Origin: an uncultured Eubacteriales bacterium
GTDB lineage: Bacteria > Bacillota > Clostridia > Christensenellales > Aristaeellaceae
Assembly (NCBI GenBank): GCA_902801165.1
Contig: CADCHI010000017.1
Span: 62,001 to 126,000 of the forward strand
Length of the DNA stretch: 64,000 nucleotides
Direction of reading: 5' to 3'
Shown: positions 1 through 64,000 of the stretch, one piece after another
How the letters are laid out: each line of letters opens with the position of its first letter
How positions within the stretch are numbered: the first letter of the stretch is position 1
Position numbers and translations under genes: made by a program
Notes under the pieces: model-generated
Seen by the model: only the letters and a program-made list of their open reading frames with translations
Database searches by the model: none
What the model was told of the DNA's origin: nothing

Positions 1-859
1 TCAGGCCCACGATCTCGCCCGAGCGCACCGTCATGTTGATGTCGCGGTAGAAGCCCGTGCGGGTCAGGTGCTCCAGCTTCAGCAGCTCCTCGCCCACGAC
101 CGTCTCCTTCTTGGGGAACAGCTGGGTGATCTCGCGGCCCACCATGTGGTGCACCAGGAAGGGCTGGTCGACCTCCTCCAGCTTCCAGGTGCCGATGTAC
201 TGGGCGTCGCGGAACACGGTCACGCGGTCCGCCAGGCCGAAGATGTCCTCGAAGCGGTGGGAGATCAGTATGATGCCGACGCCCTGGTCGCGCAGGCGGC
301 GGGCGATGGTGTACAGGTCCTCGGCCTCGCGCTGGGACAGGGATGCCGTGGGCTCGTCCATGATCAGGATCTTCGCGTTCATGGACAGCGCCTTGGCGAT
401 CTCCACCAGCTGCTGCTGGCCGACGGTCAGCGAGCCCACGGAGGCCGTGGGGCTGAGGTTGGCGTCGATGGAGTCCAGCAGCTTCTTGGCCTCGCGATTC
501 ATCTTCGGCCAGTCGATAAAGGGACCGATCTTGAACTCATGGCCGATGAAGATGTTCTCCGCCACAGACAGGTCGGGATAGGAGGCCGCGTGCTGATAGA
601 TCGCCGCGATGCCCCGCTCCTGGGCGGTGATGGGGTCGGTCATGACCACCTTTTCGCCGTTCAGTATGATCTCGCCGCCGTCGGGCTGGTGCACGCCGGT
701 CAGCGTCTTGATGAACGTGGACTTTCCGGCTCCGTTCTCGCCCACCAGCGCGTGGATCTCTCCCGCCTTCAGGTTGAAATGCACGTTATCCAGTGCCTTG
801 ACGCCCGGAAAGATCTTGGTGATACCATTCATTTCCAGAATGTACTCCGAACCCGGCAT
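1..859 (-). CDS. Sugar ABC transporter ATP-binding protein (5' part, runs off left edge)
   Basis: Energises import of a sugar through an Rbs/Rha/Lsr-type ABC transporter at the inner face of the membrane. The visible 286 residues contain a complete first nucleotide-binding domain: Walker A GENGAGKST near residue 40, the signature stretch VGQQQLVEIAKAL, Walker B ILIMDEPTAS and the switch His in ILISHRF. They are followed by the start of the second ABC half, whose end lies left of the window. The ATG at 859 is preceded by a GGAGG-type ribosome binding site. A promoter lies directly upstream, so this gene appears to be first in its operon and permeases are expected beyond the left edge. The substrate cannot be read from sequence; a rhamnose or autoinducer-2-type system is the closest impression. 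Confidence 0.88.
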   Translation of the reverse strand, partial: MPGSEYILEMNGITKIFPGVKALDNVHFNLKAGEIHALVGENGAGKSTFIKTLTGVHQPDGGEIILNGEKVVMTDPITAQERGIAAIYQHAASYPDLSVAENIFIGHEFKIGPFIDWPKMNREAKKLLDSIDANLSPTASVGSLTVGQQQLVEIAKALSMNAKILIMDEPTASLSQREAEDLYTIARRLRDQGVGIILISHRFEDIFGLADRVTVFRDAQYIGTWKLEEVDQPFLVHHMVGREITQLFPKKETVVGEELLKLEHLTRTGFYRDINMTVRSGEIVGL

Positions 860-922
860 TCTCCCGCCTCCGTTCTCAGTAGGGCAATACGCCCTTAAAA
901 AATGCACAATTAGCTGACTATT

Positions 923-952
923 ATTATATACAAAGATTGAGCAATTTGTCAA
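923..952 (-). promoter_or_regulatory. Promoter of the left-edge sugar ABC operon
   Basis: On the minus strand TTGACA (947-952) and TATAAT (923-928) are separated by 18 bp in an AT-rich pocket, about 65 bp upstream of the ATPase start. Confidence 0.65.
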
Positions 953-1037
953 GAATTTTAATCCAGCTGTATGCAAAAATGCTCTTTACGCTAAGAAATG
1001 CGGAGAGGCGTTGCGCATCCAAACACACAGGCCGCGC

Positions 1038-1676
1038 TCACCCTTCGGCGATCGCGGCCATCTCAGTTTCAAGGTTTTTGTAGAATTGCACCACCTGCAG
1101 CCCGTCCAGCAGGGCGTGGTGGGCCAGCAGCGTCACCGGCATCATCAGCCGGCCCCGCCAGTCCGGCTCGAAGCGCCCCCAGGAGATGCGGGGGTTGCTC
1201 TCGTCCCCTCCGGCGGTGGGCTGGATCAGCTGGGAATAGCGCAGCCAGGGCAGCGACGTGACGAAGTACAGGCCCTCCACGTCATCGTCTTCCTCGATGG
1301 AGCCCTGCTCCCGGCAGGCCGCCCGGGCCGCCTCGGCGTAGGGCAGCCATTCGTCCCAGGCACGGTCGTGGTACAGCGTGCAGTAGCAATAGGTCCCGTC
1401 GTCCAGCGGCTCCACATGGCTGGTGCCGCAGGCGTCGTACTCCACGATGCCGCCGTCCCGGATGCGCCGGCGCAGCTCGGGCACGCCGTCGGCGGCCAGC
1501 GCCGCGGCGTGCATGAACGCCAGGTAGAAGGAACAGCCCCGGTCTTTGCAGAAGCCCTGCAGCGCCGTCACATCCACGTCCACGGTCACGCCCAGCATCG
1601 GGTTTTGCAGCGAGCGGAAGTAGTCGAAGTGGGCCCTTCGGGGATAGGTGCTCATGTCGATGGTCCTGTAATTCAT
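1038..1676 (-). CDS. Chloramphenicol acetyltransferase-like acyltransferase (CatA family)
   Basis: A 212-residue protein of normal length for the trimeric type A chloramphenicol O-acetyltransferases, which transfer acetyl from acetyl-CoA. The family active-site motif HHxxxDG is present as HHALLDG at residues 186-192, and the N-terminal pattern YRTIDMSTYPRRAHFDYF is typical. Many clostridial chromosomal members are not proven resistance genes, so the substrate is uncertain. It is a single-gene unit between pfp and the left-edge ABC operon. No mobile-element remains flank it, and base composition matches its neighbours. Confidence 0.85.
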   Translation of the reverse strand: MNYRTIDMSTYPRRAHFDYFRSLQNPMLGVTVDVDVTALQGFCKDRGCSFYLAFMHAAALAADGVPELRRRIRDGGIVEYDACGTSHVEPLDDGTYCYCTLYHDRAWDEWLPYAEAARAACREQGSIEEDDDVEGLYFVTSLPWLRYSQLIQPTAGGDESNPRISWGRFEPDWRGRLMMPVTLLAHHALLDGLQVVQFYKNLETEMAAIAEG

Positions 1677-1773
1677 GGCTTAGCCCTCGATTTCTACTAA
1701 AGAGTCGACTTCAGAGACTGCCCGCGGCCAAAACAACCGTAGACAATCCTCCCCTGTCGCCGAAAACGAAACA

Positions 1774-1812
1774 CCGGCATCCGGCCCTTGAATCAATGGG
1801 GTCGGATGCCGG
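1774..1812 (-). terminator. Probable terminator of pfp
   Basis: A 10-bp stem (CCGGCATCCG, 1774-1783, with CGGATGCCGG, 1803-1812) lies just past the pfp stop. On the minus strand it is followed by a T-rich stretch. Confidence 0.6.
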
Positions 1813-1844
1813 GCATTGCCATGCGGCAGCTATTGGGGCAGGGC

Positions 1845-3104
1845 TCAGCCCTGGGGCTCGGCCTTGACCTTGGCCAGGCGCACGAAGCGGGGCAGGCTGT
1901 TCTCCTTGGGCAGCTGGGTCTCGCCCTGGATCAGCGGCAGCGCGTAGTCGATGAAGCCCTGGTTCAGGCCGTCGCCGGTCTCGTTGATCCACTCCTGGGG
2001 AACCTTCTTTTCGGTGTTGGCCACGTCGGTCAGCTCGAACAGCTTGATCTTGCAGACGTACTTGCCATCCTCGTAGGCGCGCTCGAAGCCCACCATCTTG
2101 TCGGTGATGCCTGCGACGGCGTTCTCAACCGCGGCCTTGCCGGCGGAGAAGGACTCCTCGATGTCGGTCTGGGAGGCGCAGTGCGCAGCGCAGCGCTGCA
2201 GCAGGCTCAGCTCGATGCCACGGACCTTGGCGCCGGTGGCGGCCTTCAGGTGGTTGGCCAGGAAGGAGGCCAGGCCGCCCAGCTGGGTGTGGCCGAAGGC
2301 GTCCTTGGCGGCGTTGGCGTTGCCGTACTCGGAGATGAACTTGCCGTCCTTGTCGTGGATGCCCTCGGACACCACGGCCAGGCACTTCTTCTTCTGGGCG
2401 TAGATGGCCTTGACCTTCTCGGTGAAGGCGTCCAGGTCGAAGTCGCGCTCGGGCAGGTAGATCAGGTCGGCACCATCGCCGGCATAGTTGGCCAGCGCGG
2501 CGGCGGCGGTCAGCCAGCCGGCGTGACGGCCCATGCACTCCATGACGGTGATCTGGCCGTTGTCATACACGGTGGAATCGCGGTACACTTCCATCACGGA
2601 GGTGGCGATGTACTTGGCGGCGGAGGCGAAGCCCGGGCAGTGGTCGGTGCCGAACAGGTCGTTGTCGATGGTCTTCGGAATGCCCATCACGCGGCACTCG
2701 TAGCCGTTCTTCAGCATGAACTTGCTGATCTTGTTGCAGGTGTCCATGCTATCGTTGCCGCCGTTGTAGAAGAAGTAGCGCACGTTGTACTTCTTGAAGA
2801 TCTCCAGGATGCGCTTGTAGTCGGTGTCGTCCACATCCGGGTCGGCCAGCTTATAGCGGCAGGAGCCCAGCGCGGAGGAGGGGGTGTACTTCATATAGGA
2901 CAGCTCAGCGGGATCTTCCTTGCCCATGTCGATCAGGTCGTCGTCCAGCACGCCCTTGATGCCGTGCAGGGCGCCCAGAACCTGGGTGATGTCCTCATTC
3001 TCCAGGGCGGTCTTGATCGCGCCGTAGGCAGAAGCGTTGATGACGGCGCTGGGGCCGCCGGACTGACCGATGATGCATGCGCCTTTCAGCTGGCTCATTG
3101 TCAT
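1845..3104 (-). CDS. pfp: Pyrophosphate-dependent 6-phosphofructokinase
   Basis: Catalyses reversible phosphorylation of fructose 6-phosphate using pyrophosphate, a glycolytic step in many anaerobes. The 419 residues show the PFK fold: GQSGGPSAVINAS near residue 13, GGNDSMDT at 115-122, the catalytic loop PKTIDND at 143-149 and MGRHAGWL near 195. The Lys in PKTIDND, where ATP enzymes carry Gly, marks a PPi enzyme. The ATG at 3104 follows AAAGGA; a second in-frame ATG lies six bases downstream. It is monocistronic, with its own promoter (3165-3193) and terminator. Confidence 0.93.
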   Translation of the reverse strand: MTMSQLKGACIIGQSGGPSAVINASAYGAIKTALENEDITQVLGALHGIKGVLDDDLIDMGKEDPAELSYMKYTPSSALGSCRYKLADPDVDDTDYKRILEIFKKYNVRYFFYNGGNDSMDTCNKISKFMLKNGYECRVMGIPKTIDNDLFGTDHCPGFASAAKYIATSVMEVYRDSTVYDNGQITVMECMGRHAGWLTAAAALANYAGDGADLIYLPERDFDLDAFTEKVKAIYAQKKKCLAVVSEGIHDKDGKFISEYGNANAAKDAFGHTQLGGLASFLANHLKAATGAKVRGIELSLLQRCAAHCASQTDIEESFSAGKAAVENAVAGITDKMVGFERAYEDGKYVCKIKLFELTDVANTEKKVPQEWINETGDGLNQGFIDYALPLIQGETQLPKENSLPRFVRLAKVKAEPQG

Positions 3105-3164
3105 TCATTCCTTTCAAAATCGATGTTTGGTGAGCGCGCGGGAAGGCCCCGCGCATACAGATTA

Positions 3165-3193
3165 AATATAGCATAAATCGCCATGCGCGTCAA
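3165..3193 (-). promoter_or_regulatory. pfp promoter
   Basis: TTGACG (3188-3193) and TATATT (3165-3170) on the minus strand with a 17-bp spacer, 60 bp upstream of the pfp start. Confidence 0.7.
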
Positions 3194-3256
3194 ACTCACT
3201 GGCGTTAATTTTCCACCGGTGCGAACCCCCCGGAAGGCGCGCTGCGCAACAGAGAA

Positions 3257-3288
3257 GGGGCTGCTCCGGGTTTTTCGGAGCAGCCCCA
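3257..3288 (-). terminator. Terminator of the ytfQRT-yjfF-type operon
   Basis: Strong 12-bp GC stem (GGGGCTGCTCCG with its complement) around a seven-base loop, about 35 bp past the last permease gene. The T-tract on the minus strand is weak. Confidence 0.6.
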
Positions 3289-3322
3289 AATGAATGCCGA
3301 ATCCATCGGCGCCGGAAGGCCG

Positions 3323-4372
3323 TCAGTTCGCCTTCTTCTTGCCGGTGTAGCTGACCACCGCGCGCTGGATGACGATGAACAGCAGCAGCAGCGCGCCCGT
3401 GGCGATCTTGCCCCACCAGGAGGACAGGGTGCCGTTGAAGTTGATGATGGCGGGAATGACGGACTTCAGCAGCACGCCGAACATGGTGCCGATCATGTAG
3501 CCCACGCCGCCTGTCAGCAGCGTGCCGCCGATGACGGCGCTGGAGATGACCTCCAGCTCGCCGCCCTGCAGGGCCATGTTCCAGCCGGACTTGACCACCA
3601 GCACGTAGGCGATGCCCGCCAGGGCGGAGCAGAAGCCGTTGATGGCGTACACGGCCACCTTGGTCTTGCCCACGGGCAGGCCCATCAGCTTGGCGCTGGA
3701 CTCGCTGCCGCCGATGGCGTAGACGTTGCGGCCAAAGCGGGTGTGCTGCAGCACGATGGTGCCCAGGATAATCATCACGATGAATATGATCACCGTGAGA
3801 TCGATCTTTGTGATGGGCTTGATCTTCACCCACTCCCCGTCCACCATGTGGTAGAGGGTGATCTTGAAGCCGGCCAGGGCGTCGATCAGCGGGTGGTTGA
3901 TGCTGATGGATTCCCGGGAGATCAGACTGCAAATGCCTCGGGCCAGGAAGTTGCCGGTCAGCGTGGTAATGAAGGGCGGCACGTTCAGGTAGTGAATGGC
4001 CGAGCCCATCAGCGCGCCGAGGCCGATGCCCACCAGGATGGAGAACAGCATGGTGATCACCGGGGAGATGCCCATGCGCTCATAGCCGTAGGCGATCAGC
4101 ATGCCCGTCAGCGACGCCACGGAGGCCACGGACAGGTCGATGCCGCCGGTGATGAGCACCATGGTCATGCCCACGGCGGAGATGCCGTAGTAGGCGTTGT
4201 CGGTGAAGAAGTTGACGAAGGTGCGCAGGGTGGTGAAGCCAATCTTGCCGTAGCGGATGGCGCCGTAGGCGTAGATGATCAGGAAGATGATCACGGTGGC
4301 GTACACCATGATGTACTTCGGGTTCATGATGCGGCTGAACAGGCTCTGCCGCTTTTCAGTCTTCTGACTCAT
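3323..4372 (-). CDS. yjfF: Sugar ABC transporter permease, YjfF-like
   Basis: Second membrane subunit of a galactofuranose-type importer. The 349 residues form a BPD_transp_2 permease: about eight hydrophobic segments, the family motif VLITGGIDLSVASVASLTG near residue 90 and EVISSAVIGGTLLTGGVG in the C-terminal third. The start ATG overlaps the stop of the upstream permease by four bases (ATGA), indicating translational coupling. The order binding protein, ATPase, permease, permease is the same as E. coli ytfQ-ytfR-ytfT-yjfF, which is the main support for the naming. It is the last gene of the operon. Confidence 0.88.
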   Translation of the reverse strand: MSQKTEKRQSLFSRIMNPKYIMVYATVIIFLIIYAYGAIRYGKIGFTTLRTFVNFFTDNAYYGISAVGMTMVLITGGIDLSVASVASLTGMLIAYGYERMGISPVITMLFSILVGIGLGALMGSAIHYLNVPPFITTLTGNFLARGICSLISRESISINHPLIDALAGFKITLYHMVDGEWVKIKPITKIDLTVIIFIVMIILGTIVLQHTRFGRNVYAIGGSESSAKLMGLPVGKTKVAVYAINGFCSALAGIAYVLVVKSGWNMALQGGELEVISSAVIGGTLLTGGVGYMIGTMFGVLLKSVIPAIINFNGTLSSWWGKIATGALLLLFIVIQRAVVSYTGKKKAN

Positions 4373-5930
4373 TTGACCGCGCCTCCTTTCACCATGGTCC
4401 GGGCCTGGGAGCGCTTGGCCATCCAGTTGCGCACGGGTTCAGACTGCAGCACGATGATCACGGCGATGATCAGGGCCTTAAAGGCCATCGTGGAATCCGG
4501 CGAGACGCCGAAGTAGTACACGAAGGTGATGATCGTGCGGATGATGATCGAGCCCACGATGGTGCCCGTCAGGCTGAACTTGCCGCCCGACATGCTGGTG
4601 CCGCCGATGACCACGGACAGTATGGCGTCGGTTTCATAGTTGATGCCGGCGTTGTTGGAGTCGTTGGACATGATGCGGCTGGAGTAGATCATGCCGGAGA
4701 TGCCGGACAGCAGGCCGGTCAGCGCGAACACGATCAGTATGACCACCTTGGAGTTGATGCCCGACAGCCTCGACGCGCTGGGGTTGATGCCCACGGACTC
4801 CACGAAGGTGCCGAAGGCCGTCTTGCGCACGAACAGCATGACCGCCGCCACCACCACCACGGTGATGACGATGGGCGTTGGCAGGAACAGGCAGCTGCCC
4901 TGGCCGATGACGCGGAAGGGGCTGTACATCGTGGTGTACTGCTTGCCGTTGGTGATGATCTGGGCGATGCCTCGACCGGAGACCATCAGGATCAGCGTGG
5001 CGATGATCGGCTGCAGCTTCAGCTGGCCCACCAGCACGCCGTTGAACGCGCCCATCAGCAGGCACACCAGCAGCGGCACCAGCAGCACCAGTATGAAGGG
5101 GTACACGCTGTAGTCGCCGGGGGTCTGGTACAGGGGGTTGGTGGGATCCCAGCGCATCAGCTTCAGCGCCAGCGCGCCGGAAACCGCCACCAGGGCGCCC
5201 ACGGATAGGTCCGTGCCGCCCAGGGCGATGACCATCGTCATGCCCATGCCGATGATGGTGATCTCGGCGGAGCGGTTGATGATGTCCACCAGGTTGCCGT
5301 ACAGCATCCGGCTGGAGGGCTGGTAGCTGATGGAGAAGAACTCCGGACGGATGACCAGGCACACCACCAGGATCAGCAGCTCGGCGATGACCGCCCAGGT
5401 GATCTTGGAGCGCATGATGGCGGCCAGGTCCAGGTTCTTGGCGCGAAGCACCAGCACCACGGCCACCAGGCACAGCAGCAGGCCCGCGCCGATCAGTATG
5501 CCCTGCAGCTTCCAGGCGTTGCGCAGGCCGGAGACCTTGGAGAAGCTGCCGATCACCGTGTCGTAGGGAGACGCCTCGGCGATGGCCTCCAGGGCCTCCT
5601 CCTGGGCCTCCTCGTCCACCGCCTCGACCGCCTCTGCCTCCGCGGCCTCGACCGCCTCGGCGCCCTCGACCGGGACCTCGTCCATCGAAGGCTCTTCCGA
5701 CGCCGACGCGCCGCCGGTGGCGGCGGCCAGTATGGCGGCGTCAAAGTCCGCCTTCACGGTCGCCTCGTCGTGGTCGTTGATGAACACCGAGGCAAAGCTG
5801 GCGTCGGAGAAGCTGATGCTGTAATTGGAATAGATGCTGTCCTTGACCGCGCAGATCCGGGCAAAGCAGCCGATGCCGACGGCCAGCAGCAGCAGGCCGA
5901 CGATCAGGAAGATCAGGTAGGTCTTCTTTT

Positions 5931-5934
<4 letters not shown>
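4369..5934 (-). CDS. ytfT: Sugar ABC transporter permease, YtfT-like, with a large N-terminal extracytoplasmic insertion
   Basis: Membrane subunit of the galactofuranose-type importer. Residues about 175-520 are an ordinary BPD_transp_2 permease, with GGTDLSVGALVAVSGAL near 235 and LSVVIGGTSMSGGKFSLTG near 440. At 521 residues it is about 180 longer than E. coli YtfT. The extra N-terminal part has one transmembrane helix (residues 5-25), then about 110 residues predicted outside the membrane and including an Ala/Glu/Val-rich acidic stretch, then a second helix near 145-165. Start and stop overlap the neighbouring genes by four bases each. The function of the insertion is unknown; it might contact the binding protein. 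Confidence 0.87.
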
Positions 5935-7427
<1,493 letters not shown>

Positions 7428-7476
7428 AGCAATTCCTCCTTCGAGACATAAAAGTGTATGTACTGCAATACGGCCG

Positions 7477-7530
7477 CTCAGCCGTGGCTGCCCCTCGCCC
7501 ATGTCCAAGAGAGGGGCAGCCACGACTGAG
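7477..7530. repeat. 20-bp inverted repeat between ytfQ and ytfR
   Basis: Arms 7477-7496 and 7511-7530 are reverse complements with one mismatch and contain GTGGCTGCCCC. A GGCTGCC core also recurs in some inverted-repeat elements of the sugar operon to the right. In RNA this is a long hairpin between the abundant binding-protein message and the ATPase. Confidence 0.7.
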
Positions 7531-7549
7531 TCGCAGTGAAAAGCACGAA

Positions 7550-7578
7550 GCAGGGCGGCAGGAAACCCGCCGCCCTGC
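7550..7578 (-). terminator. Intercistronic hairpin after ytfQ (attenuator or mRNA stabiliser)
   Basis: Perfect 10-bp stem GCAGGGCGGC (7550-7559) with GCCGCCCTGC (7569-7578), 50 bp past the binding-protein stop. There is no clear T-tract, so partial termination or 3'-end protection of the ytfQ message is more likely than full termination. Confidence 0.55.
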
Positions 7579-7630
7579 AAAAGTCTAAGCTACTTCAGCA
7601 GCAGGACTTCTGTTGGAAAACCGATGTCAA

Positions 7631-8617
7631 TTAATACTGACGCTCGTCGATGACATCCGCGGCCAGCACGGAAGTGGTGCCCTCGACCTCGATGCCGCCA
7701 ACGCAGTCATACACGCCCTCTTCGGGATGCACGACGGTCTTGTCGTACTCGACGCCAGCTTCCAGGTCCTCGATGGCCTTCACGACGAAGGGGCCATACA
7801 GGGGGGTGCACTCGATGGTGGCGTTCATGTCGCCGGCCACGATGGCCTCGAAGGCGGCCTTAACGGAGTCGCAGCCCACGATGATGATGTCCTTGCCGGG
7901 AACCAGGCCGGCAGCCTTGATGGCGTCGATGGCGCCCAGGGCCATGTCGTCGTTCTGAGCGATCAGAACGTCGATCTTCTCGATGGACTTCAGCCAGCTC
8001 TCCATCAGGGCCTGGCCTTCGGCGCGGGTGAAGTTACCGGTCTGCTGGCCGACAACCTCCATCCAAGGATAGTCCGCCAGAGCGGCCAGGTTGCCCTCGG
8101 TGCGGCCGACCTGAGCGTCGGAACCGGTGGTGCCTTCCATGATGGCGACCTTGACGTCCTCGGTCTTGCCGATGCTCTCCAGGTACTTGGCAGCCCACTG
8201 GATCTGGCGACGGCCCTCGAGCGGGAAGTCACCGCCGAAAGCAGCCTTGTACTCGATCTTGTCCGCGCAGTCCGGGATGCGGTCCAGCAGGATCAGCGGG
8301 ATCTCAGCCTCGTTGACCTCGGTCAGGACCTCGTCCCAGCCGGAGGTGACAACGCCGGTGAACAGGATGTAGTCAACGCCCTGGGTGATGAAGTTGCGCA
8401 GAGCCTGGATCTGGTTCTCCTGCTTCTGCTGGCCGTCGGAGTACACGAACTCCCAGCCCTCATGTCCCTCGATGGCGGCGGTCACGCTGTCGGTGTTGGC
8501 GGTACGCCAGTCGGACTCCTGGCCGATCTGGGAGAACGCGATGGTCAGAGCGGAAGCGCTGGCAACCATGCTCAGCACCAGGCCCAGAGCCAGAACCAGA
8601 GTCAACAGTTTCTTCAT
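7631..8617 (-). CDS. ytfQ: Sugar ABC transporter substrate-binding protein, YtfQ-like
   Basis: Extracytoplasmic sugar receptor of the galactofuranose-type importer. MKKLLTLVLALGLVLSMVASASA is a signal peptide without a lipobox Cys. The mature part begins LTIAFSQIGQESDWR and carries DGQQKQENQIQALR, closely resembling E. coli YtfQ in the same positions, followed by a Peripla_BP_4 fold to residue 328. The ATG at 8617 is preceded by GGAGGT; an upstream in-frame ATG at 8680 lies at the promoter. First gene of the operon with a strong promoter. The sugar is inferred from YtfQ similarity only. Confidence 0.9.
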   Translation of the reverse strand: MKKLLTLVLALGLVLSMVASASALTIAFSQIGQESDWRTANTDSVTAAIEGHEGWEFVYSDGQQKQENQIQALRNFITQGVDYILFTGVVTSGWDEVLTEVNEAEIPLILLDRIPDCADKIEYKAAFGGDFPLEGRRQIQWAAKYLESIGKTEDVKVAIMEGTTGSDAQVGRTEGNLAALADYPWMEVVGQQTGNFTRAEGQALMESWLKSIEKIDVLIAQNDDMALGAIDAIKAAGLVPGKDIIIVGCDSVKAAFEAIVAGDMNATIECTPLYGPFVVKAIEDLEAGVEYDKTVVHPEEGVYDCVGGIEVEGTTSVLAADVIDERQY

Positions 8618-8659
8618 GGGATTTACCTCCTTTATTTGGGCTTTCGCCCGTATGTTATT

Positions 8660-8688
8660 AGTATAACACCGATTTATCATTTTGTAAA
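8660..8688 (-). promoter_or_regulatory. Promoter of the ytfQ-type operon
   Basis: TTTACA (8683-8688) and TATACT (8660-8665) on the minus strand with a 17-bp spacer, about 40 bp before the binding-protein start. Confidence 0.72.
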
Positions 8689-8818
8689 TATCCGACGCTC
8701 TTTTTGCGGTGAAAAAAGCAACTCCTGAGCAGTCGCGCCATCATGACCAAGCCGGTGAATTGTGACCAAAAACACATCGGAGTGTGCGCGGATTATGTCA
8801 CGATGCATAAAATTAGTT

Positions 8819-8834
8819 ATATACAGCTGTATAT
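8819..8834. promoter_or_regulatory. Perfect 16-bp palindrome in the divergent intergenic region
   Basis: ATATACAGCTGTATAT is a perfect dyad in the 360-bp AT-rich gap between the ytfQ promoter and the plus-strand gene at 8978. It could be an operator for either side. The rest of the gap holds a GCAGGAATT direct repeat (about 8871-8889) and AT-rich possible -10 sequences, but no gene. Confidence 0.4.
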
Positions 8835-8977
8835 TCCTTGCATATATTCATTTGTTTTCACAATGCAACGCAGGAATTTGCAGGAATTATGTCGTATATT
8901 TATTAGCATATGCAACGCATATACACCCCATGAGGCACATATACTTATTCCATAACCGATAACCAGGAGGTAAAATT

Positions 8978-9493
8978 ATGGAAAACGTCAAGGCAGGTAT
9001 CCGGGCATTTTCTGCGCTGAGCCTGCGAAGAAAGGTGGTCGTCTGCGCGGCGATGGCGCTGGTGATCGCCCTGGTGGCGGCGCTGTGCATATCCATCAAT
9101 ATGCGGTCGAATATACAGCGCAAATATACAACCGCCCGCAATCTCGCCGGCGAAGCGCTGTACTCAAACCTGTACATCCTCATGCAGAGCTTCGACATGA
9201 CCTCCGTTCCCAACGCGGATGTTGAAAACGCCATACTCCCCCAGATGCGGGACTACTTCATGGCGTCGGTCACGCTGAACAACCTGCTGGCCCAGACCTA
9301 CGGCGCGAAATACAAGGTGCTGTCCGAGGGCGACGTCAACGACATCACCAGCGCCTTCACCGCCTACGAGACCGCCTTCCGCAACAACACCTCCACCGAC
9401 CTGGCCCAGAGCAACATGCAGATGTGCATGGACCGCATCCGCGACCTGCTGAACTCCCGCTACAGCCAGGGCGTGCTGCGGCCCTCCCGCTGA
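8978..9493 (+). CDS. Small single-span membrane protein of unknown function
   Basis: 171 residues, not recognised. A basic N-terminus is followed by one transmembrane helix (about residues 22-42). The remainder is a mostly helical, probably extracytoplasmic domain of about 125 residues with the pattern ARNLAGEALYSNLYILMQSFD. The four-helix flavour is reminiscent of LemA or of chemoreceptor sensor helices, but no diagnostic motif is visible. An AGGAGG site lies seven bases before the ATG. The upstream region is unusually AT-rich, and the first part of the gene uses ATA and TAT codons more than its neighbours. A 59-residue gene follows after 51 bp and may be co-transcribed. Confidence 0.75.
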   Translation: MENVKAGIRAFSALSLRRKVVVCAAMALVIALVAALCISINMRSNIQRKYTTARNLAGEALYSNLYILMQSFDMTSVPNADVENAILPQMRDYFMASVTLNNLLAQTYGAKYKVLSEGDVNDITSAFTAYETAFRNNTSTDLAQSNMQMCMDRIRDLLNSRYSQGVLRPSR

Positions 9494-9544
9494 CGCGCAT
9501 AGCGCCCCCGCCGCCGCGCCATACTAACGGCGAGGTGATAGAGC

Positions 9545-9724
9545 ATGGGTTATCCCAAGTATTCCGGCCTGGCCGAGCTGCTGAAGCACGACGAGGAGGC
9601 GCTGCGCTTCTTTGAGGCGCTGCCCCTGTCGGTGCGGGAGCGCATCGCCCCCAGCGGAAAGAAGATCGACTCGCTTGAGGCACTGCGCAACTACGCGGAC
9701 GCGCTGAGCCACGAAAAGCAGTAG
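9545..9724 (+). CDS. Small helical protein of unknown function (59 aa)
   Basis: Unrecognised short charged protein beginning MGYPKYSGLAELLKHDEE. The sequence suggests two or three amphipathic helices and no membrane segment. Evidence for a real gene: a GAGGTGATAGAGC ribosome-binding region before the ATG, codon use matching neighbours, and a strong intrinsic terminator starting six bases after the stop. It follows the 171-residue membrane protein gene on the same strand. Confidence 0.7.
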   Translation: MGYPKYSGLAELLKHDEEALRFFEALPLSVRERIAPSGKKIDSLEALRNYADALSHEKQ

Positions 9725-9729
9725 AGCCC

Positions 9730-9765
9730 AAAGGGCCCTCCGGTTTTGATTCCGGAGGGCCCTTT
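9730..9765 (+). terminator. Intrinsic terminator
   Basis: A 14-bp stem whose arms (9730-9743 and 9752-9765) enclose an eight-base loop, beginning six bases after the 59-aa gene. The right arm ends in TTT. Confidence 0.85.
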
Positions 9766-9786
9766 GCCGCGAATTGGGTTTTTCCC

Positions 9787-9815
9787 TTTACCCCCGCGCT
9801 TTGCTGTGGTAAAAT
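9787..9815 (+). promoter_or_regulatory. Promoter of the M20 amidohydrolase gene
   Basis: TTTACC (9787-9792) and TAAAAT (9810-9815) with a 17-bp spacer, about 30 bp before the start codon. Confidence 0.65.
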
Positions 9816-9847
9816 AGGGGCAATCATCATGCTGGGAGGTCATTGCC

Positions 9848-10981
9848 ATGCTCACCCCGTCCCAAATCGCCGCCGTCACCGAACTGCGCGGGCGGCTGCA
9901 CGCCTGCCCGGAGCGCTCCGGCCATGAGGTCCGGACCCTGCAGACGATCCGGCGGTTCCTCTCTGAAAACACCACGCTGACCGTGGAGGACATGGGCGGC
10001 TGGCTGCTGGCCACCCACTGGGAGGGCGACGGCCTGCCCACCCTCGGCTTCCGCGCGGACATGGACGCCATTCCCGTGGAGGGAACCCTGTGCGACGCGA
10101 GGCTCGGAGCCGACGTTCGGTCCGGGGCCGACGCTCGGCACGGGTGCGGGCACGACGGCCACAGCGCCATACTCTGCGGCCTGGGGCTGATGCTGGAGGG
10201 GCGGCGCGTCGGCAGGAACGTGCGCCTGATCTTCCAGGCGGCGGAGGAGACCGGCGAAGGCGCGCGGCACATCTGCGAGACCTGGCCGGAGCTGGCCTCC
10301 CTGAGTCGCCTCTACGCGCTGCACAACATCCCGGGCTTCCCCAAGGGCGCGGTGCTGATGCGCCGGGGCTGCTTCGCCTGCGCCTCCTGCGGGCTGGTGG
10401 TGCGCGTCCAGGGCCGTCCCTCCCATGCGGCCTATCCCGGCGACGGCGCCAACCCCATCGAGCTGCTGAGCCGCCTGGCCCTGGAGACCCCGGACATGAT
10501 CCGGGACATCTTGGGCGGCGACGACCGCCTGCTGATGCGCACGCTGATCGGGCTGATCGCCGGTGGGGAAAACTTCGGCCTGTCCGCCTCCGAGGGCCGG
10601 CTGAACCAGACCCTCCGCGGCCACCGCAAGGCCGACATCGACGCGCTGATCGCGGCGATCCGGGCCCGCGCCGAGGCCGGCTGTGCCGAGGAAGGCATGA
10701 CCTGTTCCTTCGAGCTGCGGGACGTGTTCCCCGACACCACCAACGACGACGACGCCTTCGACGACGCCCTGGAGCGCTTCGGACGCGCCGGGCTGAACGT
10801 GGTCCAGCTGGCCGAGCCCATGCGGTGGTCCGAGGACTACGGCTGGTATCTGAAGCGGGTGCCCGGCCTCTACTTCGGCATCGGCGCCGGGAAGGACTGG
10901 CCCGGCCTGCACACCGATGGCTTCCACTTCGACGACACCCTGATCCCTACGGCGCTGCGGGCCCTGGAGGCCCTGCTGTAG
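9848..10981 (+). CDS. M20 family metallo-amidohydrolase (hippurate hydrolase / N-acyl amino acid amidohydrolase type)
   Basis: Zinc-dependent hydrolase of N-acyl amino acids or similar amides, presumably cytosolic. The 377 residues have the family layout: RADMDAIPVE near 73, the metal motif HGCGHDGH near 98-105, and FQAAEE near 129. The dimerisation insert with GRPSHAAYPGDGANP near 190 separates the two halves of the catalytic domain, and the last metal ligand is in LHTDGFHFDD near the C-terminus. A short GADVRSGADARHG duplication precedes the metal motif. An AGGAGG-like site (GGGAGG) precedes the ATG. Monocistronic with its own promoter and terminator. Exact substrate not determinable. Confidence 0.87.
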   Translation: MLTPSQIAAVTELRGRLHACPERSGHEVRTLQTIRRFLSENTTLTVEDMGGWLLATHWEGDGLPTLGFRADMDAIPVEGTLCDARLGADVRSGADARHGCGHDGHSAILCGLGLMLEGRRVGRNVRLIFQAAEETGEGARHICETWPELASLSRLYALHNIPGFPKGAVLMRRGCFACASCGLVVRVQGRPSHAAYPGDGANPIELLSRLALETPDMIRDILGGDDRLLMRTLIGLIAGGENFGLSASEGRLNQTLRGHRKADIDALIAAIRARAEAGCAEEGMTCSFELRDVFPDTTNDDDAFDDALERFGRAGLNVVQLAEPMRWSEDYGWYLKRVPGLYFGIGAGKDWPGLHTDGFHFDDTLIPTALRALEALL

Positions 10982-11007
10982 CCCTTTCCAATACAAAGCC
11001 ATATATG

Positions 11008-11042
11008 AAAACGGGAGAGGCTTTCGCCTCCCCCGTTTTTTT
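11008..11042 (+). terminator. Intrinsic terminator of the amidohydrolase gene
   Basis: AAACGGGAGAGGC / GCCTCCCCCGTTT stem with a short TTTC loop and seven Ts. It directly abuts the stop codon of the convergent FecE-type gene. Confidence 0.85.
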
Positions 11043-12164
11043 CTATTGACGCTTGGCAAAATCTTCTACTGAAACATATTTTCCCGTGCGCTTCGCGGCG
11101 TCGATGACCTCCCCCATGCGCCGGTTCGTCTCCCCCAGCGCCACGCCGGCGTCGATGACCTGCCCGCAGGCCTCTACCCACGCGAGGGCCTTTCGAAGTG
11201 CCTCGTCACTGATGGGCATGAAGGGCCTCTCCGCGACGACCTCCGCGGCCAGCAGCCGCGCCAGCCGGTAGTCCACATCGTTGGTGTACAGGATTCCGGC
11301 GGCAAAGGGAATCCCCCGCTTTTGCAGCATGCGGTACACGGGAATGCCCGTGCCGCAGGCGGACAGCACCAGCGCTTCCGGCGCGCCCTCGGGCCGGGGC
11401 AGCTCGATGCTGCCGAACATCGGGTCGTAATAGCCCTGGTCGATCCCGTACAGCTCCCGCATGGCGTCTTCGCCGAACACCTCCTCCGGCGTGCCGCTGC
11501 TGAGGACGTGGTCGCCCTTCACGCAGACGATGCGGTCGGAGATCTTTTGGGCCAGGTCGATCTCGTGCAGCGACATGATCACCGTGATGCCCTTCTCCCG
11601 GGCCATACCCCGCAGCAGGCTCAGCAGCTGGAGCTTGTGGCGGATGTCCAGGAACGAGGTCGGCTCGTCCAGCACGATGATCTCCGGCTCCTGGCAGATG
11701 GCCCGGGCCAGCAGCACCCGCTGGCGCTGGCCGTCGCTGATGGCGTTGAAGTCCCGGTTGCGCAGCTCGAGCACGTGTACGGCGGCCATGGCCGCCTCCA
11801 CCTTGAGCTCGTCGTCCTCCGTCAGTATGCCCAGCCGGCCCGTGTAGGGGTAGCGGCCCGTGGCGACGATGTCCCGGCAGGTCATCAGCTCGGGCTTCAT
11901 GCGCTCGGTCAGCACCACGGCCAGCTTGGTGGACAGCGCCTTGTAGGAGAGCTTCCGCAGCTCCTCCGACGCGATGAACACCTCGCCGCCCAACGTCTTC
12001 AGCTGGCGGGTGATGCTCTTGAGGATCGTGGACTTGCCGGAGCCATTGGGGCCGATCAGGGTGACGATCTCGCCCCGGGCGATGTCGATGGTGATGTCCT
12101 TGATCAGCGGCACGCCGTCGTAGCCGACGGTCATCTGCCGCGTCCTGAAGTAATACTCAGCCAT
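11043..12164 (-). CDS. Iron/cobalamin-type ABC transporter ATPase (FecE-like) with C-terminal extra domain
   Basis: ATPase of a FecBCD/BtuCD-type importer for iron chelates, haem or corrinoids. Residues 1-250 form the ABC domain: Walker A GPNGSGKST near 38-46, signature SDGQRQRVLLARAI near 143, Walker B IIVLDEPTSF and the switch His in MSLHEIDL. The signature Gly-Gly is replaced by SDG. The protein is 373 residues; about 110 residues beyond the normal end form a separate alpha/beta-looking domain containing LSACGTGIPVYRMLQKRG and NDVDYRLARLL. The FecCD-type permease gene is immediately upstream (4-bp gap). No substrate-binding protein gene is nearby. Confidence 0.87.
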   Translation of the reverse strand: MAEYYFRTRQMTVGYDGVPLIKDITIDIARGEIVTLIGPNGSGKSTILKSITRQLKTLGGEVFIASEELRKLSYKALSTKLAVVLTERMKPELMTCRDIVATGRYPYTGRLGILTEDDELKVEAAMAAVHVLELRNRDFNAISDGQRQRVLLARAICQEPEIIVLDEPTSFLDIRHKLQLLSLLRGMAREKGITVIMSLHEIDLAQKISDRIVCVKGDHVLSSGTPEEVFGEDAMRELYGIDQGYYDPMFGSIELPRPEGAPEALVLSACGTGIPVYRMLQKRGIPFAAGILYTNDVDYRLARLLAAEVVAERPFMPISDEALRKALAWVEACGQVIDAGVALGETNRRMGEVIDAAKRTGKYVSVEDFAKRQ

Positions 12165-12168
12165 GGGC

Positions 12169-13230
12169 TCACCTCGCCTTCTGCCGGCGCAGCATCATGG
12201 CGATGACCACCGGCGCGCCAAACACGCTGGTCACGGTGCTGATGTTCAGCTCCGTGGGGGCAAAGGCTGTGCGCGCGATCAGGTCGCAGCCCATGCAGAA
12301 CACCGCGCCGCCCAGGAACACGGCGGGAATCACGATCAGCGGCTTGCTGGTGTTCAGCGCCCGCTTGATCAGGTGGGGCACCGCGATGCCCACGAAGGAG
12401 ATCGGCCCGGCAAAGGCCGTCACCGTTGCGGAGAGTATGCTGGATACCACGATCAGCGCGATGCGGAACGCCCGGATGTTCACGCCCATGCTCTGGGCGT
12501 AGGCCTCCCCCAGCTGGTAGGCGCCGATGGGCTTGGCCATCATGAACGTCGCCGCCGAGGTGACGCCCACCATCACCGCCGCCACGCCAACGTTGTCCCA
12601 GCCCATGCCGGAAAAGCTGCCCAGGGACCAGCCGCGCAGGTTGACGATGTCAGAGTCCTCCGCGAAGGTGACGATGAAGTCCGTCACCGCCGAGCAGATG
12701 TAGCCGATCATGATGCCCGCCACCAGCAGTATCGCCATGTGCTTCAGCCGCCGGGACATCAGCAGTATGAAGCCCACCGACATCAGCGAGCCGGCAAAGG
12801 CCGCCACGATCAGCGCCCAGGAGGACACCCGGCTGAACACGCTCAGGAAGTAGATCATCGTCAGGGCCACCACCATCTTGGCTCCCGAGGAGATGCCCAG
12901 CACAAAGGGGCCCGCGATGGGATTGCCGAAGAAGGTTTGCAGCAAAAAGCCGGACAGCGACAGCGCGCCGCCCAGCAGCACCGCCATCAGCATGCGGGGC
13001 ATGCGGATCTTCCAGATGATGCTGTACTGGGTGGATTCCTTGGCCCGCCGCAGCAGGATTTGCACGATCTCCCCCACCGGAATGGGCACGCTGCCGGTGT
13101 TGATGTTCAGCACCGTGATCACCAGTAGCGCCGCCACCAGCGCCAGGAATACCAGCTGGTAGCGGGAGCGCCTCCGGAAGTTCTCGCTGAAAAACGCGCC
13201 GCGGTTTCGTCCGTCGGTCTCGTTTTGCAT
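12169..13230 (-). CDS. FecCD-family ABC transporter permease
   Basis: Membrane subunit of the iron-chelate/corrinoid importer, forming a homodimer with about ten helices per subunit. Conserved family stretches are visible: IRMPRMLMAVLLGGALSLSG, GPFVLGISSGA, LRGWSLGSFSG and FVGIAVPHLIKR. I place the start at the ATG at 13230, eight bases after GGGGGA, giving 353 residues; an ATG six bases upstream is the alternative. The open frame continues upstream through a low-complexity repeat element and is not credible there. Coupled to the FecE-like gene. Confidence 0.9.
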   Translation of the reverse strand: MQNETDGRNRGAFFSENFRRRSRYQLVFLALVAALLVITVLNINTGSVPIPVGEIVQILLRRAKESTQYSIIWKIRMPRMLMAVLLGGALSLSGFLLQTFFGNPIAGPFVLGISSGAKMVVALTMIYFLSVFSRVSSWALIVAAFAGSLMSVGFILLMSRRLKHMAILLVAGIMIGYICSAVTDFIVTFAEDSDIVNLRGWSLGSFSGMGWDNVGVAAVMVGVTSAATFMMAKPIGAYQLGEAYAQSMGVNIRAFRIALIVVSSILSATVTAFAGPISFVGIAVPHLIKRALNTSKPLIVIPAVFLGGAVFCMGCDLIARTAFAPTELNISTVTSVFGAPVVIAMMLRRQKAR

Positions 13231-13274
13231 GGGCATTTCCCCCGTTTCTTTTGCAATTGTCGGTAGACTGGTAA

Positions 13275-13490
13275 CTTGGAATTTGGCGGGCTGACGCACG
13301 AGTTTGGAGTGTGGAGTTTGGAGTTTGGAGTTTGGAGTTACAGTTAGTCGCGCACAGACATTGTTCGATTGTAGGGCTTTTGTTCCCGCGAAAACGCCTG
13401 ATTTGCTGAGCAAATGACATTCCGCCGTTCTCAGGCATTCTTTAACTCCACACTCAACCCTCCACACTCAACACTCAAACAACTTCCAAG
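13275..13490. repeat. Inverted-repeat element A with low-complexity arms
   Basis: This fills most of the 332-bp gap between the LCP gene and the FecCD gene. The outer termini are CTTGGA (13275) and TCCAAG (13490). The inner arms are degenerate short repeats of the TTTGGAG/TGTGGAG type (13301-13340) and their approximate reverse complement (13443-13480). The core of about 100 bp carries further small dyads such as ATTTGCTGAGCAAAT. Other members of this class lie in the sugar operon at 28.8-37.6 kb. Confidence 0.75.
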
Positions 13491-13511
13491 TTGTCGCTCC
13501 CCCGAACGCCA

Positions 13512-13539
13512 CGGGCGGAGGGGATATCCCCTCCGCCCG
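13512..13539. terminator. 28-bp perfect palindrome after the LCP gene
   Basis: The arm GGGCGGAGGGG is mirrored exactly around ATAT, 23 bp past the LCP stop. No T-tract follows on either strand. Probably the 3' end structure of the operon that starts at the LoaP-like gene. Confidence 0.55.
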
Positions 13540-13562
13540 GAACGTCGTCTATACTTGTCTCG

Positions 13563-14645
13563 TCAGCCCTCGTCCTCGGCGAACAGGAACGCCCGCATCG
13601 CCTCGCCATTGGCCTCGGCGTCCACCAGGTGGCCCTTGGTGCCAGCCACGATGTCGTACTCGTTCATGGCCTCCAGGGGCAGGATGGTGCGGTCCACAGC
13701 GCTGAAGATGTCGTAGCCCTGGCGGGAAGCGTCGTAGGCGGCCTTCATCAGCGTCGTGGAGATGCCCACGATGTCCTCGTCGGAGAGGTTGTTGTAGGAC
13801 TTCTCGAAGATCGGGGAAACCAGCTCGCGCAGGAAGTCGATGTCCTCTTCGGTCATCTCGTCCAGGTTGATGGGCCGGCGGCTGCCGATATCCTCGGGCA
13901 GGTCGTATTCGTTGGAGTACAGCACGACCTTTTCGGCGATGCTGTCGCCCACGCTGCTGAACAGGTCCGCGATGACCTCCAGCTCGCGCAGGCAGCAGTT
14001 GTACACGGAGTCATACTGCAGCCAGCCGAAGCCCACGGCCTGCAGGCCGTTCAGGTGGGTGTCCGGGCCGTACTCGTTCAGGTAATACTCGTTGGCGAGC
14101 ATCTCGACCACCGCCTGGCTCAGCAGGCCGGAATCCGCCTGAGCCTTGAGGCGCTCCTCCTTGGAGCCCACCATGCCGTTCAGGGCATTGCGCTCCGCGC
14201 GGGAAACGTCGACCTCAACGCCGCCGAAGGTGTCGATCAGCGAGGCCAGGTTCAGGTAGTTCAGGGACATGAACAGGTCGATATCCATGCCGAAGTTGGT
14301 GTTGAACACCTCGAGGGTCTCCTCCGGACCGTTGTTCCGGTAGGGCATGCCGATGCGCTGGGGCACGTCGTAGCCCTCGTACTGCACGAAGGTATCCCAC
14401 ATGAACACCAACAGGCGAATCTTGCCGCTATTGGGGTTCATGCCCACCACCATCATGGTGTTGCCGGAGTTTCCGCCGGCGTTGGTCATGCCCTCGTTGC
14501 AGAGCAGGAAGAACGTCACCCAGTCATCGCCCTCGTTCTCGGCCAGCGCGCCCAGGGGCAGCAGGCACAGAACCATCATCAGGGCGGTCAGGCGGAGGAG
14601 CATCCGCTTCATCGGGAGCTTCGCGCGATTCGCATTACGCCGCAT
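13563..14645 (-). CDS. LCP (LytR-CpsA-Psr) family protein with degenerate active site
   Basis: LCP enzymes attach undecaprenyl-linked glycopolymers to peptidoglycan outside the membrane. After a signal peptide (LLRLTALMMVLCLLPLGALA), residues about 55-220 follow the LCP pattern: NTMMVVGMNPNSGKIRLL, then FMWDTF, then NLASLIDTFGGVEVDV. The usual Arg-Asp motif is Trp-Asp here, and the Arg-rich segment before the end of the domain reads AVGFGWLQYDSV, so catalysis is doubtful. The ATG at 14645 overlaps the end of the repeat-protein gene and has GAGGAGG nine bases upstream; an ATG at 14612 is the alternative. Last gene of the unit. Confidence 0.78.
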   Translation of the reverse strand: MRRNANRAKLPMKRMLLRLTALMMVLCLLPLGALAENEGDDWVTFFLLCNEGMTNAGGNSGNTMMVVGMNPNSGKIRLLVFMWDTFVQYEGYDVPQRIGMPYRNNGPEETLEVFNTNFGMDIDLFMSLNYLNLASLIDTFGGVEVDVSRAERNALNGMVGSKEERLKAQADSGLLSQAVVEMLANEYYLNEYGPDTHLNGLQAVGFGWLQYDSVYNCCLRELEVIADLFSSVGDSIAEKVVLYSNEYDLPEDIGSRRPINLDEMTEEDIDFLRELVSPIFEKSYNNLSDEDIVGISTTLMKAAYDASRQGYDIFSAVDRTILPLEAMNEYDIVAGTKGHLVDAEANGEAMRAFLFAEDEG

Positions 14646-17600
14646 CAACCATCGCCTCCTCTTCCACTTCTTCATCCGCCGGCAACGGGTTGCGGTCCTG
14701 GTCATAGCGGCTGGTGACGATCAGATTGCCGTCCTCGTCATAGTAGCCGTTCCAGCCAGCGACGCCCTCGGCGTTATTGATCAGCTTGTTGTAGCGGTCC
14801 AGGTAGCGCTCGGAGATCAGCCGTCCCTCGTTGTCGTAGCCGCGCTCGACGCTGGAATAGCCCTCCGCGCAGTTGATCTGGGCGTGGATCTCGTCGAAGT
14901 AGCCCTCCCAGACGCGGTTGCCGTTCTCGTCGTCCTCGTACTCCAGAATCGCGTAGCCATCGGTGATGGTGATGGGCTCCTCGTTCTGGTCGATGTAGGT
15001 GATCCTGTGGACCTTGGTGACGGGATAGTACAGCGTGTACACGCCCCAGGCGTTGTTGTTCGCCGCTACGGGCTCGCCGTTCTCATCCAGGTAATACTGG
15101 TAGTAGCGCTGCTCGGTGTTGGAGTTGCTCAGGTCGTAGTCGTACTGTATGGCGGCGTAGCCGTCGTCATTCAGCGCCGGGTTGCCCGCGGCATCCAGCC
15201 AGGTTTCCATCTCCAGGTTGGCATAGGCGTTGTACTCGCGCTTCAGGCCGAACACGCCGTTCACCAGGGTGCCGTTGCCCTCGCCGTCGAAGTAGCGGAT
15301 CATCGAGATCTGGCCGCGGCTGGTGTACTCGCGGGTCACCATGGCGCAACCCTCGACACCCTCGACCGGCGCGTCGTTCGCGTCGAAGTAGCGGCTGACG
15401 ATCACGCGGTCGTAGCGGTCGTAGGTCAGCACGGAGTAGGCGCCATCTGCCTCGGCGGTGGGATCCTCGTTCACCACGCGCATCTCATAGGTGCCGCTGG
15501 CCTCGTCCTCGGAGATCAGCTCGCGGCTGGTGAAGCTGTAGGTCAGCTCGCCGGTGGCGTCGCCCTTGCCCTCCGTGTGGGCCACGGGCGTGCCGGTGGC
15601 GTCCACGTAGCTCTCCTCGGCGATCAGGTCGCTGTCGGTGTAGCTGATGTGGTGGGAAGCGTAGCCCTCGCGGCAGTTGACCGGGTTGCCCATCGGGTCG
15701 TAGTAGTCCTCGCCGGTCAGACGGCCCTCGTCGTCATACTCCATCAGCGCGAAGGCGTAGCGGGCATCCAGCTGCTCGACGCCCATGGACTTGGAATCCA
15801 GGTAGCGCTCGGCGGTCAGGTTCCCCAGGTCGTCATACTCGTACTTCGCGATGGCGTAGCCCATGGTGGTGTCCACCAGGTTCTCCTCGACGTCGTAGAA
15901 GGCTTCCTCGGTCACGTTGCCCAGCTGGTTGTAGGCCGTGGTCTTCTTCGCGTAGCCGCGGTTGCAGAGGGTCATATTGCCCGCGCGGTCGTAGTAGGCG
16001 ATGGAGGTCTCGCGGCCGGCCAGGTCGTAGGTGTAGCGGATCTCGGCGTACTGGTTCGCGTAGGACACCGGCTCGCCGGAGATGCCGAAGTACTTGACGG
16101 AGAGCACGCGGCCGTCGGGATCCACGTCCCTGCTCAGCCAGGAATACAGGCCGCTGGTGTGGACCGCGGGCTGGCCCTGGGCGTTCAGCAGGTGCTCCTC
16201 GACGCAGTGGTTGCGGTTGTCGTAGGTGTAGGTGATCTCGCTGTAGCCGTACTGGCACCAGGTCAGATCGCCGGTCTTGCTGTAGTAGGACTGGCGGGTC
16301 ATGTTGTTGCTCTTGTCGTACTCATAGCCCACCGCGGCGAAGCCGCCCGCCAGGGTCACCGGCTGGCCCTCGCCGTCCAGGTACTCGCGCTTGACGAGGC
16401 GCTGGTGCTCATCCCAGGTGTTGCGCAGCGTGGCATAGCCGGAGGAGCACAGCACCGGGGAGTCGTTCAGATCCAGGTAGGTCTCGGTCAGGATGCTGCC
16501 GTTCTTGTCCACCGTGCGCAGGATCGACGCATAGCCCTCGTTGATATAGGTGCGGTTGTAGCTGTCGTCCAGGTAGGTGATCCGCACCACGTACTGGTTG
16601 TTGTCGTACAGGAACTCGGTGACCGCGTAGCCGCCGTTGGTCAGCGTGGGCTGGCCGGAGGCGTCCAGATAGACCGTGCGCCACACCTTGCCCTGGTCAC
16701 CGTACTCATAGCGGATGCCGGCGTAGCCGGAGGAGATCTCCCGGGGCAGGCCCCTGGAGTTCAGGTAGGTCTCGCTGGCCTTGCGGTCATTGGAGTCGTA
16801 GGTGTACACGATGGTGGAGAAGCCGGCGGCGGTCTCCACAGGCTGCAGCGCCGCGTTCAGGTACTCCACGCGAATCACGTTGCCCCGGAAGTCGTAGGTG
16901 TTCCGGGTGGCGGCGATGCGGTCCGTCAGGGACGCGATGCGCTCGTTCTCGTCCAGGTACTGCTCCATGATGACATGGTTGCTGCTGTCGTACTCGCGCT
17001 TCCAGACGCTGAAGCCCTCGGGCACGCGGGTCAGGTTGTCCTGCTCGTCCAGGTAGCGAACCTCCAGCGTGTTGCCGGCGTTGTCGTAGACGTAGCCGAT
17101 GGCGGAATAGCCCTTGGCGATCATCACGCGGTTCATGCCGTCGTCCAGGTAGCTCTCCTGGGTCAGGCGGTTGCGCGCGTCGTAGGTGTACTCCACCGCC
17201 GCATAGCCGGCGTCCAGCATCACGACGTCGCTGTCGTAGTAGTAGACGGAGCGGACGCAGTTGCCCGCGGCGTCGTACTCGTGGGTCACGCGGTTGGAGC
17301 CGTCCGGCATGATGGTCGGCTGACCCTCGAACATGTACCAGGCTTCCTCGGTGCAGTTGCCGTTGGCGTCCCTGGCGTAGGTCACGTAGCCGTAATCGCC
17401 GTCGATCAGTATGTAGCGCTCGTCGTCGCCGAAGTAGGCCACGCTGGTCAGGAAGCCCTGGGCGTTCCAGGTCTGAACCCTGCGGGCATAGCCCTCGCGC
17501 TGCTCCAGCAGGTTGCCGTAGCCGTCGGTGAACTCCTCGGTCAGCAGGCGGCCTGCGCTGTCGTAGGTGCACGTGCGCAGCGCGTAGCCCTTCGTGGAGA

Positions 17601-20232
17601 TCACGGGCTCGCCGTTCACGTCGTAGTAGGCCTCGGTCAGCGGGTTGCCCAGCCGATCGTAGGTGGTGAACATGGCGGCGTAGTCGCCCCGCAGCATGTA
17701 GGGTGCGCCGGTCTCGTCGAAGTAGCGCTCGCTGAGCAGGCGGCCCTCGCCGTCATACTCGCGGACGATCTCGGCGGCGCCGGAGGTGACCGCGGCCACC
17801 TTGCCGTCCTTGTCGTAGTAGACCTCGCGCACCAGGTTGCCGGCGGCGTCGTATTCGCACACGAAGGCGGCATAGCCGTCCGGGCACTCCGCAGGCTGGC
17901 CGTCCGCGTCGTAGTAGGCCTCGGTCAGCATGTGGCCCGCGATGTCCCAGGTGTGCGCCACGCGGTGATAGCCCTCGGAGACGGTCACGGGTTCGTGGGC
18001 CGCGTCGAAGTAGGCCTCGCTGATGCGGTTCCCCATGGCGTCATAGGCGTATTCCACGCTGGCATAGCCCAGGGCCGTGTCCACCGGCTGGCGGTCAGCG
18101 TCCAGGTAGGCGACCTGGGTCAGCGCGCCATTGGCGTCAAAGGCCTGGGTGAACACCGCGTAGTTGTCGCGGTTGACGATCAGGCTGCCGTCCGCGTCGT
18201 AGTAGGCCTCCTCCAGCACGTTGCCGGCGGCGTCGCAGCTGCGCTCGAAGCGGGCGTAGCCCACGGAGGCCGGGGCGACGGCGGTGCCGTCCACGTCGTA
18301 GTAGGCGCGCATCAGCAGGTTGCCGTTGGTGTCGTACTGCTGCTCGTAGGCGGCATAGCCCGTGGACAGCAGGACCGGGTTGCCCTCGCCGTCCAGGTAC
18401 TCCACGCGGCTCATCAGGCCGGTGTGGGCGTCGTAGGCAATCCTGCGGGCCGCATAGCCCTCGTTGATCAGCACGGGCTGCTGGTCGGCGCCGAAGAAAG
18501 CCTCATAGGTCACGTGGTGCTGGTCGTCATATCCGCGCTCGATCCGGGCGCTGCCGTTGACGGCCACCGGCTCGCCCTCGGCGTTGAAGTAGGCCACGGA
18601 GGCGATGTTGCCGTTCGCGTCGTAGGCGTAGCGCGCCGAAGCGTACCCGGAGGCCTGGGTCAGGGCCGAGCCGTCCGGGGCAAAGTACTTGTCCTCGGTC
18701 ACATGGCCGACGTAGTCATAGCGGTGAGCCTCGACGGCGTACTGTCCGCCGGAGGTGACCAGCTGGCCTTCAGTGTCGAAGGTCGCCTGCCACAGCAGAT
18801 TGCCGTTGCCGGCGTATTCGCGCAGCAGGGAGGCGTAGCCCAGGTCGATGGCCTTGGGATTGCCGTCCTTGTCGAAGTAGCGGGCCATGGTCTGGACCTG
18901 CCTGCCGTCAAAGGCGTACTCCGCGCGGTGAGCGCCGGTGGACGCGGACACATCCGCGTTGCCGTCGGCATCGAAGAACGCCTCCGCCACCAGCAGGTTG
19001 CTGTGGGGTCCGCTGTAGGTCATGTCGTGGATGTAGTAGCCATCCGTGCTCTCGCAGGGAGCACCGTTCTCATCGAAGTAGGCCTCGGAGATCGCCGGCT
19101 CGTTGGGGTCGATGCCCGCGTACTCATAGGTGATGGAGGCGTACTGGTGCTCGTCGTCGCGGGTCGGCTGCAGATTGGCGTCCAGCGTCACGGTGCGGAC
19201 CACCTGGCCATACTCGTTGCGCTCGTTCACCAGGACGGCATAACCCGCCTTCTTCTCGATGGGCTTCAGGTCGGTGCCGTAGTAGCTCTCGCGCTCCACC
19301 GCGTCGGGATTCAGCTGCCACTGGCCGTCTTCGGATTCCTCGCCGCCGCGGCCATGGTAGTACAGCCACTGTATGCGGGCGTAGCCGCCCATGCACATGG
19401 TGTACTGGTCCTCGGTGTCGTAGTAGGTCTCGCGGTAGTCGAAGTCCTCACCGCCGTACTCGAGCTCCACCCGGGAATAGCCCGCGGTGATCATCGTGCG
19501 GTGGTCGTCGGCGCCGTAATAGGTGATGTAGTGCAGGCCGGAGCCGTCGTACTCGTAGGTCACCTTGGCATAGCCGCCCATCAGGCGGATCAGGTTGCCG
19601 TCGGTGCCGAGGTAGTCCGTCTCGATCACGTTGCCCGCGGCATCATAGGTATTGACCACGGAGGCGTAGCCGCCGGAGGCCAAGATGGGGTTGCCCTCGG
19701 CGTCGAAGTAGTCGGTGCGCACCAGGCGCTTCTCGGCGTCGTAGGTGTTGAACAGGCGATGCCACCGGCTCGCGCCCAGGACCTCGGTGCCGTCCGTGCC
19801 GAACACCGCGCAGGACTTCTCCCGCCCGGCCTGCAGGTCCGCCTCGTCGGCATAGGTGACGACGTACTCCGCGCCGCCCTCTTCGCCGGTCAGCGGGGAG
19901 CCGTCGGCGTTCAGGTAGCGCTTGGCGATGACGATGCCCTCGGTCTCGTCAGAGCGCTCGTAGACGATCTGCGCGAAGCCGCCGGTGGGCCGGGTCAGCT
20001 GGCCGTCGGCGCCGTAGAAGGCGGTGGACACGAGGCGGTCGTCTTCCCAGGTATCCCGGCGATAGCTGTAGCTGCCGGGGATATCCGCCCGGTTGCGATC
20101 GGCGTCATAGCGGTCCTCGGTCAGCAGGTGGGTCTCCCCATGGCTGTCCGTGTGGTAGCTGTACTCCGCCATGGCATAACCGCCGTCGGCGACGACCAGC
20201 TGCCCGTCCAGGCCATAGTACGCCTCACCCAC
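14635..20232 (-). CDS. Giant tandem-repeat protein (about 58 repeats of about 32 residues), apparently lacking its native N-terminus
   Basis: 1865 residues are visible, almost wholly made of repeats with the consensus EAYYDADGxPVxxxxGYAxx followed by xxxYDxxGNLL(T/S). The period is about 32 residues (96 bp). The YDxxGN spacing resembles Rhs/YD repeats, but there is no Rhs core and no C-terminal toxin; the protein simply ends with an acidic tail. No signal peptide or membrane segment is visible because the reading frame enters at a junction with larA near 20,241. The GTG at 20232 has no ribosome binding site and lies inside a repeat. Neighbouring LCP and nucleotide-sugar genes suggest a cell-surface role, which is inference. 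Confidence 0.7.
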   Translation of the reverse strand: MGEAYYGLDGQLVVADGGYAMAEYSYHTDSHGETHLLTEDRYDADRNRADIPGSYSYRRDTWEDDRLVSTAFYGADGQLTRPTGGFAQIVYERSDETEGIVIAKRYLNADGSPLTGEEGGAEYVVTYADEADLQAGREKSCAVFGTDGTEVLGASRWHRLFNTYDAEKRLVRTDYFDAEGNPILASGGYASVVNTYDAAGNVIETDYLGTDGNLIRLMGGYAKVTYEYDGSGLHYITYYGADDHRTMITAGYSRVELEYGGEDFDYRETYYDTEDQYTMCMGGYARIQWLYYHGRGGEESEDGQWQLNPDAVERESYYGTDLKPIEKKAGYAVLVNERNEYGQVVRTVTLDANLQPTRDDEHQYASITYEYAGIDPNEPAISEAYFDENGAPCESTDGYYIHDMTYSGPHSNLLVAEAFFDADGNADVSASTGAHRAEYAFDGRQVQTMARYFDKDGNPKAIDLGYASLLREYAGNGNLLWQATFDTEGQLVTSGGQYAVEAHRYDYVGHVTEDKYFAPDGSALTQASGYASARYAYDANGNIASVAYFNAEGEPVAVNGSARIERGYDDQHHVTYEAFFGADQQPVLINEGYAARRIAYDAHTGLMSRVEYLDGEGNPVLLSTGYAAYEQQYDTNGNLLMRAYYDVDGTAVAPASVGYARFERSCDAAGNVLEEAYYDADGSLIVNRDNYAVFTQAFDANGALTQVAYLDADRQPVDTALGYASVEYAYDAMGNRISEAYFDAAHEPVTVSEGYHRVAHTWDIAGHMLTEAYYDADGQPAECPDGYAAFVCEYDAAGNLVREVYYDKDGKVAAVTSGAAEIVREYDGEGRLLSERYFDETGAPYMLRGDYAAMFTTYDRLGNPLTEAYYDVNGEPVISTKGYALRTCTYDSAGRLLTEEFTDGYGNLLEQREGYARRVQTWNAQGFLTSVAYFGDDERYILIDGDYGYVTYARDANGNCTEEAWYMFEGQPTIMPDGSNRVTHEYDAAGNCVRSVYYYDSDVVMLDAGYAAVEYTYDARNRLTQESYLDDGMNRVMIAKGYSAIGYVYDNAGNTLEVRYLDEQDNLTRVPEGFSVWKREYDSSNHVIMEQYLDENERIASLTDRIAATRNTYDFRGNVIRVEYLNAALQPVETAAGFSTIVYTYDSNDRKASETYLNSRGLPREISSGYAGIRYEYGDQGKVWRTVYLDASGQPTLTNGGYAVTEFLYDNNQYVVRITYLDDSYNRTYINEGYASILRTVDKNGSILTETYLDLNDSPVLCSSGYATLRNTWDEHQRLVKREYLDGEGQPVTLAGGFAAVGYEYDKSNNMTRQSYYSKTGDLTWCQYGYSEITYTYDNRNHCVEEHLLNAQGQPAVHTSGLYSWLSRDVDPDGRVLSVKYFGISGEPVSYANQYAEIRYTYDLAGRETSIAYYDRAGNMTLCNRGYAKKTTAYNQLGNVTEEAFYDVEENLVDTTMGYAIAKYEYDDLGNLTAERYLDSKSMGVEQLDARYAFALMEYDDEGRLTGEDYYDPMGNPVNCREGYASHHISYTDSDLIAEESYVDATGTPVAHTEGKGDATGELTYSFTSRELISEDEASGTYEMRVVNEDPTAEADGAYSVLTYDRYDRVIVSRYFDANDAPVEGVEGCAMVTREYTSRGQISMIRYFDGEGNGTLVNGVFGLKREYNAYANLEMETWLDAAGNPALNDDGYAAIQYDYDLSNSNTEQRYYQYYLDENGEPVAANNNAWGVYTLYYPVTKVHRITYIDQNEEPITITDGYAILEYEDDENGNRVWEGYFDEIHAQINCAEGYSSVERGYDNEGRLISERYLDRYNKLINNAEGVAGWNGYYDEDGNLIVTSRYDQDRNPLPADEEVEEEAMVDAA

Positions 20233-21128
20233 CAGGTCGCCGCCTGATAGATGTTCTGGTCCAGCGGGTAGCCGCCGTTGGTGGCCACCACGATATCCGC
20301 CGGCACGGCCTGCGCCCGACAGCGTGAGGCCAGGAAATCGCAGCCCGCCAGATGGGCCTGCTCACAGTCCCCCGCCACGGCGTAGATGGGCCTGTGGGCG
20401 GCGTCCAGCACCACGTTGACGATGAAGGCCAGCTTCGCGGCCCGGGCAGCCCAGGCCATATCCGTGTGGATGGGATTGCCCTCCAGCACGCCGGTGCGGG
20501 CCCTGGGGTGGGCGATGAACGCGGAATTGTGGTTGTACATCACGCTGGCGCGGCCCGCCACACAGGGCAGCACGCTCTTGCGTCCCCCGGAGAAGCCGGC
20601 AAAGAAGTGGGGTTCGATAAAGCCCTCGGCAATCAGAAGGTCCGCCTCCGCCGCCAGACGGTTGACAGACAGGCGGCCGCCGGAGGGCAGCGTGCCCAGG
20701 TCCACCAGGTTTGCCCGGTCGTCGCAATCGTGGATCACGATGCGCTCGTTCCGGCAGATCTCCTCGCCGTACTTGTCCAGCAGCTCCTGCCGGGTGGTCT
20801 GCCGGTGCAGGCCCGTGGCCACCAGTATGGTGATCTCGGCCTTCGGGTTCCCCCGCCGAATCTCCCGCAGCAGCTTCGGCAGGATCACGCGGCTGGGGAC
20901 GGGCCGGGTATGGTCCGACGAGATCACCACCACGCGCCGCTTGTCCCTCGCCAACTCGCAGAGCCGCGGCGCGCCGACGGGGTGCTCCAGCGCCTGTGTC
21001 ACCAGCGCGTCGCCGTCCACAGGCGGGACATAGTCCGCCAGCGAAGAGGTCATCGAACCAGCGTAATGCCGTTCCTCCAGCCGGAGCCTTTGGCTCGTTT
21101 TGCCGTATGGAAGATCAAATTCAATCAT
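20121..21128 (-). pseudogene. larA: Nickel-dependent lactate racemase (LarA)-like, 3' part lost at a junction
   Basis: LarA interconverts D- and L-lactate with a nickel-pincer nucleotide cofactor. Residues 1-296 match LarA closely: SSDHTRPVPS near 70, ATGLH near 108, EGFIEPHFFAGFSGGRKSVL near 167-186 including the cofactor-linking Lys, and TNGGYPLDQNIYQA near 285-295. Full-length LarA is about 425 residues. Here homology stops just after NIYQA, before the catalytic Lys298 position of Lactobacillus LarA. The remaining 40 codons are an out-of-frame reading of the repeat-protein gene. It is therefore almost certainly inactive as written. larE, larB and larC are present 33 kb away. Confidence 0.85.
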
Positions 21129-21180
21129 GCGCCGTCACCCTATGCCCTCTGGCAGCGCCGGAAGGCTCCCATGAGCGCTT

Positions 21181-23151
21181 TTATGCCGCCGAGTGATAGG
21201 TGGTCATTATCTCTTCCACCTTCACCTTGATGTCCTTGCGGTTCTTGTAGGCCATCTCCATCAGCTCGCCCAGCTGCACCAGGAAGGCATCGACATCGAA
21301 GGGGATGGGGTTGCCGATGTGGATCAGGTCGTTGTCGGTCTTCCTGAGGCCTTCCTCGGCCATCAGCTTCTCCTCGTAGAGCTTCTCGCCGGGACGGAGG
21401 CCGGTGTACTCGATCTTGATATCCACGTCAGGCTTGAAGCCGCTCAGGCGGATCAGGTTGCGGGCCAGATCAACGATCTTGACGGGGGTGCCCATGTCCA
21501 GCACGAATATTTCGCCGCCGGAGGCGTAGGTGCCCGCCAGCATCACGAGGCTCACCGCCTCGGGGATGGTCATGAAGTAACGGATGATGTCGGGGTGGGT
21601 GACCGTCACCGGGCCGCCCTTTTCGATCTGCTTCTTGAACACCGGCACCACAGAGCCGTTGCTGCCCAGCACGTTGCCAAAGCGCACCGCGACGAACTCC
21701 GTGTGGATGTTTTCGAACACCCGGCCCGTCAGGTCCTTGTCTGCGTTTTCGACGCCCTCGTGGGTGAATAGCTGGGGGATCTCATTGGCCCTGCCGGCCT
21801 TGATCTTCTCGTTGAAGCTCTGAATGATCATCTCGCACAGCCGCTTGCTGGCGCCCATGATGTTGGTGGGGTTCACGGCCTTGTCGGTGGAGATCAGCAC
21901 AAAGCGCTCGCAGCCGTGCACCATTGCCGCGTAGGCGGTCTTGTAGGTGCCCATGGCGTTGTTCTTGATGGACTCGCAGGGGCTGTCCTCCATCAGCGGC
22001 ACGTGCTTGTGGGCCGCCGCGTGGTAGACGATCTGGGGATGATAGGTCTCGAATATGTCGTACATCCGCCGGCTGTCCCGCACGGAGCCGATCAGGGTCT
22101 CCAGGTTCAGGTCCGGATACTTCTCCTTCAGTTCCAGCTGGATGTTGTAGGCGTTGTTCTCGTACACGTCGAATATGATCAGCTGCTTGGGGCTGTGGGC
22201 CGCGATCTGCCGGCACAGCTCCGAACCGATGGACCCGCCGCCGCCCGTCACCAGCACGGTTTTGCCAGATATGAATTCGAAGACCTCCTGCATGTCGGTC
22301 CGGATGGGCTCGCGGCCCAACAGGTCCTCCACGGAGACGTCCTTCATCGCCCGGACGGAGATCTTGTCGCCGTCCACGAACTGGTACATGCCGGGCAGCT
22401 GCTTCAGCACACAATCCGTCTCGCTGCAGATGTGCAGGATGTCCCGCCGGTCCGCCACCGACGCGCCGGGAATCGCCAAGTAGATCTTGCCCACGCGGTA
22501 CTTCTTCACCGCGCTCATGATCTCGTCCCGACCGCCCACGATGGGCACGCCCTCGATGAACTTGCCCCAGGCGCCCGCGTCGTCGTCGATGATGCACACC
22601 ACCCGGTCGTTGATCTCCCGGTTGTGGTTCATGTCGTGCAGTATGGTCTGCCCGGTGCGGCCCGCGCCGATGATCATCACCCGGCCCGAGCGCCCCACGC
22701 TCCGCTTGTGCTGACCCTGAAGGTACCGGTAGAAGCGGAAGGAGAAGCGCGCCGCGATCAGGAAGATGAACTGCAGCAGCATGCCGAACACGTGGTACAG
22801 CACCGGCATCGGGCGGATGAAGAATATGATCACCAGCGAGTAGCCCAGCGACGTTGCCGCCGAGGCCACAAGCGTGCGCACCAGTTCATAGACGCTGGCA
22901 AAACGCCACATCACCTTGTACATCCTGCAGGCCCAGTAGATGGCCACGCAGATCAGGGCATAGATGGTGATGGTCTTGGTGTAGCAGTATAGGTACTTCC
23001 GGGGTATGGTTGAATAGTTCAGGTCAAATCGCAGCCACAGGGCAAAAAAATAGGACAGGTGGATCGCCAGCAGGTCGTACAGCATCAGCACCGCCGCGAT
23101 AGCCGTCCCGCGATTGGGGCCCCTGTGGCCGTTCATTTCTGCTTTGCTCAT
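21181..23151 (-). CDS. Membrane nucleotide-sugar 4,6-dehydratase/epimerase (CapD/FlaA1-like)
   Basis: Makes a modified UDP-sugar for surface glycans. Residues 1-150 contain four or five transmembrane helices. Residues about 150-280 form a first nucleotide-binding region (MIIGAGRTGQTIL). Residues about 290-620 are the catalytic short-chain dehydrogenase domain, with VLVTGGGGSIGSELCRQI near 296 and STDKAVNPTNIMGASKR, where a dehydratase-type catalytic arrangement is expected. At 656 residues it matches the long PglF/CapD class. An ATG with upstream GAGG is chosen. The NusG-like gene upstream and the LCP protein downstream fit a polysaccharide operon. Confidence 0.88.
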   Translation of the reverse strand: MSKAEMNGHRGPNRGTAIAAVLMLYDLLAIHLSYFFALWLRFDLNYSTIPRKYLYCYTKTITIYALICVAIYWACRMYKVMWRFASVYELVRTLVASAATSLGYSLVIIFFIRPMPVLYHVFGMLLQFIFLIAARFSFRFYRYLQGQHKRSVGRSGRVMIIGAGRTGQTILHDMNHNREINDRVVCIIDDDAGAWGKFIEGVPIVGGRDEIMSAVKKYRVGKIYLAIPGASVADRRDILHICSETDCVLKQLPGMYQFVDGDKISVRAMKDVSVEDLLGREPIRTDMQEVFEFISGKTVLVTGGGGSIGSELCRQIAAHSPKQLIIFDVYENNAYNIQLELKEKYPDLNLETLIGSVRDSRRMYDIFETYHPQIVYHAAAHKHVPLMEDSPCESIKNNAMGTYKTAYAAMVHGCERFVLISTDKAVNPTNIMGASKRLCEMIIQSFNEKIKAGRANEIPQLFTHEGVENADKDLTGRVFENIHTEFVAVRFGNVLGSNGSVVPVFKKQIEKGGPVTVTHPDIIRYFMTIPEAVSLVMLAGTYASGGEIFVLDMGTPVKIVDLARNLIRLSGFKPDVDIKIEYTGLRPGEKLYEEKLMAEEGLRKTDNDLIHIGNPIPFDVDAFLVQLGELMEMAYKNRKDIKVKVEEIMTTYHSAA

Positions 23152-23244
23152 TCAGTCTTATTCCTCATTTGAATCGGGCCGCCCGGGGCGGTTTTCCCCG
23201 AAGCGGCGCCATTCTGTCATCTATCGAGGCCGCGTCCCGGCGCG

Positions 23245-23844
23245 TCAATCGCCGGGGCTGGGCGCCTCCCGCTTTTCGTCGATCACTTCGAAGCCCAGCC
23301 AGACGTAGAACTGCTTTCCCTGCAGATCCACGCGCACCTCGGCGGTCTTTGCCCGGCGGTTCACCCGGGTGATCGAGCCCTCGTGATCCTTTAAAAAGCC
23401 ATCCAGTATGTGGATGCGCTGTCCCTCGTCAAAATATGCCGCGGAATAACCCACCACGCCGCCGGCCTCAAACAGCCGCCTGGCCAGCTGCTCGTCCCAA
23501 CCGTGCAGCCACCAGGTGCCATCCCGATAGGTCAGCAGCCGGAGCACGTGCTCCAGCCGGTTCACCGAAGCGAAGGTGGCCAGTTCCACATTCCGGAAGA
23601 ACACATAGCCCGGGAACAGCGATACCCGCTCGTCCACCAGCGTGCCCCCCATGCGCCGCCGCCTCAGCTTCACCGGGGCGATCGCCTCGATGCCGGGAAA
23701 CTGCTTCCCCAGCTGGCGGATGACGCTCTCCTCGCGACCCGTCCTGCAAAACAGGCAGCCGTAGCGTTCAGGCTCGCGCGACAAAGGCGCCTCTGCGTCC
23801 GTCCGGACGCGGGCTTCCCGTGCGGCGCTGCTTTCTTCAGGCAT
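23245..23844 (-). CDS. NusG-like processive antiterminator (LoaP/RfaH type)
   Basis: Specialised NusG paralogues keep RNA polymerase transcribing long polysaccharide operons. The N-terminal NGN domain starts at YGCLFCRTGREESVIRQL and includes VSLFPGYVFF. The C-terminal KOW-like domain contains ILDGFLKDHEGSI and VNRRAKTAEVRVDLQGK. The ATG at 23844 (199 residues) is preceded by GGAGGG; the frame stays open to a GTG at 23982, which would add a basic leader. It is the first gene after a consensus promoter and leads a minus-strand unit ending with the LCP gene. Confidence 0.82.
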   Translation of the reverse strand: MPEESSAAREARVRTDAEAPLSREPERYGCLFCRTGREESVIRQLGKQFPGIEAIAPVKLRRRRMGGTLVDERVSLFPGYVFFRNVELATFASVNRLEHVLRLLTYRDGTWWLHGWDEQLARRLFEAGGVVGYSAAYFDEGQRIHILDGFLKDHEGSITRVNRRAKTAEVRVDLQGKQFYVWLGFEVIDEKREAPSPGD

Positions 23845-24009
23845 GGCTTCGCCCTCCGATCCTGTCTCGGCTCTCTCCGGGTCTGTGGTGACAGGTTCCG
23901 CGCGCCGCCGGCATCTCGGCATCCGCACCCGCCTGTCTCTGTGGAACCGAACGCCCGAAACGCGCTTTTTGCGTCTGGGCACACTCCCCGAATATATTTA
24001 TTCCAATAT

Positions 24010-24038
24010 ATTATATAACACACAAAAACCACTGTCAA
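24010..24038 (-). promoter_or_regulatory. Consensus promoter of the LoaP-led operon
   Basis: Exact TTGACA (24033-24038) and exact TATAAT (24010-24015) on the minus strand with a 17-bp spacer in an AT-rich block. This leaves a leader of about 160 nt before the start chosen for the antiterminator, where a loading element could reside. Confidence 0.85.
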
Positions 24039-24234
24039 ACAAGTAAATCGATGTTTGCTTTATGTTTTAGTTACGATGTTTTCCCTTTTTAGCTTTTCAT
24101 ATTTTATCCATTGCTTTTATCGGTTTTTACCTCAAAAACACACTAAAGACATGACTGTGTATTGCGCCGCGGCTTTGCCGAACCCTATCGCTCGCAGGCT
24201 CGCGATGGAGTTCGTATATCTCCCCGGGTGCGCC

Positions 24235-24397
24235 AGAGTGTGTTTCTAAATGCCGGGAGATGCAGTTTCGAGTGGATTTGTCTGCATTTCAAGGCGATTT
24301 CCCGCAGGCTTAGTGGGGCTAAGTCAAGGGAAATCAACGCAGAAACGCAGTCAAATACGCCGAAAATGCGCTTCAGGCATTTTAGGAACAGACTCTA
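24235..24397 (+). repeat. MITE-like dispersed repeat, copy 1
   Basis: Bounded by imperfect terminal inverted repeats AGAGTGTGTTTCTAAATGC and the complement type GCATTTTAGGAACAGACTCT. The interior contains GGCTTAGTGGGGCTAAGTCA and GGGAAATCAACGC. Two more copies lie at 39,249 (opposite orientation) and 40,769. No coding capacity. Occupies most of the gap between the LoaP promoter and the tRNA gene. Confidence 0.85.
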
Positions 24398-24426
24398 ACC
24401 CCCCTCCGGCGGTTGACTGGCATCGG

Positions 24427-24500
24427 CGCACCCAAAGGGATTCGAACCCCTGACCTACCGCTTAGGAGGCGGTCGCTCTATCCTGCTGAGCTATGGGTGC
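24427..24500 (-). tRNA. tRNA-Arg (anticodon CCT)
   Basis: On the minus strand a 7-bp acceptor stem (GCACCCA / TGGGTGC) encloses D, anticodon and T arms. The anticodon stem ACCGC/GCGGT holds the loop CTCCTAA, giving anticodon CCT for codon AGG. The T-loop is GGGTTCGAATCCC; discriminator base G; no encoded CCA. Confidence 0.95.
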
Positions 24501-24620
24501 CTGTGCGCGTTCCCAACAGGGGAACATTGATATTATGGCACGAAGCCCACCGATTGTCAAGCACGCAAATGTGGAAAATTGGCGCAGGCGGCAATCGGGC
24601 GAAAACACCGCCGTTCACCC

Positions 24621-24649
24621 TTGAAACCGTCCGGCAAATGTGCTAAGAT
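24621..24649 (+). promoter_or_regulatory. Promoter of the VanZ-family gene
   Basis: TTGAAA (24621-24626) and TAAGAT (24644-24649) with a 17-bp spacer, about 35 bp upstream of the start. Confidence 0.65.
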
Positions 24650-24682
24650 TAGAGCGCATTCCCGGAAAGGAACCCACTGTTC

Positions 24683-25183
24683 ATGAAAAACCGACTGTTC
24701 TGGAGGCGATTCTTCCTGGTCGCCGCGCTGCTGACCGCGGTGCTGATCTTCTTCTTTTCCTCGCAGGACGGCGAGGAATCCTCGGAGCTCAGCAACGGCG
24801 TCACGCTGGAGGTCGCCCAGATCATCCGTCCCGACTTCGAGAGCCTGCCCCGCGCCGATCAGCAGAGCTATCTGGAATCGCTGGGCGGCGTGGTGCGCAA
24901 GTGCGCCCACTTCTGCGAGTTCGCCCTGTTGGCCTTCAACCTGATGTTCTACTTCAGCCTGAGGCGAGACGACGGCCGCCTGCGGCCCTCCCTCCCCATC
25001 GCCTGGGGCCTCGCCACCCTCTACGCCGGCACGGACGAGCTGCACCAGCGGTTCGTCAGCGACCGGGGCCCCGCCCTGCTGGACGTGGGCATCGACAGCG
25101 CCGGGGCGCTGACCGGCGCCCTCGTCGCCGCGCTGCTGCTGACGCTGCTGCTCCGCCGCGCCGCGAAGCGGACGACGCGCTGA
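24683..25183 (+). CDS. VanZ family membrane protein
   Basis: Small integral membrane protein of 166 residues with four hydrophobic segments. The family hallmarks are present: FFFSSQ after the first helix, RKCAHFCEFALLA near 73-85, YAGTDELHQRFVSDRG near 113-128, and the closing LDVGIDSAGALTG. VanZ-like proteins are linked to glycopeptide resistance and phosphoglycan biology, but this lone chromosomal copy with no van genes nearby has no assignable function. Own promoter and strong terminator. Confidence 0.88.
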   Translation: MKNRLFWRRFFLVAALLTAVLIFFFSSQDGEESSELSNGVTLEVAQIIRPDFESLPRADQQSYLESLGGVVRKCAHFCEFALLAFNLMFYFSLRRDDGRLRPSLPIAWGLATLYAGTDELHQRFVSDRGPALLDVGIDSAGALTGALVAALLLTLLLRRAAKRTTR

Positions 25184-25199
25184 GCCGGGGCTCACGCAA

Positions 25200-25257
25200 A
25201 CACCCGCAGCCGGGTTCCATCCTCGAAGGAGGCTTGGAATCCGGCTGCGGGCGTTTT
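25200..25257 (+). terminator. Intrinsic terminator of the VanZ gene
   Basis: Long stem CCCGCAGCCGGGTTCC (25203-25218) with GGAATCCGGCTGCGGG (25236-25251), followed by GCGTTTTT. Confidence 0.88.
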
Positions 25258-25335
25258 TGTGCGCATGATCGGAAAGCGGAACCGCTTTCCGGGTCGGCGA
25301 ATTTCGAGGAACGCGCCGACAGTCATTTTGCGCAA

Positions 25336-25875
25336 TCAGTAGTTTTCAGCCTTGATCTGGAAATAGCTCTGGGGATGGTTGCAGACCGGGCACACCTCGG
25401 GGGCCTTCTTGCCCACGCAGATGTGGCCGCAGTTGCTGCACTGCCAGATCATGTCGCCGTCGCGGGAGAACACCACGCCGTCCTCGATGTTCTTCAGCAG
25501 CTTGCGATAGCGCTCCTCGTGCTCCTTCTCGATGGCGGCCACGCCGTCAAACAGGCGGGCGATGTCCTCGAATCCCTCCGCGCGGGCCTCCTCGGCGAAC
25601 TTCGCGTACATGTCCGTCCACTCGAAGTTCTCGCCGTCGGCCGCGTCCAGCAGGTTCGCGGTGGTGGTGGGCACCTTGCCGCCGTGCAGCAGCTTGAACC
25701 ACAGCTTGGCGTGCTCCTTCTCGTTCTTCGCGGTCTCCTCGAACAGCGCGGCGATCTGCACATAGCCGTCCTTCTTGGCCTGGGAAGCGTAATAATCGTA
25801 CTTATTGCGGGCCTGGGATTCCCCGGCGAACGCCGCCATCAGGTTGGCCTCGGTCCTCGATCCCTTCAGTTCCAT
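25336..25875 (-). CDS. rbr: Rubrerythrin
   Basis: Peroxide-scavenging diiron protein of anaerobes. Residues 1-140 form the ferritin-like four-helix domain, with [14 protein letters not shown] near 13-26, the first metal Glu and [12 protein letters not shown]. Residues 145-179 form a rubredoxin-like Fe(SCys)4 domain with paired Cys in CSNCGH and CPVCNH. The ATG at 25875 has AAGGAGG upstream, giving the usual length of 179 residues. Single gene with promoter TTGACA/TAGGAT. Confidence 0.95.
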
Positions 25876-25916
25876 GTTTTCATCCTCCTTGCCGATATTA
25901 TGCTCAGCACACAGGC

Positions 25917-25945
25917 ATCCTATCACGTCCCCGGCGCGTTGTCAA
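25917..25945 (-). promoter_or_regulatory. Rubrerythrin promoter
   Basis: TTGACA (25940-25945) and TAGGAT (25917-25922) on the minus strand, 17-bp spacer, about 40 bp before the start. Confidence 0.7.
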
Positions 25946-26055
25946 TGCTAACTTGCGTCGCCCGGGCAAACCCCGAACCCGGCATCCTCCGAACGCCACG
26001 CATAAATGGAATTGCAGGGACACACGAGCGACAATACAAAGACTCGAACAGCGTT

Positions 26056-26317
26056 CCGGGCCGCCCATGTTCCATGGGCGGCCCGGACAGGATGTTGACA
26101 AAGTCAACAGACTGGAGGCCGCTGAAAAAGTCTGCAAGGCAAGGCGGCAAGCCTGCAAAAAAGGGAGTTTACCCGGTTGTAAATGACCGCATTTTGCAGG
26201 CGCTGCCAACGCAGCAAGCAAGAATCCCACCTGCTTTTCTTCCATCAGGTGGGATTCTTGCGATTGTGGGCTTTGTCAGCGGTCTGCCGGGCCGCCCATG
26301 TTCCATGGGCGGCCCGG
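26056..26317. repeat. Intergenic repeat block bounded by two identical 31-bp palindromes
   Basis: The same 31-bp palindrome (14-bp arms ending CATGGGCGGCCCGG around TTC) occurs at 26056-26086 and again at 26287-26317. Between them are the dyad GTTGACAAAGTCAAC (26094-26108), a stretch of GCTGAAAAAGTCTGC type recalling dispersed repeats of gut Clostridia, and a perfect 14-bp hairpin AAGAATCCCACCTG (26220-26259) that may end ilvE transcription. No gene is visible between 25,876 and 26,352. Confidence 0.75.
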
Positions 26318-26352
26318 ATGGTTTATCTGTGCGGCAGCTAATGCGTGCAGAC

Positions 26353-27429
26353 TCAGTCTGCGTCCGCCCGCACGCGCCAGCCGTACTTGTCCTCGATCCT
26401 GCCGGTCTGGATGCCGGTGATGGTGTCGTACAGCTTCTGGGTCACGGGGCCGATGTTGCCATCGCCGATGGTCATGACCTCGTCCATGTAGCGAAGCTTG
26501 CCGACGGGGCTGATGACGGCGGCGGTGCCGGTGCCGAAGACCTCCTCCAGCTTGCCGGACTTCTGGGCCTCGATCAGCTCGTCCACGGAGACCTTGCGCT
26601 CCTCGACCTCCATGCCCCACTGGCGGCACAGGAACAGCACGCTGTTGCGGGTGATGCCGGGCAGGATGGAGCCGTTGAGCATCGGGGTGACGATCTTGCC
26701 ATCGATCTTGAACATGATGTTCATGGCGCCGACTTCCTCGATGTACTTGCGCTCCACGCCGTCCAGCCACAGCACCTGGCTGTAGCCGCCGTCATGGGCC
26801 TTCACCTGGGCGATCAGGGACGCCGCGTAGTTGCCGCCGGTCTTGGCGAAGCCGATGCCGCCGCGGACCGCGCGCACGTACTCGTCCTCGATCCAGATGC
26901 CCACGGGGGCCAGGCCGCTCTCATAGTAGGCGCCGGAGGGGCTCAGGATGATGATGAACAGGTAGGTCTTGGAGGGCGCCACGCCCAGGAACTCGTCCGT
27001 GGCGATCACGAAGGGGCGGATGTACAGGGACGTGCCCGGCTCGGTGGGGATCCAGTCCTTGTCGATGGCCACGACCTCGCGGATGGCCTGCACGAAGTCC
27101 TCCTCGGGGATCTCGGGGATGCACAGGCGCTCGTTGGACTTGTTGGCGCGCTTGGCGTTCATGTCCGGCCGGAACAGGTAGGCTTCGCCGTTCGCGCCGC
27201 GATAGGCCTTCAGGCCCTCGAACATCGTCTGGCCGTAGTGGAACACCATGGCGGAGGGATCCAGCTCGATCTTCTGGTAGGGCACGATGCGGGCGTCATG
27301 CCAGCCCTGGCCCTCGGTGTAGTTCATCACAAACATGTGGTCGGTGAAGATGTGTCCGAAGCCCAGCTTCTGGCCCGGAACCGGCTTTGCCTTGGGGGCG
27401 GTGGTTCTTTCTACCCGAATATTCAGCAT
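26353..27429 (-). CDS. ilvE: Branched-chain amino acid aminotransferase
   Basis: PLP enzyme for the last step of Leu, Ile and Val synthesis, and the first step of their breakdown. 358 residues, fold type IV. Visible family segments are FGHIFTDHMFVMNY near 25, GQTMFEGLKAYRG near 65, RANKSNERLCIP near 92, the PLP Lys region GFAKTGGNYAASL near 190, and EEVFGTGTAAVISPVG near 300. The start ATG at 27429 has GGAG upstream; an ATG at 27465 lacks one. Monocistronic with promoter TTGATT/TATCAT. Confidence 0.93.
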   Translation of the reverse strand: MLNIRVERTTAPKAKPVPGQKLGFGHIFTDHMFVMNYTEGQGWHDARIVPYQKIELDPSAMVFHYGQTMFEGLKAYRGANGEAYLFRPDMNAKRANKSNERLCIPEIPEEDFVQAIREVVAIDKDWIPTEPGTSLYIRPFVIATDEFLGVAPSKTYLFIIILSPSGAYYESGLAPVGIWIEDEYVRAVRGGIGFAKTGGNYAASLIAQVKAHDGGYSQVLWLDGVERKYIEEVGAMNIMFKIDGKIVTPMLNGSILPGITRNSVLFLCRQWGMEVEERKVSVDELIEAQKSGKLEEVFGTGTAAVISPVGKLRYMDEVMTIGDGNIGPVTQKLYDTITGIQTGRIEDKYGWRVRADAD

Positions 27430-27474
27430 GTTTATCGCTCCATTCTGCATGTATTGGGAAAACAACTTGCATTT

Positions 27475-27503
27475 ATGATACCGCGCTAACTTGTGAAAAT
27501 CAA
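27475..27503 (-). promoter_or_regulatory. ilvE promoter
   Basis: TTGATT (27498-27503) and TATCAT (27475-27480) on the minus strand, 17-bp spacer. Confidence 0.6.
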
Positions 27504-27546
27504 GTCCCGACCTGCGTTATTTCTATTATCTTTACATTGCCCCGCC

Positions 27547-27575
27547 TTGTTTTCCCCCGCTGCCTGCTGTATAAT
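27547..27575 (+). promoter_or_regulatory. queT promoter
   Basis: TTGTTT (27547-27552) and a perfect TATAAT (27570-27575) with a 17-bp spacer. The expected start site is a few bases upstream of the riboswitch. Confidence 0.75.
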
Positions 27576-27594
27576 TGCCGTACACTTAAATACG

Positions 27595-27656
27595 AGACAG
27601 TTCGAAGCCCTCCTGTCTGACGGACGCGCAAGCGCTCCCGAAAAAACAAAACCAGG
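27595..27656 (+). ncRNA. Candidate preQ1-I riboswitch
   Basis: P1 is AGACAG (27595-27600) with CTGTCT (27613-27618), enclosing the loop TTCGAAGCCCTC. After an inserted small hairpin (GGACGCGCAAGCGCTCC) comes the A-rich tail ACAAAACCAGG, whose AGG can pair with CCT in the loop to form the H-type pseudoknot. Loop and tail resemble the Thermoanaerobacter tengcongensis aptamer, whose tail reads ACAAAACAAGG as I recall it. It lies between a good promoter and an intrinsic terminator ahead of a queuosine-precursor transporter gene, which is the expected regulon. The inserted hairpin is unusual. Class assigned by eye. Confidence 0.7.
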
Positions 27657-27680
27657 TCAAGCGCCCCGCGGCGCTCAGAT

Positions 27681-27711
27681 GGGCATGGATGGAACTCCAT
27701 GCCCTTTCTTT
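27681..27711 (+). terminator. Riboswitch-controlled intrinsic terminator
   Basis: GGGCATGGA (27681-27689) pairs with TCCATGCCC, followed by TTTCTTT, 25 bp after the candidate aptamer and 50 bp before queT. Probably the expression platform. Confidence 0.75.
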
Positions 27712-27760
27712 GCCGGCCTTCACGGAGCTTCACTGCCAACAATCAAGGGAGGAAAACCCC

Positions 27761-28297
27761 ATAAGCCGTTCCAATACCCCCGGCAAGCCCCGGTTCACCA
27801 CCCGCTCCATCGTCCGCGGCGGACTGATCGCCGCCATCTACGTGGTGCTGACCCTCATCTTCCAGCCCATCAGCTTCAGCATGAACAGCCCGCTCCAGTT
27901 CCGCGTCTCCGAGGCGCTGACGCTGCTGCCCATGCTGACCGTCGACGCCGTGCCGGGCCTGTTCGTCGGCTGCCTGCTGGCCAACTGGCTGGGCGGCGGC
28001 ATCTGGTTCGACGTCGTCCTCGGCGCGCTGGCCACGCTGATGGCGGCGCTGTGCACCCATCAGACGCGGAGCAAGTCCGTCCTGGCGGCCATCTTCCCCA
28101 CCCTGTTCAACGGCCTGATCGTCGGCCCGGTGGTGTACTTCGCCTACGTGCGCGCCCCCGGCGCTCCCGTCAGCCTGCCCACCCTCGCGCTGTACATGGG
28201 CGCGGTGGCCCTGGGCGAGTTGGTGGTGTGCTACGTGCTGGGCCTGCCCCTGGTCCAGGGCTTGAAGCGCCTGCCCAAGGACCTGCTGGAGGGCTGA
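27761..28297 (+). CDS. queT: QueT-family queuosine precursor transporter (ECF S component)
   Basis: Substrate-capture membrane subunit for a 7-deazaguanine precursor (preQ0/preQ1), used with a shared ECF energising module that is not in this window. Five or six hydrophobic segments, with GGLIAAIYVVLTLIFQPISF, then VSEALTLLP and GLFVGCLLANWLGG typical of QueT. Start choice: GGGAGG lies eight bases before an in-frame ATA (27761), which gives 178 residues of normal length. The only in-frame upstream ATG (27689) is inside the terminator hairpin. A rare AUA start, or a sequence error for ATG, is therefore likely. Confidence 0.83.
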   Translation: MSRSNTPGKPRFTTRSIVRGGLIAAIYVVLTLIFQPISFSMNSPLQFRVSEALTLLPMLTVDAVPGLFVGCLLANWLGGGIWFDVVLGALATLMAALCTHQTRSKSVLAAIFPTLFNGLIVGPVVYFAYVRAPGAPVSLPTLALYMGAVALGELVVCYVLGLPLVQGLKRLPKDLLEG

Positions 28298-28323
28298 GGC
28301 CGCCGCGCAAAAGCATACATGAA

Positions 28324-28368
28324 CGGCCCCCTGTCCGGCGAAAGCCGAGGCAGGGGGCCGCTTTTTTT
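28324..28368 (+). terminator. Intrinsic terminator of queT
   Basis: CGGCCCCCTG (28324-28333) with CAGGGGGCCG (28351-28360), followed by seven Ts; a smaller hairpin occupies the loop. Confidence 0.88.
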
Positions 28369-28384
28369 CTTCAACTGTTCCGCC

Positions 28385-28828
28385 TCAGAGCACGCCCTTC
28401 TGCAGGATGATGCAGCCGTAGGGCTGGCGCTCGCTGGTGGAGATGGTGATGTAGGCCTTCATGGCCTTGTCGTAGAACTTCGTTCTCTCGATGGTGCCGA
28501 TGCAGGCGGTGTCATAGCCGTGCTTCTTGACGGTCTCCTTCACCGCGTCCCACACGGGGTTCGACTCCACCACGATGCCGGAATCGGCGTCGGGCACGAT
28601 GTACTGGATGGGCTGCTTCTCATATTCCACGTCCAGCGGCACCAGCTGGAGGATGGCGTCCAGCATCTCGACGCTGCCCACGCCCTTGGCCTGGATGCTG
28701 ACCCCGTTGGGGCACTTGGTCACATGGGGATAGAAGTGGTCCGCGATGACGATCAGGTCGCCGTGACCCGTGTCCGCCAAGGCCTTCAAAAGATCGGAAC
28801 CGATGATGTCGGGGATACCGCGCAGCAT
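28385..28828 (-). CDS. fucU: RbsD/FucU family sugar mutarotase
   Basis: Interconverts alpha and beta anomers of a sugar (fucose, ribose or similar) before metabolism. 147 residues with the family pattern LLKALADTGHGDLIVIADHF at the N-terminus (catalytic His) and the closing segment FYDKAMKAYITISTSERQPYG, where FucU proteins end. It is the last gene of the sugar operon beginning with the binding protein at 38.5 kb. It makes sense as the enzyme feeding the correct anomer to the isomerase. Confidence 0.88.
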   Translation of the reverse strand: MLRGIPDIIGSDLLKALADTGHGDLIVIADHFYPHVTKCPNGVSIQAKGVGSVEMLDAILQLVPLDVEYEKQPIQYIVPDADSGIVVESNPVWDAVKETVKKHGYDTACIGTIERTKFYDKAMKAYITISTSERQPYGCIILQKGVL

Positions 28829-28852
28829 AGTATGGCCTCCTTTGGTGGTATT

Positions 28853-29146
28853 AATTGGAAGTTGTCTGAGTCAGGGAAAAGGGAATAGGGAAAAGGGAAA
28901 AGGAAAAGCAGTTGCCACGTAGGAGCGCAACCTTCTTGGCTGCCTTTCTGGGGGGGCCGGCACCGACGTAGTCGGTGACTGAGAGGTCGTAACCCTCAAA
29001 CATACCGTAAAACAAAGCATTTCGTGAAAGGGGAGGCAAGGCTGCCGCGTTTCGATCAAATGCTGGTGTTCCAAGCGGCAGCCACTATTCCTTTTCCCTT
29101 TTCCCTTATCCCTTTTCCCTCGGCATCAGCCCCGCAAATTCCAATT
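28853..29146. repeat. Inverted-repeat element B with G/A-run arms
   Basis: This fills the 317-bp gap between kinase and mutarotase genes and abuts the kinase stop codon. Outer termini AATTGGAA (28853) and TTCCAATT (29146). The 31-bp inner arms (28873-28903, 29090-29120) are built of GGGAAAA-type units and are reverse complements with two mismatches. The core of about 185 bp carries CGGCAGCC and pieces shared with other dispersed repeats (GAGGCAAGGCTGCCGCG, CTGAGAGG). No gene seen. Confidence 0.8.
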
Positions 29147-30621
29147 TACGTCCGCACGCGCCTGACCGCCTCCTGCCACCCCTGATACTTCGCGTCGCGG
29201 GTGGCAGAATCCATGTCCGGCGCATAGGACGTGCGCTTCAGGACGTTGAACACGTCCTCGCTATAGATGCCCATGGCGAGCCCCGCGGCGTAGGCCGCGC
29301 CGATGCCGGAGAGCTCCTCGGAATCGGGGATGCGCACGGGGATATTCAGCATGTCGGACTGGAACTGCATCAGGTAGGCGTTTCGGGTCGGGCCGCCGTC
29401 CACCCGCAGCTCGCCGATGGGCATGCCGGCGCTCTCGCCCATGGCCCGCACGATGTCGGTGATCTGATAGGCGATGCAGTCCAGCGCCGCCCGAACGACC
29501 TCGTTCTTGCCGGTGGCGCGGGTCATGCCCACGATGGCCGCCTCCGCGCGGCTGTCCCAGTAGGGCGCGCCCAGGCCCGAGAAGGCGGGCACCAGATAGC
29601 AGTGGTCGCCGGGGTTGGCCTGCCGGGCCAGCGCTTCCGTTTCGCCGGGGCCGCCGATGAGCTTCAGGTCGTCCTTCAGCCAGGTGATCACCGCGCCGGT
29701 GTAGTTGATGTTGCCCTCCAGCACGTAGTTTACCTTGCCGCCGATCTTCCAGGCGAGGCTCGTCACCACGCCGGTGTCGCTGAGCACGGGCTTCTCGCCG
29801 ATGTTCATCATGATGGACGAGCCGGTGCCGTAGGTGGCCTTGGTCATGCCGGGTTCGAGGCAGCCCTGTCCGAACAATGCGCCGTGGCTGTCGCCCAGCA
29901 CGCCGCGGATCGGGATGGGCCGATCCAGCCAGCCGCAGAAGTCCGTCTCGCCGAAATCGCCGTCGGAATCGGTGACAACCGCCATGCACCTGGGATCGAT
30001 GCCGAAGATCTCCAGCATGTCCGGGTCCCACTGCAGCGTGGTCAGGTTGAACAGCTGGGTGCGGGAGGCGTTGGAGTAGTCCGTGCAGTGCCGGTGGTCG
30101 AGGCTCAGGTTGTACACCAGCCAGCTGTCGACGGTGCCCACGCAGATCTCCCCCGCGCGGGCCCTTTCGGACACGCCGGGAACGTTCTGCATGATCCACG
30201 CCAGCTTCGCCGCCGGGAAGTAGGGCGACAGGTTGATGCCCGTGGCGCGGCGCACCACGTCGGCATAGCCCTGCTGCTCCAGACCCTCGCAGATCGCTAC
30301 GCCGCGCGAGCACTGCCACACGATGGCGTTGTACACCGGCTTGCCCGTGGCGCGGTCCCAGGCCACGGAGGTCTCCCGCTGGTTGCTGATGCCCAGCGCG
30401 GCGATGTCCGACTTGTCGATGCCCGCCTTCGCCACCACGTCCTTGGCCACCTGCACCGTGTTGCGCAGGATCTCCTCGGGGTCGTGCTCCACCCAGCCCT
30501 TTTCGTTGATGATCTGCCTGTGGGGCAGGTCCGCCCGGCACAGCAGCGCGCCCCTGTCGTCGAACAGCAGCGCCTTCGTGCCCTGGGTGGACTGGTCGAT
30601 GGATAGGATGTATTTGCTCAT
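29146..30621 (-). CDS. FGGY-family carbohydrate kinase (glycerol kinase-like)
   Basis: Phosphorylates a sugar or polyol with ATP. The 491 residues follow glycerol kinase throughout: SIDQSTQGTKALLFD at the N-terminus, SNQRETSVAWD near 78, YNAIVWQCSR near 97, GDSHGALFGQ near 243, TYGTGSSIMMN near 265 and LRVDGGPTRNAYLMQFQSD near 400. The QRE, PYF and GD substrate contacts of GlpK are retained. However, the gene sits in a sugar operon with isomerase, split transketolase and sugar ABC genes, so the true substrate is more likely the ketose made by the isomerase. Spacing to the transketolase gene is filled by an inverted-repeat element. Confidence 0.85.
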   Translation of the reverse strand: MSKYILSIDQSTQGTKALLFDDRGALLCRADLPHRQIINEKGWVEHDPEEILRNTVQVAKDVVAKAGIDKSDIAALGISNQRETSVAWDRATGKPVYNAIVWQCSRGVAICEGLEQQGYADVVRRATGINLSPYFPAAKLAWIMQNVPGVSERARAGEICVGTVDSWLVYNLSLDHRHCTDYSNASRTQLFNLTTLQWDPDMLEIFGIDPRCMAVVTDSDGDFGETDFCGWLDRPIPIRGVLGDSHGALFGQGCLEPGMTKATYGTGSSIMMNIGEKPVLSDTGVVTSLAWKIGGKVNYVLEGNINYTGAVITWLKDDLKLIGGPGETEALARQANPGDHCYLVPAFSGLGAPYWDSRAEAAIVGMTRATGKNEVVRAALDCIAYQITDIVRAMGESAGMPIGELRVDGGPTRNAYLMQFQSDMLNIPVRIPDSEELSGIGAAYAAGLAMGIYSEDVFNVLKRTSYAPDMDSATRDAKYQGWQEAVRRVRT

Positions 30622-30644
30622 AATCGAACTCCGTTCTCATATCA

Positions 30645-30731
30645 AATTAGGAATTAGGATTTGGGAATTAGGAATTGGCTGCCCGCGCAGGGTCTCCATA
30701 GTTCCTAATTCCTCATTCCCAATTCCTAATT
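30645..30731. repeat. Inverted-repeat element C with AATTAGGA-type arms
   Basis: Arms 30645-30674 and 30702-30731 consist of degenerate AATTAGGA/TTGGGAATTAGG units. They are nearly perfect reverse complements around a 27-base core starting TTGGCTGCCCGCGCAG. It spans almost the whole gap and ends one base before the transketolase stop codon. Confidence 0.82.
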
Positions 30732-30732
30732 G

Positions 30733-31662
30733 TCAGATATTCTCCTTCACGGTCTTCGCGATCCCCTCGGCGTTCAGGCCGTAGTGGTCGAAGACCTCCT
30801 TGGACGTGCCGGTGATGACGGGCGCGTCGGGCAGGGCGAGGTTGATGACCTTCTTGGGGTCGTTCGCGCCGATGACCTGGCTGACCATGCTGCCCAGGCC
30901 GCCGAAGGGGCTGTGCTCCTCCACAGACACGACCACTTTGACGCCCTTGGCGGCGTCCAGCAGGCCGTTCACGTCGAGGGGCTTGACGCAGTACATATCG
31001 AGGACCGTCGCGCTGATGCCTTCGGCTTTGAGCAACTCAGCCGCGTCCTTGGCGGGCTTGACCATCTCGCCGCAGGCCACGATCAGGGCGTCGGTGCCCT
31101 TGGTGACGACCGTCGCCTTGTCCATCTCAAAGGGCACGTTGCCCTCCTCGTAGGTATCCTCCACGGCGTTGCGGCCGATGCGGATGTAGGCGGGCTTCTC
31201 GTCCTTCAGCAGCGCCTCGAACAGGCAGCGGGTCTGGAAACGGTCGGAGGGCAGGTAGACGCGCATGCCGGGGATGGCGCACATGCCCGCGATGTCCTGA
31301 GCGGAGTGGTGGCTCATGCCCAGCGCGCCGTAGCTGACGCCGCCGGAGATGCCGATCAATTTCACGTTGGTCTGGGAGTAGGCGCAGTCCACCTTGGCCT
31401 GCTCATAGGAGCGGGTGGAGAGGAAGGACGCCGGGGAGGCCGCGTAGGCCTTCTTGCCGCACTTCGCCAGGCCCGCGGCGATGCCCACCAGGTCCTGCTC
31501 GGCGATGCCGACCTCCACGAACTGCTCCGGGAATTCCTTGGCGAAGGGGGCCAGGGACGCGCTGCCGCGGGAATCGCTGCACAGCACCACGATGTCCTTG
31601 TCCGTCTTGGCGTGCTCGGAGAGGACCTCGCAGATGATCTGCCTGTTGGTGATTTTATTCAT
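30733..31662 (-). CDS. Transketolase C-terminal subunit (split transketolase)
   Basis: Carries the pyrimidine-binding and C-terminal domains of a two-subunit thiamine-diphosphate transketolase. 309 residues: DIVVLCSDSRGSASLAPFAKEF near 20, catalytic-type stretch FVEVGIAEQDLVGIAAGLAK near 48, SYGALGMSHHSAQDIA near 110, and the C-terminal domain with LDMYCVKPLDVNGLL near 225. It overlaps the N-terminal subunit gene by eight bases. Split transketolases are common in specialised sugar pathways, for example apulose-4-phosphate transketolase. Confidence 0.9.
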   Translation of the reverse strand: MNKITNRQIICEVLSEHAKTDKDIVVLCSDSRGSASLAPFAKEFPEQFVEVGIAEQDLVGIAAGLAKCGKKAYAASPASFLSTRSYEQAKVDCAYSQTNVKLIGISGGVSYGALGMSHHSAQDIAGMCAIPGMRVYLPSDRFQTRCLFEALLKDEKPAYIRIGRNAVEDTYEEGNVPFEMDKATVVTKGTDALIVACGEMVKPAKDAAELLKAEGISATVLDMYCVKPLDVNGLLDAAKGVKVVVSVEEHSPFGGLGSMVSQVIGANDPKKVINLALPDAPVITGTSKEVFDHYGLNAEGIAKTVKENI

Positions 31663-32485
31663 TTGCGAACGCCTCCTCGTATGCCTTGAGATCCTTCATG
31701 ATCTGCTCGTATTCCTCCTGGGACGGCACGTGGTGGTGCCAGCTGGCCTTGTTCTCCATGACGGCGGAGCCCTTGCCCTTGGTGGTGTTGGCCACGACCA
31801 GGGTCGGGCGGGACTTCACGGTCTTGGCCTCGTCGAAGGCGGCGTTCATGGCGTCGATGTCGTTGCCGTCCACGCTGATGACGTTCCAGCCGAAGGCCTT
31901 GAAGCGCTCCTCGACGTAATCCTGGTGCATGACCTCCTCGGTGGTGCCGGAAATCTGCAGGCGGTTGCGGTCAACCACCGCGCACAGGTTGTCCAGCTTG
32001 TACTGGGTCGCGCTCATGGCGCCCTCCCAGACGGAACCCTCGGCCAGCTCGCCGTCGCCCATGACCACGTAGGTGCGGGCGTCGGTGCCGTTCATCTTCT
32101 GCGCCAGCGCCATGCCGATGGCCACCGGCAGGCCGTGGCCCAGGGAGCCAGAGTTCATCTCGATGCCCGGCAGCTTGTTGTTGGGATGGCCGATGAACTT
32201 GGAGCCGAACTGGGAATACTCCTTGATGACGGTTTCAATCGGGAAGAAGCCCTTCTCCGCCAGCACCGCGTAGAGCGCCTCCACGCAGTGGCCCTTGGAC
32301 ATGACGAACATGTCGCGGGTCGGGTCGTTCTGGTTCTCCGGGGAAATGTTCATGGCGTGGAAGTAGATGGACACCAGCGTCTCCATCACGCTCATGTCCC
32401 CGCCGATGTGCCCCGCCTTGCCGGCCATGATCATCTCGACCACGTCCCGGCGGAGCTTGTAGGATAATGCCTTAAGATTTCGCAT
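31655..32485 (-). CDS. Transketolase N-terminal subunit (split transketolase)
   Basis: Binds the thiamine-diphosphate pyrophosphate and Mg. 276 residues with GKAGHIGGDMSVMETL near 20, SKGHCVEALYAVLAEKG near 68, LGHGLPVAIGMALAQKMNG near 115 and the ThDP motif GDGELAEGSVWE (GDG...N-like) near 140, followed by VDRNRLQISGTT. Translationally coupled to the C-terminal subunit. Together they would transfer a two-carbon unit from the phosphorylated ketose made upstream in the pathway. Confidence 0.9.
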   Translation of the reverse strand: MRNLKALSYKLRRDVVEMIMAGKAGHIGGDMSVMETLVSIYFHAMNISPENQNDPTRDMFVMSKGHCVEALYAVLAEKGFFPIETVIKEYSQFGSKFIGHPNNKLPGIEMNSGSLGHGLPVAIGMALAQKMNGTDARTYVVMGDGELAEGSVWEGAMSATQYKLDNLCAVVDRNRLQISGTTEEVMHQDYVEERFKAFGWNVISVDGNDIDAMNAAFDEAKTVKSRPTLVVANTTKGKGSAVMENKASWHHHVPSQEEYEQIMKDLKAYEEAFANE

Positions 32486-32502
32486 ATGTTATACACTCCT
32501 TT

Positions 32503-32578
32503 AGTGTGGAGTTTGGAGTTAATAGCTGCTGCCGCGCGGCATTCTAAACTCCACACTCCACCCTCAACACGCCACACT
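32503..32578. repeat. Inverted-repeat element D with TGTGGAG-type arms
   Basis: AGTGTGGAGTTT (32503-32514) pairs exactly with AAACTCCACACT (32546-32557), with further degenerate complementary units to 32578. The core is GCTGCTGCCGCGCGGCATTC. The element fills the gap between isomerase and transketolase genes and ends next to the isomerase stop. Confidence 0.75.
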
Positions 32579-32581
32579 CAA

Positions 32582-34006
32582 TCAGACTTCGTCAAACGTC
32601 ACATCTTCGCCATGCAGGTACGCCTTCACCTTGTCCTCGATGGGGTCGTACAGGTCGGGCTTGACGCCGATGTACTTGCAGGCCTCGTAGACCACCGGCA
32701 CGACATCGCCATGGATGGCGGCCACGTGGTGGATATAGGGGCCCTCGACCACCTTGGCCTCGAGGCGCTTGAGGTTGTTGACTTCGACCCACACATAGGT
32801 GCCGCGGGTCCAGGGGCCGTCGATGCCGCGGGCATGGCCCAGCAGGATGGAATACTCGCCGTCGTCGCCGTCGAAGCGCACCAGGCTCATGGGGCCGTGC
32901 TTGGCCTCGGCGGACACCGCGCCGTTCTGGGGGAAGGCCACCGGCACGCAGATGCTGGGCTTCTCCTTGGCCACGGAGATGGGCCAGGGGCCGCAGTGCT
33001 GCAGCAGCTCGCCGTTGTCGTTGTCGGGGTGGCGCACGGTCCAGTCGGAGAACATGACCCGGCGCTCGCCCATGGCGGCGGCCTCGGCGATCAGCTGGCT
33101 GATGGCGCCGTGGATATCGGTCTCGCAGATCACCGGGATGCCCTCTTCGTTGAGCAGCGCGTTGGCGGCGCAGGGCATGATGTGGATCTCGTCCTGCAGG
33201 GCGTTCCAGCACTGGATGGCGATGGCGTTGCAGCCGTACTTCGTTGCCAGGCTCTTCATGGCGACCTTCAGCGCGGCGACCTCGGTGAGGCCCTCCTCAT
33301 CGATGGAGCAGGTCATGTACTCGTGGCAGTAGTCCACGACCTTCTGCACCTCGGTCTTCTCGGCCTTCCACTTGCGCATCTCGGCGTACAGCTCCGGCAG
33401 CGGGATGGGGGCCAGCTGGATGTTGAACTTCTCCAACAGCTCGCCCTCGTTGCACATGGTGGACCAGAAGTCGAAGGGGCGCGGGCCGATCTGCAGGATG
33501 CGGGTGGAGCGGAAGACCTTCACCACGTTGCACACGGCCAGGAAGTCCTTGATGCCGCGCTCGAACTCGGGGTCCTCCAGGTTGCAGTTGTTCATGTAGG
33601 TGAAGGGCACCTTGAAGCGGCGCAGCACCTTGCCGGTGGCGAACAGGCCGCACTGGCTGTCGCGCAGGCGCATGCCTTTCTCGTCCGGGCGCTCGTCCCG
33701 GGGGCCCCACAGCAGCACCGGCACGCCCAGGGCCTTGGCCAGGCGGGCGCACTCGTACTCGGTGCCGAAGTTGGCGTGGGGAATGAACAGGCCGTCCACC
33801 TTCTCGGCCTTGAACTTGGCGATGATCTTCTCAAGGCCAGCGTCGTCAAACAGCAGGCCCTCGTCGTTCACGTCGTCGATGTCCACGAAGTCGATGCCCA
33901 GCTCGCGCAGGCGGTTCGCGGTCAGCTTGCGGTATTCCAGCGCCGCCGGGGCCGAGAAGATGGCCCTGCGGGTCGGCGCGTAGCCAATTTTGATGTGTGC
34001 AGACAT
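32582..34006 (-). CDS. L-fucose isomerase-like ketol isomerase
   Basis: Expected to convert an aldose to a ketose using Mn. The 474 residues have the FucI/AraA-like architecture. The N-terminal alpha/beta domains contain GLFIPHANFGTEYECARLAK. A central region contains CWNALQDEIHIMPCAANALLNEEG and CETDIHGAI near 300, where metal ligands are expected. A C-terminal barrel-like domain contains GPYIHHVAAIHGD. It is distinct from canonical hexameric FucI (about 590 residues) and belongs to the shorter fucose-isomerase-like group whose substrates are mostly unassigned. Neighbours suggest a sugar processed by kinase and transketolase. Confidence 0.82.
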   Translation of the reverse strand: MSAHIKIGYAPTRRAIFSAPAALEYRKLTANRLRELGIDFVDIDDVNDEGLLFDDAGLEKIIAKFKAEKVDGLFIPHANFGTEYECARLAKALGVPVLLWGPRDERPDEKGMRLRDSQCGLFATGKVLRRFKVPFTYMNNCNLEDPEFERGIKDFLAVCNVVKVFRSTRILQIGPRPFDFWSTMCNEGELLEKFNIQLAPIPLPELYAEMRKWKAEKTEVQKVVDYCHEYMTCSIDEEGLTEVAALKVAMKSLATKYGCNAIAIQCWNALQDEIHIMPCAANALLNEEGIPVICETDIHGAISQLIAEAAAMGERRVMFSDWTVRHPDNDNGELLQHCGPWPISVAKEKPSICVPVAFPQNGAVSAEAKHGPMSLVRFDGDDGEYSILLGHARGIDGPWTRGTYVWVEVNNLKRLEAKVVEGPYIHHVAAIHGDVVPVVYEACKYIGVKPDLYDPIEDKVKAYLHGEDVTFDEV

Positions 34007-34034
34007 GGTGTATCTCCTTTTTGGGTCGATGGGG

Positions 34035-34174
34035 AATTGGAAGTTGTCTGAGTCAACAGGCAGTAGGCAACAGGCATCAGTCAGAATGCCGCTGTCGCGT
34101 TGTCATATATACATACGTCAAAGGGCGGCAGCCACATTTTGACTATTGCCTTATGCCTGTTGCCTGATGCCTCA
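34035..34174. repeat. Inverted-repeat element E with GGCAACA-type arms
   Basis: Starts AATTGGAAGTTGTCTGAGTC, the same outer end as element B. The left arm of GGCAACA/GGCATCA units (34054-34083) is complementary to 34140-34174. The core includes GCCGCTGTCGCG and GGCGGCAGCCAC. Sits between permease and isomerase genes. Confidence 0.75.
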
Positions 34175-34198
34175 ATCTCACTTCGCCTCGTTCCGCGC

Positions 34199-35212
34199 CT
34201 ACAGGGCCATCTTGTTCTGCAGGTTGCGCTGGGTCTGATCAATGACGACGGCGAGGATGATGACGACGCCGCGGATGATCTTCTGCCAGAACTCGGACAC
34301 GCCGCACATGGTCATGCCGTCGTTGATGACGCCGATGACGAAGGCGCCGACGATGGTGCCCACGATGGTGCCGGAGCCGCCGGCCATGGAGGTGCCGCCC
34401 AGGACGGTGGCCGCGATGGCGTTCATCTCCCAGCCGTCGCCGGAGGCGGGGTGCGCGGCGGACAGCTGCGCGGTGTTGATCAGGCCGATCCACGCGGCGC
34501 AGAAGCCGGAGATCATGTAGACCAGGATCTTCACCCGGTCGGCCTTGATGCCGGACAGGCGGGCGGACTTCTCATTGCCGCCCACGGCCAGGATGTGCCA
34601 GCCCACGGAGGTGCGCTTGAGCAGGATCGCCGCCAGCACCGCCAGCACGGCGAACACGTACACGCCAGCGGGGATGTTCAGCCAGTTGGTGCCCAGGGCC
34701 TTCAGGCCCACGTTGCCCAGGCCCTCATAGCCGGCGATCTTGGAGAAGGTCGCGCCGTTGGAGCGCAGGTTCGCCAGGCCGCGGCAGACGTACATCGTGC
34801 CCAGGGTGGCGATGAAGGCCGCCACGTTCAGCTTGGTGACGATCAGGCCGTTGATCAGGCCGATCAGGCAGCCCGTGAGCAGCATGATCACGATGATGGC
34901 GGGCACGGAGAAGTAGATGGTCTTGCCGCCGATGGTCAGGCCTTCCTGGATCAGTCCGCCGGCCAGCATGCCCACCAGGCCCACCACGGAGCCCACGGAC
35001 AGGTCGATACCGCCGGTGATGATGACGAAGGTCATGCCCAGGGCCAGTATGCCGTACAGCGCAACGTGCTTGGCGACCATCGTCAGCGTGCTGGGCTGCA
35101 GGAAGGAGGAGGACGCGAAGCTGAAGAAGATCACCAGGATGATCAGCACGATAAAGGTGCGGCCCTTCAGCAGCGTCATCAACAGCTGATTGTTGTTCTT
35201 TTTCATATTCAT
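34199..35212 (-). CDS. Sugar ABC transporter permease (RbsC-like)
   Basis: Membrane channel of the pentose/hexose importer. 337 residues, about eight to ten helices, BPD_transp_2 family: FVIITGGIDLSVGSVVGLVG near 60, and AIAATVLGGTSMAGGSGTIVG near 265. The ATG at 35212 has AGGAG five bases upstream; a second ATG follows two codons later. Twelve bases downstream of the ATPase gene. A single permease gene implies a homodimer, unlike the two-permease ytfT/yjfF system at the left. Confidence 0.9.
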   Translation of the reverse strand: MNMKKNNNQLLMTLLKGRTFIVLIILVIFFSFASSSFLQPSTLTMVAKHVALYGILALGMTFVIITGGIDLSVGSVVGLVGMLAGGLIQEGLTIGGKTIYFSVPAIIVIMLLTGCLIGLINGLIVTKLNVAAFIATLGTMYVCRGLANLRSNGATFSKIAGYEGLGNVGLKALGTNWLNIPAGVYVFAVLAVLAAILLKRTSVGWHILAVGGNEKSARLSGIKADRVKILVYMISGFCAAWIGLINTAQLSAAHPASGDGWEMNAIAATVLGGTSMAGGSGTIVGTIVGAFVIGVINDGMTMCGVSEFWQKIIRGVVIILAVVIDQTQRNLQNKMAL

Positions 35213-35224
35213 ACCACTCCTGTC

Positions 35225-36763
35225 TTAAGCGCTCTTGCCCGTGCCGAGGCCGGCGTAGGAGGCGCGAACCAAGTTGTCCTCGGTGATTCCGTCGCCCTCC
35301 AGCTCCGCGGTGCACTTGCCGTTGGAAAGCACGTAGATGCGGTCGGCGATGGCCATGATCTCCTTCAGCTCCGAGGAGATGACGATGATCGAGAGGCCCC
35401 TCTCGGAAAACTCATGGATGATTTCAAAGACCTCGGTCTTGGCGCCGATGTCGATGCCTCGGGAGGGCTCGTCCATCAGCAGCACCGTGGGCTGGGTCAT
35501 CAGGCCCTTGGCGATGACCACCTTCTGCTGGTTGCCGCCGGAGAGCGACAGGATCGGCAGGTGCTTGTCCGCCACCTTGATGTGCAGGTCCTGGATCTGG
35601 GCGTCCACGGCCTTCTCCTCGGCGGGGTAGTTCATCAGAAGTCCCCGGCGGAAGCTCTCCAGCGAGGCCAGCGAGGCGTTCTTGCAGATGTCCAGGCTCT
35701 GCACCAGGCCCTGCCGCTGCCGGTCCTCTGGCACCAGCGCGAAGCCCTTCTTCAGCTGGTCGGCGACGCCGCCCACCCTCATGGGCTTGCCCTGGTAGGT
35801 GATCTCGCCGGTGTGCTCCGGCCGCAGGCCCATCAGACACTCGAACAGCTCGCTGCGGCCCGCGCCCAGCAGGCCATAGATGCCCAGCACCTCGCCCTTC
35901 TTGAGGTACATGCTCACGTCATCCAGCAGCCAGCCGCCGCCGGTCTTGGGCAGGTAGATGTGGTTGAACTCCAGCACCTTCTCGGCGTGCTTCAGGTCGA
36001 TGGAGCGCTGGAAGCGGTGGTACTGGGTGTTCTTGCCCACCATGTTCTCCACGATCCAGGAGAGGGTGATGTCCTTGATGTCGGCGTCGGCCACATACTT
36101 GCCGTCCCGCAGGATGGTCACGTGGTCGCCGATCTCCATGATCTCCTCCAGGCGGTGGGAGATGTACACGATGGAGATGCCCTGCTCCAGCAGCTCGCGC
36201 ATGATCTTGAACAGCACCTTCACCTCCGCCGCCGACAGGGACGAGGTGGGCTCGTCCATGATCAGCACCCGCAGGTCGTTCTCCACCAGGTTCCGCGCGA
36301 TCTCAACCATCTGCTGCTGGCCGACGCGCAGGTCGCCCACCAGGGTGTCCGGCGGAATCTCGTGCTCCAGGCGCTTCAATATCGCCCGCGCGCCCTCCAG
36401 GTGCTTCTTGTCGTCCAGGAAGATGCCCTTTTTCTTCTCGTGGCACATGAAGATGTTCTGGTAGACCGTCAGGTTGGGAAACAGGCTCAGCTCCTGGTGG
36501 ATGATGCCGATGCCCCGGGCCCGGGCGGCGTTGGTGTCCTTGAAGAACACTTCCTCGCCGTCCATGTACATCTTGCCCGCCGAGGGCTGCTCGATGCCGG
36601 CGATCATCTTCATCAGGGTGGACTTGCCCGCGCCGTTTTCGCCGATCAGCACGTTGACCTTGCCCTTCAACAGGTCGAAGGACACCTGGTCCAGCGCCTT
36701 CGTGCCGGGATAGATCTTGTCTATTTTTTCACAGTGGAGCACTACATTGGGATCATCAAACAT
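35225..36763 (-). CDS. Sugar ABC transporter ATP-binding protein (RbsA-like, tandem ABC)
   Basis: Double ABC ATPase for the RbsC-like permease. 512 residues from the ATG at 36763, which has GGAGGG seven bases upstream. The first half has GENGAGKSTLMK and VLIMDEPTSSLS. The second half has LSLSGGNQQKVVIAKGL and VLLMDEPSRGID, with a degenerate Walker A (GLLGAGRSE), as normal in this family. Follows the DUF2291 gene after 14 bases. Confidence 0.9.
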   Translation of the reverse strand: MFDDPNVVLHCEKIDKIYPGTKALDQVSFDLLKGKVNVLIGENGAGKSTLMKMIAGIEQPSAGKMYMDGEEVFFKDTNAARARGIGIIHQELSLFPNLTVYQNIFMCHEKKKGIFLDDKKHLEGARAILKRLEHEIPPDTLVGDLRVGQQQMVEIARNLVENDLRVLIMDEPTSSLSAAEVKVLFKIMRELLEQGISIVYISHRLEEIMEIGDHVTILRDGKYVADADIKDITLSWIVENMVGKNTQYHRFQRSIDLKHAEKVLEFNHIYLPKTGGGWLLDDVSMYLKKGEVLGIYGLLGAGRSELFECLMGLRPEHTGEITYQGKPMRVGGVADQLKKGFALVPEDRQRQGLVQSLDICKNASLASLESFRRGLLMNYPAEEKAVDAQIQDLHIKVADKHLPILSLSGGNQQKVVIAKGLMTQPTVLLMDEPSRGIDIGAKTEVFEIIHEFSERGLSIIVISSELKEIMAIADRIYVLSNGKCTAELEGDGITEDNLVRASYAGLGTGKSA

Positions 36764-36777
36764 TGCGCGCCCTCCTG

Positions 36778-37365
36778 TCATTCAATGGTGATGGCGATCG
36801 GCGTAATCGTCACCTCGCTGCCGGAGGCGACCGCAGCGCCGGTGATGGTCACGGTCTTGCCCACCACGCCGTCGTCGATGGCCAGCGGGGCCACCACCAG
36901 CTCATGCAGCTGGCTGTTCAGCGCCTTGGCGTAGGCGCTCCACTCGGTCTGGTTGGTGAAGTCGGCGAAGGCCTTCACGGACTGCACGTCGCGCACGGCG
37001 GTGCCGGAGTAGATGCTGCCCAGCTGGACGACGAAGGTCTTGTCGCCGCTGTAGCCCTCGGGCACCACGGCGATGGAGTTCTTCTTGCCGTTGGCCTTGG
37101 AGATGAACTCGGTGACGCTGCCCTTCAGCGTCACGGCCTTGCCGTCGCCCAGGGCGTCCAGGTCCACCGCGCCGATGTCCTGGGCCGCGGTGGTGATCTC
37201 ATCGACGATGGCACTCCAGTCGTCGCTGGAGGACGCGCCGGCGTCGAAGGCCACCTCGCCGGTGTACTGGCCCTCGGTGCCCTTGTCGATGACCTTCGCG
37301 GACAGGCAAAGGAACGCCACCAGCGCCACGCACACTACGATGATGATGATTTTGCTCTTGCTCAT
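36778..37365 (-). CDS. DUF2291 family protein (sugar-transporter-associated)
   Basis: Small membrane-anchored protein found next to some sugar ABC transporters; molecular role unknown. One N-terminal transmembrane helix (KIIIIVVCVALVAFLCLSA), then an extracytoplasmic domain of about 165 residues with the family signature VVQLGSIYSGTAVRDVQSVK near 105 and FTNQTEWSAYAKALNSQ near 132, ending in a small beta domain. The ATG at 37365 follows AAGGAG, giving 195 residues. Located between the binding protein and ATPase genes, so probably a transporter accessory. Confidence 0.85.
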   Translation of the reverse strand: MSKSKIIIIVVCVALVAFLCLSAKVIDKGTEGQYTGEVAFDAGASSSDDWSAIVDEITTAAQDIGAVDLDALGDGKAVTLKGSVTEFISKANGKKNSIAVVPEGYSGDKTFVVQLGSIYSGTAVRDVQSVKAFADFTNQTEWSAYAKALNSQLHELVVAPLAIDDGVVGKTVTITGAAVASGSEVTITPIAITIE

Positions 37366-37381
37366 AATTGACTCCTTCTTG

Positions 37382-37550
37382 AATTGGAATTTGCAGAGCA
37401 AATTCCAAGTTAAGGCAATAGGCAACAGTCATTAGGCAACAGTCAAAATGTGGCTGCCGCGCTTTATCGCGGCATTGATTGAAAACGCGGAAGCGGCTAT
37501 CTGACTAATGCCTGTTGCCTACTGCCTGTTGCCTCAGATCAATTCCAATT
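37382..37550. repeat. Inverted-repeat element F with GGCAACA-type arms
   Basis: Outer termini AATTGGAA (37382) and TTCCAATT (37550). A 9-bp hairpin GGAATTTGC (37386-37406) precedes the left arm of GGCAATA/GGCAACAGTCA units (37412-37445), which pairs out of register with 37502-37534. The core starts AAAATGTGGCTGCCGCG. It shares arm type with element E, three kilobases away. Confidence 0.78.
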
Positions 37551-37567
37551 GATCACACAAATCCGGT

Positions 37568-37609
37568 AAAAAGGCGGGGGTACGCCTTTATTCAAAGCGG
37601 CCCCCCGCC
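37568..37609 (-). terminator. Intercistronic terminator/attenuator after the sugar-binding-protein gene
   Basis: Stem GGCGGGGG (37573-37580) with CCCCCGCC (37602-37609); on the minus strand it is followed by TTTTTACC. Its position just past the binding-protein gene suggests partial termination, raising binding protein relative to the rest of the operon. Confidence 0.7.
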
Positions 37610-37629
37610 GTTCGGGTGTCGATTGGGAA

Positions 37630-38562
37630 TCAGTCGCCGGAGTACACGAAGGCGGACAGCTTGTCCACGTTCTCAGCGGTGATGGCCACGCAGGGCACCA
37701 GCTGCTTCTCGGTCTCGGGCTTGGTGCCGTCCTTGATGTAGGCATCAGCCTGCTGGATGGCCAGCTCGGTGATCGCGGCGATCTGCTGCAGAGCGGTGCC
37801 GACCATCTTGCCGTCCTTGATGTAAGCGGCAGCCTCGTCGGAGCCATCCAGGCCGATGATCTTGATGTCGTCGCGGCCGGCGTCGATGCAAGCCTGGGTC
37901 GCGCCGCAAGCCATGGTGTCGTTGCCGCAGATGATGCCGGTGATTTCCGGATGCTCCTGCAGGATGGCTTCGGTCTTCTCATAGGCCAGGGTCTGGTCCC
38001 AGTTGGCGGACTGCTGCGCCACCATCTCCAGGGTGTCGTACTCGTCGATCACGGCGTGATAGTTGTCGGAACGGACGTGGCAGTTGGTGTCGGACTCCAG
38101 GCCCAGCAGCTCGGCGTACTTGCCCTCGTAGTCCATGGCCTCGACCCACTTCTCGGCGATGGCCGCGGCGCCCTGGGCGTTGTCAGCGACGATCTGGGCG
38201 ATGGCCAGGCCGGACTCGTTGATCTCACGGTCGATCAGGAAGGTGGGGATGCCCGCCTCGGAAGCCATGCGAACGGCCTCGATGGAGGCGTCGGCGCCGG
38301 CGTTGTCGCAGATGATGGCGACGGCCTTGTCGTTGATGGCGGCCTCGAACAGCTGCAGCTGGGTCTGAGCATCGTCGTCATGAGAGAAGCACTTGGCCTC
38401 ATAGCCCAGCGCCTCGGCAGCGGGAGCGCCCACATCCTGCTCGGTCTTGAAGAACGGGTTGGAGGTGGAGGGGGTGATGATGTAGATGATGCCTTCCGCG
38501 GAAGCGGCAGCAAGGCTCATCACCATGATGAGGGCCAGGACGATGGTAAGGATCTTCTTCAT
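37630..38562 (-). CDS. Sugar ABC transporter substrate-binding protein (RbsB-like)
   Basis: Extracytoplasmic sugar receptor. The signal peptide MKKILTIVLALIMVMSLAAASA, with no lipobox, is followed by a Peripla_BP_4 fold. ITPSTSNPFFKTEQDVGAPA is at the mature N-terminus, FLIDREINESGLAIAQIVAD is in the middle, and the hinge segment GIICGNDTMACGATQACIDAG is near 215. 310 residues from the ATG at 38562, which has AAGGAGG upstream. First gene of the isomerase-transketolase-kinase operon, under its own promoter and probably repressed by the divergent LacI protein. Confidence 0.9.
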   Translation of the reverse strand: MKKILTIVLALIMVMSLAAASAEGIIYIITPSTSNPFFKTEQDVGAPAAEALGYEAKCFSHDDDAQTQLQLFEAAINDKAVAIICDNAGADASIEAVRMASEAGIPTFLIDREINESGLAIAQIVADNAQGAAAIAEKWVEAMDYEGKYAELLGLESDTNCHVRSDNYHAVIDEYDTLEMVAQQSANWDQTLAYEKTEAILQEHPEITGIICGNDTMACGATQACIDAGRDDIKIIGLDGSDEAAAYIKDGKMVGTALQQIAAITELAIQQADAYIKDGTKPETEKQLVPCVAITAENVDKLSAFVYSGD

Positions 38563-38587
38563 TAGGGGGTACCTCCTTTTAATTTTC

Positions 38588-38605
38588 GGTCCTCCCGCGA
38601 GGACC
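38588..38605 (-). promoter_or_regulatory. 5'-leader hairpin of the sugar operon
   Basis: Perfect 7-bp stem GGTCCTC/GAGGACC around CCGC, between the operator-like dyad and the ribosome binding site of the binding-protein gene. Confidence 0.45.
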
Positions 38606-38617
38606 ATTGCGGTTCCC

Positions 38618-38633
38618 GCAGCGTTTCCGCTGC
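38618..38633. promoter_or_regulatory. Operator candidate for the LacI-family regulator
   Basis: GCAGCGTTTCCGCTGC, two perfect 6-bp half-sites around TTTC, lies just downstream of the -10 box of the sugar operon. This is a typical roadblock position for LacI-type repressors. Confidence 0.5.
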
Positions 38634-38643
38634 TTTCGAAAAT

Positions 38644-38672
38644 ATTATAGCGTGTCGGTAACTTAATTTCAA
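38644..38672 (-). promoter_or_regulatory. Promoter of the isomerase-transketolase sugar operon
   Basis: TTGAAA (38667-38672) and TATAAT (38644-38649) on the minus strand with a 17-bp spacer, about 80 bp before the binding-protein start. Confidence 0.78.
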
Positions 38673-38955
38673 TAAATAATTTAGTGAATATCTTCTAAAT
38701 TCGCTGAATTCCAGAAATTCCCCGAAGGCGTTCGGGCACAATGCAAGAGAATGTATATTTATATGGTAAGAAAGGAAACCTGCAAATGTTCTTCCCTTTA
38801 CGGCACATTTTCCAAAAGCCTTTTCCTTTGGTGAACCATACATCCCCCAAAAGCCTTCCCCTTTGGGGGACTGAACGCCCGGAAATCAGTCCAGTGGGCT
38901 GTTTTCAGTGAGGTCGGGCCAGCAGGCTCATGGAATGGTGGCAGCCCGTAGGGCT

Positions 38956-39190
38956 GACGGATGAGGTCGAATTTCTACAAGAAATGTGAAAGAGACCGGG
39001 GGGACGGCTTTTCTTGGCGGCATGTTTTCCGAACAAAAACTTCGGCGCTCGAACGCGATGTGGGCGAGCGCCGAAGTTTCTTGTGCCGGGAATCCGCCGC
39101 AAAAAATCCCGTCTCGACATGGAAGGCAGCGAATAGAACTGACGATGCGTGTGAAGCAGTACACTTGTGCAGCATCCGACCTCATCCGTC
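38956..39190. repeat. Nested inverted-repeat element in the operon/regulator gap
   Basis: Outer arms GACGGATGAGGTCG (38956-38969) and CGACCTCATCCGTC (39177-39190) enclose a perfect 15-bp inner stem AAACTTCGGCGCTCG (39037-39079). Flanking sequence carries CAGCCCGTAGGGCTG and three copies of a CCTTCCCC/GGGGAAGG motif (about 38,845, 39,230 and 39,410). The 928-bp gap 38,563-39,490 otherwise contains the promoter, operator candidate and a MITE-like copy; no gene. Confidence 0.7.
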
Positions 39191-39248
39191 TTTCGGCAGA
39201 ATTGCAAGCAATTTCGCCAAAATCCACCTTCCCCAAGGGGGAAGGCTT

Positions 39249-39376
39249 TAGAGTCTGTTTCTAAATTCGGCGAAATGCATTTTCGGCGTCCTGAACTGCA
39301 TTTCAGCGTTGATTTCCCTTGACTTAGCCCACTAAGCCTGCGGGAAGCACATGCCTCATTTTAGAAACACACTCTA
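39249..39376 (-). repeat. MITE-like dispersed repeat, copy 2 (shortened)
   Basis: Ends TAGAGTCTGTTTCTAAAT and TTTAGAAACACACTCTA are imperfect inverted repeats identical in type to copies 1 and 3. Relative to them it is inverted and lacks about 40 bp of the interior. Confidence 0.85.
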
Positions 39377-39490
39377 GGAAAACAGTCTATGGGCATTCGA
39401 TCCCCAAAAGGGGAAGGCTTTTATTCTCCCCGCGCTGCTTCATCACTCATTGACGGATTTCCCCGAATCCCATATAATCAATGTGGGGTG

Positions 39491-40504
39491 ATGGACATGG
39501 CGATCACGGCAAAAGAGCTGGCGGCCCGGCTGGGGCTGTCGGAGGCGGCGGTGTCCCTGGCGCTGAACAACAAGCCGGGCGTGAGCACGGCCACGCGCAA
39601 GCGCGTGCTGGACGCGGCCCGGGAGCTGGGCTTTGACTTCTCCCGGCGAAACGTCTCCTCCACCAGCAAGAAGGGCGCGATCTGCTTCGCCATCTACAAA
39701 AAGAGCGGCGCCGTCGTGGACGACACGCCCTTCTTCTCCTCGGTCTCCGACGGCATCAACGCCTACTGCCGCCAGGAGCGCTACGACTGCGTGATCCGCT
39801 ACCTCTACGAGGACGAGGACCTCTCCGACCAGATCTACACCCTGAGCAGCTCCCAGTTCTCCGGCATCATACTGCTGGCCACCGAGATGGACGAGGCCAC
39901 CCTGCGGTTCTTCTCCCGGATCAAGCTGCCCATGGTGTTCCTGGACGCCTACTTTGAAAAGCTGGACTGCAACTACATCATGATCAACAACATCCAAGGC
40001 GCCTTCATGGCCACGGAATACCTGATCCGCAAGCGCCGGACCCAACCGGGCTACCTGCGCTCGGCCTACTGGATCAGCAACTTCGAGCAGCGGGCCGACG
40101 GCTTCTACAAGGCCATCCGCGCCGCCGGGATGTCCACCTCCAAGTCCCTGGTGCACCGCCTCACCCCCTCCCAGGACGGGGCCTACGCGGACATGCGCCG
40201 CCTGCTGCAGGGCGGTGAGGAGCCCGCCAACTGCTACTTCGCCGACAACGACCTCATCGCCATCGGCGCCATGCAGGCGTTGAAGGAGGCCGGCTACCGC
40301 ATCCCCGAGGACGTGGCCATCATCGGCTTCGACGACCTGCCCGCCTGCGAGTACATGGACCCGACCCTGAGCACCGTAGAGGTGCCGAAGGCGTTCCTGG
40401 GTCAGACCACGGCCATGCGCATCATACAGCTGATCGAAAACAAGGACAGCCCGCCCCTGAAGATCGAGGTCTCCACCCGGCTAAAGCCCCGCAGGAGCGT
40501 GTGA
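39491..40504 (+). CDS. LacI-family transcriptional regulator
   Basis: Sugar-responsive repressor. The N-terminal helix-turn-helix and hinge helix are clear: ITAKELAARLGLSEAAVSLAL then NNKPGVSTATRKRVLDAARELGF. Residues 60-337 form a periplasmic-binding-like effector domain with FADNDLIAIGAMQALKEAGY and EDVAIIGFDDLP. GGGGTG precedes two alternative ATGs (39491, 39497). Divergent from the isomerase-transketolase operon, which has a LacI-like dyad at its promoter, so that operon is the likely target. Confidence 0.9.
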   Translation: MDMAITAKELAARLGLSEAAVSLALNNKPGVSTATRKRVLDAARELGFDFSRRNVSSTSKKGAICFAIYKKSGAVVDDTPFFSSVSDGINAYCRQERYDCVIRYLYEDEDLSDQIYTLSSSQFSGIILLATEMDEATLRFFSRIKLPMVFLDAYFEKLDCNYIMINNIQGAFMATEYLIRKRRTQPGYLRSAYWISNFEQRADGFYKAIRAAGMSTSKSLVHRLTPSQDGAYADMRRLLQGGEEPANCYFADNDLIAIGAMQALKEAGYRIPEDVAIIGFDDLPACEYMDPTLSTVEVPKAFLGQTTAMRIIQLIENKDSPPLKIEVSTRLKPRRSV

Positions 40505-40551
40505 GGCCTTTGCAGAAAAACAGCGTGAATACTCTTTCACCGTATTAAAGA

Positions 40552-40619
40552 AAAGATCCTTCACTTCGTTCAGGATGACAGGCGTGTCGATGTCATCTTG
40601 GCGAAGCGAAGGATCTTTT
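40552..40619. repeat. GATCCTTC palindromic intergenic repeat, copy 1
   Basis: AAAAGATCCTTC ... GAAGGATCTTTT, an inverted repeat with internal TTCAGGATGACA, downstream of the LacI gene. A second copy lies at 52,478. This motif is widespread in gut Firmicutes intergenic DNA. Confidence 0.75.
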
Positions 40620-40654
40620 CGTTGCGTCTTTGATTGGGGATACTGTGAAAGCAA

Positions 40655-40715
40655 CCTCTCCGCCTCGCTGCGCTCGGCACCTCCCCCTGGGAGGGGAGGC
40701 AAGGCTGCCGCGCTC
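40655..40715. repeat. GC-rich dispersed intergenic repeat (CCTCTCCGCC ... GAGGCAAGGCTGCCGCG)
   Basis: The same building blocks occur at 29,028-29,056, 46,870-47,025 and 52,626-52,684. Contains the small dyad CTCCCC/GGGGAG. No coding capacity. Confidence 0.65.
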
Positions 40716-40768
40716 ATACCACAGCCCCTCGGCGCCGCCGCAACCGCGTTATTCGGCGCCCTGTATTT

Positions 40769-40970
40769 TAGAGTGTGTTTCTAAATGCTGGGAGATGCAG
40801 TTTCGAGAGGATTTGGCTGCATTTCAAGGCGATTTCCACGGTGCCGCGTCCCAATCCACGGGATTGTTGTTGCCTTGCAGGCTTAGTGGGGCTAAGTCAA
40901 GGGAAATCAACGCTGAAATGCAGTCAAAGACGCCGAAAATGCGCTTCAGGCATTTTAGAAACAGACTCTA
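40769..40970 (+). repeat. MITE-like dispersed repeat, copy 3 (with insertion)
   Basis: Ends TAGAGTGTGTTTCTAAATGC and GCATTTTAGAAACAGACTCT. About 40 bp longer than copy 1 because of an internal insertion containing CAATCCACGGGATTG. Confidence 0.88.
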
Positions 40971-40992
40971 AGACAGTCTCACCCGTAAACCC

Positions 40993-41511
40993 TCACAGCA
41001 CCGCCGCCGCGGCGTCCGCGATGATCTGCGCGTGATCGAAGGCGATCCCGTCGCCCTCAGGCAGCGCCGGGAAAGCCCTGCCGTTCGCGTCGAAGCGCAC
41101 GTCCATCCAGCAGGCCGCCTCGGCGTCATCCCCCGCCTCGGCATCGATGGTCCCCTCGGGCAGGCGCACGGCGTAGGCCGCCGACACCGTCCAGCCCCGG
41201 GGGTCCCGCCTCGGCGCGCTGTAGATGCCCACCAGGCTGAGGGGCAGCCCGGACACGCCGGTCTCCTCCTCCAGCTCCCGGGCCGCGGACTGCTCCACCC
41301 GCTCACCCTCCTCGGCAAAGCCGCCGGGCAGCGCCCAGCACCCCAGGTACGGATGTCCGCCCCGGCGGATCATCAGCAGCTTCCAGCCCTCGCCCTGGCG
41401 GGCAAACACGGCGATGTCCGCGGTCAGCGCGGGCTTGGGATAGTTCTTCGAGCGGTGCCTCGCGATGGCCTCCGCCTCGGTCAGGCCGTTGCGGTCTCTC
41501 TTTTCACTCAT
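40993..41511 (-). CDS. NUDIX hydrolase
   Basis: Hydrolyses a nucleoside diphosphate linked to X. 172 residues with a full NUDIX box, GGFAEEGERVEQSAARELEE followed by ETGV, near residues 75-98, preceded by YLGCWALPGG. The variant with an upstream RRGGHPYLGCWALPGG is typical of ADP-ribose pyrophosphatase-like members. The ATG at 41511 has CAGGAGAG upstream. It lies 28 bp downstream of the thioesterase gene and is probably co-transcribed. Confidence 0.88.
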   Translation of the reverse strand: MSEKRDRNGLTEAEAIARHRSKNYPKPALTADIAVFARQGEGWKLLMIRRGGHPYLGCWALPGGFAEEGERVEQSAARELEEETGVSGLPLSLVGIYSAPRRDPRGWTVSAAYAVRLPEGTIDAEAGDDAEAACWMDVRFDANGRAFPALPEGDGIAFDHAQIIADAAAAVL

Positions 41512-41539
41512 GTTCTTCTCTCCTGTTTCCTTATATAAG

Positions 41540-42274
41540 TCAATCATTTCTCGGCGCCAGCATCCCGCCGACGGCGAAGCAGCGCCTCTCCCCGGCGAAG
41601 CCGCAGAAGGCGAACTGATCCCCGTTTCGGATCAGCTCCGTGCGCACGTCCGTCCCGGGGAGAATCTCCCCCTCGTAGCTGACGGTGAAGGCCGTCACCC
41701 GCCGGGAGGCCATCGCCCCGTGTCCCAGGGCGCTGCAGGCCCAGTCCAGGTACTTGGTGTTGTTCACGTGGCCGTTCACGTCGAAGTCGGCGTAGGGTGG
41801 CGTCATGAGGCGCGACTCCGCCTCCCCCTCCGGCAGCCGGACCGCACCCAGGGCGGGGCCGGTGGGCATGTCCCGGTTCTCGGGCAGGTGGGCCAGCACC
41901 ACGTCGCTGTTCACGATGCGCCGGGTGTTCAGGTCCAGCAGCACCCACAGGCTGTTGGCCGCGCCGATCTGCGTCCCCTCGGCGTCCCGGATGGCGTTCA
42001 CCCGGGGGAAGAACAGGTGCTTTGTCGGCAGGGGCCAGGTCTCCACCGAGATGGTCTCCCCCAGCCGAGGCACGCGGGTCAGCTCCACGCGGGTGCGGGA
42101 GAGCACCCAGGCGATGCCCAGGCCGTCCGTCACGTCCCGGCCGATGCCCAGCCGCGCGCAGTGGGCCGCCGCGGTCTCCTGCATGGCCTCCAGGATCGCC
42201 CCCGGCCGCCAGTCTCCATGCAGATCGCAGTGGCTGGTGCGCAGGGCGAAGCGCTCCGAATAGCTCTTTTCCAT
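41540..42274 (-). CDS. Acyl-ACP thioesterase
   Basis: Releases fatty acids from acyl carrier protein. 244 residues with two hotdog folds: residues 1-130 (AILEAMQETAAAHCARLGIG, then AWVLSRTRVELTRVPRLGE) and residues 150-244. The catalytic-type motif DFDVNGHVNNTKYLDW near 165-180 (Asp, Asn, His) is clear. Length and layout match clostridial FatA-like enzymes. Divergent from rarA. Confidence 0.88.
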   Translation of the reverse strand: MEKSYSERFALRTSHCDLHGDWRPGAILEAMQETAAAHCARLGIGRDVTDGLGIAWVLSRTRVELTRVPRLGETISVETWPLPTKHLFFPRVNAIRDAEGTQIGAANSLWVLLDLNTRRIVNSDVVLAHLPENRDMPTGPALGAVRLPEGEAESRLMTPPYADFDVNGHVNNTKYLDWACSALGHGAMASRRVTAFTVSYEGEILPGTDVRTELIRNGDQFAFCGFAGERRCFAVGGMLAPRND

Positions 42275-42339
42275 GGCTCTCCCTCTCCCTTCCTCTCAAT
42301 ACTCTACCACAAACCCGGCCCATGTTCAACCCCCGCCCC

Positions 42340-42368
42340 TTGAACTTGCGCGGCAATGGGACTATAAT
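42340..42368 (+). promoter_or_regulatory. rarA promoter
   Basis: TTGAAC (42340-42345) and TATAAT (42363-42368) with a 17-bp spacer, about 35 bp before the rarA start. Confidence 0.75.
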
Positions 42369-42400
42369 GAAGGCATTCCACCGCAGGAGGTTTCGCCCCC

Positions 42401-43726
42401 ATGGAGCAGATGTCGATGTTCGCAGATTCAGGTTCCCAGCCCCTGGCGGCGCGGCTGCGCCCGCAGACGCTGGAGGAGTTCGTCGGCCAGCGGCACCTGC
42501 TGGGCGAGGGCAAGGTGCTCCGGCGGCTGATCGAGGGCGACCAGGTGTCTTCCATGATCTTCTGGGGCCCGCCCGGCGTGGGCAAGACCACCCTGGCCCG
42601 CATCATCGCCCGCCGCACGAAGGCCGCCTTCATCGACTTCTCCGCCGTCACCAGCGGCATCAAGGAGATCCGCGGCGTGATGCAGCAGGCGGAGGACAAC
42701 CGCCGCTTCGGCGAGCGGACCATCGTGTTCGTGGACGAGATCCACCGCTTCAACAAGGCCCAGCAGGACGCCTTCCTCCCCTTCGTTGAGAAGGGCAGCA
42801 TCATACTGATCGGCGCCACTACGGAGAACCCCTCCTTCGAGGTCAACGCCGCGCTGCTGTCCCGCTGCAAGGTGTTCGTGCTCCGCGCGCTGGAGACGGA
42901 GGAGCTGACGGCGCTGCTGCGCCGGGCCCTCACGGACCCCCGGGGCTTTGGCGGCCAGGAGGTTCACCTGCCCGACGCCCTGCTGGCGCGCATCGCCGTG
43001 TTCGCCAACGGCGACGCCCGCGCCGCCCTCTCCACACTGGAGATGGCCGTGCTCAACGGCGAGCTGGACGCCTCCGGCGGCGTCACCGTGACCGAGGAGA
43101 CCCTGGCCCAGTGCACCTCCCGCAAGTCCCTGCTGTACGACAAGAGCGGCGAGGAGCACTACAACCTGATCTCCGCGCTGCACAAGTCCATGCGCAACTC
43201 CGACCCGGACGCCGCGGTATACTGGCTGGCCCGGATGCTGGAGGCCGGCGAGGACCCGATCTACATCGCCCGCCGCGTCACCCGCTTCGCCAGCGAGGAC
43301 GTGGGCCTGGCCGATCCCCGGGCGCTGGAGCAGGCCGTGGCCGCCTTCCAGGCCTGCCGGCTGATCGGCATGCCGGAGTGCAGCGTGCACCTGACTCAGG
43401 CGGTGGTCTACATGGCCCTGGCCCCCAAATCCAACGCCCTGTACGCCGCCTATGAGACCGCCCGCGCCGACGCCTCGAAGGAGGTCGCCGAGCCGGTGCC
43501 CCTCCATCTGCGCAACGCCGTCACCGGCCTGATGCGCCAGCTGGACTACGGCAAGGGCTACCAGTACGCCCACGACGCCGATGAAAAGCTGACCGCCATG
43601 CGCTGCCTGCCGGATTCCCTGGCCGGGAAGCGCTACTACCGCCCCGCCGGCCAGGGCGAGGAGGCCGAACTGGTCCGCCGCCTCGAGGCCATCGAGGCCT
43701 GGAAGGACGCCCACCGGGAGGAATGA
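42401..43726 (+). CDS. rarA: Replication-associated recombination protein A (RarA/MgsA)
   Basis: AAA+ ATPase acting at stalled replication forks, forming tetramers on single-stranded DNA. 441 residues: N-terminal MEQMSMFADSGSQPLAARLR, Walker A GPPGVGKTT at 56-64, Walker B FVDEIHRFNKAQQDAFL near 106, sensor 1 ATTENPSFEVN near 130. The C-terminal oligomerisation region contains SGEEHYNLISALHKSMRNSDP near 237 and ARRVTRFASEDVGLADPRAL near 285. AGGAGG lies upstream of the ATG. Confidence 0.95.
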   Translation: MEQMSMFADSGSQPLAARLRPQTLEEFVGQRHLLGEGKVLRRLIEGDQVSSMIFWGPPGVGKTTLARIIARRTKAAFIDFSAVTSGIKEIRGVMQQAEDNRRFGERTIVFVDEIHRFNKAQQDAFLPFVEKGSIILIGATTENPSFEVNAALLSRCKVFVLRALETEELTALLRRALTDPRGFGGQEVHLPDALLARIAVFANGDARAALSTLEMAVLNGELDASGGVTVTEETLAQCTSRKSLLYDKSGEEHYNLISALHKSMRNSDPDAAVYWLARMLEAGEDPIYIARRVTRFASEDVGLADPRALEQAVAAFQACRLIGMPECSVHLTQAVVYMALAPKSNALYAAYETARADASKEVAEPVPLHLRNAVTGLMRQLDYGKGYQYAHDADEKLTAMRCLPDSLAGKRYYRPAGQGEEAELVRRLEAIEAWKDAHREE

Positions 43727-43917
43727 GCTCCGGCAGGCGTCTCCTTAAAAATGAATGTCGGCGGGTCCCGAAGAACCCGCCGGCCCGGAAAGCGTCCCGC
43801 CTTCCGATCCTGTTCAACTCCAGCCGCTGCCGACAGGCGCAAGACCGCCGGCCCGCCAAAAACAAATGACGGCCCATTGCCGATGCGCAATGAACCGCGG
43901 TTCGTTCGGTCCTGGAA

Positions 43918-44124
43918 TTACAGGTCGACCTTGCCCTCAACTTCCTTGTTGACGACGTAATAGACCTTGGCTTCCTGGGGCTTCACGTAGATGTCCAGGG
44001 TCTGGATCTCGGTCAGCTTCCTGCCGGCATCCTTCCAGTCCTTCTTCACGTTCGCCTCGACGGCGCCCAGGTCGAATTCCTGTCCATCAAACTGCAAAAC
44101 CATCTGCTGATTGATCTTAGCCAT
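43918..44124 (-). CDS. Small conserved clostridial protein (DUF6465-like)
   Basis: 68 residues beginning MAKINQQMVLQFDGQEFDL, with a central LTEIQTLDIYVKPQEAKVYY and an acidic end; predicted as a small alpha/beta protein with no membrane segment. I recall similar short proteins in Clostridia under a DUF name, role unknown. Strong AGGAGG site and a TTGCAA/TATATT promoter support expression. Convergent with rarA; the 190-bp gap contains only a small GGCGGGT/ACCCGCC hairpin. Confidence 0.75.
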   Translation of the reverse strand: MAKINQQMVLQFDGQEFDLGAVEANVKKDWKDAGRKLTEIQTLDIYVKPQEAKVYYVVNKEVEGKVDL

Positions 44125-44180
44125 GATCGTTACCTCCTGTTGGAATCACTGCACCGCGCTTCCTGCGTGATGACGGGATC

Positions 44181-44209
44181 AATATAGCAAAATCAACGTA
44201 AATTTGCAA
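44181..44209 (-). promoter_or_regulatory. Promoter of the DUF6465-like gene
   Basis: TTGCAA (44204-44209) and TATATT (44181-44186), 17-bp spacer, in a 355-bp AT-rich divergent intergenic region that carries no gene. Confidence 0.7.
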
Positions 44210-44366
44210 GATTTTTCTTGTGAAATTGCACTTTTTAAAACTGTCAATCCTCACAAACGTTTTTGTACAAGCCGGTTTTATCGCCTGCCGTATTAAGAAA
44301 ATGGCATGATTTCGGGCAAAATGTTGCAAACGCCGTCCAATTGCCGCCGTTTTTGGGCCGTCGGCG

Positions 44367-44395
44367 TTGCGGCCGGCACAAAAATGCGCTATAAT
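44367..44395 (+). promoter_or_regulatory. Promoter of the ornithine cyclodeaminase-like gene
   Basis: TTGCGG (44367-44372) and TATAAT (44390-44395), 17-bp spacer, 85 bp before the start codon. Confidence 0.65.
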
Positions 44396-44479
44396 CATTC
44401 ATAATACCGCGCCGGCTCCACCGCGGTCCCCCGACCGGGATTCGCCGGGAGCGTCGGCGCCGAACGGGAGCGATGAATC

Positions 44480-45574
44480 ATGTCCTTCAAGCTGACCCCC
44501 TATACCCCGCCGGATTTCACCCAGCCCTTCCTGGCAGACGCGCCGGACGCCCGCCGACTGCCCGCGCCTCAGGACGGCGTGGTCCCCGACGGCTACCACG
44601 CCACCACTATCTTTCCGGAGTATTTCAAGGTAGATGGGCGCTGGCTGCTGGCCGAGGAAAGCCGCATGGACTGCGTGACCGTCTACCGGGAGGGCAGGGT
44701 CCACGTGGTGGAGTTCAGGAACATCCGCCGGGGCGACGAGGTGTTCGTCGGCCGCACCGAGGACGCCAGCGAGGGTATCTACGTCTATCCCCACGGCTTC
44801 CGGGAGGCGGAATCGGACAGCCGCGACGTGTTCGCCTTCCGCCAGGGCCGCTCCCGGGAGACCGCCTTCTCCATCGACTACGACCAGCTGTACGACCTGC
44901 TGCGCTACGAGCGCGACCACGGCAGCATCCTGTGGGTCATGGGGCCGGCCTGCGCCTTCGACCACGACGCCCGGGACGCCTTCGCCGGCCTGATCGCCGA
45001 GGGCTACGTCCACGGCCTGCTGGTGGGCAACGCCCTGGCCACCCACGACCTGGAGGGCGCCTGGCTGGGCACCGCCCTGGGCCAGGACATCTACACCCAG
45101 CGCAGCCGCCCCATGGGCCACTACAACCACCTGGACACGCTGAACCGGGTGCGCCGCCACGGCTCCATCGCCCGCTTCATCGAGGCGGAGGGCATCGACA
45201 ACGGCATCATTTACAGCTGCGTGCGCCACAACATCCCCTTCGTGCTGGGGGGCTCCATCCGGGACGACGGACCCCTGCCGGAGATCCACGGCGACGTGTA
45301 CGACGCCCAGAACGCCATGCGCGACTGCGTGCGCAGGGCCACTACGGTCATCTGCATGGCCTCCACGCTGCACACCATCGCCACCGGCAACATGACGCCC
45401 TCCTTCCGGGTGATGCCGGACGGCACCGTCCGCCAGGTCTACTTCTACAGCGTGGACATCTCGGAATTTGCGGTGAACAAGCTGGGCGACCGGGGCAGCC
45501 TCTCCGCCCGCAGCATCGTGACCAACGCCCAGGACTTCATCGTCAACGTCTACAAGGGCGTCCACCGCGCCTGA
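44480..45574 (+). CDS. Archaeal-type ornithine cyclodeaminase-like protein (LOR/SDH, AgrE C-terminal family)
   Basis: 364 residues. The C-terminal two thirds resemble the methanogen ornithine cyclodeaminase and the AgrE/ArgZ C-terminal domain: WVMGPACAFDHDARDAF near 153, VGNALATHDLEGAWLGTALG near 183, RVRRHGSIARFIEAEGIDNG near 221 and LGGSIRDDGPLPEIHGDV near 255. Those enzymes use NAD to turn ornithine into proline and ammonia. Residues 1-130 form a beta-rich domain of the same family. No arginine-pathway gene is adjacent, so the substrate is inferred. It is monocistronic with a GGGAG-type site. Confidence 0.68.
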   Translation: MSFKLTPYTPPDFTQPFLADAPDARRLPAPQDGVVPDGYHATTIFPEYFKVDGRWLLAEESRMDCVTVYREGRVHVVEFRNIRRGDEVFVGRTEDASEGIYVYPHGFREAESDSRDVFAFRQGRSRETAFSIDYDQLYDLLRYERDHGSILWVMGPACAFDHDARDAFAGLIAEGYVHGLLVGNALATHDLEGAWLGTALGQDIYTQRSRPMGHYNHLDTLNRVRRHGSIARFIEAEGIDNGIIYSCVRHNIPFVLGGSIRDDGPLPEIHGDVYDAQNAMRDCVRRATTVICMASTLHTIATGNMTPSFRVMPDGTVRQVYFYSVDISEFAVNKLGDRGSLSARSIVTNAQDFIVNVYKGVHRA

Positions 45575-45741
45575 TCGGCGTTCCGCGTCTCTCCGAGAGG
45601 TCATTTTCCCGCCTCTTCGCGGGAAAACGCGCCATATCCAACAATATGCCCTTTCCCCGCGGGATGCCGCGCAAACCATGCTCTCTCGCCTGGAATGACA
45701 ACAATTGACCATGCCTGTCGCAACCAACGAGCAACCCATTG

Positions 45742-45770
45742 TTGAAACTACGTTACGGCCCCGTTATAAT
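45742..45770 (+). promoter_or_regulatory. Promoter of the AraC-family gene
   Basis: TTGAAA (45742-45747) and TATAAT (45765-45770), 17-bp spacer, about 90 bp before the start codon. Confidence 0.7.
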
Positions 45771-45862
45771 AATGGCACAGGGCGTTTCGTCCATCGGCAT
45801 CACCGCCAACATGGCTCAGGCGGAATGATGGGCCCAACGCCGACCGAGGAGGATGAAGAAGC

Positions 45863-46768
45863 ATGGACAACAATGCGTCGAAGGCGCTGGCCCCGTCCCG
45901 AAGCCGCTTCCCGGACGGGTTTCGCATCATGCGGGGCAAGCACGAGTACGTCACCTACATTGAGCACGCCTCCCTGCGCATCTGGTATTCGGACATCCCC
46001 TGGCACTTTGAGAGCCACACCCACTCCGCCGTGGAGATCATCATGCCGCTGAAGGGCGAGGTCGTCTACACCCTGCCGGAGCGCGTCTACCGCGTCCAGG
46101 CGGACGAGGCGCTGATCGTGCCGCCGGAGCACGCCCATGACCTGGTCATGGAGGAGGGCAGTTCCCGCTATCTGCTGCTGTTCGAGCCGGACAGCATCTT
46201 CGGCATGCGGGACATGCAGTTGATCAGCTGCCTGCTCAAGAGCCCCATCTACATCACCGGCCAGCCCGCCTTCCAGGAGAAGGTCCGCCAGCTGCTGACG
46301 CAGACCGTGGAGTGCTACGAGCGCAAGGACCCCCTGTGGAACTCCCTGTGCTATTCCTACCTGCTGCAGATGTACGTGCTGATCGGCCAGCACTACGCCC
46401 AGCAGGGCTTCCAGCACGACGCCGGCCAGCGGCGGATAGACCCGGAGATCGTGGACAGCGCCCGCCTGTACATCGACCAGAACTTCACCCGGGACATCTC
46501 CCTCAGCGACGTCAGCGCCTTCACCGGCTTTTCGAAGTACTACTTCTCCCGCATCTTCAAGCAGCAGCTGGGTACCTCCTTCTCGGAGTACCTGCGCCAG
46601 AAGCGGCTCTCCATGGCCGAGGACCAGCTGATCCACTCCCGCACGCCCATCCAGGAGATCGCCATCAACGCCGGCTTCGGCAGCATCGCCACCTTCAACC
46701 GGGTCTTCCGGGAGGCCAGGAACTGCTCCCCCTCCAAATACCGGGAGATCTACGGCGACTACATCTGA
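45863..46768 (+). CDS. AraC-family transcriptional regulator with cupin sensor domain
   Basis: 301 residues. An N-terminal cupin (residues about 40-130; HTHSAVEIIMPLKGEVVYTL then VPPEHAHDLVME) senses a ligand, and the C-terminal pair of helix-turn-helix motifs (residues about 200-300) binds DNA: SLSDVSAFTGFSKYYFSRIF and IQEIAINAGFGSIATFNRVF. This layout is typical of sugar-utilisation activators. GAGGAGG lies before the ATG. No target operon is adjacent. Confidence 0.9.
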   Translation: MDNNASKALAPSRSRFPDGFRIMRGKHEYVTYIEHASLRIWYSDIPWHFESHTHSAVEIIMPLKGEVVYTLPERVYRVQADEALIVPPEHAHDLVMEEGSSRYLLLFEPDSIFGMRDMQLISCLLKSPIYITGQPAFQEKVRQLLTQTVECYERKDPLWNSLCYSYLLQMYVLIGQHYAQQGFQHDAGQRRIDPEIVDSARLYIDQNFTRDISLSDVSAFTGFSKYYFSRIFKQQLGTSFSEYLRQKRLSMAEDQLIHSRTPIQEIAINAGFGSIATFNRVFREARNCSPSKYREIYGDYI

Positions 46769-46786
46769 CCGCCGCGGCGGCACATA

Positions 46787-46821
46787 AAACAGCCTCTGGC
46801 GAGAACGTCGGCGGCTGTTTT
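46787..46821 (+). terminator. Terminator of the AraC-family gene
   Basis: AAACAGCC (46787-46794) with GGCTGTTTT (46813-46821), 20 bp past the stop, with a further T-run downstream. Confidence 0.6.
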
Positions 46822-46869
46822 GCGTTTGCTGGTTTTTTTGCTCTTCACGGAAACTTGGGAGAATTGAGA

Positions 46870-47025
46870 GCCCCTCTCCGCCCTTAACGCTTCGCTACGC
46901 CTTCGGCCACGGGCACCTCTCCCCCTCACGGGGGCGAGGCAAGGCTATCTCAGTGCTTGGCTCGCCCCCCGACGGGGGGGAGAGCTGGCAGCCGTAGGCT
47001 GACTGAGAGGGGGATTCCCCAAGAA
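46870..47025. repeat. GC-rich dispersed intergenic repeat block
   Basis: Contains CCCTCTCCGCCC, GAGGCAAGGCTATCTCAG, GGGGGGGAGAGCTGGCAGCC and GACTGAGAGGGGGATTCCCC, the last two being parts of imperfect hairpins. Building blocks are shared with 28.9-29.05, 40.65 and 52.63 kb. Fills most of the 335-bp gap before rpsR. Confidence 0.7.
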
Positions 47026-47054
47026 AACGTAAAGAACACGTTTTTTCAACGACT

Positions 47055-47089
47055 TGAGGCCCCTTCCACACGGGAAGGGGCCTCATTTT
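47055..47089. terminator. Hairpin at the 3' end of the rpsF-ssb-rpsR operon
   Basis: 13-bp perfect stem TGAGGCCCCTTCC/GGAAGGGGCCTCA. TTTT follows on the plus strand and AAAA-rich sequence on the other, so it could work bidirectionally. Confidence 0.6.
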
Positions 47090-47103
47090 CATCACATATA
47101 TGA

Positions 47104-47358
47104 TCAGTCGGACACGTAGGGCATCAGGGCGATGGTACGGGCACGCTTGATGGCCGTAGACAGCTGACGCTGATGCTTCGCGCAGGTGCCGGTCATGCGG
47201 CGGGGCAGAATCTTGCCGCGCTCGCTGGTGAAACGGCGGAGCCTGGCCACATCCTTGTAATCAATGTGCTGAATCTTGTCTACGCAGAACGCGCAGACCT
47301 TCCTGCGCGGCTTGCGGCCGCGGGGACGGCGAATGCGCTCGCCTCTCTCTTCAGACAT
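47104..47358 (-). CDS. rpsR: 30S ribosomal protein S18
   Basis: 84 residues; the conserved core [20 protein letters not shown] and [17 protein letters not shown] is intact. KVCAFC at residues 20-25 gives a CxxC pair, as in zinc-containing S18 variants. The ATG at 47358 has AGGAGG upstream. Third gene of the canonical rpsF-ssb-rpsR operon; the 106-bp gap to ssb is longer than usual but holds nothing recognisable. Confidence 0.95.
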
Positions 47359-47464
47359 GTTCCTGTTCCTCCTTTTCGGATATAAGGGGATGCCTCGGGG
47401 CATTCCCAAAGAAGAATTTGCCGTGGCAATGCCACAGGCCGGAAGGACCGACGCTTCAGGCTGC

Positions 47465-47899
47465 TCAGAAGGGCAGCTCGTCGTCGTCGACCTCGGTGAA
47501 GTCGTTCATCGCAGGGGCTGCGGGCCGTGCGGGCGGGGGCGTCGGGCCGTTGTCGCGGGGACGCGGGGCTCCGGCAGCCTCGTCGCGGCTGCCCACGGCT
47601 TCGATATTTTCGGCGATGATCTCGGTCACATAGCGCTTGGAGCCGTCCTGCGCATCATAGGAACGGTTCTGGATGCTGCCTTCCACCGCAACCCTGCGCC
47701 CCTTGGCGAGGTACCGGTTGCAGAAGTCGGCGGTCTGGCGCCATGCGATCACGGTAAAGAAGTCCGCCTCGCGCACGCCCTGCTGGTTGGCAAAGCGGCG
47801 CTGCACAGCAATGCGGAAGGTCGACTGGGAGATTCCGCTCTGCGTGGTGCGGGCCTCGGGATCATTCGCGAGGTTACCGATCAGGATGACTTTGTTCAT
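47465..47899 (-). CDS. ssb: Single-stranded DNA-binding protein
   Basis: 144 residues: OB fold in residues 1-105 ([19 protein letters not shown], then [20 protein letters not shown] and [15 protein letters not shown]), a Pro/Ala-rich linker, and the acidic protein-interaction tip DDDELPF at the very C-terminus. Located between rpsF and rpsR as in most Firmicutes. Confidence 0.95.
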
Positions 47900-47927
47900 A
47901 CTTCACACCATCCTTTGTGGGACGCTG

Positions 47928-48374
47928 TTATTCGGCCTCAGACTCGGGCTTTTCGTCGTCGACGACCTCAGCAGCGGGCGCTTCGGCAGCGGGAGCTTCC
48001 TCGGTGGCAGCCACGGGCGCCTCGGCGGCGGAAGCAGCGGCCTCACGGGCGGCGTAGGGACGCAGCGGCTCGCGCTTGGCGGGCAGTTCGCCCTCGTAGC
48101 GCACGGTCAGGTAACGCAGCACGCTGTCGGAAATCTGCATGTTACGCTCGATTTCGCGGGGCAGATCGGCGGGCGCCTTGATGTACATCAGCACATAGTA
48201 GCCCTCGGTCTTATACTGGATGGCATAGGCCAGGCGGCGCTTGCCCCACTCGTCTACGCGATCCACCTCACCGCCATTCTTCTTCACGAGTTCGGAAAAA
48301 CGGTTGATCAGCTCGGTCCTGGCGCTGTCTTCCAGCGTAGGATCGATGACGTACATGACTTCATACTGGTTCAT
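47928..48374 (-). CDS. rpsF: 30S ribosomal protein S6 with acidic C-terminal extension
   Basis: Residues 1-95 are ordinary S6 (MNQYEVMYVIDPTLEDSART, GGEVDRVDEWGKRRLAYAI). Residues about 98-148 are an Ala/Glu/Pro-rich acidic tail not found in the basic S6 fold. The ATG at 48374 follows AGGAGGTG; a frame opening 11 codons earlier lacks a site. First gene of the operon, with promoter TTGTCC/TATAAT. Confidence 0.94.
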   Translation of the reverse strand: MNQYEVMYVIDPTLEDSARTELINRFSELVKKNGGEVDRVDEWGKRRLAYAIQYKTEGYYVLMYIKAPADLPREIERNMQISDSVLRYLTVRYEGELPAKREPLRPYAAREAAASAAEAPVAATEEAPAAEAPAAEVVDDEKPESEAE

Positions 48375-48442
48375 GTTCTTTTTCACCTCCTTATGGACTT
48401 CGGCCACGGCCGGTTAACCGTGGCAAGGATGCGCCAACAGTT

Positions 48443-48471
48443 ATTATACAACAAAACGCGGTATCGGACAA
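48443..48471 (-). promoter_or_regulatory. Promoter of rpsF-ssb-rpsR
   Basis: TTGTCC (48466-48471) and TATAAT (48443-48448) on the minus strand, 17-bp spacer. Confidence 0.72.
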
Positions 48472-48522
48472 GCAAACATTGTGAAAAGTTTTGGATATTT
48501 GACCGGCGAATTCCGTTCCAGA

Positions 48523-49260
48523 CTATTGCGGGTGCCGCTCGCACCAGGCCCCGATGGCCCGGGAGGCGAAGTCCGCCGTTCCGGGGCCGCCGGCGGCGTC
48601 GATGTTCTCGGCAAAGCGGCCCTCCCCGGCGTACAGCGCGCCGAGGCTGCGCAGGATCTGGGGCGTGCAGTCGTAGTAGTGCCGGGTGATGTAGTCCCGG
48701 AGCCGCTCCACCAGCGCCTGGGCCCGCTCGCCGTCGGCGGGCTCCCCCGGCTGGGGGTGGAACTGCGCCAGCAGCGCCATCAGGCCCTCGCCCAGCGCCT
48801 TCTCGTCCGCGCGGCTGCGGCCCTTGCGCTTGCCCTCGTATTCCTTCCAGGCCGGGGTGCTCTCCCAGCTGCGCCGCGCCTCGGCGGCGTATTCGTCGAT
48901 CTTCGTCGTATCAAACGGTTCAAAACTCATATGGCTCATTCCTCTCAAGAGTAGTCCGCTGGCCAGCGTGATCAGGTTGTCCAGGTGCTCGCGGCGCAGC
49001 TTCAACAGCTCGACCTGCTGCTCCAGGGCCCGGTTCCGGTCGAAGGACGGGCTGTCCAGTATGCGCCCGATGTCCTTCAGCGGGAATTGCAGCTCCCGGA
49101 ACAGCAGGATCAGCTGCAGCCGCTCCAGCGATCCGTCATCGTACAGCCGATAGCCCGCCTCCGACAGCGCCGCGGGCTTCAGCAGCCCGATGCTGTCGTA
49201 ATGGTGGAGCGTCCGCACGCTCACGCCGGTCTTTTCGCTGACCTCGTGTACCGTCATCAT
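48523..49260 (-). CDS. MerR-family regulator with TipAS ligand-binding domain
   Basis: 245 residues. N-terminal winged helix of MerR type (VHEVSEKTGVSVRTLHHYDS then GLLKPAALSEAGYRLYDD), a dimerisation coiled coil (residues 75-110), then a TipAS domain (residues about 125-245) with W in RRSWESTPAWKEYEGK and the closing GTADFASRAIGAWCER. TipA-like proteins bind thiopeptide-type or other drugs and activate multidrug genes or their own promoter. Two ATGs in tandem follow GGAGG-like sequence. Confidence 0.88.
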   Translation of the reverse strand: MMTVHEVSEKTGVSVRTLHHYDSIGLLKPAALSEAGYRLYDDGSLERLQLILLFRELQFPLKDIGRILDSPSFDRNRALEQQVELLKLRREHLDNLITLASGLLLRGMSHMSFEPFDTTKIDEYAAEARRSWESTPAWKEYEGKRKGRSRADEKALGEGLMALLAQFHPQPGEPADGERAQALVERLRDYITRHYYDCTPQILRSLGALYAGEGRFAENIDAAGGPGTADFASRAIGAWCERHPQ

Positions 49261-49337
49261 CTCTCCGTGCCTCCCTTCAAGCGCCTCGCTTCAAGGGGAT
49301 CATACACCCTGACGTTGCGTGAGAGTCAAGCCCTTTA

Positions 49338-50837
49338 TTACAGGTTGTACAGCTCGCCGTACTTCTTCTTCAGGTAATTCACGTAGCAGTTGGGGTCGAA
49401 GGGACCGCCGCAGCCGTTGAGCACCAGCTCGTCCGGGGTCAGCAGCTGGCCGTAGTGGTGGATCTTCTCGCCCAGCCACGCGGTGATGGGCTTCAGGCTG
49501 CCGCTGCGCACCGCGCCCCAGACGTCCACGTCCTTCTCCATGTTCGCCAGCATCTGCACGCCATAGGCGCTGCCCAGGGCGTAGCTGGGGAAGTAGCCGA
49601 TGGCGCCGAAGGACCAGTGGCTGTCCTGGAGGCAGCCGCGCCGGTCGTCGGGCACCTCCACGCCCAGGTATTCCTTGTACATGCGGTTCCACTCGCCGGG
49701 GATGTCCGCGGTCTTCAATGCGCCGGAGATCATGGCCTTTTCCAGCTCATAGCGGATCATCACGTGAATGGAGTAGGTCAGCTCGTCGGCCTCGGTGCGG
49801 ATCAGCGACGGCGTCGACAGGTTCGCGGCACGGTAGAGCTTTTCCGCGTCCACGCCGGCCATCTGCTCGGGGAACAGCGCCTTCAGCTCGGGCAGCAGCA
49901 CCTCGCAGAAGGGGCGGCTGCGGCCGATCAGGTTTTCATAGAAGCGGCTCTGGCTCTCGTGGACGCTCATGGAGCTGCCGCCGGCGAGGAACGTGCCCTG
50001 GAGCTCGTCGCCCACGCCCAGCTCGTACAGCGCGTGGCCGCCCTCATGGACCACGCTGTACAGGTTGGAGAGCACGCTGTCCTCGTGGTAGTGGGTGGTG
50101 ATGCGCACGTCGTGCTTATTGAAGCCCTCGGTGAAGGGGTGCTCGGTCTCGCCCACGGCGCAGTCGTCGCGGTCGAGGCCCATGATCTGCATCACCCGGT
50201 CGGTGAACTTCTTCTGCAAATGGACGGGATAGGACTGCTCCAGGAAGGCGGTGTCCGGCTTCGGCCTGGCGGCCACCTCCAGGATCACCGGCGTCAGCTC
50301 CCGGCGCAGCAGCTCGAAGAAGGGGTCCAGCCGCTCGTGGCTCAGGCCCTTCTCATAGCCGTCCAGCAGCACGTCATAGGCGGGCGCGGCGGGGTTCTTG
50401 CGCTCGGCGAAGCGGCGGTTATAGGCGACGATTTTATCCAGGTAAGGCGCATAGGAAGCGAAGTCGCTGGCCAGCTTGGCGTCGTGCCACACCTGCATGG
50501 CCTCGGCCATCAGCTGCTGGTAGGCCATGTACTCCTCGGCGGGAACCAAGGTGAGGTCGTCCCGGCTCTCCTTGAGCAGCGTCACCTTGCGCAGGTCCAT
50601 CGCGCACAGCTTATCCTTTTCCGCCAGCAGGGTCTCGATCAGCTCGCCGGTCTCCTGCGAGGTGACCCGGTTGTGGATGATGCCGCTGAGGAAGGCCATG
50701 GTCTCGCCCCGGGCGGGGGCGGAGTTGCGGGGGGCGACGGTCTCACCGTCGTAGTTCAGGCATCCGATGGCGTGGTTATAGGCGCGCAGGGTGGCTTCCA
50801 GCTCCTTGAGCGCGTTCAGGGCTTCGTTCAGGTTCAT
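49338..50837 (-). CDS. M32 family carboxypeptidase (thermostable carboxypeptidase 1 type)
   Basis: Zinc metallocarboxypeptidase that trims C-terminal residues from peptides. 499 residues, almost entirely helical. The zinc motif HEGGH is at residues 264-268, followed by the third ligand Glu in SMSVHESQSRFYEN near 294. DVRITTHYHEDSVLSNLYSV precedes the motif and IRTEADELTYSIHVMIRYELE follows, as in other M32 enzymes. Monocistronic; a TACAAT-like -10 lies near 50,873 without a good -35. Confidence 0.93.
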   Translation of the reverse strand: MNLNEALNALKELEATLRAYNHAIGCLNYDGETVAPRNSAPARGETMAFLSGIIHNRVTSQETGELIETLLAEKDKLCAMDLRKVTLLKESRDDLTLVPAEEYMAYQQLMAEAMQVWHDAKLASDFASYAPYLDKIVAYNRRFAERKNPAAPAYDVLLDGYEKGLSHERLDPFFELLRRELTPVILEVAARPKPDTAFLEQSYPVHLQKKFTDRVMQIMGLDRDDCAVGETEHPFTEGFNKHDVRITTHYHEDSVLSNLYSVVHEGGHALYELGVGDELQGTFLAGGSSMSVHESQSRFYENLIGRSRPFCEVLLPELKALFPEQMAGVDAEKLYRAANLSTPSLIRTEADELTYSIHVMIRYELEKAMISGALKTADIPGEWNRMYKEYLGVEVPDDRRGCLQDSHWSFGAIGYFPSYALGSAYGVQMLANMEKDVDVWGAVRSGSLKPITAWLGEKIHHYGQLLTPDELVLNGCGGPFDPNCYVNYLKKKYGELYNL

Positions 50838-50912
50838 GTCAATGCCTCCGTTAAAATTTTGTCAGCGGTACTATTGTAGCACGAAACCCGCGAAAGGGGA
50901 AGGGATTTTCAA

Positions 50913-50941
50913 TTGACGGGCGGTGCCGAGCGTGCTATTAT
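50913..50941 (+). promoter_or_regulatory. Promoter of the class II aldolase gene
   Basis: TTGACG (50913-50918) and TATTAT (50936-50941), 17-bp spacer, 55 bp before the start. Confidence 0.72.
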
Positions 50942-50995
50942 TTAATTGACTGAAATTCTGGCGGCACTGCCGCCGATACCGAGGAGAGAATCAAT

Positions 50996-51898
50996 ATGAA
51001 CGCGAAAACTGCCGTGCGCAAGGCCCTTGAAAACGGGCTTGTGGTCCCCGCCTTCAACATTCCCTATCCGCCGATGCTCAAGCCCGTGGCCCAGGCCATC
51101 GCGGACGAAAACAGCGTGGCCATGATCCAGGTGGCCCGCCTGGAGTGGGAGAAATTCGAATCCGTCAGCCTGGAGAACATCGCCGAGGAATACGGCAAGT
51201 ACGCCGTGGAGGGCCACACGCTGCTGCACCTGGACCACGTGCCGGTGATCGACGAGGACCACCTGGAGGTGGACTATCTGCCCATCATCCGCCGGGCCAT
51301 CGCCGCGGGCTACCAGAGCGTGATGATCGACGCCTCCCGTTTGGACCTGGACGGCAACATCGCCGCCACCCGCTCCGTAGCGGACCTCGCCCATGCCGCC
51401 GGCATCCCCGTGGAGGCCGAGTTGGGCGCGGTGATGGGCCACGAGACCAGCCAGGCGTCCATCCCCTATGAGGAGATCTTCGCCCGCCGCCTGGGCTTCA
51501 CCGAGGTGGACGACGCGCTGCGCTTCGTGAAGGAGAGCGCCTGCGACTGGCTGAGCGTGGCCGTGGGCAGCGTGCACGGCGCCATCGCCAGCAACCTGAA
51601 GGACCAGAAGAAGCCCGCCGCCAAGCTGGACATCGAGCGCATCGCCCAGCTGCGCGAGGCGCTGGACATCCCGCTGGTGCTCCACGGCGGCAGCGGCATC
51701 GAGAACGACTACATCGTCCGGGGCATCCGCGCCGGCATCGCCAAGATCAACGTGGGCACCGAGCTGCGCCAGCCCTACGAGCGCGCCATGCGGGAGAAGA
51801 ACGACGTGGAGTACGCCCGCGAGAAGGTCTACCTGCGCTGCCGCGAGCTGATCCGCGACTTCCTGCGCACCGCGAACGACGCCCCCATCCTCTCTTGA
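50996..51898 (+). CDS. fba: Class II (zinc) ketose-bisphosphate aldolase
   Basis: Cleaves fructose 1,6-bisphosphate or a related ketose bisphosphate. 300 residues with the family landmarks: VPAFNIPYPPMLKPVAQAI near 17, the catalytic Asp and zinc His in LLHLDHVP near 77-83, SVMIDAS near 107, VEAELGAVMGHE near 141, AVGSVHGA with a zinc His near 180, and PLVLHGGSGI near 220. Residues 40-70 are less like glycolytic Fba, so a related substrate (tagatose-type) is possible. GAGGAGAG precedes the ATG. The gene is followed directly by a tandem repeat array. Confidence 0.88.
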   Translation: MNAKTAVRKALENGLVVPAFNIPYPPMLKPVAQAIADENSVAMIQVARLEWEKFESVSLENIAEEYGKYAVEGHTLLHLDHVPVIDEDHLEVDYLPIIRRAIAAGYQSVMIDASRLDLDGNIAATRSVADLAHAAGIPVEAELGAVMGHETSQASIPYEEIFARRLGFTEVDDALRFVKESACDWLSVAVGSVHGAIASNLKDQKKPAAKLDIERIAQLREALDIPLVLHGGSGIENDYIVRGIRAGIAKINVGTELRQPYERAMREKNDVEYAREKVYLRCRELIRDFLRTANDAPILS

Positions 51899-51942
51899 GC
51901 CGGCAGGGCTGAGCGCAGGGCGCTCAACCCCATTTGCTACCG

Positions 51943-52395
51943 CCTTGAGCGCGGGGCGCTCAACCCCGTTTGCTGCCGCCTTTCTATTATCAATTCCCAG
52001 CGCCACTGATTCAAGCGCTGGGAATTTTCCTTTGCAGGGGGTGCTGATCTGTGTGGGTATAGGCAGGGCGCTCAACCCATCTGCTGTCGTCTTGAGCGCA
52101 GGGCGCTCAATCCCGTTTGCTGCCACCTTTCTATTATCAATTCCGTGCGCCATTGATTCAAGCGCTGGGGCCGGCAGGGCCGGCGGCCATCTGCTGCCGC
52201 CTTGAGCGCAGGGCGCTCAACCCCATTTGCTGCCACCTTTCTATTATCAATCCCGTGCGCCATTGATTCAAGCGCACGGGGCCGGCAGGGCCGGCGGCCA
52301 TCTGCTGCCGCCTTGAGCGCAGGGCGCTCAACCCCACTTGCTACCGCCTTTCTGATATCAACCCCGTGCGCCATTGATTCAAGCGCACGGGGTTT
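51943..52395. repeat. Tandem array of about 111-bp units, each with two hairpins
   Basis: Four units begin CTTGAGCGC at 51943, 52091, 52201 and 52312 (spacings 148, 110 and 111 bp). Each contains the dyad TTGAGCGCAGGGCGCTCAA, a CTTTCTATTATCAAT-type spacer, and a stem CCCGTGCGC ... GCGCACGGG with loop CATTGATTCAA. In the first unit the arms of the second stem are changed together (CCCAGCGC with GCGCTGGG), so pairing is kept. A partial copy of the first dyad lies just after the aldolase stop. The last stem is followed by TTTT and may terminate the aldolase transcript. Confidence 0.85.
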
Positions 52396-52477
52396 TCGTA
52401 TGTTCTATGCGGTTTTTAGAGGTTCTTCACTGATAATCGAGGATTAATAGTCCGCTCTTAGTCGACGCTATGTACAG

Positions 52478-52542
52478 ATCCTTCACTTCGTTCAGGATGA
52501 CAAACGTTTTGACGCGGTCATCCTGAGCGCAGCGAAGGATCT
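52478..52542. repeat. GATCCTTC palindromic intergenic repeat, copy 2
   Basis: GATCCTTCACTTCG ... CAGCGAAGGATC, with TTCAGGATGACA as in the copy at 40,552. Confidence 0.75.
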
Positions 52543-52625
52543 CATATAAATGAAGAATACTGCGAAAATGGCATCTTCGGACTGCTCTCCCGAGATAGGC
52601 AGAAAAGGTCTACGACCAAAGCGCG

Positions 52626-52684
52626 ACAGCCTTGGCTCCCCTTTCAGGGGAGCTGGCACAGCCGCAGGCTGTGACTGAGAGGTC
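52626..52684. repeat. GC-rich dispersed intergenic repeat
   Basis: CTTGGCTCCCCTTTCAGGGG, AGCTGGCACAGCCGCAGGCT and GACTGAGAGGTCG match building blocks at 28.98 and 47.0 kb. Located just past the hydroxyacid dehydrogenase stop; the 806-bp stretch 51,899-52,704 holds repeats only. Confidence 0.65.
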
Positions 52685-52704
52685 GTTCTTCTCCTCGAAA
52701 CGCC

Positions 52705-53589
52705 TCACACCCTGCGGATCACCGTCGGGTCCATTTTGCCCAGGTCGGTGCAGCCGGTGTAGGCCATGGCCTTGCCCAGCTCCGCGTTGGCCTTGAGCAG
52801 GTAATCCCGCACGCCCTCCGCGCCGCCCTGCTTGATGGCGGTCATCAGCGGCCGGCCGATGCAGACGCCGGCCGCGCCCAGAGCCAGGGCCTTGAAGGCA
52901 TCCATGCCAGTGCGGATCTCGCAGTCCACGAAGATCGGTATCGCGCCGTTCACCAGCCTTGCGATCTCCGGCAGGATGGCCAGCGGCGGCACGGCGTACT
53001 CGATGCGGTTGTTATGGTGGGACAGCACCAAGCCCTTTGCGCCGGCGGCCAGGCAGCGCTCGGCGTCCCGGCAGCTGAGCACGCCCTTGACGATCACCGG
53101 CAGGCGGGTGCCACGGCAGATCGCCTCCAGCTCCGCGGTGCGCAGCGCGGTCATCTCCCAGCCGTCCACGATGTCCGGGCCGCCGTCCTCGCCGAAGGGA
53201 TGGTCGATGTCGATGCCCACCGCCAGCAGGCCCAGCTGCTCCGCGTGGGCGATCTTGCGGCGGATGATGTCCCGGTCGGTGTAGGGCTTTATGATCTCGA
53301 TCATCCGCGCGCCCGAGGCCGCCAGCCGGTCGATCTCGTCGTCGTCGGCCATGCCGTACCACAGCACGGCCTGGGCCTGTGCTGCGCCCTTGGCCAGGGC
53401 GTCCCCCGCGCCGGGGAACATGAAGTGGTCCAGGTGGGACAGCGCCGCCGTCATGATCGGAGAGGCGAAGCGCTCGCCGTACAGCGTGAAGTCCAGCGTG
53501 GGGTTGGTGGAATCCATGTAGCGGGTCTCGATGCGCAGGGAGTCGATGTACTCCCGGGCGATGCGGTTGGAATTTCCGATGTCGGACAT
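52705..53589 (-). CDS. FMN-dependent 2-hydroxyacid dehydrogenase/oxidase-like protein
   Basis: TIM-barrel flavoenzyme related to lactate oxidase and lactate dehydrogenase LldD. 294 residues, shorter than the usual 350-390. The C-terminal FMN core is clear: LPVIVKGVLSCRDAERCLAA (FMN Lys), IPIFVDCEIRTGMDAFKALA and GAAGVCIGRPLM. The catalytic segment that is SNHGGR in most members reads SHHNNR here, so the substrate may differ. Last gene of the larE-larB-larC operon, which suggests that a 2-hydroxy acid such as lactate is oxidised. Confidence 0.82.
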   Translation of the reverse strand: MSDIGNSNRIAREYIDSLRIETRYMDSTNPTLDFTLYGERFASPIMTAALSHLDHFMFPGAGDALAKGAAQAQAVLWYGMADDDEIDRLAASGARMIEIIKPYTDRDIIRRKIAHAEQLGLLAVGIDIDHPFGEDGGPDIVDGWEMTALRTAELEAICRGTRLPVIVKGVLSCRDAERCLAAGAKGLVLSHHNNRIEYAVPPLAILPEIARLVNGAIPIFVDCEIRTGMDAFKALALGAAGVCIGRPLMTAIKQGGAEGVRDYLLKANAELGKAMAYTGCTDLGKMDPTVIRRV

Positions 53590-53613
53590 GGGGTTTGCCT
53601 CCTTGGTGGTCGG

Positions 53614-54201
53614 TCACTTCTTCATTCGGTTCATGGCGAAGCCCAGGCCGGCGCCCACCGCGCCGCCCACGATGTGGGCCATGTAGGAAACGTTCTCACG
53701 CACGGCCACCGCCTGCCACACCTGCTGGCCGATGTAGAGCACGGCCACCAGTATGAACGTGACGGGGATGGCGTCGTCCGTGGTGCGGGTGATGGAGGAC
53801 AGCAGGATCATCGCGAACACGATGCCGCTGGCGCCCAGCAGCCGCGTGGCCGGGAAGAAGGCGAAGTTAATCAGGCCCGTCAGCAGCGCCGCGGCCAGCA
53901 TGACGAGGGCCAGGTTTGCCGAGCCGTACTTCTCCTCCAGCATCGGGCCGAGGAGCAGAATGTACATCATGTTATTCAGCAGGTGGTTCCAGTCGGCGTG
54001 GCCGAACACGTGGCACACCATCCGCAGCCACACCAGCGGGCTGGCCAGCGACGACCGGTACACGCTGAACACGGCCCGGTTGCTGGCCCCGCCGGTCAGC
54101 AGGTTCAGCACCATGGCCGCCAGGCAGGCGGCCACAAAGCCCAGCACCACCGGAGAATTGAAGGACACGTTCAGCCGGCGTCCGCTCCTGTTCTGACTCA
54201 C
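53614..54201 (-). CDS. Rhomboid family intramembrane serine protease
   Basis: 195 residues with about six hydrophobic helices. The catalytic Ser is in RLLGASGIVFAMIL near residue 128 and the catalytic His in SYMAHIVGGAVGAG near 175. The rhomboid loop signature HADWNHLLNNMMYILLLGPM is near 68. It cleaves membrane proteins; target unknown. Its start overlaps the larC stop by four bases, so it belongs to the lar operon, an unusual partnership. Confidence 0.87.
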   Translation of the reverse strand: MSQNRSGRRLNVSFNSPVVLGFVAACLAAMVLNLLTGGASNRAVFSVYRSSLASPLVWLRMVCHVFGHADWNHLLNNMMYILLLGPMLEEKYGSANLALVMLAAALLTGLINFAFFPATRLLGASGIVFAMILLSSITRTTDDAIPVTFILVAVLYIGQQVWQAVAVRENVSYMAHIVGGAVGAGLGFAMNRMKK

Positions 54202-55529
54202 GGCTGTTCCTCCTCTCCCGTCTCCCAGCGAATGTCCCTCAGCGCGATGCCCTCGCGCCGGGCGATGGCCGCCAGGTCGTCAAACTCGGGCTTGATTCGC
54301 TCCACTCCGAAGCCCCGGGAGCGCTTGCCCCGCACGGGACCGTAGGGGGTGGAGAGCGTCACCGCTTCCCGCCGCAGGGTGTAGCGCCGCAGGGTCTGGC
54401 AGCGCACGCCGAGGGTCGCGGTGTGCTTCAGCATCAGCTCCGCGAATTCCCTCTCCCGCTCCGGCGGGCACAGGCAGCACAGCAGCGTGCCCGGGCGGTC
54501 CTTCTTCATCTGCGCGGGCAGCGCATAGACCTCCAGCGCCCCGGCCTCCCGCAGCGCCTGCATGGCGAAGCCGATCTCCTCGGCGGTCATGTCGTCCAGG
54601 TTGCAGCTCAGCTCCGACACCGCGCCGCCGGTATCCTCGGTCTCGCCCAGCATGACCCGCACGCAGTTGGCCCACTCGAAGTCCTTCATGCCCATGCCGT
54701 AGCCGATCCGCTCCACAGCCATCGGCGGCATGGCGCCGAACCGGTCGGCGAAGTGGGTCAGCAGCGCCGCCCCCGTGGGCGTGCACAACTCGCCGCGGAT
54801 CGCGCCGCCGTAGATCGGCACGCCCTCCAGCAGCCGCGCCGTGGCCGGGGCGGGCACCGGCAGCACGCCGTGGGCGCAGCGCACCTGGCCGCTGCCCACG
54901 TGCACCGGGGAGACCACCACCTGTTCCACGTTCAATTGCTCCATCAGCGCGCAGACGCCCACCACGTCGGCCACGGCGTCCAGCGCCCCCACCTCGTGGA
55001 AGTGGATCTGGTCCACGGGACGGCCGTGCACCTCGGATTCCGCCTGGGCGATGCGCCCGTACACCGCGCCGGCGTCCGCCTTCACGCGGTCGGAAACCGG
55101 CAGGCCGTCGATGATCCGCCTCACCTCCGCCAGCGTCGCGTGGTGGTGATGGCCGTGATGGTGTTCGTGGTCATGGTCATGTTCGTGATCGTGTTCGTGG
55201 TCGTGTTCGTGCCCATGGTCGTGGTCATGCCCGTGATCGTGGTCGTGGTCATGGTCGTGATCGTGTTCATGTCCATGATGGTATTCATGCTCATGTTCGT
55301 GCCCGTCCACGTCGAGGGAGATCTCCTCCTCCCCGTCTACGGTCACGTCGATGTGGGTGCCTTTCACGCCGCACTTCTCGGCGGCGGACCGGGCAAAGCG
55401 CACCCCGGGCAGCCCCAGGTCGTTCATGCGGTCGATGAATTCCGTCGGCGCGTCCAGCAGCTCGCTCAGCGCGGCCATCAGCATGTCCCCCGCCGCGCCC
55501 ATGTTGCATTCGATGTAAAGCGTCCTCAT
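54198..55529 (-). CDS. larC: LarC, nickel insertion protein for the nickel-pincer nucleotide
   Basis: Inserts nickel into pyridinium-3,5-bisthiocarboxylate mononucleotide, the LarA cofactor (CTP-dependent). 443 residues: MRTLYIECNMGAAGDMLMAAL at the N-terminus, then a His/Asp/Glu-rich nickel-binding stretch of about 55 residues (about 77-133) encoded by a CAT/GAC simple repeat, then IHFHEVGALDAVADVVG near 175 and the C-terminal domain with LSCNLDDMTAEEIGFAMQAL. It is read as one continuous frame; in some lactobacilli larC is split and needs a programmed frameshift. The spacing to larB is three bases. Confidence 0.93.
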   Translation of the reverse strand: MRTLYIECNMGAAGDMLMAALSELLDAPTEFIDRMNDLGLPGVRFARSAAEKCGVKGTHIDVTVDGEEEISLDVDGHEHEHEYHHGHEHDHDHDHDHDHGHDHDHGHEHDHEHDHEHDHDHEHHHGHHHHATLAEVRRIIDGLPVSDRVKADAGAVYGRIAQAESEVHGRPVDQIHFHEVGALDAVADVVGVCALMEQLNVEQVVVSPVHVGSGQVRCAHGVLPVPAPATARLLEGVPIYGGAIRGELCTPTGAALLTHFADRFGAMPPMAVERIGYGMGMKDFEWANCVRVMLGETEDTGGAVSELSCNLDDMTAEEIGFAMQALREAGALEVYALPAQMKKDRPGTLLCCLCPPEREREFAELMLKHTATLGVRCQTLRRYTLRREAVTLSTPYGPVRGKRSRGFGVERIKPEFDDLAAIARREGIALRDIRWETGEEEQP

Positions 55530-55532
55530 GGA

Positions 55533-56318
55533 TCAGTCGTTGCCTCCGCTGGGCGTCTCCGCCTCGTCGATCCCCTTCATCCGATTGATGCGATTGGCCA
55601 GGAACCCGGCCCCGAAGCCGTTGTCGATGTTCACCACGGACACGCCGCTGGCGCAGGCGTTGAGCATGGACAGCAGCGCGGACAGCCCGCCGAAGTTCGC
55701 CCCGTAGCCCACGGAGGTGGGCACGGCGATCACCGGGCAGCTCACCAGGCCGCCGATGACGCTGGCCAGCGCGCCTTCCATGCCGGCCACGGCCACCACC
55801 ACCCGGGCGGACTGCAAATCCTCCATGTGGCTCAGCAACCGGTGCAGCCCGGCCACGCCCACGTCGTACAGCCGGGTGACGCGGCTGCCCAGGGTCTCGG
55901 CGGTCAGGGCCGCCTCCTCGCACACCGGCAGGTCGCTGGTGCCGCCAGAGGCCACCACCACGCCGCCCACCCGCTTCTGCTCCTGCCGGTTGGCGACGCC
56001 CACCCGGGACATGGGATCGTAAAACAGCGGCACGGCCTGGGCCACTGCCGCCGCCTTTTCCCCGTCCATGCGGGTGATCAGTATGTTCCTGCCGCCGCGC
56101 TCGATCATCTTCGCGGCGATGCCCGCGATCTGCTCCGCGGTCTTGCCCGCACCGTAGATCACCTCGCCGTTGCCGTTGCGCAGGCCGCGATGGTGGTCGA
56201 TCTTGGCGTAGCCTATGTCCTCATAGGGCGCCTGGGCCAGCATCCCCAGCGCCGCCTCCGGGGTCAGCTCCCCCGCCTGCACGGCGCGCAGCGCGCGAAG
56301 CGCCTGCTCTCTGTCCAT
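55533..56318 (-). CDS. larB: LarB, pyridinium-3,5-biscarboxylate mononucleotide synthase
   Basis: First step of the nickel-pincer cofactor: carboxylates and hydrolyses nicotinate adenine dinucleotide. 261 residues. The C-terminal PurE-like domain is evident: VASGGTSDLPVCEEAALTAE near 123, VVVAVAGMEGALASVIGGLV near 175 and VPTSVGYGANFGGLSALLSM. The N-terminal part has HHRGLRNGNGEVIYGAGKT. Six bases downstream of larE and three bases upstream of larC. Confidence 0.94.
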   Translation of the reverse strand: MDREQALRALRAVQAGELTPEAALGMLAQAPYEDIGYAKIDHHRGLRNGNGEVIYGAGKTAEQIAGIAAKMIERGGRNILITRMDGEKAAAVAQAVPLFYDPMSRVGVANRQEQKRVGGVVVASGGTSDLPVCEEAALTAETLGSRVTRLYDVGVAGLHRLLSHMEDLQSARVVVAVAGMEGALASVIGGLVSCPVIAVPTSVGYGANFGGLSALLSMLNACASGVSVVNIDNGFGAGFLANRINRMKGIDEAETPSGGND

Positions 56319-56324
56319 AGCCGT

Positions 56325-57092
56325 TCACCTGTCCTTCAAATCCAAAAGCACGATGTCAAACCAGGGGGCCAGCGCCTGCCGGATCTCCCCGCGCCGCTCC
56401 AGCGCCCGGGCCATCTGCCCCGCGGGCAGCTGCAGGCGCGCGGCGTCGTGGAACACCCGCACGCGAAAATCCGTAAAGCCCATGGCGAACAGCGCCGATT
56501 CCGCGCCCTCCACTCGCGCGAGCACCTCCCGTGTGATGGGCGTGCCGCTGGGCACGCGGGTGGCCAGGCAGGCATAGGCGGGCTTGTCCCAGGTGAACAG
56601 CCCTGCCCGCCGGGAATATTCCCGCACCATGGCCTTGGTGATGCCGCACTGGCGCAGCGGGGAGAGCACCTTCAGCTCCGCCAGCGCCCGCATGCCGGGC
56701 CGGTCCCCGGCGTCGTCCGAGGCGTTGGTGCCGTCCATGATGACGTCGCAGCCCGCTTCGGTCGCCGCCTCCAGCAGCGCGCCGAAGATGGCCCGCTTGC
56801 AGTGATAGCAGCGGTTTTCGGGGTTCTGCCGCACCGCCTCCACCGCCAGCACGTCCAGGGGCACAATGGTCATCTTCGCCCCCAGCTGCTCCGCCAGGCG
56901 GCGGGCGTCCTCCCGCTCGAAGGCGGGCTGGAAGACCGATTGGGCGTAGAAGGTATGCACGTCGCAGCCGCATTCAACGGCGGCATAGAGCAGATAGGCG
57001 CTGTCCACCCCGCCGGAAAAGGCCAGGGCCAGCTTCGGATGGGCGTCAAAGAACGCCCGAAGCGCCTCGGGCACCGTGTCCACGCGAATCAT
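56325..57092 (-). CDS. larE: LarE, ATP-dependent sulfur transferase (sulfur-sacrificing type)
   Basis: Adds both sulfurs to the LarB product. 255 residues of the PP-loop ATPase superfamily: FSGGVDSAYLLYAA near 19-32, RCYHCKRAIFGALL near 90, DGTNASDDAGDRPGMRAL near 118. ACLATRVPSG near 170 carries the Cys that in Lactobacillus LarE donates its own sulfur. The ATG at 57092 follows GGGGAGGC. First gene of the lar operon with promoter TTGCGT/TATGAT. Confidence 0.93.
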   Translation of the reverse strand: MIRVDTVPEALRAFFDAHPKLALAFSGGVDSAYLLYAAVECGCDVHTFYAQSVFQPAFEREDARRLAEQLGAKMTIVPLDVLAVEAVRQNPENRCYHCKRAIFGALLEAATEAGCDVIMDGTNASDDAGDRPGMRALAELKVLSPLRQCGITKAMVREYSRRAGLFTWDKPAYACLATRVPSGTPITREVLARVEGAESALFAMGFTDFRVRVFHDAARLQLPAGQMARALERRGEIRQALAPWFDIVLLDLKDR

Positions 57093-57128
57093 GCCACCGC
57101 CTCCCCTTGCGCATAGATTTACTTGTTT

Positions 57129-57157
57129 ATCATAACACAACGCCGGGGGAAACGCAA
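57129..57157 (-). promoter_or_regulatory. Promoter of the larEBC operon
   Basis: TTGCGT (57152-57157) and TATGAT (57129-57134) on the minus strand, 17-bp spacer, about 35 bp before larE. Confidence 0.65.
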
Positions 57158-57231
57158 TGGGCAACGGCGGGCAAGCACAATATTCCATAGCGAAACACTA
57201 TGTTTTCTACACTCTCCTGCGGTACACAAAA

Positions 57232-57262
57232 GCGGAGCCGCTCCCCTTCGGAGTGGCCCCGC
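57232..57262 (-). terminator. Terminator of the coiled-coil protein gene
   Basis: Stem GCGGAGCCGCTCC with GGAGTGGCCCCGC (two mismatches) around CCTTC. On the minus strand it is followed by TTTTGTG. Confidence 0.7.
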
Positions 57263-57293
57263 CATAACTTCGCTATTCGGTTTTTCCGGCCTC

Positions 57294-59195
57294 TCAACCG
57301 GCCACGTTCAGGGTCACGGGCACGCGGTTGGTCAGCTGCACCTCGCCGTTGGCATCGTACACGGTGGTGACGGCCATGGCGCGATAGGTGCCGGCCTCCA
57401 GGGGCTTGCCCAGCTGGATGCTGTCGATGACCTCGCCGGGCTTCAGGGCGCCGGAGGTGTAGAGGGTCTCGCCGTCCAGCACCAGGCTCAGGGTGACGGC
57501 GTTGCCGCTGATGTCGCGGTTCACGTAGTCCCAGGTGGCGGTCACGCCGTCGTCGGCGATCTCGATCACGTTGCCCACGGAGGTGGAGACATGGGCCTCG
57601 CCGCTGGCGGGCTCGCGCTGCACGCGGTAGGCCTCCAGCTCGGCCACGTACTGCTCATAGGCGGCCTGGGCGGCGGTCAGCTCCTCGGTCTTGGCGTCTG
57701 CCTCGGCCTGGGCCTCGGTCAGCTGGGCCTGCAGGGCCTCCAGCTGGGTGGCGTCGGTCTCGGCCTGGGTGCTCATCTCGTCGATCTGGGCGGTCAGGGT
57801 CTCGATGGTCTCCTGCTGCTCGGCCAGCTCGCCGTTCAGCTGCTCCAAACCTTCCTCGGCGGCGGTCAGCCGGGCCTGCAGGGCCTCCAGCTCCGCGTCG
57901 CCTTCGGTTTCGCGCTCCAGCTCCGGAGCCGCCTCGTACAGGCTGTCGCGAATGGCCTCCAGGGCCTCCACGCGCTCCTCGACCGTCATGTCCTCGCTGC
58001 TGACCACGGCGTCAATCTTCTGGCGAACCTCGTCCAGGTCCACATTCGATACGGCCTCGGAAACCTCGCTTTCACCAGTCTGCAGGCCGGCGATGTCGAT
58101 GATGGAAATCTCCAGCTGGCTCATCACCCGGGACAGCGCCCTCTCGGCAGCGGGCTGCTGGGCGGCGGGCTGCTCGGCAGCGGGTTCGCCTTCGCCGGCA
58201 GGCTCACCCTCGGCCGCGGGCTGCTCGGCGGCAGGCTCATCCTCGGCGGCGGGTTCGCTCTCGGCGGCAGGCTGCTCGGCGGCAGGCTCATCCTCGGCGG
58301 CGGGTTCGCTCTCGGCGGCAGGCTGCTCGGCGGCAGGCTCACCTTCGGCGGCAGGCTGCTCGGCGGCAGGCTGCTCGGCGGCAGGCTCACCTTCGGCGGC
58401 AGGCTCGCCCTCGGCAGTGGGTTCACCTTCGGCGGGCTGCTCGGCGGCGGGCTGCTCGTCTTCCTCCTGGCTCAGATCGATGCCCAGCGCCTCGGCGGCA
58501 TCGGTCAGCTGAGCCTGGATGGCCTCCAGGGCCTCCACGCGCTGTTCGGTGGTGGTCTCTTCGGACGCGTCGTTCACGACCGCGTCGATCTGCGCCTGTA
58601 CAGCGTCGACGTCCACGGCAGGCGCCTCGGCGCCGGCCTGGGCGGTCCTGATCCTGGTCAGCAGGCTCTTGAGGGAGGCGCGCAGCGCGGAGAACCGCAG
58701 CTCGGCCACCTGCTCCTGGGTCTCGGCGAGGGTGGCGTTCAGCCCCTCGATGGTCTCGTCCCGCTCGCTGACGGCGGCTTCCAGCTCGCTCACCCGGCCG
58801 TCGGAAGCGCCGGCGGCGGCCTCCAGCTCGGCGATGCGGGCCTCGGTCTCCTCGGCGGCGGCTTCCAGCTCGGTCACCCGGGCGTTGGCGGCGTCCAGGT
58901 CGCCCTGCAGCTGCTCGGCGTTGGCCTGGCCGGCCTCCAGCTCCCCGGAGAGCCGTTCGGCCGTGGCCTGCGCTTCCTCCAGCTGGCCGCCGATATCCTC
59001 CAGCTCAGCTCTGGCCGCGTCCAGATCCGATTGCAGCGTCGCAGCGTTTTCCTGCTCCTGCGTCAGCTGGGTCATCGTGGCGGATAGGGACTCCTTGCTG
59101 GCGTTCAGCTTGTTGTTGAACAGCAGTATGGCGATGATGGCTGCCACCAACAGAACCAGCAGCACAATCTGCCAGATTTTGCTCTTGGTATTCAT
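57294..59195 (-). CDS. Membrane-anchored coiled-coil protein with Pro/Ala/Glu repeats and C-terminal beta domain
   Basis: 633 residues, not recognised as a named family. Order of parts: one N-terminal transmembrane helix (residues 8-25), a heptad-rich coiled coil (35-165), a conserved block with QIDAVVNDASEETTTEQRVE (about 190-230), and a hydrophilic stretch of AAEQPAAEGEP-type units (about 240-350). Next come a second copy of the block (KIDAVVSSEDMTVEERVEAL, about 395-435), a second coiled coil (445-530) and a beta-sandwich-like end with VIDSIQLGKPLEAGTYRAMA. Probably projects outside the membrane into the wall. It lies 64 bp downstream of mnmA and may share its transcript. Confidence 0.8.
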   Translation of the reverse strand: MNTKSKIWQIVLLVLLVAAIIAILLFNNKLNASKESLSATMTQLTQEQENAATLQSDLDAARAELEDIGGQLEEAQATAERLSGELEAGQANAEQLQGDLDAANARVTELEAAAEETEARIAELEAAAGASDGRVSELEAAVSERDETIEGLNATLAETQEQVAELRFSALRASLKSLLTRIRTAQAGAEAPAVDVDAVQAQIDAVVNDASEETTTEQRVEALEAIQAQLTDAAEALGIDLSQEEDEQPAAEQPAEGEPTAEGEPAAEGEPAAEQPAAEQPAAEGEPAAEQPAAESEPAAEDEPAAEQPAAESEPAAEDEPAAEQPAAEGEPAGEGEPAAEQPAAQQPAAERALSRVMSQLEISIIDIAGLQTGESEVSEAVSNVDLDEVRQKIDAVVSSEDMTVEERVEALEAIRDSLYEAAPELERETEGDAELEALQARLTAAEEGLEQLNGELAEQQETIETLTAQIDEMSTQAETDATQLEALQAQLTEAQAEADAKTEELTAAQAAYEQYVAELEAYRVQREPASGEAHVSTSVGNVIEIADDGVTATWDYVNRDISGNAVTLSLVLDGETLYTSGALKPGEVIDSIQLGKPLEAGTYRAMAVTTVYDANGEVQLTNRVPVTLNVAG

Positions 59196-59259
59196 AACAC
59201 GGCCCCCCTGATGTATTTTCTGGTATTATTATAACATGCTTGTTCGGCGATGTCCATTT

Positions 59260-60345
59260 CTAATTTTGCGCCTCGGGCCCGTCCACGATGGCCCCGCCCA
59301 GGCACACCTGGCCCCGGTAGAACACGGCGGACTGGCCCGGCGTCACCGCGCGCTGGGGCTGGGCGAAGGCCATGTGGGCGACGCCGTCCGCCAGCGTCAG
59401 CCGGCAGTCCTGCAGCGGCTGGCGGTGGCGCAGACGCACCTGGCATTCCAGGGGCTCCCCCTCCGCCACGGGCGGATGGCCCGCCAGCCAGGTGACCTCG
59501 GAGCCCACGGCCCCGGGGCTGTAGAGCAGCGACTCGTCCTCGCCCTGGTGCACCACCAGCTCGTTCCGCCCCAGGTCCTTGCCCACCACGAACCAGCGCT
59601 GGCCGTTGCCGCCCCCGCCGATGCCCAGGCCCCGGCGCTGGCCGAGGGTGTAGTACATCAGCCCGTCGTGGCGGCCCACCACCCTGCCGTCGGTGGTCAC
59701 CATGTCCCCCGGCATGGCCGGCAGATAGGTGGAGAGGAACTGCTTGAAGTTGCGCTCCCCGATGAAGCACACGCCCGTAGAGTCCTTCTTCTCGCTGACG
59801 GGCAGCCCGGCCTCCCGGGCGATCTGCCGCACCTCGCCCTTCAGTAGGCCCCCCACGGGAAACATCGCCTTCGACAGCGCCCGCTGGCCCAGCATGTACA
59901 GGAAGTAGGTCTGGTCCTTGTTCTCGTCCGCGGCCCGCAGCAGCCGGTACTCCCCCTCCGCCTGGTCGATGTTCGCGAAGTGGCCGGTCACCAGCTTGTC
60001 CGCACCGAGCTGCTCGGCGAAGTCCAGGAACACGTTGAACTTGATCTCCCGGTTGCACAGCACGTCGGGGTTGGGCGTGCGCCCCCGGCGGTATTCCTCC
60101 AAGAAGTGCTCGAACACCCGGTCCCAGTACTGGCGGGCGAAGTTCACCGAATAATAGGGAATGTCCAGCTTCTCGCAGACGGCCCGGGCGTCGGCCCAGT
60201 CCCGCTCGCTGGTGCATACGCCGCTCTCGTCCTTCTCCTCCCAGTTCTTCATGAACACGCCGATCACCTCGTGACCGGCGCGCTTCATCAGCAGCGCGGC
60301 CACAGAGCTGTCCACGCCGCCGGACATGCCAACCACAACCCGCAT
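59260..60345 (-). CDS. mnmA: tRNA-specific 2-thiouridylase MnmA
   Basis: Makes 2-thiouridine at wobble position 34 of Glu, Gln and Lys tRNAs. 361 residues: PP-loop VGMSGGVDSSVAALL near 4-18, FMKNWEEKDESGVCTSERDW near 35, catalytic Cys in NPDVLCNREIKFN near 98, second Cys in STGVCFIGERNF near 195, then a C-terminal beta-barrel. The start at 60345 is chosen because GGGAGGGA is seven bases upstream; an ATG two codons earlier sits too close to it. Confidence 0.94.
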   Translation of the reverse strand: MRVVVGMSGGVDSSVAALLMKRAGHEVIGVFMKNWEEKDESGVCTSERDWADARAVCEKLDIPYYSVNFARQYWDRVFEHFLEEYRRGRTPNPDVLCNREIKFNVFLDFAEQLGADKLVTGHFANIDQAEGEYRLLRAADENKDQTYFLYMLGQRALSKAMFPVGGLLKGEVRQIAREAGLPVSEKKDSTGVCFIGERNFKQFLSTYLPAMPGDMVTTDGRVVGRHDGLMYYTLGQRRGLGIGGGGNGQRWFVVGKDLGRNELVVHQGEDESLLYSPGAVGSEVTWLAGHPPVAEGEPLECQVRLRHRQPLQDCRLTLADGVAHMAFAQPQRAVTPGQSAVFYRGQVCLGGAIVDGPEAQN

Positions 60346-60507
60346 ACGCATTCCCTCCCGCAGGGTTTTACCCACAACATTATAGTCCATTTTGCTCCCC
60401 CGCACAAGCCGGAATGGCGGAAAAGCGCGCAGGGGCCGCGCCCCGGAAGCGGGCAGGCGCGCGCCGCCCAGGGGCCCGGAAACCGTTCATAATATTATAA
60501 TTTGATA

Positions 60508-60536
60508 TTTACATATCAGCCACAATTTATTATAAT
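60508..60536 (+). promoter_or_regulatory. Promoter of the L,D-transpeptidase gene
   Basis: TTTACA (60508-60513) and TATAAT (60531-60536), 17-bp spacer, in an AT-rich pocket about 105 bp before the start. Confidence 0.72.
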
Positions 60537-60640
60537 GGTTTTGGAAACGCATCCCGACGCCCCGGCAATCGACAGCCCTCCGCAAGCGAGGGGGACGCCC
60601 GCCGTTCCGGCGCGGGATTCATGAGAGAGGAGTGGTCCCC

Positions 60641-61969
60641 GTGACGATCAAGCGCCTGCTCTGCGCGCTGCTGTGCCTCATGCTGCTCTCCAGTCTGCTG
60701 CCCCCCGCGCCGGCTTCGGCGGAGGCGGACTGGCAGTCCCTGCCCTACTGGATCGGCGTGGACATCGGCAACCAGCGCACCACCATCTACCGCACGTCGG
60801 ACAACAGCGTCGTGCACCGCTGGATCTGTTCCTCCGGCGCCCACAACCTGACACCCGTGGGCGTGTTCTACCTGCCTGCCGCCAAGGGAAGCGAGCGCAA
60901 GGAGTGGTTCTCCTTCACCAGCAGCTACGTGAAGTACTGCGTGCGCTACACCAAGCACCTGTATTTCCACACCATCCTCTTCCGGGAGCCTCGGGAGGGC
61001 ACGGAGATCCACTCCTCCATCCGGCAGCTGGGCAAGCCGGCGTCCCACGGCTGCATCCGCCTGCAGGTGCCCGCGGCCCGCTGGCTCTGCTACAACTGCC
61101 CCACCGGCACCAAGGTCGTCATCCACAGGGGCGCGGATGACCCGCTCATCGTCGAAGCCCTGGGCGCGAGCGCCGGGACCGAGCTGACGGACACCGCCAT
61201 CCTGCCCCAGGCGGTGCAGTCCGTCGCCTTCGCGGATGTCTCCATGACCGATCTGGCGCTGGGCCAGCAGCTGCAGCTCACGCCCGTCATCACGCCCTCC
61301 GACACCTACACCTCCTATAAGTGGAAGACCAGCAACAAGAAGGCCTTCAAGGTGAGCGACAGCGGCCTGGTCACCGCCGTGGGCGTCGGCAAGTCCAAGA
61401 TCACCGTGACCACCGGCAACGGCAAGACCGCCTCCGTCACACTGCGGGCCTACGACCCGACCCTGCCCGAGAGCGTCGCCCTGGACAGGACCGGCACCAT
61501 CACCCTGAACAAGGGCGAGACCCTGGCGCTGAACGCCGCGATGTCCCCGGCGACCGCCGTCAGCGGCCTGACCTGGTCCAGCAGCAAGAAGAGCGTGGCC
61601 CGGGTGGGCAAGGACGGCACGATCACCGCCGTGGCCGCCGGCACCGCCACCATCAAGGTGAGGACCCGGAACAAGAAGACCGCCTCCGTCACGGTGAAGG
61701 TGGTGGACCCCACCATTCCCGACAGCATCGCGCTGGCCCCCGGCGGCACCGTGACGCTGAAGAAGGGCGAGACCCTCAGCCTGAGCGCCGTCATCACGCC
61801 CCAGACCGCCAAGTCCGCCCCGCTGACCTGGAAGAGCTCCAAGAAGCGGGTGGCCCGGGTGAGCGCCCAGGGCGTGGTCACCGCCGTGTCCACCGGCAAG
61901 GCAAATATCACCGTCAAGACTCGCAACGGCAAGAAGGCCGTCGTCACCATCATCGTGGTAAATCCGTGA
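60641..61969 (+). CDS. Secreted L,D-transpeptidase (YkuD) with three Ig-like (BIG2) repeats
   Basis: Exported wall enzyme forming 3-3 peptidoglycan cross-links or acting as a wall-linked YkuD hydrolase/transferase. Signal peptide LLCALLCLMLLSSLLPPAPA, then a YkuD domain (residues about 35-165) with the active-site motif SHGCIRL (Cys138), then three bacterial Ig-like domains of about 80 residues, each ending like GVGKSKITVTTGNGKTASVT. These probably bind glycans. The GTG at 60641 is chosen, eight bases after GAGAGGAG; a GTG at 60632 is too close. Ends with a strong terminator. Confidence 0.88.
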   Translation: MTIKRLLCALLCLMLLSSLLPPAPASAEADWQSLPYWIGVDIGNQRTTIYRTSDNSVVHRWICSSGAHNLTPVGVFYLPAAKGSERKEWFSFTSSYVKYCVRYTKHLYFHTILFREPREGTEIHSSIRQLGKPASHGCIRLQVPAARWLCYNCPTGTKVVIHRGADDPLIVEALGASAGTELTDTAILPQAVQSVAFADVSMTDLALGQQLQLTPVITPSDTYTSYKWKTSNKKAFKVSDSGLVTAVGVGKSKITVTTGNGKTASVTLRAYDPTLPESVALDRTGTITLNKGETLALNAAMSPATAVSGLTWSSSKKSVARVGKDGTITAVAAGTATIKVRTRNKKTASVTVKVVDPTIPDSIALAPGGTVTLKKGETLSLSAVITPQTAKSAPLTWKSSKKRVARVSAQGVVTAVSTGKANITVKTRNGKKAVVTIIVVNP

Positions 61970-61988
61970 CCGATCGACAGCGCATAGA

Positions 61989-62031
61989 ACAACCCGCAAC
62001 CGGGACAAGCCCCGGTTGCGGGTTGTTTTTT
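61989..62031 (+). terminator. Intrinsic terminator of the L,D-transpeptidase gene
   Basis: Stem ACAACCCGCAACCGGG with CCCGGTTGCGGGTTGT, followed by TTTTT, 20 bp past the stop. Confidence 0.88.
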
Positions 62032-62046
62032 GCCTTGCATGCATCA

Positions 62047-62610
62047 TCAGGGCACCAGGATCTCCTGCTCCAGTCCCTCCTCCGTCTGCTCAGCCTCCAC
62101 CAGTATGGTCTTCTGCTGCATGCCGATGATCTTCCACGCGCCGCCGACCTTCACCAGCGTGATGTCGTAGCGCCCGCCCTGCCAGCGGGGAATGCGCTCG
62201 GAGACCTCGCTGCGGCGGCTGGAGATGACGCTGCCGGTGATGGAGGGAACGCGCTCCACCACGGTGCAGTTGGCATAGGTGTCCCAGGGCCAGGCCCACA
62301 GCTTCTCAATGGTCAGCTCGTAGTCGAAGCCGGTGATGTTATAGTCCGCGTAGGCGCTGATGCCGTTCAGCGCGCCCTCCAGCGCCTCGTCGGCGATCAG
62401 GAAGTCGGCGTGGAAGTACTTGTTCAGCTCCTCGGCCTGCTGGCGCGTCAGTATGACGTCCACCCGCTTTTCCATGCCGTCGTTCAGCACCACGTAGATG
62501 TTGGCGGCGTTCAGGGCCATGAAGAAGCCGCACACCAGCATGCCCGCGAGCACGCAAATCAAGATCATATACCTGGCGATGAACCAGGTCAGCCTGCGAA
62601 AATACTGCAC
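62047..62610 (-). CDS. Membrane-anchored protein of unknown function in the MotAB-like locus
   Basis: 187 residues, not recognised. One transmembrane helix (residues about 12-34; MILICVLAGMLVCGFFMALN) with a short basic cytoplasmic N-terminus, then about 150 residues outside the membrane: a helical first part (ILTRQQAEELNKYFHADFLI) and an NTF2- or DUF4440-like alpha/beta end with WQGGRYDITLVKVGGAWKII. The GTG start at 62610 has GGGAGA seven bases upstream. It is 35 bp downstream of the MotB-like gene and is probably part of the same transcript. Confidence 0.72.
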   Translation of the reverse strand: MQYFRRLTWFIARYMILICVLAGMLVCGFFMALNAANIYVVLNDGMEKRVDVILTRQQAEELNKYFHADFLIADEALEGALNGISAYADYNITGFDYELTIEKLWAWPWDTYANCTVVERVPSITGSVISSRRSEVSERIPRWQGGRYDITLVKVGGAWKIIGMQQKTILVEAEQTEEGLEQEILVP

Positions 62611-62645
62611 AGAAATGTCTCCCGTAAGTTATTCGGCCGCCGCCG

Positions 62646-63659
62646 TCATTGGTTTTCCAGTATGGACTTCATCTGCTGGATCATCTGCTCGTCCGTCATG
62701 CGGAACTTGAACACCACGCGGCGGGAGGCGTCCATGTCCTCGCGCCCGTTCTCGTCGTACACCCGGTCGCTGTAGGAGCGGCCGTTGGCGGTCACCACTT
62801 CCCGGAGCATCCGCTTCTGGGCGGCGGTGATGGCGTGGTAGTCGTCCGCCAGCACGTAGGAGGCCACCGCCAGCGCGCGCTGCTGGGACAGGGCCAGGTT
62901 GTCCAGGTAGCTGCCCAGGGAGTCCGTGTGGCCCTCGATGATGATCTCGGACACGTAGTCCTTGTATTCGTCGGAGAACAGCACGTTCAGGTAGACCGGC
63001 AGGAAGCTGTCGATGAAGTTCTCGCCCCGCTCGGACAGGTCGTAGCGCCCCAGCTCGAACATCACGTCCGACTCGAGGGCGATGGAGCCGTTGGAGGGGT
63101 CCACCTGGGCGGAGATGTGAGCGGCCTTCAGCGCCTCGCTCAGCGAGCTGATGATCCGCGTGCGCATGCCCACCAGCTGCTCCAGCTGGTACTGCTGGTC
63201 GTCCAGGGCCTGCTGCTGCTGCTCGATCTGGGTCTGCTGGTTGCCCAGCTGCACGCTCAGCGCGTCCAGCTGCTCCTGCTGGGCCGCGATCTCCTCTTCC
63301 TTTTCATCCAGCAGCGACTGGGCCTGGCTCAGCTCCTCCTGCTGGGCGGCCAGTATGCTCTGGGCGTCCTCCAGGTCGGACTGTGCGGCATTCAGCCGGA
63401 TCTGCTGGGCCACCATCTGGGCCTCCGCCTCGGTCAGCCGCGTGCGCTGCTCGTCCAGGCTGGCATTGGCCTGGTCCAGGTCGTACTGCTGGCGGGCGAT
63501 CTCCGCCATGTTGATCTCGTACATATCGAAATACTGGTACATGATGTAGAACATGATCAGTATGAATATCAGCAAAAGGGAGCTCATCAGGTCTGAAAAG
63601 CTGAGCCATTGCGTGCCGTTGTTCGCGGCGCGCCGCGCGTGGGTGCGTGCGCTTCGCAC
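62646..63659 (-). CDS. MotB/OmpA-family motor stator-like protein (ZorB-like)
   Basis: 337 residues. A basic N-terminus leads into one transmembrane helix with the stator-type Asp (SFSDLMSSLLLIFILIMFYI), where protons would bind. Then comes a long Gln/Glu-rich coiled coil (residues about 55-170), and a C-terminal OmpA-like peptidoglycan-binding domain with IIIEGHTDSLGSYLDNLALS and the following QQRALAVASYVL. This is the layout of ZorB, not flagellar MotB, and no flagellar genes are present. The GTG at 63659 is chosen because AGGAGG is seven bases upstream; an ATG at 63677 overlaps that site. Confidence 0.82.
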   Translation of the reverse strand: MRSARTHARRAANNGTQWLSFSDLMSSLLLIFILIMFYIMYQYFDMYEINMAEIARQQYDLDQANASLDEQRTRLTEAEAQMVAQQIRLNAAQSDLEDAQSILAAQQEELSQAQSLLDEKEEEIAAQQEQLDALSVQLGNQQTQIEQQQQALDDQQYQLEQLVGMRTRIISSLSEALKAAHISAQVDPSNGSIALESDVMFELGRYDLSERGENFIDSFLPVYLNVLFSDEYKDYVSEIIIEGHTDSLGSYLDNLALSQQRALAVASYVLADDYHAITAAQKRMLREVVTANGRSYSDRVYDENGREDMDASRRVVFKFRMTDEQMIQQMKSILENQ

Positions 63660-63754
63660 GGGCCTCCCTCCTTTCATCGCAGGCGTTCAGCGGTCCGCCC
63701 CGTTTCGGCGGACAAATTCATAATCAATGCGGCGCGGCTAAGACGCTCCGCCGA

Positions 63755-64000
63755 TCAGCCGCGGTAGATCCTGTCCGCCGCGTCCTCCAGCGCCCGCTGG
63801 CCCTGCACCATGGCGTCGGTCATGCGGTCGACCTGGTCCAGGAAGCGGTTGTTGGCCTCCGAAACGGCGTCGGGCAGCTCCCTCAGCGCGCCGGAGATAT
63901 TGGAAGCCAGGTAGTCCACCCGCTGGGTGAACTGGTTGACGTAGTCCCGATAGGCGTCCATGGTGCTGCCGAACTCCTCCTGGAGCTGCTTGTTCGCCTG
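63755..64000 (-). CDS. C-terminal tail of a probable MotA/ZorA-like membrane protein (continues beyond right edge)
   Basis: Only the last 81 residues are in the window, all amphipathic helix or coiled coil (QANKQLQEEFGSTMDAYRDY, LASNISGALRELPDAVSEAN, ending AADRIYRG). A long helical tail is what ZorA proteins have after their MotA-like membrane part. Position directly upstream of the MotB-like gene supports a motor pair, but the membrane region is not visible, so the family is inferred from context. Confidence 0.6.
   Translation of the reverse strand, partial: QANKQLQEEFGSTMDAYRDYVNQFTQRVDYLASNISGALRELPDAVSEANNRFLDQVDRMTDAMVQGQRALEDAADRIYRG

Follow-up and report, generated by a model that had tools for sequence, protein, structure and literature searches.

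Heptamer-arm intergenic elements in a Clostridia genome: probable non-coding relatives of a dispersed element class that carries S23p genes

Six inverted-repeat elements, here called A to F, occupy gene gaps in the window, the 64,000-nucleotide stretch of DNA from an uncultured Eubacteriales bacterium that we analyzed. We regard them as probable MITE-like members, without a gene, of a class of small dispersed elements; their arms would be inverted rows of binding sites for a ring of the protein S23p. Elements of this class are dispersed and have arms of fixed polarity, most commonly with about five AG heptads on the 5' arm and as many CT heptads on the 3' arm. At the same gene gap they are present, absent or built of another unit, depending on the species, and S23p genes reside between such arms, both in the genus and across phyla. 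The S23p gene as the partner of heptamer-arm elements is new here.

All six elements lie between protein genes, outside rRNA genes, at or very near the coordinates given in an earlier note made from the letters of this DNA (Table 1). As that note proposed, they follow one shared design, in which the unit varies from element to element and is matched inside each: two inverted 7-base arrays, with the AG side 5' and the CT side 3' (the left arm of D is short, and C has four units). The unit is 7 bases everywhere, that of C included, and the 8-base units also mentioned earlier were not borne out. Outer ends of the TTGGAA/TTCCAA type, first assigned to four elements, are present at the two ends of A, B and F and, in E, at the left end alone; C and D are without them. 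The right arm is the reverse complement of the left, as had been claimed, except that in D two to three units on the left face about five on the right and pair weakly. Element F has, in addition, a small complete palindrome with TTGGAA ends (37384-37408) beside its left arm. The core of element A has matches in its own genome and in five sister species.

Table 1. Elements A to F of the window and the two S23p genes found in the same genome, with AG/CT array counts and RNA folding z-scores.
Feature	Coordinates	Strand	AG / CT	z	Description
Element A	13276-13489	.	chains 6 / 5	-3.7	TTGGAA outer ends; GGAGTTT/GGAGTGT heptamer arms; 5' arm ~13299-13342, core ~13343-13444, 3' arm ~13445-13480
Element B	28855-29144	.	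heptads 5 / 5	-8.1	TTGGAA outer ends; GGGAAAA/GGGAATA arms 28873-28908 and 29085-29120; interior GGCTGCCGCG..GCGGCAGCC
Element C	30645-30731	.	chains 4 / 4	-7.5	AATTAGG arms ~30645-30675 and ~30701-30731; fills the glpK-transketolase gap
Element D	32500-32577	.	chains 3 (left) / 5 (right)	-3.0	GGAGTTT/GGAGTGT arms, left arm short; interior GCTGCTGCCGCGCGGC
Element E	~34037-34174	.	heptads 5 / 5	-8.9	left end TTGGAAGTTG; GGCAACA/GGCAGTA arms ~34054-34083 and ~34140-34172
Element F	37384-37548	.	heptads 5 / 5	-7.1	GGCAACA arms ~37412-37445 and ~37502-37535; interior GTGGCTGCCGCG; TTCCAA right end
S23p gene	L075:15172-15642				GGGAAAA arms, as in B
S23p gene	L074:17772-18247				AATTAGG arms, as in C

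Fuller copies of such elements carry a single gene, which encodes S23p (PF05635/TIGR02436), a small four-helix-bundle protein so far familiar mostly from insertions within rRNA genes and usually annotated as just four helix bundle or S23 ribosomal protein. In the genus, where 41 S23p matches were collected and one at a contig end (G015:C277) was left out, complementary arms surround 26 of 30 genes and then 7 of 10 further ones; against offset windows, the count is 26 of 29 loci versus 0 of 109. The association extends to many phyla, with arms at 53 of 76 S23p loci versus 4 of 440 offset windows, in a set comprising the best 80 of at least 516 relatives, selected with one peptide pattern required and hence neither complete nor random (one of the 80 loci was too short). 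Applied to the genes called in the sample of the own genome, among which our home-made finder had not included the S23p genes, the same test was positive for 4 of 339. In the genomes behind eight loci and in eight plasmid records, arms were found at 31 of 38 S23p genes located by match coordinates; nine of these re-test earlier genes (8 positive), and the new genes stand at 23 of 29. In Trichormus variabilis ATCC 29413 the arms contain CAGAATT, and a Flavobacterium has a unit of 8 bases. The 20 armless loci examined with Rfam, out of 25 (L286, L288, L290, L292 and L293 were left out), have no rRNA family, the only three matches being one FMN riboswitch and two Acido-Lenti-1 RNAs. A search of phage records with one S23p protein gave no match at E 1e-6. 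S23p genes also occur inside operons, cas operons among them.

Arms surround each of the two S23p genes that the own genome yielded, and in this assembly, 88.6% complete, only the units of B and C accompany such a gene, none having the unit of A, D, E or F. Counterparts of A occur in sister species: G006 has AGAGTGG-type arms on element-A cores and an S23p gene with AGAGTGC arms, and G016 has AGAGTTA on the cores and AGAGTT around the gene. The window holds no S23p gene or clear remnant of one (best tblastn E 0.086 with 78 queries), so A to F can only be non-coding relatives. They are short and dispersed, with inverted ends and no transposase gene, as MITEs are; the partner gene of the class is S23p, no known transposase.

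The family is repeated across the genome, as had been expected: 300,000 bases of the own genome not chosen for matches contain 12 period-7 arrays, versus 0-4 in ten shuffles. A larger sample of 457,585 bases, enriched in that it includes the window and stretches picked by matches to element B, has 35 such arrays versus 2 after block shuffling, and the control periods stay flat (real versus shuffled, 1 versus 1 for period 8 and 0 versus 1 for period 10). We catalogued 64 gaps from the own and sister genomes, using the home-made gene finder; the detector caught five of the six window elements and missed F. Some rows (e.g., L076:7899, L067:2104, L154:1789) resemble GC-rich or coding arrays rather than elements. 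One regular expression for copies of element B gave 11, and an alternative pattern gave none. A separate alignment of B-copy arms mixes orientations, the minus-strand matches not having been turned, and served solely to examine the arms and ends, both of which are symmetric. Across 39 gaps with a G-rich and then a C-rich array, the arms pair with a mean score of 21.8, versus 11.8 (maximum 15.8) with right arms shuffled (0 of 5000 permutations). Pairing is weak (<14) in four of them: D, L074:946, and L152:3734 and L168:6483, both from genome G001, which are chimeras with different left and right units. Apart from these two chimeras, arms that vary independently, the outcome named earlier as fatal to the family, did not appear.

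The arms share a common signature. Among 41 period-7 elements from many phyla (within the best 80 of at least 516 relatives), 36 carry AG three or more times in register, and 20 the next dinucleotide. Unit information is 4.44 bits, versus a null mean of 3.31 and a null maximum of 3.56, over 78 of 110 loci (24 from the genus, 54 from the phyla), the others having been dropped for an arm score <16, short flanks or no in-frame protein motif. With one gap allowed, the modal count is five repeats in all three sets and three after shuffling; five repeats were counted in 9 and 13 of 22 genus coding elements, 14 and 18 of 36 non-coding elements, and 12 and 12 of 35 coding elements from the phyla (again within the best 80 of at least 516). 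AG is not universal: L353, L363, L366, L373, L376 and L378 have no AG heptad row of note, nor does L211 with its GGGAATT unit. In the PDB, only two sequences matched S23p, 2rld and 2gsc, with five chains each; one of the two, XCC0516, is presumably a Xanthomonas campestris protein, judging by its prefix. Protein similarity tracks arm similarity within the genus (22 elements, Spearman 0.653, 0 of 2000 permutations), and shallow protein clades have units in common; across phyla, among the best 80 of at least 516 relatives, the two are uncorrelated (0.081, 190 of 2000 permutations).

What keeps the arms complementary is central to the interpretation. The earlier note took arm-to-arm copying, or else selection on a long RNA stem, to be implied, and neither gained support. 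If the elements were host structures that act, as long RNA hairpins between operon genes, on mRNA stability or expression ratios, pairing would be selected while units drift. The stable folds (z -3.0 to -8.9) fit this, as does gene orientation: array-bearing gaps of the own sample are co-directional in 20 cases, convergent in 2, divergent in 0 and at an edge in 3, so that 20 of 22 non-edge gaps are co-directional versus 168 of 262 overall. However, selection on an RNA stem should leave G-U pairs in excess of A-C mismatches on the transcribed strand, and the counts run otherwise (23 versus 25 in 24 genus coding elements; 115 versus 134 in 67 elements from many phyla, within the best 80 of at least 516 relatives; 27 versus 35 in 22 non-coding elements of co-directional gaps). 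Sister species carry elements with other units in the same gene gaps. Element-free orthologous gaps, which the note had proposed to look for, do exist in some of them; given these gaps, the G-U counts and the S23p genes flanked by arms in many phyla, a host-hairpin origin is quite improbable. Copying of arms within each copy is likewise not needed. Among 19 of 23 element-A cores (L322, L331, L337 and L341 were dropped, as no heptamer array was seen 5' of the core), 2621 of 5000 within-genome permutations pair as well as the true arm pairs, so arms are interchangeable among copies of the same genome, whereas pairing falls from 21.3 to 13.6 with copies from other species. Arm matching is therefore lineage-specific, as in a transposon with both ends read by one protein.

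The same swap result speaks against the view that the hairpins arise by themselves, through slippage and template switching, S23p being a parasite of hairpin tips, as in 23S rRNA helices, and inactive on the arms. Most catalogue elements are non-coding, 22 of the 64 gaps hold a single array only, two elements are chimeric, and the close species G000 and G016 differ in unit at one locus, all of which fits such an origin. Yet free slippage would not be expected to give the peak at five repeats, the strict polarity (the G-rich array comes first in 38 gaps of the catalogue, the C-rich one in 0) or the AG common to unrelated phyla, and the units common to shallow protein clades also speak against it; we consider it unlikely. 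Alternatively, A to F could be ordinary MITEs of an unseen transposase that recognizes the TTGGAATTTG outer ends, with heptamers and S23p as cargo. Copies are dispersed, and of the 13 places with TTGGAA[GT]TTG or CAA[AC]TTCCAA in the own sample, 12 adjoin heptamer arrays (10 found by script and two beside element F, outside the catalogue). But C, D and most coding elements of the genus are without such ends, just 2 of 40 coding loci having TTGGAA nearby, each with half of one end, and this reading appears very improbable. The inner stem is similarly rare in coding elements, with one half in at most 3 of 30 and a looser pattern in 8 of 40, and the GCTGCCGCG inner stem of non-coding elements also occurs in two genus coding elements, L211 and L395. 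The string GGCTGCCGCG alone is no marker: the own genome contains it 66 times, versus 83 for the reversed control.

In the preferred reading, the arms would be protein-binding sites in inverted rows, read as DNA or single-stranded DNA by an S23p ring, each subunit of a pentamer possibly taking one AG heptad. S23p would join both element ends and serve movement, including that of non-coding copies with a matching unit, and protein and arms would drift together by lineage, so that units come to differ; strand cutting and joining would presumably fall to a host enzyme. No clean target-site duplication was seen at the orthologous sites compared. At the rseP-ispG gap, G000 has GAGAGTT, the first unit of the G016 element, which may reflect insertion next to a unit or a loss that left one behind.

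MITEs and REP/BIME sequences are short, dispersed and intergenic, with inverted ends and no gene; unlike them, the elements here end in degenerate heptad arrays of variable unit, and the gene of fuller copies is no known transposase. Cyanobacterial STRR are intergenic heptamer arrays described mainly as direct repeats. TAACTGA heptamers form intergenic 7-base arrays across distant phyla, again mainly direct repeats and, in the part of the source available, without a link to S23p (PMC4679880). Unlike both as so described, the Anabaena and Nostoc S23p genes found here are placed between such arrays. The GGGNATC heptamers of Xanthomonas and Nostoc are intergenic, rarer between divergent genes and preferentially four in number, with one unit type per genome group; convergent inverted pairs number 70 and 75 in the two Xanthomonas genomes counted. 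They were interpreted as G-quadruplexes, and the text contains no 'S23' (PMC4692102). The arrays here are alike in lying between genes, being underrepresented between divergent ones and forming inverted pairs, and they differ in their units (GGGAAAA, AATTAGG, GGAGTTT, GGCAACA). The Coxiella 23S rRNA IVS, according to the sections available, has 428 nt, inverted terminal repeats and an S23p open reading frame preceded by tandem GACAGAT heptamers, and is termed a selfish element whose function and origin were called unclear in 2016 (PMC4990558). Small size, inverted ends, S23p and the AG within GACAGAT are shared; on the same partial account, the IVS lies in rRNA genes and is excised as RNA by RNase III, whereas the elements described here lie between protein genes, each with its own heptad arms on either side, and numerous copies are non-coding. 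PF05635 and Avd of diversity-generating retroelements are held to be homologous in the available part of PMC10053308; a bAvd-like model was matched by one of four S23p proteins, below its cut-off. An exact-string literature search with six arm sequences found no paper text.

More broadly, and only tentatively, S23p heptad elements could be a widespread mobile class in which a five-membered ring reads five AG heptads per inverted end, ring and unit co-evolving, with STRR, the Xanthomonas GGGNATC pairs, IVS and hairpins like A to F as its arms, insertions and non-coding offspring. The arms would then tie together the heptamer repeats of cyanobacteria and Xanthomonas, the rRNA IVS and the S23p genes in operons, cas operons included. 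They supply a concrete, testable candidate ligand for S23p: five AG heptads, with a polarity and a lineage-specific unit. If true, this would be a common type of element that present annotation misses.

All six inverted-repeat elements (A to F) named by the earlier note are present in the window. Each has a purine-rich left array and a core, followed on the right by a pyrimidine-rich array whose sequence is the reverse complement of the left one. The arm units had been given as seven to eight bases long; every unit in A to F is seven bases, and the eight-base unit does not hold. Elements B to F lie in the gaps of one minus-strand gene cluster, encoding a fucose mutarotase-like protein, GlpK, a split transketolase, an isomerase-like protein, an ABC permease and ATPase, a protein without a family match, and a binding protein. 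Element A sits outside this cluster, between two other co-directional genes. TTGGAA outer ends occur at 13 places in the source-genome sample, 12 of them beside heptamer elements.

Heptamer elements and other repeats in the window, with related loci elsewhere
Feature	Coordinates	Arm unit	AG/CT steps (5'/3')	TTGGAA outer ends
Element A	13276-13489	GGAGTTT/GGAGTGT	6/5	13274-13285, 13480-13491
Element B	28855-29144	GGGAAAA/GGGAATA	5/5	28853-28864, 29135-29146
Element C	30645-30731	AATTAGG	4/4	
Element D	32500-32577	GGAGTTT/GGAGTGT	3/5	
Element E	~34037-34174	GGCAACA/GGCAGTA	5/5	34037-34046
Element F	37384-37548	GGCAACA/GGCAGTA	5/5	37384-37408, 37539-37548
Chimeric elements, genome G001	L152:3734-3905, L168:6483-6592	AATTGGG or AATTAGG left, GGGAAAA-type right		
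Core between two hairpins	26055-26318, L070:4391-4675			
Second MITE-like family	24235-24396, 40768-40971			
Third family	40547-40623, 52476-52542			

The elements recur across the genome, as the earlier note had expected. Element B finds 13 places with long matches in the source genome, representing at least 10 elements, since six of the places are contig-end fragments, pairs of which may each come from a single copy. Within the genus, B is matched in 27 of 28 genomes (all but G020); outside it, in 1 of 32. In 457,585 bases of the source genome, including the window and stretches picked for matching element B, we counted 35 period-7 arrays vs 2 in block-shuffled sequence, and 1 vs 1 for period 8; 300,000 bases not picked for hits held 12 period-7 arrays vs 0-4 in ten shuffles. 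Periods 6, 9, 12, and 15 are likewise in excess (33, 30, 53, and 31 arrays), which is taken to be coding periodicity. In source and sister sequence together, 64 gaps contain one or more arrays: exactly one G-rich then one C-rich array in 38, the reverse order in none, a single array in 22, and other arrangements in 4. In the source sample, gaps with arrays are co-directional in 20 cases, convergent in 2, divergent in 0, and at sequence edges in 3, compared to 168, 47, 47, and 11 for all gaps of at least 40 bases. The chimeric elements of sister genome G001 suggest recombination between elements.

Other repeated sequences also occur in the window. A ~200-base core (GGATGTTGACAAAGTCAACAGACTG .. 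TTTGTCAGCGGTCTG) is flanked by duplicate copies of a complete terminator-like hairpin; the core is alike at its two places, the hairpin differs from one place to the other, and the G016 site matching that of the window has a single hairpin and no core. It looks like an insertion duplicating a terminator. For a second, MITE-like family (~160-200 bases, ends like AGAGTSTGTTTCTAAA; also in L060, L069, L071, L076, and L078), G016 lacks both window copies at the corresponding sites, and the source genome lacks one copy present in G016. The third comprises ~70-base hairpins, AGATCCTTCGCTTCGCTCAGGATGAC, found also in L062, L063, L069-L072, and L075.

Arm pairing within an element has a mean score of 21.8 vs 11.8 when permuted, with 0 of 5000 permutations as good. 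Copying of one arm from the other, or selection for a long RNA stem, had been proposed as the cause. The core of element A, matched in 6 of 28 genomes, bears on copying. Across 19 copies with both arms, the core is flanked by GGAGTTT/GGAGTGT in G000, AGAGTTA/AGAGTTT in G016, AGAGTGG/AGAGTGA in G006, and GGAGTGT or AGAGTGG in G003; pairing scores 21.3 within a copy, 21.6 against other copies of the same genome, and 13.6 against other genomes. Since same-genome copies pair as well as a copy's own arms and other genomes pair worse, arm matching is set at the level of the lineage rather than re-established in each copy, which speaks against per-copy copying of one arm from the other. Selection for an RNA stem, tested directly, was not supported: G-U pairs were not above A-C mismatches in any of three sets. 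If both ends were instead read by one multimeric protein, they would have to carry the same site array in inverted orientation, and the arms would be complementary with no need for copying between them or for a selected RNA stem.

Comparison of orthologous gaps, proposed earlier as a check, revealed a different unit or no array in the same gap of some relatives. The glpK-transketolase gap carries AATTAGG arms in the source genome and G003, GGGAACA in G016, and GGGATTA in G025; in G010 and G005 the gap lacks arrays of this kind. In the isomerase-permease gap, GGCAACA of the source genome corresponds to GGGAACA-type units in both G016 and G001. The last gap has GGCAACA in the source genome and GAGTTTA in G016, with an adjoining TTCCAA end common to both. 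By eye, the gap before ispG holds heptamer arrays of several units in 7 of 25 species and is almost absent altogether in at least five. At another site, G016 has an element with AGAGTT units and an S23p gene; all that G000 retains there is an array of GAGTGTG units resembling a right arm.

One element, exposed by comparing G016 with the source genome, has an open reading frame enclosed by its arms. The frame encodes a member of TIGR02436 (four-helix-bundle or 23S rRNA intervening-sequence protein; S23p), and four sister proteins match PF05635. The genus has 41 S23p matches in 20 of 28 genomes, and complementary heptamer arms flank the gene at 26 of 30 loci, the others being two interrupted copies from one genome (L195, L207), L204, and L191, where the contig start truncates the locus and the right arm is present. 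Ten further loci include seven with arms and three without (L390, L391, L396). Both S23p genes of the source genome sit between arms, with the units of B and C. Only 2 of 40 coding elements have a TTGGAA outer end.

The association extends well beyond the genus. A GTDB genome scan found at least 516 relatives, the best 80 of which come, by record title, from Bacillota or Clostridia, Bacteroidetes, Cyanobacteria, Proteobacteria groups, Acidobacteria, Planctomycetes, Verrucomicrobia, candidate phyla, and others. Among these best 80, arms occur at 54 of 79 sufficiently long loci and, with a stricter flank length, at 53 of 76 vs 4 of 440 shifted windows on the same loci. The genus control gave 26 of 29 loci vs 0 of 109 shifted windows, and arms surround 4 of 339 genes called in the source sample. 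The genomes behind eight many-phyla loci, with eight plasmid records, have arms at 31 of 38 S23p loci, of which nine (L350-L357, L366; eight positive) repeat earlier genes; among the 29 new loci, 23 have arms. On plasmids, the gene was seen in operons between cas6 and cas4 (L380, Anabaena sp. 90, with 32 consecutive AG heptads resembling long cyanobacterial repeats), between cas10 and cmr3 (L384, Picosynechococcus PCC 7003, arms below the score threshold), and between two ribonucleotide reductase genes (L382, Nostoc edaphicum).

Though units differ, many-phyla period-7 elements have two adjacent positions nearly fixed as AG (0.90 and 0.97), with unit information of 4.44 bits vs a column-permuted mean of 3.31 (maximum 3.56). 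In 36 of 41 such elements AG repeats in register three or more times (next best dinucleotide, 20 of 41), and of 65 left arms pooled from genus and phyla, 55 have a row of AG and 4 a row of CT. Within the genus alone GG is as constant (GG 23/24, AG 22/24), and several Bacteroidota elements lack AG, which is thus not universal. Period 8 replaces 7 in 10 of 54 many-phyla elements. L352, L356, and L385 carry five eight-base steps on each side, AG on one and CT on the other; the counts are 3 and 5 in L350 and 5 and 3 in L384. Period tracks the protein tree loosely (7 changes vs a shuffled mean of 9.5; 4 of 500 as low), to which near-copies may contribute. Allowing one gap, the modal AG or CT step count is five in each of three sets (coding elements of the genus, coding elements of many phyla, and non-coding elements) and three in shuffled flanks; in phyla coding 5' arms, six steps are nearly as common as five (11 vs 12 of 35).

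Avd and its relatives are pentamers, and the only two PDB sequence matches to S23p, 2rld and 2gsc, are entries with five chains each. Five AG heptads would match a five-fold ring in number. The central step would be binding of the arms by an S23p ring, which may also serve non-coding copies in trans. TRAP, a ring binding (G/U)AG repeats, provides a precedent for a ring protein reading AG-containing repeats; for S23p, such binding is inferred. Protein-arm correlation is 0.653 in the genus (0 of 2000 permutations as high). Caution is warranted because no cognate S23p gene turned up for elements A, D, E, and F, protein-arm correlation is absent across phyla (0.081; 190 of 2000 permutations as high), 22 of the 64 catalogued gaps hold single arrays, and no target duplication or excision footprint was observed.

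Parts of this picture are already published. PMC4990558 describes rRNA-gene intervening sequences with S23p as selfish elements and notes heptamers before the Coxiella S23p gene, PMC4692102 reports inverted GGGAATC array pairs in Xanthomonas (70 and 75 in two genomes), and PMC10053308 makes PF05635 a relative of Avd. A 23S_rRNA_IVP frame is reported in rRNA insertions of CPR bacteria (PMC11270868). In the open-licence PMC literature, we found no paper joining S23p with heptad arms outside rRNA. A figure in PMC10910872 places the S23p family among genes tied to CRISPR adaptation modules, an association for which S23p elements inside cas operons could account.
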